Source of the DNA: Apostichopus japonicus
Lineage: Eukaryota > Echinodermata > Holothuroidea > Aspidochirotida > Stichopodidae
Assembly (NCBI RefSeq): GCF_037975245.1
Contig: NC_092564.1
Location: 15,007,984 to 15,071,983, forward strand
Reading direction: 5' to 3'
Length of the DNA: 64,000 bases
Shown: positions 1-64,000 of the stretch, piece by piece
How positions within the stretch are numbered: the first letter of the stretch is position 1
Layout of the letters: each line of letters opens with the position of its first letter
Notes under the pieces: model-generated
Told to the model about the DNA's origin: nothing
Seen by the model: the letters and a program-made list of their open reading frames with translations, nothing else
The model's database searches: none
Position numbers and translations under genes: made by a program

Positions 1-236
1 GTGTATCTTATCGTGGCAGAAACTTGGCCACGAATGTAACGGCCTATGTCGAAACTTCCGGAAGTGAAGTCGTCTTTAAGTTACCTATTTTGGCACTCAT
101 TGTCTTTCTGATTGTGCTCTTTTATTGGTGATTGCTAAAGCGTGTGGAAGACAGCTACATTGTGAGGCCCGAGGTTACAGAGCAAGAACCAGAGATCTGC
201 GTACAGCAAACAGGACAGAAACACAAAATGGCCGAA

Positions 237-1923
237 GTGAGTGTATGATATTTCATCTTGTAGGATTACTAATAGACTTAACAAACGCTACATCTTCACA
301 AATATTGTTAACATCTTATATTTCTAATTCCAAACTGTTGTTTTCTGTAAGTTTGTAAGTCTGAAGTTAGGCTAAGCCTTTGTTGTGCTAACAACAATCC
401 AGCAAGTATATTTGATCTCAAGTGTATGTATTAATGGACACAATTTTTTTGTAACGCAGCCTGCTGTGAATAAATAGCACATGATTGATATTCATAAAAT
501 TGATGGAGAAAATTATACCAAACACCTTTTCGGTTTCCATGCAATGGACATAACATCTTTGATCCAATTAAAATAGATAAGGTCAGCGCGCGAAAATGAA
601 ATATTTCTGCCTTAACTATAACAAAAGATAACTATATTTCCTTAAATGTATGATATATTGCTATGTATAACCATATTTTGTGTTCGTGATTGCTTACGGC
701 AATACCGAGGCGGAAAGAGTAAGGGGAGGGAGTGAAGTCGGTGCAGCACGAAATGAAGTGTTTACCCCAAAACTATAATCGCTCTGAAAATGTCCATATT
801 CTTTCACAGATGAAGAAAATATACCCGTAACACGTCAGAAAACACAGAGGTAAAAGCCCTCGATATTCAATACTTTACATTACTAAGCAAGTCTCTCAAT
901 GTCTCTACTTCATCAAGGCACCTTTTGAAGGGAGGGAGACATAACGAAGTGGACTTCATTAATTTGGTGATACAATTTCAAAAATTCAAGACCTCCATTG
1001 CCTCATTAAACAGTTTGCACTTTCCTCAAACTGAGAGTTTCAGTCTAGAATATGGATAGGTCTTCCGATTGTAAAGACGTGGACACTCACATTGTATGTT
1101 TAAATATGACAATTGCCTTGTATTGTTTTCATCCCAGGCTAATCATATTCTTGTTTTCTTCATGATTTGCCTTCAAGGTCAGTTCTTCCCAACTTGCCAG
1201 ATGAGATTAATACTTCACAACTTGAAAGAGAAATCGAGACATGTAGGTTTATGAAAATTATTCATTAACGTACAATAAACCTGAAGTGGCCAAAGTCATA
1301 TTGTACACAAAGTTTCATATGGGATATATGAAACAATTTGAAACGACTCATTGAAAAAAGAAAAACGATATAACGCGTTTTGATTTTGAATGTGTAAAGC
1401 TCATTCTAGGAACTAGTGACTAGTCTACAGATAGGGATGTTCAAATAAACATTTTCAACGTTTTCTCGGCGAAGGACGATTGTGGGGGGAAAAACGAAAA
1501 ATAAAAACCAAATATTCAAAGTAGAAAGATATTCGTTTAGTCAGGGTAGTGAGGTGTCATTATGTATATAATATCTTGATTTCACTACTTTTGACATGGA
1601 ATCATAAATGCATAGGTAAATTATTGTCAATGACTGTGGAATTACAGCGATTATGGACTAAAGTTAAAAGGATCGTTCTCGATGTTACCTAAGTTTATTA
1701 AATAAACTGCCATGGTCAACTTAATTGATGTGTCCTACTAAGTGAATAGTGACAATCTGTGTGCATGGTTTTCAATGCTATTGATGGCAATAAATCTTAT
1801 TAGATTATTTTGCAATGTCACTTATTGCATGATGTTCAAATGTTTTATTCTAGTGATATTGAAATGTTGTTACATTTATTCTACAAGAGAAGATGACCAT
1901 GTGCCTGTTTACCTTTCTTTTAG
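237..1923 (+). other. Gene A introns 1-3, with two short juxtamembrane exons
   Basis: The intervals 237-809, 850-1177 and 1243-1923 are introns with GTGAGT/CAG, GTAAAA/AAG and GTAGGT/TAG borders. The 40-nt and 65-nt exons between them encode a hydrophilic juxtamembrane segment containing VLPNLPDEINTSQ. Intron sequence is strongly similar to genes C and D, which shows recent duplication. I see no separate gene here. Confidence 0.7.
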
Positions 1924-3450
1924 ACTACTCTGCAGTGACAACAGACACTCCGGGAAGTAATCGGTTATTTAACGAAGACGATATTTGTCTTATATTAAAG
2001 ATGAAGACCGGGACACTTTACACGAGGTGGATGGGGACAATACCTTTCTCTCTTGGGGTCACCAAATGTGTAGTCCTAACAACCCTCTCTGATGGTAAAC
2101 TGATACATGATCGATTTATCTGATTTCAATAACTAGATGTATAGAACATAAATTTGTACCCTACACAATGATGACCAGGACCCGACTGGTGTGATAATTA
2201 GTTACATTTCAGTTCCAAGACGTATTACACTGCATGGTTGGGGCATTGTTGAGCCCTACTTTACTATTTAACAGCCAGTTTGGTGCTCCTTAACTGCAGC
2301 ATATACAAATGAGACTCCCCCCCTCCCCCAGCCCCATAGCATAGGGCTTAGGAAAGTCTTATTTCAACTCATTTTTTTATGACATGCTTCCGTGAAGAAT
2401 ACTACACGAGAAATAAAATATGCAGATATTAAATATTAAAAAAAAAATATTCTGCCAACAAATATGGAAGTGAGCCACAGGTTTTCACAGTTGCCACCTA
2501 TCATAATTATGTCACAGTGTCTGAAATTGGTCAGTCATGTTATATCGTTTCGAAAAGAATTTACTCACGTTTACCTAAACCAAGGCATATTACCAATACT
2601 TTCACTTTCTTTCTCGTATTCGTAGAAAGAGTTGTCAAACACAGAGACATCCACTGGGATAAATTTGTGCAAACGTCTTTAGACCTACCTGTGACGAATC
2701 ATGTCACGAACATTGAAGGAATTGGGATCGTATATAGTAAGTGCTTATTCTTTCTATTTCAGTATTTGCTTTATTTGCAGCCGCCGTAGGTTTTTTCTGC
2801 ACCTGATCTTTATATTCAGAGATGTGTGAAGAAAAAGACATGTTATGCTTCTTGCATGCCGGGAAGAGATCATCAGGCCTGATGAGGGCTGGTGTCAGGG
2901 CGTGTGGCTACAGCACCGTGACCTGAGGTCAATTATGGTGGCGCTGGAAATATGGGAAAAGGATAGTTTGTTCTCAATTTCGTAAAATAATTAACGAAAA
3001 TGTGGGTGCAATTTGTTTGCTTGTCATGTGAAACATCTACACAATTAACTTCTTATGTAACTATCTCTTCTTTGTAGATCAAATAAATATGATAACTGAG
3101 CATCTTGCGTGTAAAACGTTAGATAATTTCTTGACCTTTGACCCAACCTCACGACAGGGAATTGAGAGGAGCGTCACGTCAGTGCGAGATGTTATGAAAC
3201 ATTTGTCAGGAGTGCTTGAAGGAATGGAAGTTATTAAATCCTACGGGGTGAGTTTCGTCCGTGACTGACAAATTATTGAGTTGAGCCAGTTTGTTTTCGC
3301 TGCAAACTCAGTAATCAATCTTAGCTCCGTATACAAACGGATATGTAGATGCTGAATGTGTCTCTTTATGAGTTTTAGATCTTGCCTTGTGATTAAATTG
3401 TGTCTAACCTTGCGGGAATGCTTGTTACGATTACATTAATTGAACGTAGT

Positions 3451-3521
3451 TGTTGATTTTGGTAGAGCAAAGGGCTCGTTCCTCCGAGGTCCCTGGCTGA
3501 AATCCCGTTCTGCTCGAAATT
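3451..3521 (+). repeat. Degenerate tRNA-like (SINE head) relic in gene A intron 6
   Basis: A tRNA-like stretch has TTGGTAGAGC (A-box-like) and GGCTGAAATCC in the B-box position. Genes C and D carry the same relic at the same intron position, with a better B box (GGTTCAAATCC). It predates the duplication of the kinase-type genes. Stems pair poorly, so it is not called as a functional tRNA. Confidence 0.45.
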
Positions 3522-6419
3522 TTATTTACCCGGTTCGAGTTTCGAAGTCAGTTCTCCGTCGTTCATTTAGTTTTGTAAAATTTAGACCAATGTTAAAGAC
3601 CCATGGTTGGAGTTACGATGAATTGTTTACTACATATCCATGATGTCACCTCCCCAGCTAATACAACACAGTAAGCATAAACTATTAGTTGTTTACAATA
3701 TAGAAACCGGTGTCATGATCTCTATCGTTCTTAACAGCTTAAATGATCTTTAGTTACTAATTTAGTATCAGTCTAAATTTTATCGGTGTAAAACTATCGT
3801 CGACTTTATACTCTTCACATCTCGATCTATGATTTTGTATTTATTCCCCCTTAAGCTCCGTTGAAATGCAGTATTGATTAATATCTCTTCCCGCTGGGCC
3901 ATCGTGTCATTTTATTTATGTTTCCTCGATATTGCTGGAAAATGGACGATTTCTGTCATTATTGGTAGTCATTAAAATGTATAAATGATTCCATTCGGCC
4001 ACAGTTTCTTCATCCTTGTTTCTCAACGAAGAAGATTTTATACACCAAACAGGGACAATGTAAGTTGTATGACTTCTGTCTTGCAGAGGATGCACCAACG
4101 ATTTGCGCCCACAAGAAATCAGAGGTAAACCTGTTGTTTCCCTTCATTGTTCTGCTGGTGCTAAGTGCGTCTCATTATGCAGACGAAATGAGTCGAGTCT
4201 TTATAACATCTTCTCACATAATGTTTGGCTAAGGAAAAACGTTTCAAGTAAAGGAAGTAGCCTGAAAGGAAATATGAAATTATTCATTCATAATCAAGGA
4301 GGATGGGTCAGGCGGGCACCTCAAAAATGCTCGTTTTCATAAATAACTTCTCGTTTGTAATTTAAATAATCCTTCTTTATAATTGTATGATTTCTTTATA
4401 TTATTTAAACTACTCTTTTGCTAAAAATAAAGAGAATAAGAAAGAATTTAAATGTACCCGTTTGTTGACGAACATATACAAATAATGTATAGCATTGCTA
4501 AGAATGAAATGACAATTTATTTTTGGTTTGGAAATCTTTTACATTTCATTGACTTAATATTGTTTATGTTTATGATTCCGGTGTAATGCAATGCCTTGAA
4601 AGAACAGCTGTTCTCATCTCACTGTTTCTTCCTTTAACATTCCTTTCTTTCCTCTTTTTCACAACTGTCCTAACTTCTTGTTTTGTTTGTAGATGAAATC
4701 GGTGACGTTGAACCAGTTCGCTCCAGAAGCTTTCTACGGAAATGAATATTCAGCAGAGAGTGATGTCTGGTCAACAGCTGTTGTTATATGGGAAATTAAT
4801 TCAGCTGGTGAAAAGCAATCAAATAAAACTATCATAAAAATAAAAATACACACACTTTGTACATATTATATCGATCAAATAGTAGGCGAGCAAAAAGAAG
4901 TAAAATCAGCTTCTTCGCGTATACCTTACTTTGCCGTAACACCAAAATGCTACAATGTGAAACTATATACCGATGCTATAGCGAATGTATATATACTGTC
5001 ACGCATATATAGGAGTAGTAAATAATCATTGACGTACTCACGACTAAAAAATGAAGATCCACGAATTTGATACCAGTTCGACTTCAGTTTATCATTTATT
5101 TGGCTTTTGATCTGGCGACGGTAACATTTCCAAACCCACAAGTTAATTCAGAGGTTCAGAAGATTGATAAAAGTGAAATATACTAAAGAGAGCTCGCAGT
5201 GTTAAGTTGGCACGACTCGATTAGCTGTCTTGATACCAGAAAGTATGTTGTAACTAGGATAGTTAGGACCACTGCTATCTGCACAAATCAACGAAGTTAT
5301 AATGTTTAAGTAATTAAGAAAACCGAAGTAAGTGAATGCTTCCTTTGCAAAGGCTTGTTTTATTTTCAAACACCTTTTACAAAGGTAAGATGAGAGTAAT
5401 AATTTAGAAACATTAAAGGTTCAACTACTGCAACGTAAGGATATCAGTATTTGTTTGCTTTTTAGGTTATAAACCTTTCCCAATTAATGAGGAATACAAG
5501 CCAGGGGATGTCATTCCCATGCCAAAGACGCCATGGCCGGAGAAATATCTGCAGTTAAGGTAGCTTTATATGGATTATTAGTTACAAATGTCGATTCTAT
5601 ACTGGCATTTCCAGGAACTCAACCATTACTTCATATGTCTGCAGGTTTTACACTTTTTTGTATCATTTCTAATACTTCTGTTATCACTTACTGGCTGCTA
5701 CCATTTTTGACGACGAATTACACGAACATTAATCAACGAATTTAGGAAATAAACCCACAGCTGATAGAATGTCACTTTCCGCATTGGAGTAGTGAGAGGA
5801 GAAAAGGTTCCCTATACTGCTTAGTATCATTCAAATTAGACACGATTTATCTACATCTGGTCTCCTTCCCCGACCCCCACCTCTTACTGTCTTACATCAT
5901 GGTCCAGGTATACTATATTTCTTTTGTCTCTTTTTTGAGGTCAGGTGAGACATTTGCTGAAGAATTTAGAATGATTTTTTCGACTTTCGAATGACTTTGT
6001 TATTGTTCCACAGAAACACGCTTTTATTTGAATGCTGGAGTGAAAACATGTCCCTTCGACCATCTATACACCATCTGAGGGATTCTTTTAAAACGGTACT
6101 TATTTTAGATTACAACAGTAAACAGTATTTAAGGAAACAACTTGACATCCTTGCTCGTTTTATCCTGTCTGCATGGCAGAAATGTTCGTACTTAAACTAT
6201 CACGGTGATATATCAAGTTGACGTTATCAAACCCAGAAAATATAAAGAAGGAACAATGTCTGCTACAAAGTATTGATATAACAGGTTTTCCGTCTGTTTT
6301 ATTTTTCTCGACAGATTTTTGATAAGTTAATAGACAATAGCCTCTATGAGATACCGGTATCATCTTTGTATACAAGGATGATTTCTCCAACTGACGACTG
6401 CGTGGAAGGGAAAGAATGA

Positions 6420-8530
6420 TAGAAGAAATACGCCTCAAGTTAGCAATTGATATATTCCAAAGCATTGCCTTTCGTTAAGCATTCCGGCACGTCTTGTATG
6501 CAAAGAATTAAATAGACGCACACCGTAACTACGTAAAACAGTTTGATTAACTATTACTTCCATGTGTTACAAACAGGCAAACAGGCCAGGCTCAACAGTC
6601 ACGGTGACTTATGAACGTAATTCAAGATTCATTATTCATACTTATTATTAATTTTCAACTTTCAAAGACGTCCCGAAAAGCTTTGCAAAGTGGGAAAGGA
6701 AATGGGCAGAATCGAAGCAATTGGCGGTACGGCTGGTTCATTGATCCCGGGCCCTAATGTCCAGGGGCCCCCTATATAGGTTTGATCCCAACCTTTTGTG
6801 CCAAAGGATATAACGACCGCACGTCAGTCATGTTTCTGCATGAAAACGTGAATGACAGCCAACTTTGTCTACGTCTTATTCTGTCGTATTTCATTAATAA
6901 CTGATGTTTTTAGTTGACAACTTCCACTGTGGGTGTCAACTGCTTTCACTCAAGACATTTGTACAGTGCAGTTAGTAAAGCACATATGTTCGGCAATCTC
7001 TGTGGACATCTTTTCTAATTTATATAAAATAGCTTTGTACATGCTAAGGGCGCCCATGAGATGAGATTTTGTAGAAAACGCCTGAATATACAATTTTATA
7101 CTTTGATGCAGCTAGTACACCTTACTATAGGTCTCCAGCCAGCATCTCCTGCATCCAATTAGGATCTGGATGGGTTGGTTTTAAATCGGCACTGTTGATA
7201 TGTAAATAAATTAACTTCACAGAATGTATTCTGAGACTTATTAAGCAAATACAATTTCACTGGCACCAAAAACTTGAGTAAAACTTGACTGGGAACAGTA
7301 AAAAAAGAGGGGCTGTTGCTGTGGGGTAGGGGTGTTTAACTTTAGTGAAATGGGGTGAGTAATACAATATGGATGAACTGTACAATTTTTTACAGTGAAG
7401 AAAGTCTATATCAGTAACAATATCATTAAAATGAAGTATTTTGGCCTGAAAATTTCCCAAGATTTGAATACATATACTGTTTCGATGACAATTGTTCACT
7501 GTCTTGATATCTATAACCTACTGTAAGCATTTAATTGGTATTGTTATCTTTTGTAAATGTTAAGTTATAGTAACAAATGGTATTCGTCATAATTGGGGAA
7601 TGATAATATAAAGCAACTCTTAATCATTTGAATGAGAAGAAACCATGATCATAGAAAGATTCCAAACGCGATCTTCAACTTATTGGTTTTAAGTGCAGAA
7701 CACATTCCCTGCATGCGGGGATGTAGTACAGACTGTATAGGCTCTCCTGCAATTAATGCGGGACATGGTTTGATATGGGAGAAATATTACATATGTTTGA
7801 GGTATGTTTCTATTCCATGAGTGAATTGCGTTTGGTATCAAAAGAATAGTTCAGATCAAATCTAAGCATTCTGGTGAAATTTGCATTCATTCCATTGTAC
7901 AGTGTTTTAGATATTCACAGTTGAAGTTGCTACTTTTCGTAACAACGGTGAACTTATAGCAAACAGGTGTGACGTCATTGTTGCACACTGATCAATAGTG
8001 TTTTGTTTTTGTTTAATATTTATGTCGAATTTTATAATCCACAATTAGATGCATATATAATGTGAATGTACTGCCGATTCACACATAGATTACAGTAACT
8101 ACTGTAAATCTTAAAGTTTTGTACCACAGTAAAAACTGGATCGTGCTGACAAATCTGATAAATCGGTAGCATGTGCTATTAAGTTTACAGTATTGGTGGC
8201 CAATGATGAAGCTCGGAAAAGACATTCCGATCAGAATTGATCTTCTTCAAAGTTATACTACATTTGTGATGTATCATTATATTCTAATTATTAAGTTGAA
8301 TGAATATTTGTAACGGCCAACCTTAATAATCACGTAGCCTACTTACAACACACTCAAACTCACCTCTCGAAAGTCACTTTCCCCTCACAGCTCATACTCA
8401 TGAAGAACAAGTGTTTGTGAAGCACTTGTGCTTGTTGTGAGATTATTTCTTTGGGTTAGTGTACTTCCTGTCAGGGGATTATAAAATTATGAGTTATAGT
8501 GAGGAAATACTCTCAAACATAATTTCATTT
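6420..8530. other. Spacer between gene A and gene B, first part: no gene seen
   Basis: This non-coding spacer is homologous to the spacers after genes C (from 45841) and D (from 58044). It lacks two segments that both of those carry (46420-47105 in the C spacer and 58608-59295 in the D spacer, plus a shorter one). It contains one arm (about 7850-8000) of an inverted repeat that is complete at 48120-48616. Short reading frames here are not conserved among the spacers. Confidence 0.6.
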
Positions 8531-8840
8531 ACCATACTGACCGGTGCTGTGGCCGAGTGGATAAACGCGGTGGCATTTGAAGCAATGAGGCTTAGCAATC
8601 GGAAGGTTCGGGGTTCGATTCCCGGCCGGGTCATAGTAAGGTGGGTTTTTCATCCAAGAGCAATCTACTCTTTCCTCATCTGAAATGACTTTCTAAATTG
8701 AAAAGATTCCAAATTTGAGTTCAAATGTTGAATTGGAAGCCAGCCGACGTGTAAGTTGTAATCAATAAGCCCTTGCTGGTTTGTCCCACATTTGTGGTCG
8801 CTTAAGCGTCGTAAAAATAAAAATAACTGCTGAACTGCTG
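8531..8840 (+). repeat. tRNA-derived SINE, copy 1
   Basis: The head resembles a tRNA with an A box TGGCCGAGTGG (8550-8560) and a perfect B box GGTTCGATTCC (8612-8622). An unrelated body follows, then an A-rich end with AAAAATAAAAATAA and a short CTGCTGAACTGCTG repeat. ATTT flanks both sides (8527-8530 and 8841-8844), a possible target duplication. Aligned spacers at 35940 and 48960 lack it, so it is an insertion. The same insertion is at 61034-61343. Confidence 0.8.
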
Positions 8841-8844
8841 ATTT

Positions 8845-9879
8845 GAGAATGAGGCAGTTAATGTTTACTGCTTCTTCAATGATATCACATGTTGTTATTA
8901 CGGTATTTACTCTCCGTATTTGTGCAATCTAGGCTTAACCTGTCACAATGGCATGAAGAAGCCCTTTTGGAACATCTATACCAAATGGTTCGCTGTGTCA
9001 TATTATACCATCATTTGAAACCGGATTAATATATGATAATATAAATATTTGCTCAAACACGTTAAAATTTGTTACGTGTTATTCTATACAATGAGTGCAG
9101 ATATGAACGAAAGAAGCTGATTAAAAGTAAACCAGATAAAAAGTAACCCGGACATTAATTACGGACGTTCCTAATTGTTTCAAACATACTATAACAGCAA
9201 GCTCAAATGGTTTCAATTACCATTGGAAGTAATACACGGAAGTACATGAGTCATATTGCAGTGTACGTTAACGTACTTTACTTTGTAAACTGACACGATG
9301 TTTGTTTACTTTTTTCTTTCTGAACGATGTTATAAAATGTAATTAGAATCAAACGAAACTGAAAGATTTTCGACATTCATGTAGCGATTTGGGTGATCAT
9401 TCTGATATAGCCATAGTAACATCAGTTGCGTTTGTGTACGTGATACTTCCTGTATGCATTGTAATCCAAGAAATGTAAACTATAATCAAAACTGAATTAA
9501 AATCACATAGTATTGATTTTAAATTGCACAGATATTGTCCAAAACGTCGACATGTAACCGAGCTTATCCTACCGTGTATACTTTACTATACAGATCTTTG
9601 CCAACAGGGCTGTAGTCAAGTCCAGAACATCCGAGTCTATAGCCAGTCTGAGTCCAATTAAACATGGCCGGAACCAACCATACACCGAGTCCAAGTACAC
9701 ATGACACTAAGAATTATATTCATTTGATCTTTTCCTCACCTTCCCCCACTCACCCTTCTTTCCCACACCGTAACCATAAATATGGTCCTATAACGTGCTC
9801 GGTAATATTATATAAGTATTAGGGCCAGGGTCAGACATTCACCTCTTCCAGCTATGCTAACCATAGGTATTGCGGTAAA
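8845..9879. other. Spacer upstream of gene B: no gene seen
   Basis: Non-coding DNA nearly identical to 61348-62360 and more loosely related to the DNA upstream of genes C (36000-37200) and D (49000-50250). It includes a pyrimidine-rich patch around 9735-9770. No reading frame of substance. Confidence 0.55.
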
Positions 9880-10430
9880 TAATAATAATAATACATAATT
9901 TTTATATAGCGCCAAACAACCTATGAAATAATTCTCGTAGCGCTTAACAAAATAATAACAATTATAACATATATGCTTTGGTGAAGAGATACGTTTTGAG
10001 TGCTGATTTGAAACTGTTCACAGTATTGCACATTTTTATATGTCTGGAAGTGAGTTCCACAGGCACGGTGCACTGGATGCAAACGTTTTCAAACCGTAAG
10101 TCTGTGTTTTTACTCTAGGGATGAGCAAATCAGTGATGAAATAGAGCGAAGTGAGGATGTGGATGATGATGGTCGGAGCTGAAACAAGTTGGTGAGGTAG
10201 CTTGGTCCTAGATTGTGCATATATTTGAACACCATCAGAAGTAGTTTGTTGTTGATTGCTTCACGTATCGGAAGCCAGTGGAGTTCGATCATGGTAGGGG
10301 TAATGTGATCATACTTCCGAGTTCTAGTAACGAGACGTGCGGCGGTGTTTAGTACGCGTTGTAGCCTGTCAAATTTTACAGCCGGTAATCCATACAGAAT
10401 ACTATTGCAGTAGTCGAGCTTCGACGTAAC
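9880..10430 (-). mobile_element. CR1/L2-type LINE remnant, 3' end only
   Basis: On the minus strand this encodes the C-terminal part of a non-LTR retrotransposon polyprotein, with LDYCNSILYGLPAVK, AARLVTRTRKYDHITP and ELHWLPIREAI, typical of CR1/L2-group elements. The 3' end has an (ATT)n tail (plus-strand TAATAATAATAAT at 9880). The reverse transcriptase core is missing. Compared with the copy at 62361-63610, one deletion removed the RT region and adjacent host DNA, with the join at about 10430/10431. Confidence 0.8.
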
Positions 10431-10711
10431 GTTGTAGTCATCGTGTAAACATCCAATCATTAACCAGTTTTCCTACAAACAGTTGAGATAAAAACGGAAT
10501 TCTGAGAAAAAGCGTTGAAGTTTTTAGATAAAACGTGGTAAAACTTCCTGAAAACCGCAATTTTCTTCTCAAACCCGTCGCTTAAGAGGTGGAGTTGCTT
10601 CTTCGCCGCATTGTGAACCCCTCACCCTCCCCCTCCCCTCATCTTGTGGGTGAATGGGATATCCAATTCATGCAGCGGCGCCTTTAATTTTGTCATTCTG
10701 GCATGCACGTA

Positions 10712-11339
10712 AGGAACGCCATTTTTTAACATTTATTCAGATTACAGATATCTCTAATTCATTTTCGGATATCTGTAATATATTTTCAGATACCTCGAAT
10801 TCATAGCCAGATATCTCGAGTTCATTTCCAGATATCAATAATTTAAAACATCTTGGAGATGTCAGAAATTGAATTCGAGATATCAAGAACTCGATGTTGA
10901 GATATTTAAATTGAATAAGAGATATCGGTAATACAATTAGAGATATCTGAAATTGAATTAGAGATATCAATAGTTCGAATGAGGGATATCCAAAATTGCA
11001 TTAGAGAAATCAAGAATTAGATTTCAAGATATCCAGAATTTGAATTCGTCAAGTCAATTTTGGATAACTCGAATTCAATTCGTGATATCTTATATAATGT
11101 TTCCCAATCTTGATATCTTTCATTTATTTTTTGATATCTTTAAATCAATTTGATATATCTTAAACAAAAATTAAAAATATCGAAAATGCAATTTCTAAGA
11201 TCTCAAGTTGAATTTAAGATATCTGAAAGAATTAAAGATTTCTTCAATTCAATTCCAGATATCTGATAATAATTCCAGATATCTCGAATTAAATTGAAGA
11301 TATCTGTAATCATTGAATAAATGTTAACATGGCGTTCCA
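10712..11339. mobile_element. MITE rich in GATATC motifs in the gene B promoter region
   Basis: The ends form an inverted repeat of about 40 bp (GGAACGCCAT... on the left, ...ATGGCGTTCC on the right). TA lies on each side (10710-10711 and 11340-11341), as expected for a TA-targeting (Tc1/mariner-like) insertion. The inside is a degenerate array of AGATATC / GAATTC-like units on both strands. The matching positions upstream of genes C (about 37650) and D (about 50510) are empty, so this is an insertion 272 bp before the gene B start codon. Confidence 0.75.
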
Positions 11340-11462
11340 TACTCACGGCATTGCTGAAACATGTTTCCATTCAATGACTTTTCACCTTCAAAACTATGAC
11401 GTCATAATCAAGGCACAATAAATCCGTCACCGTGTGTTCAGAGGCTCGAAGAATCATCAGTC

Positions 11463-11610
11463 AATATCGGACACTTGCGGTATCTGTATTATAATATTCA
11501 ATAAAGAGATTATTCGTTTTGTTGTAGAAATTAACTATACGAGTATCTGACATGGTAAGAATCTTTTTGATCCAGGAATCATCTGCTGACATTACACGAG
11601 CTGCTTAGTT
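11463..11610 (+). promoter_or_regulatory. Conserved 5' leader/proximal promoter of gene B
   Basis: The 148 bp before the start codon are closely matched upstream of genes C (37773-37921) and D (50622-50769), including CGGACACTTGCGGTATCTG, a TTCAATAAAGAGA stretch and GATCCAGGAATCATCTGC. Sequence further upstream diverges more and holds the MITE. The leader ends in TTAGTTATGG, a good initiation context with G at -3 and +4. No clear TATA box was recognised. Confidence 0.5.
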
Positions 11611-13032
11611 ATGGAGAGGAGAGGAAAAATCTGGTTTGTTGGAATCATTGCTAGCAGGCCAATTCAAATAATGTTTTTACTAGTCAATTTAGCAAACTTA
11701 GTTATGCTTTGCTTGGGAGAGGAAACTATTGTGATAAATAAATTATGGAAGGAACATATAATCCGATCAGAGGGACAAACAGTGACCTTACGCTGTATAA
11801 GTAATGGTAATGTCACAATGTTCCGAATAGAGACACTAAAGAACGACAGTCAGGCAAAGATTGTGATGAATTCATCGCTGCTTGAGGACTTCACTGGCAG
11901 TTATATTTTCCACTCCACGAAGAATGGATCAGACTTAATTAATGACTTAACTATTAAAGATGTCACCAGGGATTTTAACGGTTCCTTATTTCGATGCGTG
12001 GACCATATTACGTTCAATCCACAGGAGCTTTCATTGAGAGTGCTATACAGTCCAAGACGTGAATATCCACAGTGTACATCCAGTTCTACCTATCCAATAT
12101 ATTTCACTGATCAAATTGGTGAACCTTTTGATTTAACCTGTATCTCAGAAGAAGGAAATCCGAGAATAAAACTCTCCTTACAAAACACGCTGACACTGAT
12201 AAACAGTTCGTCCGTTACTCTTGGAGAGAATAAAACTCATCGATATGTTGAATTGAATGCTAAACTCGATAGTAAATGGAACAACAGTATGTTTTATTGT
12301 TACGTTGTACAATCTTCTCCAGGGATGGTTGATTATAGTGCTAATTGTTCATTTGGTCCAATACAGTTTGTGGATGAATTAACTATCATTACGAATACAT
12401 CGAATGTGTCATTTAAAGAAGGAAAGAAGATTATGTTTTCTTGTAAGAGTAATTTTGATGCTGCTTACAAACAATGGAACATAGTAGATATTCCGAAACA
12501 TGTTTCGTATTCCAGTTCAAATGATTCAGATTTGATATACTTAGAAATAGATGTTAGTACTTTGACAAAAGATACCCTAATAACATTAGACTGCTTTGTA
12601 TCTTATCGTGGTAGAAATTTGACCACGAATGTAACGGCCTGTGTCGAAGCTTCTGTAAATGAATCAATCTTACCTATTCTCGTTACCTTAGCCGCACTCT
12701 CAATGGTGCTCTCAATTTTACTAAGTATCGTCGTAATGAAAATAGTGAATAAAAGTCAGAAAAAACAAAATTATAACATAGATATATCAATAGACGGCTC
12801 TAATGACAGCATAGAAGGACACACATACACTACACCAGAAGAGAGTCAGTTAAATACAGGTTTACATATTGACAGATTATCTGTAGAGGAAAATCTTGAT
12901 TACGAAGAAATACCGACAGTAGCCTGTGACATGATACCTAATGTTGTATATGAGCCATGTTCTGTGGATGCATCATCATCAGCTATTCTAGATGAGAGGA
13001 TTCAGGGACCACAGCAAGGTAACTCGTCATAA
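11611..13032 (+). CDS. Gene B: three-Ig membrane receptor with ITIM-like / Src-SH2-type tail, no kinase
   Basis: This single-exon reading frame of 473 aa is probably a type I cell-surface receptor. An N-terminal hydrophobic signal lies near residues 16-36. Three Ig-like domains follow: Ig1 (Cys62-Cys129), Ig2 (Cys177-Cys230) and Ig3 (Cys278-Cys328), with many N-glycosylation sequons. The membrane helix is about 353-377. The roughly 95-residue cytoplasmic tail is unlike genes A, C and D. It contains LDYEEI at 429-434, which fits the ITIM pattern and is also a classic pYEEI-type SH2 ligand, plus VVYEPC (Tyr447) and HTYTTP (Tyr406). The ectodomain closely matches C and D, and the start codon is conserved. 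An inhibitory or adaptor-recruiting role is inference from the motifs. A possible splice donor (AAGGTAACT) just before the stop could allow another ending. Confidence 0.9.
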   Translation: MERRGKIWFVGIIASRPIQIMFLLVNLANLVMLCLGEETIVINKLWKEHIIRSEGQTVTLRCISNGNVTMFRIETLKNDSQAKIVMNSSLLEDFTGSYIFHSTKNGSDLINDLTIKDVTRDFNGSLFRCVDHITFNPQELSLRVLYSPRREYPQCTSSSTYPIYFTDQIGEPFDLTCISEEGNPRIKLSLQNTLTLINSSSVTLGENKTHRYVELNAKLDSKWNNSMFYCYVVQSSPGMVDYSANCSFGPIQFVDELTIITNTSNVSFKEGKKIMFSCKSNFDAAYKQWNIVDIPKHVSYSSSNDSDLIYLEIDVSTLTKDTLITLDCFVSYRGRNLTTNVTACVEASVNESILPILVTLAALSMVLSILLSIVVMKIVNKSQKKQNYNIDISIDGSNDSIEGHTYTTPEESQLNTGLHIDRLSVEENLDYEEIPTVACDMIPNVVYEPCSVDASSSAILDERIQGPQQGNSS

Positions 13033-13043
13033 TGAGGACATAA

Positions 13044-13166
13044 TACAACGAAGAAACAATGGAAGATGTCAAAGTTAGAGAAAGTCATACAAGTAACGGT
13101 AAGGAAAGTCACAATAACCTTGATTTCGAGACATATTACACGGACAGCGACGCTGATAATTTGTGA
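13044..13166 (+). CDS. Coding-like stretch just after gene B, possible alternative tail
   Basis: Directly after the gene B stop, in another frame, 40 codons are open before TGA at 13164-13166. The peptide is acidic, polar and tyrosine-bearing, ending in DFETYYTDSDADNL; an ATG lies at 13059. It could be the original end of the gene B tail cut off by a frameshift, an alternatively spliced ending, or chance. It is much too short to stand alone with confidence. Confidence 0.3.
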   Translation, partial: YNEETMEDVKVRESHTSNGKESHNNLDFETYYTDSDADNL

Positions 13167-15900
13167 AATGGACTAGCATTTAGCTTACGTTCGGTCTATA
13201 CTTATAATGCAATGTGGGACATTGACGGTATGGTGATGTAGAGAACATAACAATATGATCAAGATCACATGTTGAAACACAGCGAACGGCAGAGAAAGAT
13301 TAGTACACAGCAACAAAAAACATCGCGCGGAAAACATTATTTTCGAAGAAAACCCGCACAGACAGACCTTCAGTGAAATACAACCTTTTACATGGAAAAT
13401 AATACACCGTATAACTGAGTAAGTAGGATGAGTATGTTTCTGTGAGTACTCATTTTAAGATAGAATTTAGGACATTTCCATATATACAACTAGATAATCG
13501 ATGATGTAACAACAGAGAACAGAACAGAAAGATCGGAAAACAGTAACATGCGAAATGGTAATTGCCAAGGAGAGTTAGGCATAATAATTATAATAATAAC
13601 AGTATTTTCGGGAAACACCAGACTGAGAGACAACAACGATATACAGTCGTTTACTTGTGATGTCACAATTAATGTTGTAGTCTTGTCATATTAGTACCAT
13701 GGTGAGTCTAAGTATTTCTCTAATTTTCTACATCTGCCTGTCTATAGCCTTTTTGCAGTCTGTTATACCAACATGCAACATCTACATAAACATTTAATGA
13801 AGAGCGGAAATGAATACAAAATACAATTAGATATTCCTAAATGACATAAATTACTATATCTTTGTTTCAACGTAAATGTAATTAGTACAATAGGAAAGTT
13901 ATTGAAAAAATAAATGGTGACATTTAGCTCACTCTTTATATTATAGTCACAAAACAAGTAGCAGCCTGGCAGATATAAGTAAACTAATACAAACTATAAT
14001 AGCTTTGCAAATTAACATCATCATTTAGGCTTCATGTCAGTCTGTACAACCACGTAGTTGCTAGCACTTAAAACTTGATTTACTTTACATCGCTATTGTA
14101 AAATTATAGGCCTATCCAAAAGTGAGTCCTAGCAGGTCGAACGTCAAAGTAGGTCATTATACTTACTACATCGAGCATTGGATATCGGACTATTAAGAGA
14201 ATTATAGTTAATCATGCCATATTGTCTTTTAGTAGGGTTTTCACATGTTAGGGATTAAATAATCTTCCGGGGTTACTAGGCTGAACGGTTTACTTATTAA
14301 TTAAAGCTAACAACTAATTGAAGATATACACTTGAAAGACAATATATAACCCTCTCAATTGTAAGCAGTTAAAATAATTGTACTTCAGAGGTCGGTAAGT
14401 GAGTTAACAAAACGTGTACAAACTTTTACAACTAGATTCCTATAGAAGCCATACAAATATCATATTTAATAGTGACTCCGTTAGTTTCATTTTAATTGAT
14501 AATATACTAAACTGTTCATCATATATAGTCTAATAAAGCATCGTTTCTATTGTTAATACGAGCAGCAATCTGTCAGCAATGTCAAGCACAGGTTAAGAAT
14601 TATTGTACCTATTTACGAAAGCTAAAGGGGCTAATGATATGTGAAACATAATAACAGTTTTCTGGTCAACTTTGACAGACAGTGTCGACAATATACATTG
14701 TACCTGTAATTCTTGCAAATGGGGATTTTGAATGTTTCTACCAAATGCGCTGCCATGTCGACCGTAATGCGCGTAATATATACTGTCTAAAGATCGCCAA
14801 AGATTGCGTAATGAGTTATGAGTGGTAAATGCCATACTAGCTAGACAATGTCACATCATGTTAGTTGGGAATGTACAGGTGCGCCTCCCTTAGAGAAAAT
14901 TCGCAGTGATTTCAGAGACTTCTGCGTGTTAAGTTTCGCGGAATTACATAGGATTGATTAATTTTGGGCCTGTCTAGAGATTTCTATTTTGTCTTTTGTC
15001 ATCATTCTACACAAAAAAAAGAGATTTGTTACTTTATACAAGCTAATTATAGACATGATGGGTATTCTACTAGACGTTACTGATATTTCCGTTGTGCTGG
15101 TTGCTATGGTGATTTAGTCTGTCAATTTTAATCTTATCCTTACATTGTAGATTTTTTCTTTTTCAATTGTAATAAAGTATTTGCCTGAATATCCACCAGT
15201 AAATGACACTATCGATTTACTTTAATGTCACGTCTACTCCACAAATATATGTTATGGACAGAAGTATCTTGGAATGTATCTTGGGAAGGTATTGGCTATA
15301 CATCCGTATAATTTATGTTGATATCGTCTTATAACCTAATTTTGGCTTGAATCAACTTTTGAAATGTTAATTAATTCTAACCCATCGATTGTTGAATTTC
15401 TGGTGTTCCTCTCGAAATTTCACAGTCTCTCTCCGAGGTGAATAATGTCCTCATTTTGTTTTACAAACCTTTGGGGCCTAACTTCAGTCATAAAATGACA
15501 TATCTCTTTTTGCTTGGCCCTCTGCTACAGCGTCACTCTTTTTAACCTCAATTGTTTTAACATTAAATCCAAGTAATAATTCTAGAAATATCTCGGGATT
15601 TGTCTTTCCCACCGTAAGGGTGACTGTTTTTCCGTTTGAATTACCAACGAAGGCCAAAAAGGCCATGGCTGACGTAATTTCCAGGATAGCCTTGGTGCCC
15701 TACAAAAACACCTACCATCAAAGGCCACAAAGGCTGTCGTGCCCAAATTCTTTGGCCGTAATTTAGCCGCTGTGCCCTTTCACTTGAGTGCAATGCCAAA
15801 TAGATTCATAAGAAGACCATATGAGATAAAAATCAGATAATATCAAACTATGAGTCATGCATGCATGTGTCTTTTCATAGTTAATTTTTACATTATTTTA
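13167..15900. other. Downstream of gene B: no gene recognised
   Basis: AT-rich DNA with no credible reading frame and no similarity that I can see to the other spacers. From about 15470 a repeat-like segment begins that contains recurring GGCCTTGGTGCCCT-type phrases, which recur at about 16510-16550. Confidence 0.5.
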
Positions 15901-16385
15901 CAGGGATGTGCCCACGCCCCGCCAAGCACTAGAATTACCGCCCAGCACTGTCTTAAAAATCGTGAATCCCGCCCAGCAGTATTTTCATCTAAAATCCCGA
16001 CATTCCTAACAATATATTCAACATAAATTGGGCCTAGCCTATGCCAAAATCATACAGACTAATAATGCATCAGTTACGCATGCGAGAAACATGACTTACG
16101 GCTCTCAATCGGTCCCTTGTAAAATCTCTTTGAAAACAAACTAATAACTTTTACCAGGTACGTAATATATTTCACTATAAAAAAATTAAAAATGTAAATT
16201 GTTAGCAAAACTACTACTTGTGTATGTGCTTAAAAAGCTACACAAGTGCCAGCATTCGGCATCCGAGCACCTTCAAAAATCGACAAATTTCTCAAAGGGG
16301 AGAGGGACACCCCTCCCTCTTAAACCCCTCCCCCAGGACGGCGATCAGTATACCCGGCACTCAGGAAATCCTGGGCACATCCCTG
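15901..16385. mobile_element. Short DNA transposon (hAT-like ends)
   Basis: Perfect 14-bp inverted ends CAGGGATGTGCCCA and TGGGCACATCCCTG bound a 485-bp non-coding element. It contains a CCCCTCCCCCAGGACGGCGAT block that recurs at about 21515-21540. No matching 8-bp target duplication is visible, so assignment to hAT rests on the CAG...CTG ends only. Confidence 0.55.
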
Positions 16386-19300
16386 AAATTAGCAGAGTTA
16401 AAAAAGAGGACAAACCAAAAGTATGTGTAATGTGTTCTGCTGCATACTCATAAAATCACATTAAGCTAATACTGATGTTTTTTGGCTGTTTAGCAACAGA
16501 ACTTTTTGGCCTTGGTGCCCTACTTGATGGCCTTGGTGCCCTCCCAAATTCATAAGTCACAGAAGCCAAATGTCCTTGCCCTCACCAAGCCTTATTTCCA
16601 GCCCTGACCTACCTAAGCTTTCCCGCATTGCAAATCTTCTTTAACTGTGGTTTTTGAGAGACCTCACTCCAATTGGTAAGATTATCATTATCAAAACATT
16701 TGCAATTTCCCAACTTGTATATTTATTTACAGAACTCCCCAACCCTCCTGCTTATTTTTTTTTAAATACCTTAATAAGCTCTTTTATAAATTATTTAGAA
16801 CAATAAAACAGATAAGGTAAATATATATGTCCTCTGTAATGCTAACAGTTAGGGAAGTGTAAATATGATTGATCTCCATGTTTTTGCCAACAGTTAAAAG
16901 ACAAAGCTTGGTAAATATGTACATTAAACGAACATTTTAGACCTTGGAAAGTACTCTTTAATTATGTCTGTACGCAAATATGGCAGTGAATCTCTTTGTT
17001 TCTTATTAAGGTGATATTATCACATCCATGACCTTTGACCTCCACTAAAAACAATGGGCTACTGGTACCCCGTGGGGTCCTCCTGCTCAAAAACTATGGA
17101 GTTGTTACGACCTTCCCCCCTTTAGATATCGCGTTTACGACGTTTGTCACCGTTTCACCCCTGGTGACCCCAAATGACCTTTGACCTCCACCAAAAACCT
17201 TGGGCTACTGGTACCCCGTGGGGTGATGTTTGGGCTCTTTTGAATTTCTCAGTACCTGAAGCGTATGTTGCTAGCCAGTTTGTGTTAAAGAGCAGTTTCC
17301 TTAGAATTGTATTGTTTATTTTGATGTTTTGAAAGAAAATAAGGTGTATTATATTGGTGAATTTTTCACCGATGATGGTCACATTTATTTTGTCGTATCA
17401 AAATGTTGTTATTAAGCATAATATTCCAAATTTCCCTATCACCTATTACTAGGGCATATAATTTCTTAAATATGTATGAACGCCTACAGTATAAAATTCT
17501 CCTTACAAACCAGAACCACACATTTTGTATACAGATCTTTTTTTCACGAATAACGCTCCCACCCAGCGGAGGAAGGTATCCACGTCACGAGTTTAATTGG
17601 AATTCTATTTTTGTTATTCCGTATATAACGTTTATATTAGTCAGGGAGCCTAACATTAAATATTTCAGTTTCGTTTCCTGATTAGGTTTATAGGCTCAAA
17701 TCATTATCTATTCCGTATAAAAGTACATGATTTCTGCTCTCTGTTCCTTTTCTATTTGTAGCTCTGAAAGTGAAACTTTAGAGCACCTTTTCTATTTTGT
17801 CCATTAGTAACATAGCAACAAAATGCAACTTACACTAACCGTATATTAGGAAAAAAAGTGTTAATATAGATTAATTAATTGTATACTTCAGAGATGTAGT
17901 TCGAATAAACAGCCCTATTAACTTCTTTGTTATGCATGCAAAGTGCTTCATGTTTTACAGGCAAGAACATGGTTTCATATGCAATGACTTTTTGTTTAAA
18001 GATTAAGGTCATTTTTTGAGCTTGAACACTTCTTTCTCACCAAGCAAAAGTAATTTGAAAATGGTTGAGAAGTACAAGTCTTTCTTCAATTGCTTTTAAT
18101 TTGCGGTACTGTGTGTTTGTGTCTCACATCCTGTTTTAAAATGTCTTATGTTTTCATATTCTTACAATTGTTTGATTCTGTACGTTTTAGGTTTTCATAT
18201 ATTAATGTTTGTACATCACATCCTGTTTAATACGAGCATGCAATTACCCTCGTGGTTTAATAAAGTTGATCTAATGTAATCTAAATAATTTTCTTTGCTT
18301 TCTTGTTCACTCCTACGGATTTTATGTCTGTCTACGGAGCTTTTGATCACTATACTACGTGTAAGTTGTAAGACTTATTCTTTGCAAACACCTCACCATA
18401 TATGGTTTTTATGTATGAAAAGTTTTGTGAAGAAAGACATCAAATAAAAGAGATGCAAGAAGAAAACTTTTGATATGTTACTTTGTATTGTATGTATATG
18501 CCTTCACGAGTTTTTCTTGGTATGTGTGTCTATTTTATGTTTTGACTATCGTCTCATACAATATCAGGAGAAATAAAAAAAAATTTAAAAAATAGTAAAA
18601 AATTCTAAATGTTGATTTACCAAAAAACAATTATTTTCGTTTTAAACAATTTCATCTGAAAGGCATACTGGTAGTTTTAAATTTAACACATTGGCATCTT
18701 ATATGTAGGGTATTAGTTAAGAACAATATTCCCATTTTCAATATTGGAATGATTGGTTTTAGAAGTCATTCAAATAAATGCAAAGTCGTTGGTTGTACAA
18801 GAGTTAATAGAGATAACATTCAGGTTATAATTAAAAGATTACATATTGTTATTCAAGGTATATATATCATGATTTAAAAGTAAGGCTGAACAGGAGGGGT
18901 GGAGATAGTGGCAGTTTCTTCATGTTTTATAATTAACAAAGTGCCCTTTGTTATTAAAAAGTGCCCTTTTTGTTCCAACATTGAAATATTTGTCCTCGGA
19001 AGGCACAGAGGACCCAATGTTGGAAAGTTTTATGCAGCATTGTGGTTTCCACACATCCCAGTGCCCCCCTTCGGCTCGCCCCCTCCCCTTCCCCGTCCGT
19101 CCAGATTGAAGCCTTTCCGTCCGCCCTGAAGTTGAATCGACCTTGATGAGTGACAGAGGGTTGAAACCATGTTGTAATTCGGTGAAATCACATGACATCA
19201 CCTGAATCTCTGGTTTGTACTTATAAATATCGACATGTAACTCCACATGATAAAACACTTACTCTAAAACCGGAATCACTACTGTACCGCTCATCAGAAC

Positions 19301-20700
19301 ACAAAGAATATGTGAGATAGGTGAACTCATTGATCACATTATCATGGCCGATATTTACTTGACATTAGTCTTAGAAATTCTGATGAGGATATTGACAACC
19401 TTCAACTGTCAGCCAAAGAATGTAAGAATAATATTTGTTATAAGTAATTGTGTAATCTGGATAGAAGTTTCCCTCTGAACAGGTTTAACAGAAAAATATG
19501 TTATGATTCTCCAAGGTTTAGTCATATTTCCAATTCTTTTTTCTTCTTTCTTGCTCTTCAAACAGGTCATTGCGTTCATGTGTACCAAATATTTACGCTG
19601 TAAAATATGTACGCAACAAATGCATTTTGCATGTTAATGGCAATAAGGGTAAGTATACAAATTTTAAACTAAAATGCATTATTATAGAATCGTCCTTTGA
19701 ACGAATGAAGGAAAGTTTTCTTGATTCCCCAAAAAAAAATGAGAATTCATTCTTCGAGATACCCTTTACGACTCTACACAAGTGCTGAGGATATGTTTGG
19801 ACTGCTCCTTAAATATCTGAACGAAATCTGGCTCGTCAAGTTAACGAATCGAATGTATCTAATATTATCAAGCAATTCTAAACTAAGTTGAAACAGCTGC
19901 TTTTCCTATTATCAATATATCTATTTTTTATAGTTCGTAATATGATTACTGAACAAGATATCCCATATCATCGGATATGGTCGCAAATGATTGGTCGCAT
20001 GTCAGAGGATGAGGAAGTATATCAGACAATATGGAATGATTAGCCAAGGTAATCCATGCGCAGCTTATACTCACTCCGTGACGATGTATTCATAAAATCA
20101 GTTAATATTACTTTTTCTTATGAGGAAATGCTCCGTATAGAATTTCCCATGTTAGATAATACTGCTTGAGTCTTGTGAAGTAAGCACGCTTGTTTCTCTT
20201 TATAAATGTCACGTATACAGTCGTTCCGCCTTCGCTACTTAATTAACTTCAGTCTGTCGTCATAAAATACATTTAAGAAACTGAGTTTGCTTTGTTTGTA
20301 TTTTGTTGTTGTTGTAAAAATCTGTGCGAAAGTTTACTTTCGTTTAATATGCTAAATTCTTCCTTTTTTTGATTGTAAAGTCCTTGACATGCATGGCCGA
20401 ACGTTACCACGAGACATTATAAAAATTATAATTATTATATAATTACTCACTGTGAAATAGCACGGCTACGAGCCTACGACTTAGTACGAGGCTTATGCAA
20501 TGCATTAGGGTGGTCTATTTTTAGATTTGTGCTTATCATATCCACACTGCAAGCCTGCAAGTTGTCAACTGTCACTGAACGTTAGTATTTAGCACTATTT
20601 TGTTAGATCCAAGTTCAATTTCTATGGTTTAATCTAAAAATAATTATTCCACGGATAACTTATCATGAAACCAACTACGCGAGCGTCAAAGAAAGAAGAA
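16386..20700. other. Unrecognised non-coding region
   Basis: AT-rich sequence with short unrelated frames only. Two partial repeat units occur at 17030-17095 and 17174-17227, both with TGACCTTTGACCTCCAC and CTACTGGTACCCCGTGGGG. A G/C-rich scrap at 19060-19130 looks like old transposon sequence. No gene is supported. Confidence 0.45.
17030..17227 (+). repeat. Two diverged tandem units (period about 145 bp)
   Basis: The phrases TGACCTTTGACCTCCAC and CTACTGGTACCCCGTGGGG occur twice in the same order and spacing. This is probably a fragment of a dispersed repeat; no coding content. Confidence 0.5.
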
Positions 20701-20715
20701 AGGAGGGGTTGGGGA

Positions 20716-22334
20716 CAGTGGCGTCGCCAAGGGGGGGAGGGGGGAAGGGGGCACGTGCCCCCTGGAAACCTAGTGCCCCCCGAGTGCCCCCCCATCTGAG
20801 ATTTGGGTTGGTAAACAAATATATATATATTTTGTTATATTCAACTCCCATCATCTGAGTTGGTTTTTCACAAAGACAAAGAAGCACAGTAATTCGTATT
20901 TTCTTCAAATGAGCTGCGAAAAATGAAAAAGTTTATCCTTGACCGTCGGATATCGAAGTCGTAACCCGCGCCATCACAACAGGTGTCGATATTTACATTG
21001 AATGTGTCAGTGTGAGAATGTGAGGGTCCGCAGGCACCATACCTGCCTATATTTGTGGACCCATATATTAACCCTGTTGTGTAGGGGGTGCAGAGGTCAT
21101 TTGAGGTCAGATGCTTCTAGGAACAAAAGGCGAATGTTCACACCTGCATACTGAGCCATACTCGATGTGTGATCAAACTTTGGATTGCATGGTGAGATCC
21201 CTGATAGGAGCCAATAACGATGCTGGAACCTGTTACATCTTAATAGATAATGGGAGAAAACAAGAAGGACAAGAAAGGAGTCGGGGGTCATGCACACATT
21301 AATTCAACAAATGAAGGTTCTATTGATAGGGTTAGGCATGATATCGACAGCATGTGGTTCATATCCTCTGCAAAATTCTGCGCGTTGTTAAAATCATTAC
21401 CTCAAAAATAGCAATTTCCGGAGATATCTTCAGATCGAATTTAGCATCAAATGTGGCACCATTTTGCATCTAGCCCATCCTCCGTATGCGAAAGTTTTCC
21501 ACCCCCTCCCCCTTAGACCCCTCCCCCAGGACGGCGATCCGTATCCACCTAAGTGCCCCCATCAAATGCTGGTGCCCCCCCTGTGCCCCCCCAGACTGAA
21601 AAGTCTGGTGAAAATTTTCGAGATACCGTGTTTACAAGCCAGGCGTCACACACACACACACACACGCACACACATGTTTGTGTTTCATTCACACCGAGGA
21701 CCCCATTGTATTTTCCATTGTTCAAATCCACGTACCCTAACTTTAACAATACCCCATACAATAGAATTCTTCCGAGGACGTGGTGATTCTTTAGAAATCA
21801 CAACCGAGGACCTGAAATTCTTTTGTTCAAGTCCTCGGTCAGATAGCAAAACAAACGCACCCATACACACGCACATACACACACACCCACTCTCCGCCTG
21901 CATAAATGCATAGGTTATGATTTCATCGAAACCAAAAACACGGCTGCAGCACAGCCAGAACAGGGAAATTCATTGTTTTGAACGATGAGTCATGTAGCTC
22001 GCAAAGCGGACGTGTATAGCCGCTGGTGTGGCGTGAGCACTCACACATTCAATGTAAATATCGACACCTGTTGTGATGGCGCGGGTTACGACTTCGATAC
22101 CCGACAGGAAGGATAAACTTTTTCATTTTTTCGCAGCTCATTTGAAGAAAATACGAATTACTGTGCTTCTTTGTCCTTATGAAAAACCAACTCAGATGAT
22201 GGGAGTTGAATATAACAAACTATATATATTTTTTTACCAACCCAAATCTCAGATGGGGGGGGGGCACTCGGGGGGCACTCGGTTTTCCAGGGGGGCACGT
22301 GCCCCCTGCCCCCCCCCCCTTGGCGACGCCACTG
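20716..22334. mobile_element. Inverted pair of about 300-bp transposon arms, 1.6 kb overall
   Basis: The segment at about 20716-21010 is repeated in reverse at about 22045-22334. The outer tips are CAGTGGCGTCGCC and GGCGACGCCACTG, followed inward by G-rich tracts and a GGCACGTGCCCCC palindrome. The inner 1 kb contains another G/C-rich repeat scrap and a (CA)n tract. No 8-bp target duplication is visible, so this may be two elements in opposite orientation or one long-armed element. Confidence 0.6.
21647..21674 (+). repeat. (CA)n microsatellite
   Basis: About 14 CA units with one G interruption, inside the inverted element pair. Confidence 0.85.
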
Positions 22335-23869
22335 CATTCTATGTGAACGTACTCATTCAGTTGCCACTGATCAGGCGTAAGCTGTTGGAAACGTTATGAC
22401 TGCTTTTGATCTGCGTGGCAATCAAGTAGCAAATTAAGTCTAAGTTGCAGGGAGACTTGTGACAGTGGTGATCGTCAGTTGGGGAAGATGGTTCAGTCCG
22501 GGGGATTGTGCATTCATCCGGGGAAGCCAATGAACACTACTACGGGTTTTCCCTTCCGCCCTTTTTTTCAACCTAAAAAAAAAAATTATCATCAAAACCT
22601 TGCGTTTAGCCTGCTACTTTTATAATCATATAGACCTAAATCATCGTCTAAATTTGCGACGAAATGGATCATTCGACGATCATGCTGTATTGCTTACATT
22701 CTGGGCAAGGATTCCCAAACCACCAATTCATAGGAGACGTCTTGAAGGACCGCAGGGCGCGCAGCTCCTTCCATTTGAAACTCATTAGTTCGCTTTTGGT
22801 CCTCCCATACAGATACAGGTCCGTACCTTAATCAGTCAGTGAGTTTATTATTAGCCATAGTTAGCACTATCTTGTGTTTAGAGCTACTTATGTAGACCTT
22901 TTAAAGTTATAATCCGAATATGCCTAAGACTGTACTATATCCAGTGTAAAATTTGTAATTTGTTATTTTCTAGAGGAGGACCCCCAGATCACCTCTATAT
23001 GCTTCAACAACCCCAGTGCAGCCCACCGAACTAAAATCCTACATTCGTCCCTGTCGTTTCACAAAATTCAGCTCATACTTTAATCAGTCGGGGCAATTTT
23101 GAACACCCCCCCCCCGCCCATACACACACACACCTTGGAAATCCTGTGCATGCCACTGGATTGTCATAGCGCTACCATTTTCCAAGCATTAAGATGAAGC
23201 GCCGCTGCATAGGTATAAATTTTAATAAAACTTTCAGTATGGCTAAATTGTCAAAATATGTATATCTGGCGAAGCGTAAAACAGTTGACAGTTTATGGTC
23301 CTATGATGTAAATATCCGGATGGGTGAAACTGGAACTATTACTGTATATTGTCAGAAGTATTAAATCATAGGCCTATATTTCTAACTAAAGCAACTGTCA
23401 AACAAAAACCAGACATTTAATTTGGAAGCAAAATCAAAATAGAAGGTACCGTTCAGTAGAAAAAAGTTATAAGCCTAAACAGCTTCCAAGTTAATTCAAT
23501 ATTTGAGTTGTCAACAAAATCGTATAAATGTGTGCGTTACTTAAGTCTAAAAGAGGCCAATTTAATCACTATATCAATGCAGTGTTAACATTATAAAACG
23601 ACAAAGAATAATATAACAATAATACAGACGATGGAATTAAAAAGATACATAGCCTTTGTGAGCACATTACGATTCATTCTAAAAAGTGTTTGAACATTAA
23701 GAGGATTTGGGTTCATTGCTGGCCTCTTTGTAATTTAAGTAAGAGGGATGCAGGGGAGGGGAAGGAGGGCCCGAAACTTAGTTTCCAGTTATGAAGGATT
23801 TGTGTGTTACCTCTGTAGTCTATACTGATTCTCTCTACATCAGTCGGTAGATATGATATATATATATAT
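22335..23869. other. No gene recognised
   Basis: AT-rich DNA with isolated poly-C and poly-A stretches (for example around 23105-23120) and no coherent frame or repeat structure that I can identify. Confidence 0.4.
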
Positions 23870-23914
23870 CAGGTGCGTATCCAGGGGGGCGTTGGGGGCG
23901 CGCGCCCCCCGGGT

Positions 23915-24036
23915 AAGGAAAAGAGGAGAGAAAAAAAGAGAAGAAAACAGGGAAAAGGAGGGAGAAAAAGAAAAGGAGGAGAGAAAGGAAGGGAAAAGAA
24001 AAAGAAAAAAGAGAGAAAAAGGAGAAAAGGAGGGAG
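23915..24036 (+). repeat. Polypurine tract, 122 nt
   Basis: All A or G except one C at 23948. It produces spurious Lys/Glu-rich or Ser/Phe-rich open frames on the two strands. Not coding. Confidence 0.85.
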
Positions 24037-24699
24037 TAGAAGATAGCCAAGACCTCGGGAAGAGAAAGAGGAACAGTCATAGTTAAAGCGCTGATCCCAA
24101 TTATATACACAGGGTAGCCAGTGACAGATCAAGGATTACGGAGGTGTGCGCCTCACCCTACCCGTTACACCGACAACTCCATTTTTGACGTTTCCATTTT
24201 TCCTCTCTCACTAATGTATCTATATAAATACTATATATGGTCTATCATAACGCGTGTGTGTGTATGGACGCCTTAACAATTGTACAATTGTGCTATATGG
24301 AACCAACTGTGGCTGGTCTTGAACTCGATCGAGTCGTCGGGGAACATGACGCATTTCGGGAAGGGGGCGACCGCCCCCCCCCCCGAGCAAATTTTCTTTA
24401 CGACATCGCTAGTAATTTCAAAATAGACAATGCTTAGATGCAACTTACAAGGCCTGGGAAGTGTCATTTCCAGCGATCTGGGAGGCATTTTCGGCCAAAA
24501 TTTTTCTTGTACGCTTCGCGCCAACTCATGGTGGCGCTTCGCTTAGATAGTTTGCCTACAGGCTTCGCCCCTCCCTTGGCAATTACTCGCTACACGCCTG
24601 TTCGAATATGTAAAGCAAAGAGCAGATATAACATGATATCAGTGAGCAAAAATGCATGTTCCACGATGAACAGCCTCAAAAACTGTCTATGTGTGTAGT

Positions 24700-25143
24700 C
24701 AAAGGCGTAGGAGCCAAATTGGATTTGGGGCTGTAACGACTTGCCCCCAAAAAAAAGCCAAAATTTTTCGCGCGCAAAGCGCGCGTTTAACATGTCGATG
24801 CCAATGTCATATAAGCAAGCATCAGTCATTACATTGCATGGCATCGTGTGCCTTAAAGATCCGTGAAAGTTGCATAGTATACCGCCGGATGCTAATGTAA
24901 ACAACCAAATATCTTAGGTAGATGGAGAAAAAGCATATAGATCCATTTATGTCAAAACTCTCTTTTACAGTAGTAATGTCGGCCAAGCTTACAACTTTAT
25001 TTTAATTACCAAGGAGATCATTTTTAAGCTATTCATTGCTATTTATTTTTCTTTCAGTAGGTGCCCGAAAAAATGGGAAAAATTTGGTTGCGTGAAGGGG
25101 GGAGGGGGCTGCAGCCCCGCCTCCTACGGGACCTACGCCTATG
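24700..25143. mobile_element. Nested hAT-like MITE with 8-bp target duplication
   Basis: This 444-bp element has ends CAAAGGCGTAGG and CCTACGCCTATG (11 of 12 pair). TGTGTAGT is duplicated exactly at 24692-24699 and 25144-25151, diagnostic of hAT-type insertion. A related end with CTCCTACGCCTATG is at 29979-29993. No coding capacity. It sits inside the element at 23870-25821 and is therefore younger. Confidence 0.85.
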
Positions 25144-26439
25144 TGTGTAGTGTTCGGTTTCGATATACCTGATATCGCAAATATCTGCTATTTGTCATTT
25201 CCGAAACCAAGTTTTATAATAGCCATTATAAGAGGTTGCAATATTTCTACACCAAGAAATTAACTGTGTCGGAATTTTCCAAAATTTCCTCACCAACGTT
25301 CTTCATCATACTTTCCTCTACTCGTGCAATTTTGACCTGTCTGTCAGGGGTTAAAGGAGGTTTTTCTATATTGGTTGTCCATAGATAGAATTTTGTGCAA
25401 CATTATGGGTATGTTTTCAAGTGATTTTTATTCACGAGGAATGTGAATTTTCAAATTCTCAACAAATAATGGGCTTAAAACCTTGAAAAGTGGGGCTTTC
25501 GGATATTGTGGGCCGTGACGTAGAATCACCTACAAAAGCAATGATCCATAGGATATGCAATGAGGTCGAACATGATGTGTGACTGATGACAATCTTCAAA
25601 AAGGTTATGGATGGGGAAAAAAACTTTTGGGAAATACTTGGTTCTCAGGCAAAAGTGTACATCTGGTTGCTCATTTTCAAGCCCGAGAAGTGCCATTTCC
25701 GGTGATCTGGGGGGTATCAAAACCAGAAATTTTCTTGTACGCTCCGCGCCAACCGATAGTGGCGCTTCGCTTAGATAGTAATTCGCGCCCCCCGGGTTAG
25801 AAAATCCTGGATACGCGCCTGTATATAGTGTAAAATATAGTATTGTAATGATAAAATTGTAAGTTTGTAAGTAATATCAAACTGAAATGTGGTAACCTTA
25901 GTCTTGTTAACGGCAGAAAACGACTAATACTTATAGTCTGTTCAAACGTTAGAGGCACAAGCAAGTATAACTCCCCCCCCCCCCCCCGACTGAATAAAAC
26001 TAAGGGGTGTATCCATACAGTGTAGAGTGAGGAGGCAGATGTATATATCACTCCCCCCACTTTGCAAGAAGAGGAGGGTAGGGGAACCCTCTGCCCCACC
26101 CAGTTACTACGCCTATATGTGCATTCCTGGTATTGATCAAACGTGGTTAACATAAGCCTATACTGCTGATTCGAAACGATTCACGGAATTTGTCTGAAGT
26201 GCATAACTACGACAACACTGTAAACATTAGTTAGTCACGAATGGCAAAATTCTAGTCACAGTGACTAGATTTAGCTAGTCATTACCAATTCATTGGTTGC
26301 AGACCAATTTGCATGGTCGCTCGACTAACATAAATTAGTCACATAAATTTGTACGAACTTTTTTGACACTCACTATGCATATCATGTATGTAAGCGTGAC
26401 GAGAATGTTCTAGTCTTCTGTTTGTTTACTTTCTATAAC

Positions 26440-26490
26440 CTTCAGCTTTGACCAATGACGTCATTATTTTTATCCAATCATCGTACCGTA
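26440..26490 (+). promoter_or_regulatory. Promoter-like CCAAT-CRE-CCAAT cluster inside the CACTG-ended element
   Basis: ACCAAT overlaps a palindromic CRE TGACGTCA (26456-26463), and ATCCAAT follows about 9 bp later. This spacing resembles an animal polymerase II promoter and could drive a gene of the transposon. No clear downstream coding exon was identified. Confidence 0.3.
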
Positions 26491-27501
26491 GAATACCGTG
26501 TGCTCAGCTGATCAGATATCCAAAAATCAGACGACGACCGGCGATTACATGTATACTGTATGCACGTACGTGGTACGTCGTACGTCGTACATTGCGGTCA
26601 TTGCCTAACTGCAGATAGAACAGGGCTATCAACAAAATAAGAAGATTCATAATCATTTAACAAATTGTCAGAAGCAGTTTCAAATTGTCGCCAGTTAGGT
26701 AAGTTCAATCACAACTGAAATTCTAATAAATAATAATTGACACAATTGACATAATGTTCAATGAAGGTTTGAATATCCGCTATATGTTAGGCTGGAAAGT
26801 ATGGGTAAAATTATTACGGTAGGCCTTAGTAAGCTAAACTGTTGCTAACGCTAGGACGAAGCTAGGCTAGGACTAGTAGGAGCTTAGTCTTCCTAGTGTA
26901 GCCCACATGCGCTCGTAGATGAATAGTACTGTAGTAGCAGTAATACACACTTATATGACATATTTTATATAAATGTGTATTATTAGCTAGTACACTAGGC
27001 TAGGCCTATATTCTATAATGTTACGAGCGCCTGTGGTGTACTAGGCTAGCCTACGTCAAGTTTCTAGACACCACTTCGTCTACCACCAACCCGGTCTGCA
27101 TTTCGTGCACTCTAAACTGAAGATCTTCAGAGTGGAACTTACCCTCTGCCAGGGGCGTCAATCCGATTTGAAACGTGGGGGGGACGGAATCGATCCGAGT
27201 ATTCCGGCCGTAAGTACTATCTAAGCGGAGCGCCACCATCGGTTGGCGCGAAGCGTACAAGAAAATTTTTCTTCTGGCAAACCCTCAGATTGCAGGAAAC
27301 GGCACTTCCCGTGCATTATGGCAGAAAGCAACACCCCTAAAATTGATAAAAATGTCCGGCAATTTTTTATTTTGGGAAATATTCTCGAAGGAAGTGATCG
27401 CCATTTATTCCTAAGTTTACCAATTCCTCGTCTCCCAGAAGCGCCCAACATTTAAGATATCGAAACATTTTCGTGTTGGCTGATCCATGATCACCGCCCA
27501 T

Positions 27502-28150
27502 CAAGGGCGGCGGAAGCACTTTTAATCTGGGGGGGGGGGCACCGACATAAAAGGGCACTTTGCAGCAATTCGATTGGACTGATTCAGCCTTATATATTTA
27601 GTACCCTTTACAACTCTTATTGTATTATCTTATTTGTACACACATCACTCCATCAACGCCCCCCCCCCCTCTCAAGGAAAATATGCATACTAGCACTGCA
27701 ATATCCAATGTGCAAATTGGGAAACAAGGAACAAGTTTTCTTTTGAGACAAAATGAGGCGAAATCATGCTAATTGCTAATGTAGGAATCTTCCGAATTAG
27801 AGTTTATTTCTTGTTAATATCTTAACAAATTTGTTTCATTCGAAATAGCTTTGAGTTTGACCCACAGAAATTCACTAAGAGTCAGAAGCGTAGCCAGGAG
27901 TTGCAAAGTTGTATGCACGACTATCTGAGCGGAGCGCCACCATCGGTTGGCGCAGAGCGTAGTAGAAAATTTTTGGTTTTACAAACCCCTCAGATGGTCG
28001 GAAAAAGGCCCTTCCCGAGTGTTCATTCTGGTTCCCTGGCCTCTTGCTAACTTGAGAATCCTCAATTTTTATGTAGAAAATGGGCACATTTTTAACCTGG
28101 GGAAAAGTTTGGGCACGTGCCCCCTGTGCCCCCCGGTTCCGCCGCCCTTG
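27502..28150 (-). mobile_element. hAT-like MITE nested in the 3.6-kb hAT element
   Basis: A 649-bp element with ends CAAGGGCGGCGG and CCGCCGCCCTTG and an exact 8-bp duplication CCGCCCAT (27494-27501 and 28151-28158). It is the reverse-orientation relative of the element at 40475-41133, sharing its whole internal arrangement. No coding capacity. Confidence 0.88.
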
Positions 28151-28566
28151 CCGCCCATGCCCGTGAGAAGTGGTGACTGGGTGAAGAAAAAGCCATGCCG
28201 TTTGAAAACATGGGCAGAAAAAGTGAAAGTAGCGAAACCTAAGGTAAAACGCGCGATAACGAAGTGATTATTTTCCAGGTTAATTGAGACTGTATCAAAC
28301 GCGAGCTTAGGACAAACATATTCAAAGGTAATGGCATTACTAATCCCGATATGTCGTCTTTGAGGTGTGTGGAAAATCCGCAACGACCATCAAAGAGCAA
28401 TTGAATATTTAGTCTACTTTTCGATTTCGAAAACACTTTCTTTTTTTTAAATTATGACAAAATTTTATGACACCTTTGATTTTTTTTCGGGGGGGGGGGG
28501 CCTGTGCCCCCGGGCCCCAATGGGCACGACGCCACTGACCCCAGGGCCTCAGATATAGGCCCATTG

Positions 28567-28927
28567 CAGGGGTGGGCAACCTTTTGAATGAATGGGCCAG
28601 ATTTTAGGAGTGAAAGATTGACAGGGCCGCACCTAACCAACGGCCTGCTGCTGATTTCAAACCTTTGATTCCGAGGACGTTCAAGCAATAGGTGTGTGTA
28701 CTTAATCTGTATTCACAAAACCATAATGTCAATACAGTCCTGTTGATAATTAATGGTGATAATAGATCAACCTGACAGCATCATAAGTGCAGATAAATTC
28801 TAAGCAGCTAGCTCGTTTTTGGTGATGATGCAAAATAGATTGATTTTTTTCTTTTTCTTGAGACATCTCACGGGCCGCAAAAAAATCACTGGCGGGCCGC
28901 ATGTGGCCCGCAGGTTGCCCACCTCTG
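28567..28927. mobile_element. Short hAT-type element with CAGGGGTGGGCAACCT ends
   Basis: The left end is CAGGGGTGGGCAACCT and the right end AGGTTGCCCACCTCTG, which pair almost perfectly. These ends are typical of Charlie-like hAT elements in animals. The 8-bp flanks GCCCATTG and GTCTATCG agree at 5 of 8 positions, all differences being transitions, so the target duplication has probably decayed. Non-coding. Confidence 0.75.
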
Positions 28928-29434
28928 GTCTATCGGAACGATGTCCCAAAATTTCCCCGGACATATAGGTGAAGGAAGCTATCCGCCGCGACTGCATGTG
29001 AGTTTCTCGACTTTCTGTCCTAGGAGTCATACCACAAAATGGTGCATTTCCTCATACGCCATTATTAATAATTTAAATAACTAACTAATAAGGCACAGCC
29101 CATATCCGAGTTCGTATAGCGAGCTTAGCGCAAATTTGGCGCCAGCATGTTAAACCAGGTTGCTAGGTCTACGAGAATACATTTACATGAAATTTGAAAA
29201 CAAGGATAGCAAGACAAACAACTTTTATTATGTTTCAGGACCTCACACATGCGCATGTATCGTCAGACTTAGAATAGGTCCCATGTGAGTGGTGGCTAAA
29301 GTGATGAAGGCATGAAAATAAATCAGTAGTTGTTCGTTGGAGTCCCCAAGCAAGTTACCTCGGTTGCTAGGTGGATTTGCATCTGGTTATCGGGTGAATT
29401 CTGGTCGGAGCGTACTATGTAACCACCATGTACT

Positions 29435-30292
29435 CAGGGACGTAGCTAAGGCCTGATGATTGGGGGGGGGGGGGGGTGTAGTGGCTGAAAATCGGTTTTG
29501 AAGCCAGAAAATTCCAACTGCTGCTTTGTACCCCCACCCTCCCGCTACTCGTCAACGATACGGTCAGTGCCAGTCAGAAAACCCAATCCTTCGCGACTGC
29601 ACTTCTGTTACGAACTTGTTGCGATACATTTGTACCCACTGGCACTCATTTCAAAAACTTATTGCCCCCCCCCCCCCACCCCAACCAAATATTTTTGTGA
29701 AATTCGGGCAATATGCTGATAGCTTTTTTGATAATTTGCAATGTGTTTTTCAGTGGTTATACTGATATTATTATTACCCAACAATTATCACCAATACGGA
29801 AGGGTAATAAGACGGAAAATGATTGTGTGCTATTTGCATACGATGTAAAAACCGATGCATGCCTGTATGATATGCACATGATCATGTGTGATGCGCGCGT
29901 AGCGCGCGAAAAATTTTGGTTATATTTATCGGGCAAGTCGTTACACCCCCCCCCCCCCCCCCCCACAAAACAAATTGGGCTCCTACGCCTATGACGGTAG
30001 CTCTATTAGGCATTTTTTTTGTAGTATTCAAAATCATAAGAAGTTTTGTACGGTGGAGTATAAGAATCGCGAGAAACAATTTCCCAAAGTGGCAAGGAAA
30101 ACGTGGTAAATATGACCGGTTAAAGGTCAATTTTGACCGAAATTTAAAAAAAAATTTACATGAAAAGGCCTAGATAAGCTAGAGTGCGACAGTCGGAAAT
30201 TCCGACTGTCGCACTCCAATTTTCCAACTAGCGTCAGTTTTACCATGGCTTGGGGGTGAGACACACCCACACCCCCTCTAACGACGTCCCTG
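29435..30292. mobile_element. Candidate element interrupting the hAT transposase 3' end
   Basis: CAGGGACGTAGC at the left and GACGTCCCTG at the right form short inverted tips. The right tip falls exactly where the transposase frame leaves the conserved family sequence. There is no matching target duplication. The interval also contains the end of a relative of the 24700-25143 element (ending 29993), poly-G and poly-C runs, and a 35-bp palindrome. Confidence 0.35.
30182..30216. repeat. 35-bp near-perfect palindrome
   Basis: A 17-bp stem GAGTGCGACAGTCGGAA pairs with its exact reverse complement around one central base. No partner copies were seen in the window. Confidence 0.9.
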
Positions 30293-30620
30293 CGCGATGA
30301 ATATGGAACACGATCACATGGTTCAGCCTCTGTTGAGTCATGGTGCTCCGTAGCCTTGTCTTCAAACGCCTCAGAGCACTAAAAGATCTCTCGGCTTCCG
30401 TCGAACTGGCAGAGGAGACGAGGAGCAACCGCAAGAGAGCTTCGACTTCACCAAACATAGCCCGTACCACTGGATTCATCAACTTGAATATTTGTCCATA
30501 CCCTTCAACCGACAACGAATTTAACTGGCCTCGAAATAAAGGCAGACTAAGCTTAAGATTGTTGGAGAGCTCAGGGTACCAACTCACGAGATCTGGGTGG
30601 AATTCTCCATTCAGCAACAT
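30240..30620 (-). pseudogene. hAT transposase C-terminal dimerisation domain remnant
   Basis: The minus-strand frame of 126 aa contains LLLVSSASSTEAERSFSALR and KTRLRSTMTQQRLNHV, the hallmark of the hAT family C-terminal dimerisation region, as in animal ZMYM/THAP-like domesticated and active transposases. The catalytic RNase H-like core and the N-terminal zinc finger are absent. The last 15 or so residues come from a neighbouring repeat, not from the transposase. It lies next to the right end of the 27150-30793 element and belongs to it. Non-functional. Confidence 0.85.
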
Positions 30621-30793
30621 TGAGTGATATTCGAGGATATGAATCCTAAGATGTGTAAGCCGTAACCAAATAGAGCCACGACACTACTCTTTTTCCAAAT
30701 GTGTGGGGGGACATTTGATATTGTTTCAACCATCCATCGAAATGTGGGGGGGACGTGTCCCCCCGTCCCCCCCCCCCTGGATTGACGCCCATG

Positions 30794-33700
30794 CCCTCTG
30801 CTCATGTAGTCTTAAGTACATGGTACTCTTATCTTAGGATTTTTTTGCTAAAGTTGGAAGTACCTTGTGTTAAACTAAGGACAAAAACTCAGTTTCAATG
30901 CATGAAATACCCATAATGTTGTTAGCTTAGGCCTAGGCATAAGGTTCATAGTGGCCGTAAGTGGCGCTATGTTAGTATCCTACTTCCTAGACCAAGTCTA
31001 CACCAGCTGTAGCACAATGTTCTAGGGTTCTGTATCCTAAGTGGAGTGGCTGCTGAGTGCTAATATCCTGGACAGAGAATGTTTTGAGTCTTATTTAGCA
31101 TATGTGCATCAAGGGGATTTGAGCCTACTCAGCCTATCATAAATTTTCTGTTGTTTGTCAATTTTCAGAGAAAGATAATGTGCCAAGTCCTCAGCATTCA
31201 CAGCTATATACTTTGAATGGTTGTTGTATCAATGGACTCAACTGGTTAGATGAGGTAACAACAAATTCCAAACAACTCTGACAGCAGAAATAGATATCCT
31301 GATACATCATGGGAGATCTACTGTAGTAACTATAGGAACCAGTGCTTGCCACCCATGGAGAATAAGGTAATTTGACATTGTTGTTCTTTGACGAGCAACA
31401 AATTTGAATGTTTTATCACAAATTATGCCCCCTATCTACCTCTTGTTCTAATACCTGTCTTTAATATATTGTAACAACCTATGCATAAAGCTTTAAATGG
31501 ACTGGATATGTTATTGAGGTGAACTGTGTATCTAGATAGCATTTCAGTAAGCTTTCCTTTAGACTACTGTACATACTGTTACAGTTAGGCTGTGGTTTAC
31601 AAATCCCAATGATCCAGTTTTGGCAAAGAACACCTTCAAGTTAATTCTCTTATTCTTAGTAACTTAACAGTTGCACTGGAGTGACAGGCAGTATCAGTTT
31701 AACATGTTCCAAACAGTTTAGGAATACATTGGGGTGTGTCCTGTAGGTCAGTTTGGGAGGAATCAGCCGGCTGAGCTAAACAAAAGTAGTTTTCATCACA
31801 TTTCAGAGCCAGAGACGAAAAAGCCCTCCCCGCTGACCCTTCTCTGGATGATGTTTCTGCATGTATGGCAAGCCAGACGAGACCAAGTGGACTATGACCC
31901 GGATACCAATAAAACCTGCAAGAATTCAAAAATGCACCCAACTTGGTCAAGCTTATCAAAATTGGTGACTGGAAATGTTGTTGCAGACGTAGACCTGGTT
32001 ACTGCTTACACAGTATTGCTCATATCATGTGTATTTACACACTGCACAGTGCATACTGAAATCTCTGAAAAGACATCTTTATGGACCAAAAATGATAATT
32101 GCATAGAATTCTGTTGTGGTTTTTAATGTGACGACTATAAAAAAGTATCAATTTGGTATGAAAAAAATTCATCTCTCAATTAAGGTGGCATACTCCTTTT
32201 AGAGTCTATATCCATCCCCTCGATCGTTCTCCTTCAGGTAAGTGCCAAATGCAGCGGAGAACATCTTTTTTGACCTGTTATCAATCATAATCTAGTTTTT
32301 TGTGGCTTGCATGTTGGAGAACATGAATGGAAGTACATGTGGTGAGAAAATTGAGGCAGTTTTAGACCCCTTTAGGCTTCCCAGGAGTAGCGTAGGAAAA
32401 CTGTTTGCCACTGAGTGAAGAGGTTTGTTAACAAGTGACGAAAACTTCCGGCTCGAATAGCAAAATATCTACATGGTCATGATACAGAAAATTGTTAGTG
32501 CCATGAAAGGCCAACTGGTCAGCTATCCGGTGATAGGTAGCATTGAGCCAGTGAAAACTTCTATCTAGACTAAGAGACCACATCACTTTTGTGATTTAGT
32601 GTGTAAGTCAATGGGGCTTTTAATGGGCGTATGCTACCTTAAATATAAGGAACAATCTGTGATATACAGTGCGCATTATGCAATCAGTGAAATAACCACA
32701 GTACGTAAAGACATACAGAAGTTGTGGTGGAATGGTTAGGGCACTGAACACAGGATTCCATGATCGTGGGTTCATGTAACAACCTGGTCGATACGTATGT
32801 ATCTTTAATGAAGACACTTAATCTCAATTGCCTCTCTTTGCCCAGGTGTATAGGGTACCCCGGGAGGTAATTAAAAAATATAGCATTTGCACCGCTTTAT
32901 GGCTGCAATGATATGGGATCTCCCCTGGGGAACATGTAGATGTTGCTAACCATATTGAGCATAATGTGTGATATGTGTTACCAAGGACCATAGATAGTGT
33001 TCCATGAATACTGTGCCAATGTTGCAATGTAAATGGCTAATTTACATTACATTTACAGAGTGTGGCTATGTTACATACTTAACCAAATGCATTTAGGCCT
33101 TTGTTACTTGACCACACTGTATGTCAAAAGTGAAAAAGGAAGGATATTTTTTTGTGTAATGCAAAGAGATAGTTCACTTGAGTATTCAGCATTGATTTAT
33201 AGAAAAAACTGTGGTGAGTCATAAACCAAACTTATGACAAATAATTTCTCAGCAGAAATTGTAGCATATAGCCTACATACACATAATACCGCACACCGGT
33301 TATATTCAATAATGCACACTGGTCATACTACTAGTATGCTATAGTGCATGCCTAAGCCCCACATAAGTGTAGTGTATAAGATCATTGTTTGTGTACTTGC
33401 GCACACCTTTGGGATCAAGCAAAGTTCAAATTATCAGCAAATGATGTTTGATATATCGGGCAAGTCTTTAATTTGGACTTCAGTGTACTTGGAAAAAATT
33501 ACAATCATTAAATGGGGTTAGTGTGATTGAATGTGGGGACTTCATTTAAAATGTACCCCAAAAATTGACCTACAGGGTAAGTTTCTACCATTCAAGACAT
33601 AGCTTATAGTTTGTGATAAAGTACTTCTAGAAATGTTTTAACTACTTTGTTTTCTTTTCACCCTAATGTTGCTTCAAGGATAATAACATATTCGACTTAC

Positions 33701-34470
33701 ATGTTCTGCATTAATATTGTACCATCACATCCATGGTCAGAAACTCATAATAATATCACTTCCAAGTTCCTAATTCGAGATGATAATTATAAGGATATTT
33801 TCTGGCCCTTTTTAACAGCTAAGGTTATATAGAGCTACTCATGGCCTTTTTATACCATTTGATTTGACATGGGGTATTATTTTTAAAAATAAATTTATAA
33901 ATAAGATATATTATTTTGTGTATATTAAATATATGTTATATATATTTATATTTATATTTAAATATTAATTAATATAGGCTAAACTTCTATTTTTATATTT
34001 GAGCTGTGCACTCGCAATTTTTCCCTTTTTCTGTCTGTCCATATCTCTTCCATGCTGCTATTTTGATGAAACTGATGAAGCCCATAATGATGCATGGTCA
34101 GTGGACAATAAGGGCCTTTAAGAAATTGTAGGTATAGGTCCTCAGGGGGTCAAATTGTTTGAAAACTGTTGAGCATTGCCAACTTAATGGCTAAGCATTT
34201 CAAAGTAATCCCATAAGTATTTTCAAGATGTTTTGTGGGAAAAGATTTTGACAATTTTGTAAAAATAAGTTTTCCCAATTGTCCCATAAATATTTATTTT
34301 AGTTTTAAATGTTCTTAAACCTTTAGTGTTTGTTACTGTTCTTTATGAGATGACTTTTAAATGGAATGCTGATTTGTCACATTTTGCATTAATACTGAAT
34401 GTTAATAAAAATTTCCATGAAACTTATAATTTGTGTCACTATCTCATTTCTTAACTAAAAAGTACTTAAT
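30794..34470. other. Right body of the CACTG-ended element: no gene firmly recognised
   Basis: Contains a 130-codon frame at 31734-32126 and shorter exon-like pieces (for example 31169-31253, preceded by TTTTCAG and followed by GAGGTAACA), but none matches a family I know. An extremely AT-rich patch lies at about 33880-33980. This part could hold decayed exons of the transposon. Confidence 0.35.
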
Positions 34471-34714
34471 CTTAAACTAGTCTTGTGACCTAAATAAGTA
34501 GTCACAGTTGCAATGACTAATATTTTTGGTCACTGGACTAAGCTTTGGTCGATAGAGGCATCGTAGTAGGACTAATTTTAATTAGTCAGAAAACTTGATT
34601 TAATTAGTCACAAAACTAATGTTATATAGTCAAATGACTAGAAGAAACTGGTCGATAGAGGCATCGTTGTGACTAATTTTTTTTAGTCATATTGACTAAC
34701 TATTGTTTACAGTG

Positions 34715-37700
34715 AAGGCACATTTCACGGTACGGCAATTACTATATGCGAGAGAAAGTAGCAGGATTTGTTTGTTAATTACACAAAACAGTTGTTAAAG
34801 AAATAAAACAGGCAAAGACATGAGCCTGTTGGACCTCATTTAGATACCTTTTCACAAATATGACGATGGGAGTGATACGTTTGCTCAAATAGTCTGAACC
34901 AACATTTACGGCCCTGGACATTTGGGCCCGGTTCAGTGAATCGACTGAACCGCATATTTTGTTACGCCTGTAAGGGCTCAATATTTTTTGTCAAGGAACA
35001 GAATCAACTGTTATTTCACTCCGAATGTATATTTGTTGCACGTTGGTTACCTTCTCGGCACATTGTTTGAATAAACATTAATGAAACCAGTACTATACCC
35101 GACTAGGGTGTAATCTGTACAAACGGTAAATTAACTATGTGACACAGACCTAATAATGTGACTATAGAGTTTACATGAAGGTTAAAAGAATGCTTCTACG
35201 GCATCTCCTGAATCCAAATTACATTTGGATAGGTTGAGTTTAATTCTTTAAAATCCAATACGATATGACCTCAATGTGTAACACGGTTTGGTGGTAGTGG
35301 GGGGGGGGGCGGGAGGGGGGTGTTGACTAGGTATACAAATGGATTACGTAATAATTTGGGAATGATAATATAAACTGAAGAAAGCCATCTTTAGACATTT
35401 GACTGAGAAATAGTCTGTATCGAAAGATACCGAAAGCGATCTTAAACGTATATCGGTAAGAAAAGAACATTCACAGCTTAGGATGTAGTACATCTTGTAT
35501 AGGCTCTCCTGCAATGAATATGGAGAGTGTATGGATTAATAGAGAGATATTAAATATGTTTGAGGAATGATTTTATTCATGAGTGAAATGCGTATTAATT
35601 GTATGTATTTGTGACTAATGATGAAGCTCAGAAAAGACGACCCGATCAGAATTTATACTTTTCAAAATTATACTACATTTAGGTTAGTTTATTTGTTCTA
35701 ATTATTCAGTTGATTGAATATTAATATTTGCAACGAGCTACCTTAAAACTCACGTGCCTATGACACACTCAAACTGACCTGTCGAAATTCACTTTCCCCT
35801 CAGAGTTCATACTATTTGAAGAACAAAGTGTTTTTGAAGCAATTGTTCTTGGAGTAAGATCATTTCTTTGTAAGAGCACTTTCTGTCAATGGATTATAAA
35901 GTTATGAGTTATAGTGCAGAGATACTATATCAAAAATTGTTTCATTTGAAAATGTGGCAGTTAATGTTTACTGACTCTACAAAGATAGGAAGATGATTAA
36001 ATTAAGGAGTAACCCGGACACTAATTACGGACGGTGATACTTGTTTCGAAAATACTATAAACAATGATTTCAAATGTTCTTTTAATTACTATTGAAAGTA
36101 ATACACGGAAGTACATGTGTCACACTGTAGTGTACGTCAGTGTACTATATATAGTTGCTGGATTTAAAAGAAAATCAATGTTTACTTAATGGTGTGATAA
36201 TAGGTTCACTGCATAATTAATAAAGTCAGCCGATGTAAGCGTGTGAGTTTTGATCTATTGATACCATTTCATTACGTTCATAGAAGTTTAACGCGAAACA
36301 AGAGTTCCACAATTTCGCCGGATACAATAACTAGAATATAAGAAACAGCAGTATGATTTGTAAAACTTGTTTATCTCATGTGGAATCTTATGACGGCTGT
36401 TCTTTGATCCATGACATAGGAGATACACTTGAGCAAAAATCTGTCGGATCAGACTTTGGTAATCCTTAAACAACAGACGATCGGTGAGCAACTGCAGGAT
36501 CCTGCAGTGTCAAGGAACTCATCAATCTAGCAAGAAAATCTTTTTTTAATATGAAATTATTATCAAAGAATTAGACAAATGTGTAGTAAGCCGAGGTCTA
36601 TGGATGTTTATGTTGACATTTATTGATGAATAGTAACGTATCGAATGTAGTAGATGAGGTCATCCATTATTGGATCAAACATTTTTCAAAAATATCAATA
36701 TGAGATGAAACTTTTATAAGAAATAAAACAAAAGTTTGTTTTTAATTGATGGAGTTAGTTAAATGTGTTCTCGGAGCGACCGTATCATCCTCCATCTTCA
36801 TTCCAGCCATCCGACGCCAGGAAAGATTTTCGACCTTGGAGTGCCGCTTGAAGTTCCCGAGTGATCTCATCACTGATTTATTCACCGCAACTTCAGGGAG
36901 GTGTATGTGGTAAGAGGCAGCAACAGGCCAGTAGTATAGTAACTTAAGGATTTGTTAATGTGTATGTGATGCACTGCTGGCTGAATGTGACTGTATGTAT
37001 ACTTGTTAGTTTTTGTGTGTGTGTTTATTCAAGAAATGTAAGCAGGAAATAAAAATATAGTTCTTTTACATATTATTGATATAAAAAGTACACATTTTGT
37101 CCAAAACTTCGACACGCAACCGAGCATACCCTTCAACATAGATTTGCTACCGTGTGGACTTTACTATAGATCATTGCGAACAGGGCTAGGAAAGGGTAAG
37201 TCATTCATCTCTTCCAGCTGTGTCTACAATAGGTATTTTAGTAAACAGACAGACAACGTATAAACAGATGTATATGTTAAAAACGTAAGAGCAGTCATAT
37301 TAATATTTAGCAGTTATTGCTTATTTGTGCTCTAGGATCATCCTAGCCGCGGCCAACCAATCATTAACCAGTTTACCATACAAACATTTGAGATTAAAGG
37401 GAGGTTTGAGATAAAGCGTCAAACTTTTGAGATAAACCGCCAAAAATTCCTCGACAACGTCATACGTTTCCTGAAACCGCAATTTTCTTCTCACACCCGT
37501 CGTTCTCAAGTCGACGTTTGGGTTGCTACCCCCCCCCCCCCCCATTGTTACTCCTCTAGTTGGCGAGTGGCATGTCCAATTCAGGCAACGGCGCCTTTAA
37601 CGACACGCGAAGGATAATTCGGCTTATTTTGTCATTCTGGCACACACGGCATTGCTCAAAACTGTTTCATTTCAATGACATTTGACCTTTGAAACTGTGA

Positions 37701-37772
37701 CGTCATAAATCAAGTCACAACAAATGTGTCACCTTATGTTCAGAGGCGGGGCTCACAGAAATCATCAGTTAA
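34715..37772. other. Spacer upstream of gene C: no gene seen
   Basis: Homologous to 47450-50600 (spacer C-D) and partly to 7140-10700. Contains poly-G at about 35300 and poly-C at about 37530. No reading frame of note and no SINE at the site occupied in the A-B spacer. Confidence 0.55.
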
Positions 37773-37921
37773 TGTCGGACACTTGCGGTATCTGTATCTT
37801 ACTTTTCAATAAAGAGAGCGTCGTTTCGTTTTACAAATTGTCTATACGAGTCACTATCTGACAGGGTAAGAATCATTTTGATCCAGGAATCATCTGCTGA
37901 CATTACACGAGCTGCTTAGTT
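37773..37921 (+). promoter_or_regulatory. Conserved 5' leader/proximal promoter of gene C
   Basis: Same conserved block as before genes B and D, ending TTAGTTATGG at the start codon. Unlike gene B, no MITE lies upstream. Confidence 0.5.
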
Positions 37922-40900
37922 ATGGAGAGGAGAGGGAAAATCTGTTTGTTTGGAACCATTGCCGCCAGTCCAATTCAAATAATGTTTTTCCTTGTCAATT
38001 TAGCAACCTTAGTTATGCTTTGCTTTGGAGAGGAAACTATTGTGCTTGATAGAATATGGAAGGAACATATAATCCGATCAGAGGGACAAACAGTGACCTT
38101 ACGCTATATAAGTAAAGATAGTATCACAATGTTCCGAATAGATACACTAAAGAACGACTATAAGGCAAAGATTGTGATGAATTCAACGCTGGTTGAGAAT
38201 TGCAATGACAGTTTTATATTCAACTCCACAAAGAATGGATCAGACTTTATTAATGACTTAACTATTAGAGATGTTACCAGGGAATTTAACGGTTACTCAT
38301 TTCTATGCGTGGACCATATTACGTTCAATCCACAGGAGCTTACATTGATAGTGCTATACAGCCCAAGACGTGAATATCCACAGTGTACATCCAGCTCTAC
38401 ATATCCAATATATTTCACTGATCAAATTGGTGAACCTTTTGATATAACCTGTATCTCAGAAGAAGGAAATCCAAGAATAAACCTCTCCTTACAAAACACG
38501 CTGACATTGATAAACAATTCGTCCATTACACTTGGAGAGAATAAAACTCATCGATATGTTGAATTGAATACTAAACTCTATAGTGAATGGAACAACAGTA
38601 TGTTTTACTGTTACGTTGTGCAATCTACTACAGGGATGGTTAGTTACAGTGCTCATTGTTCATTTGGTCCAATACAATTTGTGGATGAATTAACTGTCAT
38701 TACGAATACATCGAATGTGTCAGTTAAAGAAAGAAAGAAGATTATGTTTTCTTGTAAGAGTAATGTTGATTCTGCTTACAAACAATGGAATATAGTAGAT
38801 ATTCCGAAACATGTTTCATATTCAAGTTCAAATGATTCAGATTATATTTACTTAGAAATAGATGTTAGTAATTTGACTAAAGATACCCTAATAACATTAG
38901 CCTGCTTTGTATCTTATCGTGGTAGAAACTTGACCACGAATATAACAGCCTATGTCGAAGCTTCTGGAAGTAAAGTCATTTTTCCGTTGCCTGTTTTGGC
39001 ATTCATTGTCTTTCTGATTGTGCTCTTACTGGTCATTGCTAAAACGTGTGGAAGACAGCTACATTGTGAGGCCCGATGTAATAGAGCAAGAACCAGAGAT
39101 CCGCGTACAGTAAACAGGACAGAAACACAAAATGGCCGAAGTGAGTGTATGATATTTCATCTTGTAGGATTAGTAATAGACTTAGCAAACCTTACATCTT
39201 CATAAATATTTTTAACATCTTATATTTATAATTCCAAACTATTGTTTTCTGTAAGTTTGTAAGTCTGAACTTAGGCTAAGCCTTTGTTGTGCTAACAACA
39301 AGCCAGCAAGTATATTTCATCCCATGTGTATGTATTCATAGACACAATTTTTTTGTAACGCAGCCTGCTGTGATTGAAAAGCACATTGATTGCTATGCAT
39401 AAAATTGATGGAGTTAATCATACCAAACACCTTTTCGGTTTCCATGCAATGGACATAACATCTTTGATCCAATTAAAATAGGTAAGGTCAGTGCGCGAAA
39501 ATGAAATATTTACTGCCTTAATATATAATAAAAGATAACTATATTACCTTAAATGTATGATATATTACTCTGTATAACCATATTTTGTGTTCGTAATTGC
39601 TTAAGGTAACATCGAGGTGGAAGGAGTAAGGGGAGGGAGTGGAGTCGGGTAGCACGAAATGAAGTGTTTACCCAAAAACTATAATCGCTCTGTAAATTTC
39701 CATATTCTTTCACAGATGAAGAGAATGTACCCGTAACACGTCAGCAAACACCGAGGTAAAGCCGTTGATATTCAATACTTTACTTTACTAACTTAATCTA
39801 GGCATGTCTCTACTTCATCAAGGCACATTTTGTAGGGAGGGAGACATAACGAAGTGGACTTAATTAATTTGGTGATACAATTTCAAAACTTCAAGACCCC
39901 CATTGCCTCATTATACAGTTCGAACTTTAACCAACTGAGAGTTTCAGTCTAGAATATGGATAGTTCTTTCTATTGTAAAGATTTGGACACTCACATTGTA
40001 TGTTTAAATATGACAATTGCCTTGTATTGTTTTCATCCCAGGCTAATCATATTGTCATTTTCTGTATGATTTTCCTCCAAGGTCAGTTCTTCCCAGCTTG
40101 CCAGATGCGATTAATACTTCACATCATGAAAGAGAAATCGAGACATGTAGGTTTATGAAAATTATGTTTGATTTGCGTTTTGATTTTGAATGTGTAAAGC
40201 TCATTCTATGAACTAGTGACTAGTCTACAGATAGGGATGTTCAAATAAAAAATTTCAACGTTTTCTCGCCGAAGAACAATTATGGGGGAAGAAACGAAAA
40301 TGAAAACTAACAAGTTCAAAGCTGAAGGATATTCGTGTAGTCAGGGTAGTGAATGAGGTCTGATTATGTATTTAATATCTTGATTTCATTACTTTTGACA
40401 TGGAATCATAAATGCATAGGTAAATTATTTAAAAAGACTGTTGAATTACAGCGATTATGAACTAAAGTTAAAAGCAAGGGCGGCGGAACCGGGGGGCACA
40501 GGGGGCACGTGCCCCGCCCCCCCACTTTTCCTCAGGTTAAAAATTTGCCCATTTTCTACATAAAAATTGAGGTGTCTCAAGTTAGCAATTAGAGGCCAGG
40601 GAACCAGAATGAACACTCGGGAAGGGCCGTTTCCGGCCATCTAAGGGGTTTGTAAAACCCCAAAATTTCTTGTACGCTCCGCGCCAACAAATGGTGGCGC
40701 TCCGCTCAGATAGTCGTGCATACAACTTTGCAAATCCTGGCTACGCCCCTGACTTTTAATGAATTTTTGTTGGTCAAACTCAAAGCTATTTCGAATTGAA
40801 AAAAAGAATTGTTAAGATATTATCAAGAAATAAACTCTAATTCAGATGATTCCTACATTAGCAACTATATGTTTTCACCTCATTTTGTCTCAAAAGAAAA

Positions 40901-43900
40901 CTTGTTCCTTGTTTCCCAATTTGCACATTGGATATTGCAGTGCTATATGCATATTTTCCTTGAGGGGGGGGGGACGTTGATGGAGTGATGTGTATATGCA
41001 AATAAGATAATACAATAAGAGTTATAAAGGGTACTAAATATAATGCTGCATCAGTCCAATCGAATTTCTGCAAAGTGCCCTTTGATGTTGGTGCTCCCCC
41101 CCCCCCAGATTGAAAGTGCTTCCGCCGCCCTTGGTTAAAAGGATCGTTCTCAATGTTACCTAAACTTATAAAAATGATGTTCACATATTTCATTCTAGGA
41201 ATATTGAATATTGTTTTTTTCTACAAGAGAAGATGACTATGTGCCTGTTTGCCTTTCTTTTAGACTACTCTACAGTAACAACAGACACTTCGGGAAGTAA
41301 TCGGTTATTTAACGAAGACGATATTTGCCTTATGTTAAAGATGAAGACCGGGACACTTTACACGAGGTGGATGGGGACAATACCTGTCTCTCTTGGGGTC
41401 ACCAAATGTGTAGTCCTAACAACCCTCTCTGATGGTAAAGTGATATATATATAATCGATTTATCTGATATCAATAACTAGATGTATAGAATTAGATTTGT
41501 ATCCTACACAAAGATGATAAGGACCCGGCTGGTTGGTGCGATATTTTATAATTATAATTCCAAATCCAATTATTACACTGCACGGTTGGGGCATTCATAA
41601 TAAATTACTATTTTACAGCCAGTTTGGTGCTCCTTAACAGCAGCATAAACAAATGTGACCCCCCCCCTCCCATCCCAGAGTATAGGGCCTAGGCAAGTCT
41701 TAATTCAACTGATTTTCTATGACATGCTTCCGTGAAGAATACTACACGAGCAATAAAATATGCAGATATTAAAAAAAAAAAGTTCTGTCAACAAATATTG
41801 AAGTGATTCACAGATCTTCAAATTTGTCACATATGTTACATTGTCTGAAATAACGTTCAGTCATGGTATATCGTTTCGAAAAGATTTACTCACGTGTACC
41901 TGAACTAAGGCATATTACCAATATTTTCACTTTCTTCCTCGGATTCGTAGAAAGAGTTGTCAAACACAGAGACATCCACTGGGACAAATTTGTGAAAACG
42001 TCTTTAGACCTACCTGTGACGAATCAAGTCACGAAAATTGAAGGAATTGGGATCGTATATAGTGAGTGTTTATTCTTTCTATATAAGTTTTTGCTTTTCT
42101 TTTTCAGCAGTTGTAAGTTGTTTCTGCACCCGATCTTAATATTAAGAGATTTGTGAAGAAGAGAAACATGTTATGCTTCTTGCATGCAGTGAGAAAAAAC
42201 ATTAGGCCTGACGCAGTGCATAGTGTCAGGGCGTAGGGTTACAGCACCGTGACCTGAGGTCGATGATGGTGGCACGGGGAATATGAAGAGGGACATAATA
42301 TGGGAAAAAAGGTGTCTTCTCATTTTCGTAAAATAATTTACGAAAATGTGGGTGCAATTTGTTTGCTTGCCATGTGAAACATCTACACAACAACATGTTA
42401 CTCTTGGTAACTCCACAAGATCTAAGTGTTTTAATGTGAACTAACTTCTATAGTAACTATCTCTTCTTTGTAGATCAAATAAATATGATAACTGAACATC
42501 TTGCGTGTAAAACGTTAGACAATTACTTGAACTTTGACCCAACCTCACGTCAGGGAAGTGGGAGGAGCGTCACGTCAGTGCGAGATGTTATGGAACATTT
42601 GTCAGGAGTACTTGAAGGAATGGAAGTCATTAAATCCTACGGGGTGAGTTTCGTCCGTGACTGACAAAATATAGAGTTGAGCTGGTTTGGTTTCGCTGCA
42701 AACTCAGTAATCAATCTTGGTTCCGTGTACAAACGGATATGTAAATGCTAAATGTGTCCCTTTATGAGTTTTATATCTTGCCTTGTGATTAAATTGTGTC
42801 TAACCTTGCGGGAACGCTTGTTACGATTACAATAATTGAATGTATTTGTTGATTTGGTAGAGCAAAGGGCTCGTACCTCCGAGGTCCGTGGTTCAAATCC
42901 CGTTCTGTTCGAACATTTATTTACCCGGTTCGAATTTAAAAGTCAGTTCTCCGTCGTTCATTTTGTTTATAAAATTAGTTGACATTTCTTTTGTTAAAGA
43001 GCCATGGTTCGAGTTTCGATGTATTGTTTACTACATATCTATGATGTGACCTTCCCCCCAGCTTATACAACACAGTAAACATAAACTATTAGTTGTTTAC
43101 GATATAGAAACCGGTGTCATGATCTCTATTGTTCTTAACAGCTTAAGTGATCTATAGTTACTAATTAAATATCAGTCTAAATTTTATCGGTGAAAAACTA
43201 TCGTCGACTTTATACATCTTCACATCTCCATCAATGATTTTGTATTTATTCCCCCTTAAGCTCCGTTGAAATGCAGTATTGATTAATATTACTTACTGTT
43301 AGACAATAGTATCATTTTATTAATGTTTCCTCGATATTGCTGAAGAAACCCGACGATTTATGTCATGATTGGCAATCATGAAAATTATATCAATTCCAAT
43401 CCGCCACAGTTTCTCCATCCTTGTTTCTCAACGAAGAAGATTTTATACACCAAACAGGGACAATGTAAGTTGTATGACTTCTGTCTTGCTGAGGATGCAC
43501 CAACAATTTGCGCCATCAAGAAATCAGAGGTAAACCTGCTGTTTCCCTTAATTGTTCTGCTGGTCCTAAGTGCATCTCATTACGCAGACGAAATGAGTCG
43601 AGTCTTTAAAACTTCTCCTAATATAATGTTTGGCTAAGGAAATTTAAAGTAAAGGAAGTAGCCTGAAAAGAAATATGAAATTATTCATTCATAATCAGGG
43701 ACGACGGGCCAGCCGGGCACATGCCCTTCCAGTTTGGGGGATAACTTCAAAAATGCTCGTTTTCATAAATTACTTCTCGTTTGTAATTTAAATACCCCTT
43801 TTTATAATTTTATGCGTTCTTTATATTATTTAAACTGCTCTTTTTGCTGAAAATTAAAAGGAAAGAAAGAATTTAAATGTACCCGTTTATTGACAAACAT

Positions 43901-45840
43901 ACAAATAATGTATATTATTGCTACGAACGCACTGAGAAGTTAATCTTTGTTGGAAATTTTTCATTCTTCACTGATATAAAATTGTTTTTGTTTATTATTC
44001 CGGTGTAATTCAATGCCTTGAAAGAACAGCTGTTCTCATCTCACTGTTTCTTCCTTTAACATTCTTTTCTTTCCTTTTTAAAAAAAAATAAAACCTGTCC
44101 TAACTTCTAATTTTGTTTGTAGATGAAATCGGTGACGTTGAACCAATTCGCTCCAGAAGCTTTCGACCGAAATGAATATTCAGCAGAGAGTGATGTCTGG
44201 TCAACAGCTGTTGTTATATGGGAAATTATTTCAGCTGGTGAAAAGCAATCAAATAATACTATCATGAAAATAAAATACCAACGCTTTGTAAATATTATTC
44301 GATCAAAAAGTATGCGAGCATAAAGAGGTCAAATCAGCTTCTTCGCTATACCTTACTTTGCCGGAACACCAAAATGCTACAATGTGAAACTATATACCGA
44401 CGCTATAGCGAATGTATATATACTGTCACGCATATATAGGAATAGTAAATAATCATTGAGGTACTCACGATTAAAAAATGAAGATCCACGAATTTGATAC
44501 CAGTTCGACTTCAGTTTATCATTTATTTGGCTTTTGATCCGGCGACGGTAACGTTTCCAAACCCACAAGTTAATTCAGAGGTTCAGAAGATTGATAAAAG
44601 TGAAATATACTAAAGAGAGATCGCAGAGTTAAGTTGGCACGACTCGATATTCTGTCTTGATACCAGAAAGTATGTTGTTACTAAGATAGTTAGGACCACT
44701 GCTATCTGCACAAATCAACGAAGTTATAATGTTTAAGTAATTAAGAAAACCGAAGTAAGTGAATGCTTCCTTTGCAAAGGCTTGTTTTATTTTCAAACAC
44801 CTTTTACAAAGGTAAGGTGAGAGTAATAATTTAGAAACATTAAAGGTTCAACTACTGCAACGTAAGGATATCAGTATTTGTTTGCTTTTTCAGGTTATAA
44901 ACCTTTCCCAATTAATGAGGAATACAAGCCAGGGGATGTCATTCCCATGCCAAAGACGCCATGGCCGGAGAAATATCTGCAGTTAAGGTAGCTTCATAGG
45001 GATTATTAGTTACAAATGTCGATTCTATACTCTCATTTCCAGGAACTCAACCATTACTTCATATGTCTGGTTTTACACTTTTTTGTATCATTTCTAATAC
45101 TTCTGTTATCACTTACTGGCTGCTACCATTTTTTGACGACGAATTACACGAACATTAATCAACGAATTCAGGAAATAAACCCACAGCTGATAGAATGTCA
45201 CTTTCCGCATTGGAGTAGTGAGAGGAGAAAGGGTTCCCTATACTGCTTAGTATCATTCAAATTAGACACGATTTATCTATATCTGGTGTCCTTCCCCGAC
45301 CCCCAACTCTTACTGTCTTACATCATGGTCCAGGTATACTATATTTCTTTTGTCTTTTTGAGGTCAGGTTAGACATTTGCTGAAGAATTTAGAATGACTT
45401 TTTCGACTTTCGAATGACTTTGTTATTGTTCCACAGAAACACGCTTTTATTTGAATGCTGGAGTGAAAACATGTCCCTTCGACCATCTATACACCATCTG
45501 AGGGATTCTTTCAAAACGGTACTTATTTTAGATTACAACAGTAAACAGTATTTAAGGAAACAACTTGACATCCTTGCTCGTTTTATCCTGTCTGCATGGC
45601 AGAAATGTTCGTATTTATACTATCACGGTGATATATCAATGTGACGTTATCAAACCCAGAAAATATAAAGAAGACAATGTCTACTACAAAGTATAGATAT
45701 AACAGGTTTTCCGTTTGTTTGTTTTTTCTCGACAGATTTTTGATAAGTTAATAGACAATAGCTTCTATGAGATACCGGTATCATCTTTGTATACACGGAT
45801 GATTTCTCCAACTGACGACTACGTGGAAGGAAAAGAATGA
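37922..45840 (+). CDS. Gene C: intact three-Ig receptor pseudokinase
   Basis: Eleven exons join in frame to 763 aa: 37922-39140, 39716-39755, 40082-40146, 41264-41434, 41951-42061, 42474-42643, 43410-43529, 44123-44237, 44894-44987, 45437-45518 and 45736-45840. It has a signal peptide, three Ig-like domains, a membrane helix (about 353-373) and a kinase-like domain (about 460-725). Key losses: the beta3 Lys is Thr494 (VVLTTL), HRD is HPC (595-597), and DFG is DFC (615-617). APE (642-644) and SDVWS are kept, so it is a predicted pseudokinase with RTK-like order. The tail has FYEIP (Tyr740), LYTRM (Tyr748, a PI3K-type YxxM) and DDYVEG (Tyr758). Ig1 lacks its first Cys (Tyr62). Intron 3 carries a hAT MITE. 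Probably a cell-surface signalling scaffold; the ligand is unknown. Confidence 0.85.
40475..41133 (+). mobile_element. hAT-like MITE in gene C intron 3, with empty sites in genes A and D
   Basis: A 659-bp element with perfect 14-bp inverted ends CAAGGGCGGCGGAA / TTCCGCCGCCCTTG and exact 8-bp duplication GTTAAAAG (40467-40474 and 41134-41141). Genes A (near 1660) and D (near 53630) have a single uninterrupted GTTAAAAG at this spot, so insertion followed the split of C from A and D. Non-coding. Confidence 0.95.
42850..42915 (+). repeat. tRNA-like SINE relic in gene C intron 6
   Basis: TTGGTAGAGC and the B box GGTTCAAATCC (42890-42900) are kept. Same position as the relics in genes A and D. Poor stem pairing argues against a working tRNA. 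Confidence 0.5.
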
Positions 45841-48119
45841 TAGAAGAAATACGCCTCATGTTAGCAATTGATATATTACAAAAGCATTGCCTTTCGTTAA
45901 GCATTCCGGCAAGACTTGTATGTGAAGAATTCAATGGACGCATATCGTAACTATGTAAAACAGTATGATTAACTATTACTTCCATGTGTATACGGCGGGC
46001 AAACAGCTCAACAACGGTGACTTAGGAACGTAATTCAAGATTCATTATTCATACTTATTATTTATATTCGACTTTCAAAGACATCCCAAAAAGGTTTGCA
46101 AAGTGGGAAAGGAAATGGGCAGAGGCGAAGCAATTGGCGGTATGGCTGGTTCATTGAACCAGGGCCCTAATGTCCAGGGGTCTCATATACAAGCTTGATC
46201 CCAACCTTTTGTGCCAAAGAATAACGACCGCATGTCAGTCATGTTTCTGCATGAAAACTTGAATGAGACCCAACATTGTCTATACGTTGTATTCTGTTGT
46301 ATTTCATTAATAACTGATGTTGTTAGTTGACAACTTCCACTGTGGGTGTCAACTGCTTTCACTCAGACATTTGGACAGTGCAGTTAGTAAAGCACATAGG
46401 TTCGGCAATCTCTCTGGGCGATACGTTGCCCTAAAAGAGTAAACCACTTATTTCATGCCGGAAGGACGTAATATCGGCGATATTCTGCAGAAAAATCTCC
46501 CGAAATATTTCTTTTAGATCTCGAATCCCGAGTCCTTGTAAGTGTAATACCGTTGATGTTTTTATCACGTTTGTGTTACATTTTTCTTTATACAATGCTT
46601 TGATGTTTGGCACCTATAGACTTGCGGAAACTGCAATTTCACGCATCCTTTGTTGACGACAACTTTGTTTGATTTTTAATTTTGGCGGTAAAATATTTAC
46701 TGAACAATATTTAGGACAAACAAATAAATTAAATCTTCTGATTTTTAATGCGTTGGATTAACAAAGTCGCGCATTGAAATTGTGTTTTTTAGACTATTGT
46801 GTGGGAGCTATTTATCCTTTGCATCGGGATATATTTAATATCGCAAATAACCTTCGAACTACAAATGTGGGAAGGGCGACATGGCTCCCTCTCTCGCTGA
46901 ATTGACGCCCATGTTAACCATTGTACATCACACACAACATTACATCGTTCTTACACTACAAGGTGACAGTGACCAGTAATTGCGTTGTATGGAAAGGAAC
47001 GGATTCTGTCACAAAAGTAATTTAAGTTTAAGAAAACTGTATATCTACTATTGGCGACTATAACAAATGTTGGTGAAGATTGTTTTCATTTATCATGATA
47101 TATGTCAATTTATATAAACAGCTTTTAGATGATAAAGGCGCCCATGAGATAAGATATTGTCGAAACTTTTATATCAAAATGTCTACTTTTTGTAAATTCA
47201 GTGTCTTAGCTTTCTGTCAAAATTCGCAATCGAAAAATACGATGATCTTGTAATTTTTTGCAAATAAACACTTTTTCGTGTTCTCCACGACAAAACTGAA
47301 ACTATTTTCTTATTAGATATGGGGAAATACTTCATTTCTCTTGTTTTAAATTACAAAGCAGGCGTCCCCGGTAATGAGCGACTATATGTGCTTAGGAAAC
47401 GCCTGAATATACGATGATAAACCATGATGCTGCTAGTACACCTGACTATAGGTCTTCATACAGCATCTCCTGCACACAAATAGGGTTTGGATGGGTTGGT
47501 TTAAAATCGGCACCGTTGATATTTAAATAAATAGATAAAGGTCACAGAATGTATTCTGAGACATATTAAGCAAATACAATTTCACTTGCACTCAAATACT
47601 TGAGGAAATAAGAGGAACAGTAATTGCTGTTGGGTAGGGTGTTTAACTATAGTGAAATAGGGTAAGTAATACAATATGGATGAACTGTACAGTTTTTACA
47701 GTGAAGAAAGTACATATCAGTAACAATATCTTAAAATGAAGTATTTTGGCCTGAAAAGTTCCCAAGATTTGAATACATATACTGTTTCGATGAGAAATGT
47801 TTCCTCATTCAATGTCTTGATATCTATAACCTAAGCAATTCATTGGTATTGATATCTTTTTTGAATGTTAAGTTATAGTAACAAATGGTATTCGTCATAA
47901 TTGGGGAATGATAATATAAAGCAACACTTAAGCATTTGAATGAGAAGAAACCTTCATAGAACTTATTGGTTTTAAGTGAAAAACACTTTCCCTGCTTAGA
48001 ATGTAGTACAGCTTGTAGGCTCTCCTGCAATTAATACAGAGAATGGTTTGATTATGGGACAAATATTAAATATATTTGAGGAATGTTTCTATTCCATGAG
48101 TGAATTGCGTTCGGTATTA
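45841..48119. other. Spacer C-D, first part: no gene firmly supported
   Basis: Homologous to the D spacer from 58044. The segment 46420-47105 is shared with the D spacer and missing from the A spacer. It contains a minus-strand frame at 46431-46613 with RDLKEIFR and IADITSFR phrases that recur in the D spacer (58582-58842), probably part of an old element. Confidence 0.5.
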
Positions 48120-48616
48120 AAGAATAGTTCAGATCAAATCTAAGCATTCTGGTGAAATTTGCATTTATTCCATTGTACAGTATTTGAGATATTGACAGCT
48201 GAAGTTGCCACCTTTCGTATCAAAGGTAACTTATAGCAAACAGGTGTGACGTCATTGTTGCACACTGATCAATAATGTTTTGTTTTCTTTAAAATTTACG
48301 TCTTATTTTTAGACTCCACAATTAGATGCATCCATTATGTGAATATACTAGTACCATAGGTATTGGTATTTTAAAAACTTCACATCCCCTTTAAATAAAC
48401 TAGTAACCTATATCCCATCCAAGGTCAAATCAATAGACTGAAAATCAAAACATTATTTGTCAGTGGGAAACTATGACATCACACCTGTTTGCTTCAAGTT
48501 TACTTTTAGTAGAATATCAGATACCTTCAACTGTCAATATCTCAAAACGGTACATAGGAATTAAATGCAAATTTCACCAGAATGCTTAGATTTTGACCTG
48601 GACTTTATTCTTTTTA
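48120..48616. mobile_element. Fold-back inverted repeat, arms about 150 bp
   Basis: The left arm (about 48120-48275) with CTAAGCATTCTGGTGAAATT is repeated in reverse in the right arm (about 48465-48616) with AATTTCACCAGAATGCTTAG. Each arm also holds the CAGGTGTGACGTCA / TGACATCACACCTG block. The A and D spacers retain only one arm (near 7850-8000 and 60350-60500). Probably a long-armed MITE. Confidence 0.7.
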
Positions 48617-50621
48617 CTGTGCAAGTTGGTGGCCAATGATGAAGCTCGGAAAAGACACGCCGAACAGAATTGATCTTATTTAAAGTTATACTACATTTGT
48701 GATGTATCATTCTATTCTAATTAATAAGTTGATTGAATAATTGTAATGGCCAAACTTAATAATAACGTAGCCTACTTACAACACACTCAAACTCACATCG
48801 CGAAAGTCACTTTTCCCTCACAGTTCATACTCATGAAGAACAAGTGTCTGTGAAGCACTTGTGCTTGGTGTGAGAGTTTCTTTGTGTTAGTGTACTTTCT
48901 GTTAGTGGATTATGATAAAGTTACGAGTTATGGTGCGGAAATTCTCTCAAAAATAGTTTTACTTGAGAATGAGGCAGTTAATGTTTAATGATTATACAAA
49001 GATGGGAAGCTGATTAAATTTTGAAGTAACCGCTTACACTTCTTACGGACGGTGATAATCGTTTCGAAAATAATATAAACAATGATTTCAAGTGTTTTTT
49101 AATTACCATTGAAAGTAATACACGGAAGTACATGTGTCACACTGTAGTGTACGTCAATGTATATACTATAGTTTCTGAATTTAACAAAATTTCTAATATT
49201 ACTTAATGTGTGATAAAAGGTTCCCTGCATGCATAACTAACAAAGTCAGCCAAGGGAAGCATATGAGCTTCGATCTATTGATACCATTACATTACGTTCA
49301 TAGACGTTTAACGCGAAACAAGAGTTCCACAATTTCGTCGGATACAATAACTAGATATAAGAAAGAGCAGTATGATTTGTAAAACTTGTTTATCCCTGTG
49401 GAATCTTATGACGGTTGTTCTTTGATCCATGACATAGGAAATACACTTGAGCAAAAATCCGTTGGATTAGACTTTGGTTATCCTTAAAGAACAGATGATC
49501 GGTGAGCAACTGCAGGATCCAGCAGGGTCAAGGAACTCATCAATCTAGCAAGAAAATCCTTTTTTAATATGAATTATTATCAAAGAATTAGACAAATGTG
49601 TAGTAAACCACGGTCTATGGATGTTTGTGTTGACATTTATTGCTGAGTAGTATCGTATCGAATGCAGTAGATGGGGTCATCCATATTTGGGTGAAACATT
49701 TGTCAAAAATATCAACATGTGATGAAAATTTTATAAGAAATAAAACAAAATTTTGTTTTTGATTGGTGGAGTTGAATGTGTTATCGAAGCGATTGTATTA
49801 TACTCCGTCTTCATTCTTGCCATCCGACGCCAGGAAAGATTTTCGACCTTAAAGTGCCGCTTGAAGTTCCCGAGTGATGTCAACACTGATTTATTCAACG
49901 CAACTTCAGAGAGGTGTATGTGGTAAGCGGCAGCAACAGGCCAGTAGTGGTAACATAAGGAATTGTTAATGTGTATGTGGTACCTGCTGGCTGTATGTGA
50001 CTGTTTGTGTACTTGTTAGTGTTTGTTTGTGTATTTATTCAAGAAATGTAAACCGGAAATAAAAATATAGTTCTTACACATATTATTGATATACAAAGCA
50101 CAGATGCTGTCCAAAACTTCGAGATGCAACCGAGCATACCCCTCAACATAGATTTGCTACCGTGTGGACTTTACTATAGATCATTGCGAACAGGGCTGGG
50201 AAAGAGTAAGCCATTCATCTCTTCCAGCTGTGTCTACAATAGGTATTTTAGTAAACATACAGACAACGTATAAACAGATATATATGTTAAAAACGTAAGA
50301 TCAGCCATATTAATATTTAGTAGTTATTGAAACCGCAATTTTCTTCTCACACCCGTCGTTCTAGAGTCGACATTGGGTTGCTACACCCTCCCCCCCCCCC
50401 CAAGTTGTTACACCTCTAGATGGCGAGTGAAATGTCCAATTCATGCAACGGCGCCTTTAATGACACGGGAAGGATAATTCATCTTATTTTGTCATCTGTC
50501 AAACATGGCATTGCTCTTAACTGTTTCATTTCAATGACCTTAGAAACTATGACGTCATAAATCAAGCCACAACAAATGTGTCACCTTATGTTCAGAGGGC
50601 CCACAGAAATCATCAGTTAAT
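48617..50621. other. Spacer upstream of gene D: no gene seen
   Basis: Closely matches 35630-37770 upstream of gene C. No coding frame. Confidence 0.55.
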
Positions 50622-50769
50622 GTCGGACACTTGCGGTATCTGTATCCTACTTTTCAATAAAGAGAGTGTCGTTTCGTTTTACAAATTGACTATACGAGTC
50701 ACTATCTGAAATTGTAAGAATCATTTTGATCCAGGAATCATCTGCTGACATGACACGAGCTGCTTAGTT
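50622..50769 (+). promoter_or_regulatory. Conserved 5' leader/proximal promoter of gene D
   Basis: Same block as before genes B and C, ending TTAGTTATGG. A donor-like GGTAAGAATC present in the leaders of B and C is TGTAAGAATC here. Confidence 0.5.
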
Positions 50770-51822
50770 ATGGAGAGGAGAGGAAAAATCTGTTTTGTTG
50801 GAACCATTGCTGCCAGTTCAATTCAAATACTGTTTTTCCTTGTCAATTTAGCAAACTTAGTTATGCTTTGCTTCGGAGAGGAAACTATTGTGATTGATAC
50901 AGTATGGAAGGAACATATAATCCGATCAGAGGGACAAACAGTTACCTTACGCTGTATAAGTAAGGGTAATGTCACAATGTTCCGAATAAAGACACTAAAG
51001 AACGACAGTAAGGCAAAGCGGATTGTGATGAATTCAACGCTGGTTGAGAATTACACTGGCAGTTTTATATTCAACTCCACAAAGAATGGATCAGACTTTA
51101 TTAATGACTTAACTATTAGAGATGTCACCAGGGAATTTAACGGTTACTTATTTCGATGCTTGGACCATGTTATGTTCAATTCACAGGAGCTTACATTGAT
51201 AGTGCTATACAGTCCAAGACGTGAATATCCACAGTGTACACCCAGTTCTACTTATCCAATATATTTTACTGATCAAATTGGTGAACCTTTTGATACAACC
51301 TGTATCTTACAAAACGGTAGTCCAAGAATAAACCTCTCCTTACAAAACACTCACACACTGATAAACAGTTCGTCCGTTACTCTTGGAGGGAATAAAACTC
51401 ATCGATTTGTTGAATTGAATGCTAAACTCGATAGTAAATGGAACAACAGTATGTTTTATTGTTACGTTGTGCAATCTTCGCCAGGGATGGTTAATTACAG
51501 TGCTAATTGTTCATTTGGTCCAATACATTTTGTGGACGAATTAACTATCATTACGAATACATCGAATGTGTCATTTAAAGAAGGAAAGAAGATTATGTTT
51601 TCTTGTAAGACTAATGTTAATGCTGCTTACAAACAATGGAACATAGTAGATATTCCGAAACATGTTTCGTATTCCAGTTCAAATGATTCAGATTTGATAT
51701 ACTTAGAAATAGATGTTAGTAATTTGACAAAAGATACCCTAATAACATTAGACTGCTTTGTATCTTATCGTGGTAGAAAGCTGACCACAACTATAACGCT
51801 TCGGCAAGTGAATTCATCTTAA
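50770..51822 (+). CDS. Gene D ectodomain frame: predicted secreted three-Ig protein
   Basis: This 350-aa frame has the family signal peptide and three complete Ig-like domains, including both Ig1 cysteines that gene C lacks in part. At about 51798 it lacks 13 nt present in genes A, B and C. The frame shifts at ...TTTITLRQVNSS and ends at TAA 51820-51822, just before the membrane segment. As written it encodes a soluble, heavily glycosylated ectodomain, which could act as a decoy for the ligand of the membrane forms. It may equally be an early pseudogene. Confidence 0.75.
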   Translation: MERRGKICFVGTIAASSIQILFFLVNLANLVMLCFGEETIVIDTVWKEHIIRSEGQTVTLRCISKGNVTMFRIKTLKNDSKAKRIVMNSTLVENYTGSFIFNSTKNGSDFINDLTIRDVTREFNGYLFRCLDHVMFNSQELTLIVLYSPRREYPQCTPSSTYPIYFTDQIGEPFDTTCILQNGSPRINLSLQNTHTLINSSSVTLGGNKTHRFVELNAKLDSKWNNSMFYCYVVQSSPGMVNYSANCSFGPIHFVDELTIITNTSNVSFKEGKKIMFSCKTNVNAAYKQWNIVDIPKHVSYSSSNDSDLIYLEIDVSNLTKDTLITLDCFVSYRGRKLTTTITLRQVNSS

Positions 51823-52374
51823 TGTTACTTGTACCTATTTTGACATTCATTGTCATTCTGATTGTGCTCTTACTGGTCATTGCTAAAACGTGTGAAAGAC
51901 AGCTACATTGTGAGGCCCGAGGTTACAGAGAAAGAACCAGAGATCTTCAGACAGTAAACAGGACAGAAACACAAAATGGCCGAAGTGAGTGTGTGATATT
52001 TCATCCTGTAGGATCAGTAGTATAGACTGAGTAAACGCTACATCTTCATAAATATTTTTAACATCTTATATTTATAATTCCAAACTGTTGTTTTCTGAAA
52101 GTTTGTGAGTCTGACTTAGGCTAAGCCTTTGTTGTGCCAACAACAAGCCAGTAAGTATATTTGATCTCATGTGTATGTATTCATGGACACAAATTTGTTG
52201 TAACGCATCCTGCTGTGATTAAAAACCACATTGATTGCTATGCATAAAATTGATGGAGTTAATCATACCAAACACCTTTTCGGTTTCCATGCAATGGACA
52301 TAACATCTTTGATCCAATTAAAATAGGTAAGGTCAGCGTGCGATATAAAAAAGATAACTTTGTTACCTTAAATA

Positions 52375-52623
52375 CCAGGCGGAGTGTATAGCCTAGTGGT
52401 TAACGCCGGCGTCTCCCAGTCATGAGATCCCCGGTTCGATTCCCCGCCGACATCAATGTGTGTCGTCTGGCAAGGGTGTTGTTCAATAACAACTTCCTGA
52501 CATGGACGTCAAATGGATGTGTGCCGAGAGATTGGCTTCGGTCAGCTTGCGAGTCTACAAGCCTCCATGGCTTCTTTCGCGAGTTCCTGCTTGCGGGAAG
52601 ATCACATATACATACATACATAC
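52375..52623 (+). repeat. tRNA-derived SINE in gene D intron 1
   Basis: A box TAGCCTAGTGG (52389-52399) and B box GGTTCGATTCC (52433-52443), followed by a body and a (CATA)n tail. AAAT lies on both sides (52370-52373 and 52624-52627). Gene C lacks it at 39550, so it inserted after duplication. It is a different family from the SINE at 8531 and 61034. Confidence 0.8.
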
Positions 52624-55367
52624 AAATGTATATATATATTACTATGTATAACCATATTTTGTGTTCGTAATTACATACCGTAATCTAATTTCGAGGTGGA
52701 AGGAGTAGGGGGAAGGAATGGAGTCGGTGCAACACGAAATGAAGTGTTTACCTCAAAACCATAATCGCTCGGTAAATTTACGTATTCTTTCACAGATGGA
52801 GATAATATACCCGTAACAAGTCAGCAAATACAGAGGTAAAGCCTTCGATATTCAATACTTTACTATACTAAGTTAAACTAGGCAAGTCTCTACTTCATCA
52901 AGGTACCTTTTGTAGGGAGTGAGTCTTAGGGAGACATAACGAAGTGGACTTAATTAATTTGGTGATACAATTTCAAAAATTCAAGACCTCCATTGCCTCA
53001 TTATACAGTTCGAACTTTCCTCAAACTGAGAGTTTCAGTCCAGAATATGGATAGTTCTTCCGATTTTATATTTTGTATATGGCATTTGTTTTGTATTGTT
53101 TTCATCTCAGGTGAATCATATTCTTATTTTCTTTATGATTTTCCTCCAAGGTCAGTTCTTCCCAACTTGCCAGATGAGATTAATACTTCACATCATGAAA
53201 GAGAAATCGAGACATGTAGGTTTATAAAAGTTATTCATTAACGTACAATAAACCTCAAGTGGCCAAAGTCATATTGTACACAAAGTTTCATATGGGATAT
53301 ATGAAACAATTTTAAACGACCTTAAAAGAAAAACAAAAATAACGCGTTTTGAGTTTGAATGTGTAAAGCTCATTCCCTATCTGACTAGCTGAGGAACTTG
53401 ACATAGAGATGATCAAATAAACATTTTCAACGTTTTCTCGCCAAAGAACAATTATGGAAGAAAAAAACGAAAAATAACAAATTCAAAGCTGAAGGATATT
53501 CGTTTAGTCAGGGTAGTGAGGTGTCATTATGTATTTATTATCTTGATTTCATTACATTAGATATGGAATCATGAATACATAGGTAAATTATTGAAAAAGA
53601 CTGTTGAATTACAACGATTATGAACTAAAGTTAAAAGGATCGTTCTCAATGTTACCTAAACTTATAAAAATGATGTTCACATATTTCATTCTAGGAATAT
53701 TGAATATTGTTTTTTCTACAAAAAAAGATGGTCATTTGCCTGTTTGCCTTTCTTTTAGACTACTCTACAGTAACAACAGACACTTCGGGAAGTAATCGGT
53801 TATTTAACGATGACGATATTTGCCGTATGTTAAAGATGAAGACCGGGACACTTTTCACGAGGTGGATGGGGACAATACTTGTCTCTCTTGGGGTCACCAA
53901 ATGTGTAGTCCTAACAACCCTCTCTGATGGTAAACTGATATATATAATCGATTTATCTGATATCAATAACAAGATGTATAGAATTAGATTTGTATCCTAC
54001 ACAAAGATGATTAGGACCCGACTGGTGTGATATGTTATAATTGGTTACATTTCAATTCCAAGAAGGATTACACTGCATGCTTGGGGCATTTTGAATATAA
54101 TACTTTACTATTTCACAGCCAGTTTGGTGCTCCTTAACAGCAGCATATACAAATAAGACTGCCCCACCCATCCCCAGAGTACAGGGCTTAGGCAAGTCTT
54201 ATTTCAACTGAGTTTTATGACATGCTTCCGTGAAAAATACTACACGAGCAATGAAATATGCAGATATTAAAAAAAAGATGTCATGACAACAAATATTGAA
54301 ATGAGTCACTGATCTTCAAAGTTGTCACCTATAATATGTTACATTGTCTGAAATATCGTTCAGTCATGTTATATCATTGCGAAAAGATTTTACTCACATG
54401 CACCTAAACTAAGGCATATTACCAATATTTTCACTTTCTTCTTCGTATTCGTAGAAAGAGTTGTCAAACACAGAGACGTCCACTGGGATAAATTTGTGAA
54501 AACGTCTTTAGACCTACCGGTGACGAATCATGTCACGAAAGTTGAAGGAATTGGGATCGTATATAGTGAGTGCTTATTCTTTCTATTTCAGTATTTGTTT
54601 TAATTTTCAGCCGTTCATACTTTATTCTGCAACTGATCTTAATATTCAGAGATGTGTGAAAAAGAGAAACATGTTATGCTTCTTGAATGCCGGGAAGAAA
54701 TCATCAGGCCTGATGAGTGCTGGTGTCAGGGCGTGGGGTTACAGCACCGTGACCTGAGGTCAATGATGGTGGCACGGGAAATATGGAGAGGGCCAAAATA
54801 GAGGGAAAAGGATAGTGTCTTCTCATTTTCGTAATATAATTTACGAAAATAATTGATGAAAATGTGGGTGCAATTTGTTGGCTTGCCATGTGAAACTTCT
54901 ACACAGCAACATGTTACTTTTGGTAACTCCACAAGATCTAAGTGAATAATGCGAATTAACTTCTAATGTAACTATCTCTTCTTTGTAGATCAAATAAATA
55001 TGATAACTGAGCATCTTGCGTGTAAAACGTTAGATAATTACTTGACCTTTGACCCAACCTCACAACAGGGAAGTGGGAGGAGCGTCACGTCAGTGCTAGA
55101 TGTTATGAAACATTTGTCAGGAGTACTTGAAGGAATGGAAGTCATTAAATCCTACGGGGTGAGTTTCGTCCGTGACTGACAAAATATAGAGTTGAGCTGG
55201 TTTGGTTTCGCTGCAAACTCTGCAGTAATCAATCTTGGTTCCGTGTACAAACGGATATGTAAATGCTAAATGTGTCTCTTTATGAGTTTTAGATCTTGCC
55301 TTGTGATTAAATTGTGTCTAACCTTGCGGGAACGCTTGTTACGATTACAATAATTGAATGTAGTTGT

Positions 55368-55433
55368 TGATTTGGTAGAGCAAAGGGCTCGTACCTCCGA
55401 GGTCCGTGGTTCAAATCCCGTTCTGTTCGAACA
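55368..55433 (+). repeat. tRNA-like SINE relic in gene D intron 6
   Basis: B box GGTTCAAATCC at 55408-55418 and TTGGTAGAGC upstream; orthologous to the relics in genes A and C. Confidence 0.5.
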
Positions 55434-58043
55434 TTTATTTACCCGGTTCGAATTTAAAAGTCAGTTCTCCGTCGTTCATTAAGTTTATAAAATTAGTTGA
55501 CATTTCTTTTGTTAAAGAGCCATGGTTCGAGTTTCGATGTATTGTTTACTACATATCTATGATGTGACCTTCCCCCCAGCTTATACAACACAGTAAACAT
55601 AAACTATTAGTTGTTTACGATATAGAAACCGGTGTCATGATCTCTATTGTTCTTAACACCTAAGTGATCAATAGTTACTAATTAAATATCAGTCTAAATT
55701 TTATCGGTGAAAAACTATCGTCGACTTTATACATCTTCACATCTCCATCAATGATTTTGTATTTATTCCCCCCAAAGCTCCGTTGAAATGCAGTATTGAT
55801 TTATATCACTTCCCGCTGAGCCATCGTATCATTTTATTTATGTTTCTTCGATATTGCTGGGGGGAAAAACAACGATTTATGTCATTATTGGCAGTCATGA
55901 AATTCACTCATTCATGAAATCTATTTCATTCGGTCACAGTTTCTTCATCCTTGCTTCTCAACGAAGAAGATTTTATACACCAGACAGGGACAATGTAAAT
56001 TGTATGACTTCTGCCTTGCCGAGGATGCACCAACGATTTGCGCCATCAAGAAATCAGTGGTAAATCTGTTGTTTCCCTTCATTGTTCTGCTGGTCCTAAG
56101 TGCGTCTCATTATCCAGACTAATGAGTCGAGTCTTTATAACATCTCCTTATATAATGTTTGGCTAAGGAAATATGTTTCAAGTAAAGGAAGTAGCCTGAA
56201 AAGAAATATGAAATTATTCATTCATAATCAGGGACGGCGGGCCAGGCGGGTACATGGGGCACATGCCCTTCCAGTTTGAGGGGATAACCTTAAAAATGCT
56301 CGTTTTCATAAATTAATTCTCGTTTGTAATCAAATTCCCCTTCTTTGAAACTTGTATGCGTTCTTTATATTATTTAAACTTTTTGCTGATAAGAAAAAGA
56401 AAGAATTTAAATGTACCCGTTTGTTGACGAACATATGCAAATAATGTATAGCATTGCTAAGAATGAAATGACAATATATTTTTGGTTGGAAGCCTTTTAC
56501 ATTTCATTGATTTAATATTGTTTATGTTTATGATTCCGGTGTAATGCAATGCCTTGAAAGAACAGCTGTTCTCATCTCACTGTTTCTTCCTTTAATGTTC
56601 CTGTCTTTCCTCTTTTTTTACACCTGTTCTTACTTCTTGTTCTGTCTGTAGATGAAATCAGTGACATTGAACCAATTCGCTCCAGAAGCTTTCTACCAAA
56701 ATGAATATTCAGCAGAGAGTGATGTCTGGTCAACAGCTGTTGTTATATGGGAAATTATTTCAGCTGGTGAAAAGCAATGAAATAAAACTATCATGAAAAA
56801 TAAAAATACACACGCTTTGTATATATCATATCGATCAAATAGTATGCGAGCAAGAAGAAATAAAACCAGCTTCTTCGCGTATACCTTACTTTGCCGTAAC
56901 ACCAAATGCTATAATGTGGAAGTATATCGATGCTAAACAATATAGTGATTTTTTCCAATTACATATAAACGCTGCAAATTTATACTGCCAGGCTATCAAT
57001 TCAGATTCAGATTAAAACAGTTTCAGTGTAATGTAACTATACATTACTACTAAAGTGTTTCTTTGATTGGCTATCAATTCTGTGTAATATATTTGATAGA
57101 AGTGTGTTAAGTTTACACCCGGGGAACAATTCCTTTAAAGCCAACATATTTTACAAAGGTAAGATGAGAGTAATCATTTAGAAACATTAAATGTCCACCA
57201 ACAACGTTAGGATATCAGTATTTGTTTGCTTTTTCAGGTAATAAACCCTTCCCAATTAATGAGGAATACAAGCCAGGGGATGTCATTCCACTGCCAAAGA
57301 CGCCATGGCCGGAAACATATATGCAGTTAAGGTAGAGATGAACTATGCCCTTACTTCATATGTCTGGATTTGCACCTCTTTGTATCATTCTTAAAACTTC
57401 TGTTATCACTTACTGGTTGCTATAATTTAAGTCGACGAATTACATAAATATTAATCAACGAATTTAGGGAAGGAACCCACAGGGATAGAATGTCATATCT
57501 CTCCGCAGTGGATTAGTTGATGGTGAGGATATAAGGTTCCCTAGACTTTGTCTCCTTATTTGGAGGTGACGTTAGATATTTGCTGAAGAATTTAGAATGA
57601 TTTTTGCGACTTTCGAATGCCTTTGTTATTGTTCCACAGAAACACACTTTTATTTGATTGCTGGAGTGAAAACATTTCCCTTCGACCATCTATTCACCAC
57701 CTGAGGAATTCTTTTAAAACGGTAATTATTTCAGATTAAAACAGTAAACAGTATTTAAGCACACTATTTGACATCCTTGCTCGTTTTATCCTGTCTGCAT
57801 GGCAGAAACGTTCGTACTTATAATATCACGATGATATATCAATGTGACGTTATGAAACCCAGAAAATATAAAGAAGACAATGTCTACTACAAAGTATAGA
57901 TATAACAGGTTTTCCGTTTGTTTGTTTTTTCTCGACAGATTTTTGATAAGTTAATAGACAATAGCTTCTATGAGATACCGGTATCATCTTTGTATACACG
58001 GATGATTTCTCCAACTGACGACTACGTGGAAGGGAAAGAATGA

Positions 58044-61033
58044 TAGAAGAAATACGCCTCAAGTTAGCAATTAATATATTACAAAAGCATTGCCTTTCGT
58101 TAAGCATTCCGGCACTTCTTGTATGCGAAGAATTCAATGGACGCATATCGTAACTATGTAACACAGTATGTTAAACTATTACATCCATGTGTATACGAAC
58201 AGGCAAAAAGTTCAACAACGGTGCCTTACGAACGTTATTCAAGATTCATCATTAATACTTATTATTTATATTCGATTTTCAAAGACGTCTCAAATAGGTT
58301 TGCAAAGTGGGAAAGGAAGTGGGCAGAGACGAAGCAATTGGCGGTTTGGCTGGTTCATTGATCCAGGGCCCCTAATGTCCAGGGGCCCAAGTATAGGCTT
58401 GATCCCAACCTTTTGTGCCAAAGGATATAACGACCGCATGTCAGTCATGTTTCTGCATGAAAACTTAAATGAGACCCAACATTGTCTATACGTTTTATTC
58501 TGTTGTATTTCATTAATAACTGATGTTTCTAGTTGACAAACCACTGTGGGTGTCAACTGCTTAGACATTCGGACAGTGCAGTTAGTAAAGCACATATGTT
58601 CGCCAATCACTCTGGGCGATGCCTTGCCCTAAAAGATTAAACCACTTATTTGATGCACGGAAGGACGTAATATCGGCGATAATCTGCAGCAAAAGCGCCC
58701 GAAATATTTCTTTTAGATCTCGATTTCCCCGAGTCCTTGTAAGTACTAATACCGATGAAGTTTTCATCAATTTTGTGTTACATTTAATTATACAATGCTC
58801 TGATAGTTGACACATATAGACTTGCGGAAACTGCAATCTCACGCATCCTCTGTTGACGACAGGACATTTCTAATTTAGGCGGGAAGATATTTACTGAACA
58901 ATATTAAAGACATAAACAAATTAATTAAATCTTCTGATTTTTAAAGCTTTGGATTAACTAAGTAGCGTATTGAAATTGTGTTTATTATACCATTGTGTGG
59001 TAGCTACTTATCCTTTGCATCGGGATCTATTTAATTCGAACTACAAATGTGGGAAGGGGGACATGGCTCCCTCTCTCGCTGAATTGACGCTCATGTTAAC
59101 CATTTTACCGCACACACAACAGTCCATCGTTCTTACACTACAAGGTGCGCACAGTGACCAGTGATTGCGTTGTATGGAAAGGAACGGATTCTGTCACAAA
59201 AGTAATTTAAGTTTAAGAAAACAGTATATCTACTATTGGCGACAATAGCAAATGAAGGTGAAGATTGTTTTCATTTATCATGATATATGTCTTTTAGAAT
59301 TTATATAAAATAGCTTGTTAGAAGCTAAGGGCGCCCATAAGATGAGATATTGTCGAAACTTTTATATCAAAATGTCTACTTTTTGTAAATTCAGTGTCTT
59401 GGCTTTTTGTCAAAATTTGAAATCGCAAATTACGATGATCATGTATTTTTTTGCAAACAACCACTTTTGTCGTGTTCTCCACGACAAAACTGAAACTACT
59501 GTCAACTCTTATTAGAAATGGGAAAATACTTCATCTCTTTTGTTTTTAAATTACAAAGCAGGTGTCTCAGGTGATGGGCGACTATATGCGCTAAGGAAAC
59601 GCCTGAATATACAATGATAAACTTTGATGCTGCTAGTACACCCGACTATAGGTCTACAGACAGCATTTCCTGCATCCAAATTGGATATGGATAAGTTGGT
59701 TTTGATATGTAAATAAATAATTAAATGTCACAGAATGTACGTTGAGACTTGTATAGCAATTACAGTTTCACTGGCAGCAAAAACTCGAGGAAGACACGAG
59801 GAACAGTAAAAAAAAAAGGGGGGGATGGCGATGCTATGAAGAGAGGTGTTTAACCATAGTGAAATGGGGTAAATAATACAATATGGATGAACATACAGTT
59901 TTGTACAGTGTAGAAAGTATATATCAGTAACAATATTATTAAAGTGAGGTATTCTGGCCTGAAAAGTTCCCAAGATTTGAATACATATACTGTTTCGATG
60001 AGAAATGTTTCCTCATTCAATGTCTTGATATCTATAACCTAGGCATTTCATTGGTATTGTTATCTTTTTTGAATGTTCAGTTATAGTAACAAATGGTATT
60101 CGTCATAATTGGGGAATGATAATATAAAGCAACTCTTAATCATTTGAATGAGAAGATACCTTCAGAGAAAAATTCCAAAAGCGATCTTCAACTAATTGGT
60201 TTAAAGTAAGACCACATTCCCTGCTTAGGATGCATGTAGTGCAGCTTGTAGGCCCTCCTGCAATTAATACGGAGAATGGTTTGATATGGGAGAAATATTA
60301 AATATGTTTGAGGAATGTTTCTATTCCATAAATGAATTGCGTTCGGTATAACAAGAATCGTCCAGGTCAAATCTAAGCATTCTGGTTAAATTTGCATTCA
60401 TTCCATTGTACAGTGTTTGAGATATCGAGTTGAAGTTGCCACCTTTCGTACCAACGGTGAACTTATAGCAAACAGGTGTGACGTCATTGTTGCACACTGA
60501 TCAATAATGTTTTGTTTTTGTTTAAAATTTATGTCGAATTTTATAATCCACAATTAGATGCATCCATAATGTGAATGTACTGCCGATTAACACATAGATT
60601 ACAGTAACTACTGTAAATCTTAAAGTTTTGTACCACAGTATGATCGTGCTGACAAATCTGATAAATCGGTAGCATGTGCTATTAAGTTTACAGTATTGGT
60701 GGCCAATGATGAAGCTCGGAAAAGACATTCCGATCAGAATTGATCTTCTTCAAAGTTATACTACATTTGTGATGTACCATTATATTCTAATTATTAAGTT
60801 GAATGAATATTTGTAACGGCCAACCTTAATAATCACGTAGCCTACTTACAACACACTCAAACTAACCTCTCGAAAGTCACTTTCCCCTCACAGCTCATAC
60901 TCATGAAGAACAAGTGTTTGTGAAGCACTTGTGCTTGTTGTGAGATTATTTCTTTGTGTTAGTGTACTTTCTGTCAGCGAATTATAAAATTATGAGTTAT
61001 AGTGAGGAAATACTCTCAAACATAATTTCATTT
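58044..61033. other. Spacer after gene D: no gene firmly supported
   Basis: First part resembles the C spacer, including the segment missing from A (58608-59295) and a minus-strand frame with RDLKEIFR. From about 59900 onward it is very close to the A-B spacer (7440-8530). Confidence 0.55.
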
Positions 61034-61343
61034 ACCATACTGACCGGTGCTGTGGCCGAGTGGATAAACGCGGTGGCATTTGAAGCAATGAGGCTTAGCA
61101 ATCGGAAGGTTCCGGGTTCGATTCCCGGCCGGGTCATAGTAAGGTGGGTTTTTCATCCAAGAGCAATCTACTCTTTCCCCATCTGAAATGACTTTCTAAA
61201 TTGAAAAGATTCCAAATTTGAGTTCAAATGTTGAATTGGAAGCCAACCGACGTGTAAGTTGTAACCAATAAGCCCTTGCTGGTTTGTCCCACATTTGTGG
61301 TCGCTTAAGCGTCGTAAAAATAAAAATAACTGCTGAACTGCTG
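61034..61343 (+). repeat. tRNA-derived SINE, copy 2
   Basis: The same insertion as 8531-8840, with A box TGGCCGAGTGG (61053-61063) and B box GGTTCGATTCC (61115-61125). Here the T-arm stem pairs fully (CCGGG/CCCGG), whereas copy 1 has one mismatch. Acceptor and anticodon stems do not fold well, so it is a SINE, not a tRNA gene. Confidence 0.8.
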
Positions 61344-62360
61344 ATTTGAGAATGAGGCAGTTACTGTTTACTGCTTCTTCAATGATATCACATGTTGTTA
61401 TTACGGTATTTACTCTCCGTATTTGTGCAATCTAGGCTTAACCTGTCACAATGGCATGAAGAAGCCATTTTGGAACATCTATACCAAATGGTTCGCTGTC
61501 TCGTATTATACCATAATTTGAAACCGGATTAATATATGATAATATTAATATTTGCTCAAAAACGTTAAAATTTGTTACGCGTTATTCTATACAATGAGTG
61601 CAGATATGAACGAAAGAAGCTGATTAAATTTCGAAGTAACCCGGACATTAATTACGGACGTTCCTAATTGTTTCAAACTATAACAGCAAGCTCAAATGGT
61701 TTCAATTACCATTGAAAGTAATACACGGAAGTACATGGGTCATATTGCAGTGTACGTTAACGTACTTTACTTGGTAAACTGACACGATGTTTGTTTACTT
61801 TTTTCTTTCTGAACGGTGTTATAAAATGTAATTAGAATCAAACGAAACTGAAAGATTTTCGACATTCATGTAGCGATTTGGGTGATCATTCTGATATAGC
61901 CATAGTAACATCAGGTGCGTTTGTGTACGTGATACTTCCTGTATGCATTGTAATCCAAGAAATGTAAACTATAATCTCAACTTTATTAAAATCACATATT
62001 ATTGATTTTAAATTGCACAGATATTGTCCAAAACGTCGACATGTAACCTACCGTGTATACTTTACTATACAGATCTTTACCAACAGGGCTGTAGTCAAGT
62101 CCAGAAGATCCGAGTCTATAGCCAGTCTGCGCCCAATTAAACATGGCCGAAACCGAGACTACACACCGAGTCCAAGTACACATGACACTAAGAATTATAT
62201 TCATTTGATCTTTTCCTCACCTTCCCCCACTCACACTTCCTTCCCACACCGTAACCATAAATATGGTCCTATAACGTGCTCGGTAATATTATATAAGTAT
62301 AAGGGCCAGGGTCAGACATTCACCTCTTCCAGCTTTGCTAACCATAGGTATTGCGGTATA
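61344..62360. other. Spacer, no gene seen
   Basis: Nearly identical to 8841-9879; the same pyrimidine-rich patch occurs at about 62215-62245. Confidence 0.55.
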
Positions 62361-63610
62361 TAATAATAATAATACATAATTTTTATATAGCGCCAAACAA
62401 CCTATGAAATAATTCTCGTAGCGCTTAACAAAATAAAAACAATTATAACATATATGCTTTGGTGAAGAGATACGTTTTGAGTGCTGATTTGAAACTGTTC
62501 ACAGTATTGCACATTTTTATATGTTCTGGAAGTGAGTTCCACAGGCACGGTGCACTGGATGCAAACGTTTTCAAGCGGTTAGTCTGTGTTTTTACTCTAG
62601 GGATGAGTAAGTCAGTGATGAATTAGAGCGAAGTGGGCGTGTGGATGATGGTCGGAGCTGAAACAAGTTGGTGAGGTAGCTTGGTCCTAGATTGTGCATA
62701 TATTTGAACACCATCAGAAGTAGTTTGTAGTTGATTGGTTCACGTATCGGGAGTCAGTGGAGTTCCACATGGTAGGGGTAATGTGATCATACTTCCGAGT
62801 TCTAGTAACGAGACGTGCGGCGGTGTTTACTACGCATTGTAGCCTGTCAATTTTACAGCCTGGTAATCCATACAGAAAACTATTGCAGTAGTCGAGCTTC
62901 GACGTAACGAATGCATGGACAAACTTTATACATGAATCTCTGTCGAGGTACTTTCTGATGTGACCAATGTACCGGATACTAGACAGGGTGCTTCGGCAAA
63001 CGTGTTGAATATGTCGATCCATTGTCATGTGATTATCAAAAATGACACCAAGATTGCGGAGATGATCAGTGTAGTTGATACTGGTGTCACCGACGGAGAC
63101 GAGGGGAATGGTGTGTGTTGGCCTAAACCGAGACTATACATATGTATCACTGCTGTCTTACTATCATTCAGTTTTAATTTGTTTGTTAACAACCAACTTC
63201 TTATATCTGACAAACAGTATTCCAAACGTTGTAATTCTGAGGAGTGGTTGTCACCAAAGCTTATATATAGCTGGCTGTCGTCGGCATAACACATGTAAGA
63301 AAGTTGGTGTCGGCGCATGATATCACCAAGGAGCCCCATGTGTAAACTCAACAATGTCGGACCCAATACAGATCCCTGTAGTACGCCCCACTCTAATGCA
63401 TGTGTAGCAGAGAGGTCATTGCCTAACTGGACAGCTTGTGATCGAGCCATTAGGTATGATTCTATCCATTGCAGGACTTTTCCATTGAGACCGTAACGGA
63501 ATTGCAGGCGATTTACTAGTATGACATGGTCAAGCGTATCAAAAGCCGCACCTAGGTCCAGCATTATAAGGACGACATGGCGGCCAAGGTCCAGCTGCTG
63601 CAGAATATAT
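62361..63610 (-). mobile_element. CR1/L2-type LINE fragment with reverse transcriptase core
   Basis: The minus strand encodes part of a reverse transcriptase (63025-63564) with AAFDTLDHVILVNRL, GVLQGSVLGP and the catalytic YADD in SYMCYADDSQLY. After a frameshift comes the C-terminal region (62714-63028) with LDYCNSFLYGLPG and AARLVTRTRKYDHITP. The element is 5'-truncated inside the RT domain and ends in an (ATT)n tail at 62361. Further frameshifts show it is dead. Comparison with the DNA upstream of genes C and D places the insertion between GGTATTGCGGTATA and AGACGGACC. Confidence 0.88.
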
Positions 63611-63920
63611 AGACGGACCTCGCATAAACAGATTAAGATGTTACAAATATAGACGTAGCCGGATTAATATTTAGTAGATATTACTAATGTATTCTCCCGG
63701 CTCCTCCTATTAGTGGCTTCTCCGTTGTAGTCATCGTGTAAACATCCAATCATTAACCACTTTTTCTACAAACAGTTGAGATAAAAACGGAATTCTGAGA
63801 AAAAGCGTTGAAGTTTTTAGATAAAACGTCAAAACTTCCTCAATGTCTTAGGTTCCTGAAAACCGCAATTTTCTTCTCAAACCCGTCGCTTAAGAGGTGG
63901 AGTTGCTTCTTCGCCGCATT
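63611..63920. other. Spacer leading toward the next family gene
   Basis: Host DNA matching 37240-37510 upstream of gene C and 10431-10610 upstream of gene B. No coding content. Confidence 0.5.
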
Positions 63921-64000
63921 CTGAAATAATTAAAGATTTCTTCAATTCAATTCCAGATATCTGACAATAATTCCAGATATCTCGAATTAAATTGAAGATA
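63921..64000. mobile_element. Right part of the GATATC-rich promoter MITE, cut by the window end
   Basis: Matches 11222-11300 of the MITE before gene B almost base for base. The left part of the MITE and flanking DNA (equivalent to about 10610-11222) are deleted here. Its presence implies that the next gene downstream is B-type. Confidence 0.75.

Follow-up and report, generated by a model that had tools for sequence, protein, structure and literature searches.

On a chromosome of the sea cucumber Apostichopus japonicus, ten neighbouring receptor copies form an array of about 147 kb, which extends past both edges of the window (the whole stretch of 64,000 nucleotides that was analysed). In window numbering the copies are located at positions -81627, -69701, -55176, -39231, -18830, -1005, 11590, 37901, 50749 and 64296, all on the + strand, and their order along the array is K K I K I K I K K I, with six K-type and four I-type genes. 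Whole ectodomain exons inside the window correspond to three ORFs, 11590-13032 (B; I3), 37901-39205 (C; K5) and 50749-51822 (D; K6), and a fourth (A; K4, start at -1005) reaches into the window with its 3' end, to about 155. The sequence-only reading of this DNA as a tandem array on one strand is confirmed, with a larger array and fewer endings than it proposed, as the copies number ten and not four. The spacing of 12,848 bp between the C and D start codons also holds (37922 and 50770), as do the invertebrate nature of the locus and the close likeness of the Ig ectodomains, the proteins of A, C and D being 80-85% identical to that of B. A sponge or cnidarian origin was dropped, since the cox1 on C35 translates sensibly under AAA=Asn, AGA=Ser and TGA=Trp, the code of echinoderms. 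Genome matches outside the array are 24-43% identical, among the matches listed and with 90 of 115 candidates scored. The features in the window are as follows.

1..236 (+): K4 (A) exon 1, 3' end; exon start beyond the window edge, at -984; membrane segment with a 2-bp insertion that shifts the frame, stop near 155
1924..6221 (+): K4 pseudokinase exons 2-8 (1924-2094, 2626-2736, 3078-3247, 4005-4124, 4693-4807, 5466-5559, 6014-6221), GT-AG kept
11365..12653 (+): I3 block common to K-type genes (signal and Ig1-3, with about 225 bp of 5' flank)
11611..13032 (+): I3 (B), single-exon Ig3-TM-tyrosine-tail receptor, 473 aa, open; tail with LDYEEI
37676..38964 (+): K5 block common to I-type genes
37922..39140 (+): K5 (C) exon 1 (signal, Ig1-3, TM, juxtamembrane)
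41264..45644 (+): K5 pseudokinase exons 2-8 (41264-41434, 41951-42061, 42474-42643, 43410-43529, 44123-44237, 44894-44987, 45437-45644), PF07714 match; gene model of 735 aa
50770..51984 (+): K6 (D) exon 1; 13-bp deletion after Ig3, frame shifted, stop before the membrane segment
53759..57847 (+): K6 pseudokinase exons 2-8 (53759-53929, 54455-54565, 54989-55158, 55940-56059, 56652-56766, 57238-57331, 57640-57847), splice sites kept

The array has two endings, viz., a pseudokinase (K-type) or a tyrosine tail (I-type), and not the four read earlier, since A, C and D represent one gene type (K). The I-type gene is a single exon encoding a hydrophobic signal segment, Ig1-3, one membrane segment and a short tail, and is open in all four copies. 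Under the modelled splicing, the K-type gene encodes the same Ig3 ectodomain, followed by seven introns and tyrosine pseudokinase exons, and all seven introns are GT-AG in each of the six copies. The pseudokinase ending assigned to C could be recovered as seven kinase exons downstream of its exon 1, and the stops reported in the membrane segment of A and ahead of the membrane in D are likewise present. A ends inside the membrane segment because of its 2-bp insertion and D ends before it because of its 13-bp deletion, and both carry the same seven pseudokinase exons downstream with every splice site kept. The supposed soluble (D) and membrane-truncated (A) forms are better read as indel-disabled K copies, and functional isoforms of this kind are less likely. 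As both stops lie 5' of seven introns, spliced transcripts of A and D should undergo nonsense-mediated decay.

Spliced K5 matches PF07714 with 96.5 bits and an E-value of 2.1e-27 over profile positions 61-256, positions before 61 being unmatched, and the ORF 4693-5025 in the K4 kinase region gives a kinase profile match of 31.2 bits. In alignment to solved structures, HRDLAARN is replaced by HPCFSTKK and DFG by DFC in K, both carried in K5 by the exon 43410-43529, and the VAIK lysine is a threonine as judged by eye only, the N-lobe lying outside the profile match. A nearby FVRD was rejected as a mutant HRD because it sits past a GT donor and the following exon carries the loop HPC. By fold profile and lost catalytic residues, the K intracellular part is a predicted tyrosine pseudokinase, from which catalysis of phosphorylation would not be expected.

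A. japonicus has been reported to possess 38 'Fgfr' genes, most of which group in a separate clade and are active in gut regeneration (PMC6018497), and the array could on this basis consist of growth, adhesion or regeneration signalling genes, with the K-like Ig-pseudokinase genes belonging to that set. The K kinase part does score best against FGFR3 (59.9 bits), with Fes, EGFR, Eph and BTK within about 4 bits, among the best 60 of 1708 matches. However, K lacks the FGFR catalytic residues (the conserved HRD and DFG are absent), the I-type genes have no kinase, and no FGFR is present among the seven matches up to E 10 in a sequence-only search of solved structures initiated with I3, which represents the shared ectodomain. 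We regard this explanation as improbable. The solved-structure search with the I3 protein found nothing convincing (best E 0.013, a WD-repeat protein), and Pfam gives no Ig match for the third domain in I3 and none over the cut-off in K5 and K6.

HPxxxTKK and DFC are kept at all five other loci read (chosen from exon-5 matches), and 36 genomic sites code for LYDFCLA vs three for the reversed pattern. The genome harbors 30 further motif sites of the DFC-signature pseudokinases, 18 of them on matching kinase exons, and 63 further places with single-exon Ig3 receptors. As judged from the gene models, the K gene appears to unite these two large families, and it plausibly emerged when exons from a large pseudokinase family that already existed became linked to a single-exon Ig3 unit. 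A pseudokinase locus inside another Ig3 cluster (L042 in C11) has no single-exon Ig3 unit in the 3 kb upstream, and the array's own kinase exons were not listed in a kinase-profile genome scan in which 139 of 1266 candidates were scored, which made that scan unfit for counting pseudokinases.

Over the ectodomain, K and I share an identity of about 0.91, close to the values within K and within I. This likeness covers only the ectodomain plus some 225 bp of 5' flank; beyond these limits it drops to a background of 0.34-0.56. The shared block stops at the membrane boundary and is mosaic both between and within types. None of 2000 permutations reached the tract run between the neighbours K3 and I2, which gives p=0.0005, or about 0.02 once corrected for 45 pairs, and none of 500 reached the global fragment statistic for mosaic tracts. 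Three tracts are significant after correction, one K-I (K3-I2) and the other two K-K. Between I1 and I2, the 3' part diverges by 1.1% and the 5' flank and ectodomain by 5.7-6.9%. The tract tests support gene conversion among the copies, including the neighbours K3 and I2. Identity between units reaches 98-99% over some 300-bp stretches, and K3 and K5 are only 2-4% different, as might be seen if the assembly had set two haplotypes, or copies of a single gene, in tandem. Such an artefact is very improbable, given that every other K-K or I-I pair is at least 5% different in both ectodomain segments compared, that each copy has distinct indels and that the HiFi assembly has a contig N50 of 17.20 Mb.

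The comparison of dN/dS among copies, suggested along with the sequence-only reading as a check, gives a point value of 1.25 for Ig1, which is not significantly above 1 (interval 0.69-2.32), and values of 0.46 and 0.47 for Ig2 and Ig3. Seven sites have at least four residue types among nine copies (K3 left out), and every one lies in Ig1. The pseudokinase dN/dS, from K1, K2 and K5, is 0.25 (interval 0.14-0.46); for the K membrane and juxtamembrane region it is about 0.95 (interval 0.36-3.4), with no constraint visible.

The frame is open through the kinase domain in only two K copies, K1, which has small deletions and an early C-tail stop, and K5, in which the first cysteine of Ig1 is replaced by tyrosine. 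A nonsense codon is present in K2 and frameshifts in K3, K4 and K6. Single-base homopolymer errors are an unlikely source of these frameshifts because the indels measure 2, 4, 8 and 13 bp. Most K copies may now be decaying. Ordinary birth-and-death duplication could account for this pattern, with the I genes working, a chance fusion having made K and the K copies being dying passengers, the ectodomain likeness then reflecting recent duplication and non-selective conversion rather than paired function. The lesions, including the lost Ig cysteine of K5, and the contrast between four of four open frames in I and two of six in K agree with such a history, and the AU test does not reject a tree separating K from I ectodomains (p=0.137). 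Yet the low pseudokinase dN/dS points to constraint over much of the history of K at least, splice sites are kept throughout and the K type was amplified to six copies. We consider birth-and-death duplication unlikely, though clearly less so than the other alternatives.

LDYEEI is present in all four I tails and VAYDMI in two. One ITIM-like match in such a tail has a chance of about 0.2 in shuffled sequences, and p is about 0.02 only for the two copies with two matches; half of the eight relatives' tails tested have one such match, none below p 0.05. The tail of B described earlier as YEEI/ITIM-like does contain LDYEEI, but the inhibitory label is weak, as chance alone would give a single ITIM-like match in about one such tail in five. 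An activating partner finds no counterpart, as ITAM spacing was not seen by eye in K-type and I-type sequences and no charged membrane-peak residue occurs in the three proteins checked (I3, K5 and K1).

We favour, with a probability of about 55%, the reading that this ten-gene tandem array comprises two receptor types with one common ectodomain that work like paired receptors. Judged from the genes alone, the array resembles a paired-receptor system in architecture, and the function is putative. The paired-receptor proposal made at first from the letters stands in the clustering, the homogenised ectodomain, the two unrelated intracellular parts and the evidence for gene conversion, and less so in its activating, inhibitory and soluble labels. 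Gene conversion would keep the binding part of K and I alike while the membrane-distal Ig1 diversifies, and the ligands of K and I could therefore be the same or overlap. The I tail, once phosphorylated, would recruit SH2 proteins, and the K pseudokinase might serve as a docking or dimerisation module with a different output, or as a competitor. A fuller and more tentative account, possible rather than probable, is that these are echinoderm germline paired receptors in which a large single-exon Ig3 tyrosine-tail family captured the intracellular half of a large receptor-pseudokinase family, with a tyrosine tail or a dead kinase as alternative readouts of one gene-converted, Ig1-diversifying ectodomain. 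If true, the pseudokinase output in the sea cucumber would be an independent solution, and the array a concrete testable locus for echinoderm immunology. Should the Ig-pseudokinase family overlap with the 'Fgfr expansion' reported in A. japonicus, such a locus could also serve to set the two apart.

The best-known paired receptors with homogenised ectodomains are those of vertebrate immunity, where activating partners in general signal through an ITAM or adaptor. Siglec-11 and Siglec-16 are described as having near-identical Ig ectodomains maintained by gene conversion, opposed outputs and non-functional alleles of one partner (PMC5701461), and the array, known from its genes, is similar in its near-identical, gene-converted Ig ectodomains. 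CEACAM1/3 and CD300A/C, as far as their descriptions go, are further vertebrate paired Ig receptors akin to the array, though unlike CEACAM3, with its ITAM or adaptor signalling, the second type here carries a pseudokinase. PTK7 shares an Ig make-up. The receptor tyrosine pseudokinases PTK7, ROR, RYK, HER3 and EphB6 are characterised as having a kinase fold without essential catalytic residues (PMC13259870), which is also the state of K, but the HPxxxTKK/DFC set of K is spread over many places of the sea cucumber genome, and none of these five is present among the best 60 of 1708 solved-structure matches to the K kinase part. A common ectodomain read out by a tyrosine tail or a dead kinase was not met in the accounts that made up the literature searched. 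Hydractinia Alr and Botryllus FcoR are, by description, likewise large clustered germline IgSF receptor families with tyrosine motifs (PMC12065747, PMC11999971). In the descriptions consulted, they come without a pseudokinase partner or a homogenised ectodomain common to two gene types, whereas the array has both.

By tblastn with the protein of the tyrosine-tailed copy I3, ten ectodomain copies, all on the forward strand, were found from -81627 to 65738 (window coordinates, negative to the left of the window and above 64000 to its right) within a 274 kb span (-150000 to 124000: the window plus flanking 10-kb pieces, 15 to its left and six to its right), with no further copy in the outer 68 kb on the left or the outer 58 kb on the right. 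The genome comprises 671,581,487 bases in 35 contigs, here C1 to C35, with the window at C4:15007984-15071983; a search of all of it recovered the identical ten, the other listed matches to the ectodomain having 24-43% identity (90 of 115 candidates scored). Six copies (K-type) carry the three-Ig ectodomain (Ig3; Ig1 is membrane-distal) before pseudokinase exons and four (I-type) before a tyrosine-bearing tail:

-81627, +, K1, eight-exon model
-69701, +, K2, eight-exon model
-55176, +, I1, single open exon
-39231, +, K3, eight-exon model
-18830, +, I2, single open exon
-1005, +, K4, eight-exon model
11590, +, I3, single open exon
37901, +, K5, eight-exon model
50749, +, K6, eight-exon model
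64296, +, I4, single open exon

The G+C content is higher between I3 and K5, at about 20-32 kb of the window. The window also holds fragments of a hAT transposase C-terminus (30240-30683, minus strand) and a reverse transcriptase (RVT_1; 63025-63663, minus strand). Elsewhere in the assembly, C35 is a mitochondrial-type contig with cox1 and TGA as Trp, in which AAA stands where Asn and AGA where Ser is expected, as in the echinoderm code; on the small contig C29 (31 kb), distinct from C35, cox1 occurs as five separate pieces that contain in-frame TGA.

The single I-type exon encodes a hydrophobic signal segment, Ig domains, a membrane segment (from the hydropathy of I3) and a tail of 94-95 residues, in which LDYEEI is kept in all four copies and VAYDMI occurs additionally in I1 and I4. 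Pfam detects two Ig domains in I3 (ig and C2-set_2 just above the cut-off, Ig_3 just below); cysteine spacing points to a third, and the above-threshold Ig_3 match of a relative outside the array, L031, aligns with this region. The K-type model was built on K5 from open frames, GT/AG sites and phases and transferred to the other K copies by alignment; the predicted splicing gives eight exons, with GT-AG at all seven introns in every K copy. Ig matches of the K5 and K6 ectodomains are all sub-threshold in Pfam, and the spliced kinase part of K5 matches PF07714 with 96.5 bits. Because the HRDLAARN loop of FGFR3 aligns with HPCFSTKK and its DFG with DFC, the kinase part of K5 is, by sequence, a pseudokinase.

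The sequence-only reading had described four different endings on one ectodomain family, in copies A, B, C and D, which are K4, I3, K5 and K6 here. The premature stops of K4 and K6 are indeed present, but they stem from indels that disable the copies: K4 has gained 2 bp within the membrane segment, and K6 has lost 13 bp after Ig3. K3 likewise carries two indels (4 bp inserted, 8 bp deleted), and exon 6 of K2 contains a nonsense codon, while in K5 and K1 the frame is uninterrupted to the end of the kinase domain; therefore two true endings, pseudokinase and tyrosine tail, remain alongside disabled copies. K1 has small in-frame deletions and a premature stop in the C-tail, and in K5 the first cysteine of Ig1 is missing.

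Identity was profiled in 100-column steps around the start codon as means over K-I, K-K and I-I pairs. K-I pairs average 0.84-0.95 in a shared block between about -225 and +1063, where the membrane segment starts, and 0.34-0.56 beyond it. K-K identity in the 3' part is 0.87-0.96, dropping to 0.75 in the last step, and I-I identity there is 0.92-0.98. The I copies diverge from each other (0.53-0.85) farther upstream than about -300, with K-K still at 0.89-0.96. Inside the shared block, K3 and its neighbour I2 have 33 consecutive variable sites in common, matched in none of 2000 permutations (p=0.0005; about 0.02 once corrected for 45 pairs). The K1-K3 and K1-K5 runs remain significant after correction, the I3-K6, I1-K6, K3-I4 and K1-I2 runs are below 0.05 uncorrected only, and none of 500 permutations reaches the observed sum of squared fragments. 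K6 groups with the I copies in the best tree (supports 64 and 77); a tree with K and I ectodomains apart is nevertheless kept by the AU test (p=0.137), which speaks against wholesale mixing. I1 and I2 differ by 1.1% in the 3' part and by 5.7-6.9% in the 5' flank and ectodomain, a mosaic for which conversion of the 3' part could be an alternative source.

For all ten copies, the disabled ones among them, pairwise dN/dS by the Nei-Gojobori method is 1.25 for Ig1 (bootstrap interval 0.69-2.32), 0.46 for Ig2 (0.30-0.82) and 0.47 for Ig3 (0.26-0.85); the seven frameshift-free copies give 1.29, 0.41 and 0.45. Given its value and interval, Ig1 is unconstrained or diversifying, positive selection not being proven. 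All seven positions with at least four residue types (K3 excluded) lie in Ig1. The pseudokinase gives 0.25 (0.14-0.46) in K1, K2 and K5 and 0.40 (0.27-0.60) in all six K copies, the K membrane and juxtamembrane part 0.95 (0.36-3.4; K1, K2, K5), and the I membrane segment and tail 0.59 (0.32-1.37).

Both parts have relatives outside the array. The ectodomain has 67 matches there, in 63 places (90 of 115 candidates scored), of which 38 have an uninterrupted frame of at least 430 aa; among the matches listed, 46 places lie in C11:26.0-28.4 Mb, and judged from this cluster of at least 46 the Ig3 family is much larger than the window's array. In each of nine relatives read by eye and alignment, an Ig3-like frame is accompanied by a membrane segment and a tail that bears tyrosines, and L032 seems to have one extra Ig domain; of seven run against Pfam, two have Ig above the cut-off (L031, L033), four have weaker matches only and L027 has no Ig match. 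One single-exon relative, L030 (C11:18424500-18427500), has a tail of about ten near-repeats with YLVP (one YLAP), likened to a multi-site docking protein.

Exon 5 of the K5 pseudokinase has at least 49 matches outside the array (122 of 815 candidates scored). One match, located on C2, belongs to an ordinary kinase that has HRD and DFG; the five others read all have HPxxxTKK and DFC, and both the starts and the ends of their matches fall near the same exon borders. LYDFCLA is coded at 36 genomic sites (3 for the reversed pattern); six of these lie in K copies, and of the 30 others 18 coincide with exon-5 matches. Tyrosine pseudokinase exons of this kind, which in the five loci read have FLHPxxxTKK and DFC for HRDLAARN and DFG, are widespread (C11, C12, C16, C17, C18, C19). 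Another tyrosine kinase exon (profile about 116-187) is matched repeatedly at C17:13.17-13.61, C18:8.70-14.26, C19:8.83-9.14 and C21:8.45-13.48 Mb, the single copy read, L024, having HGD instead of HRD. Since the membrane segment of the HPxxxTKK/DFC pseudokinase loci L040 and L041 apparently lies in a separate exon and weak sub-threshold Ig matches lie upstream in L039 and L040, a multi-exon structure seems usual for genes of this pseudokinase family. In contrast, K exon 1 holds Ig1-3, membrane segment and juxtamembrane part in one piece, and thus looks like an Ig3 unit set before pseudokinase exons.

Binding of SH2 proteins to the I tail is possible, pYEEI being a classical Src-family SH2 motif, whereas the K tail would not be expected to signal by catalysis; the two outputs may be opposed, or either may act in immunity. 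In the portions available, a study reporting 38 'Fgfr' genes in A. japonicus, mostly in a separate clade (PMC6018497), does not contain 'immunoglobulin', PMC5638244 neither this term nor 'tyrosine kinase', and a Holothuria glaberrima preprint (PMC13228809) none of 'immunoglobulin', 'tyrosine kinase' and 'ITIM'; an Ig receptor array was not found in 12 of 16 places of a 2026 review of immune diversification (PMC13428168). Among the titles and abstract openings listed from open-licence literature on ITIM and Ig in sea cucumbers and echinoderms there is none on such genes, though the locus may still be described. For invertebrate allorecognition and paired receptors, work on Botryllus and Hydractinia is among the matches listed. 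For Siglec-11/16, an inhibitory and an activating receptor are reported whose ligand-binding regions stay alike through repeated conversion (PMC5701461); by analogy, K and I would recognise identical ligands but differ in output.
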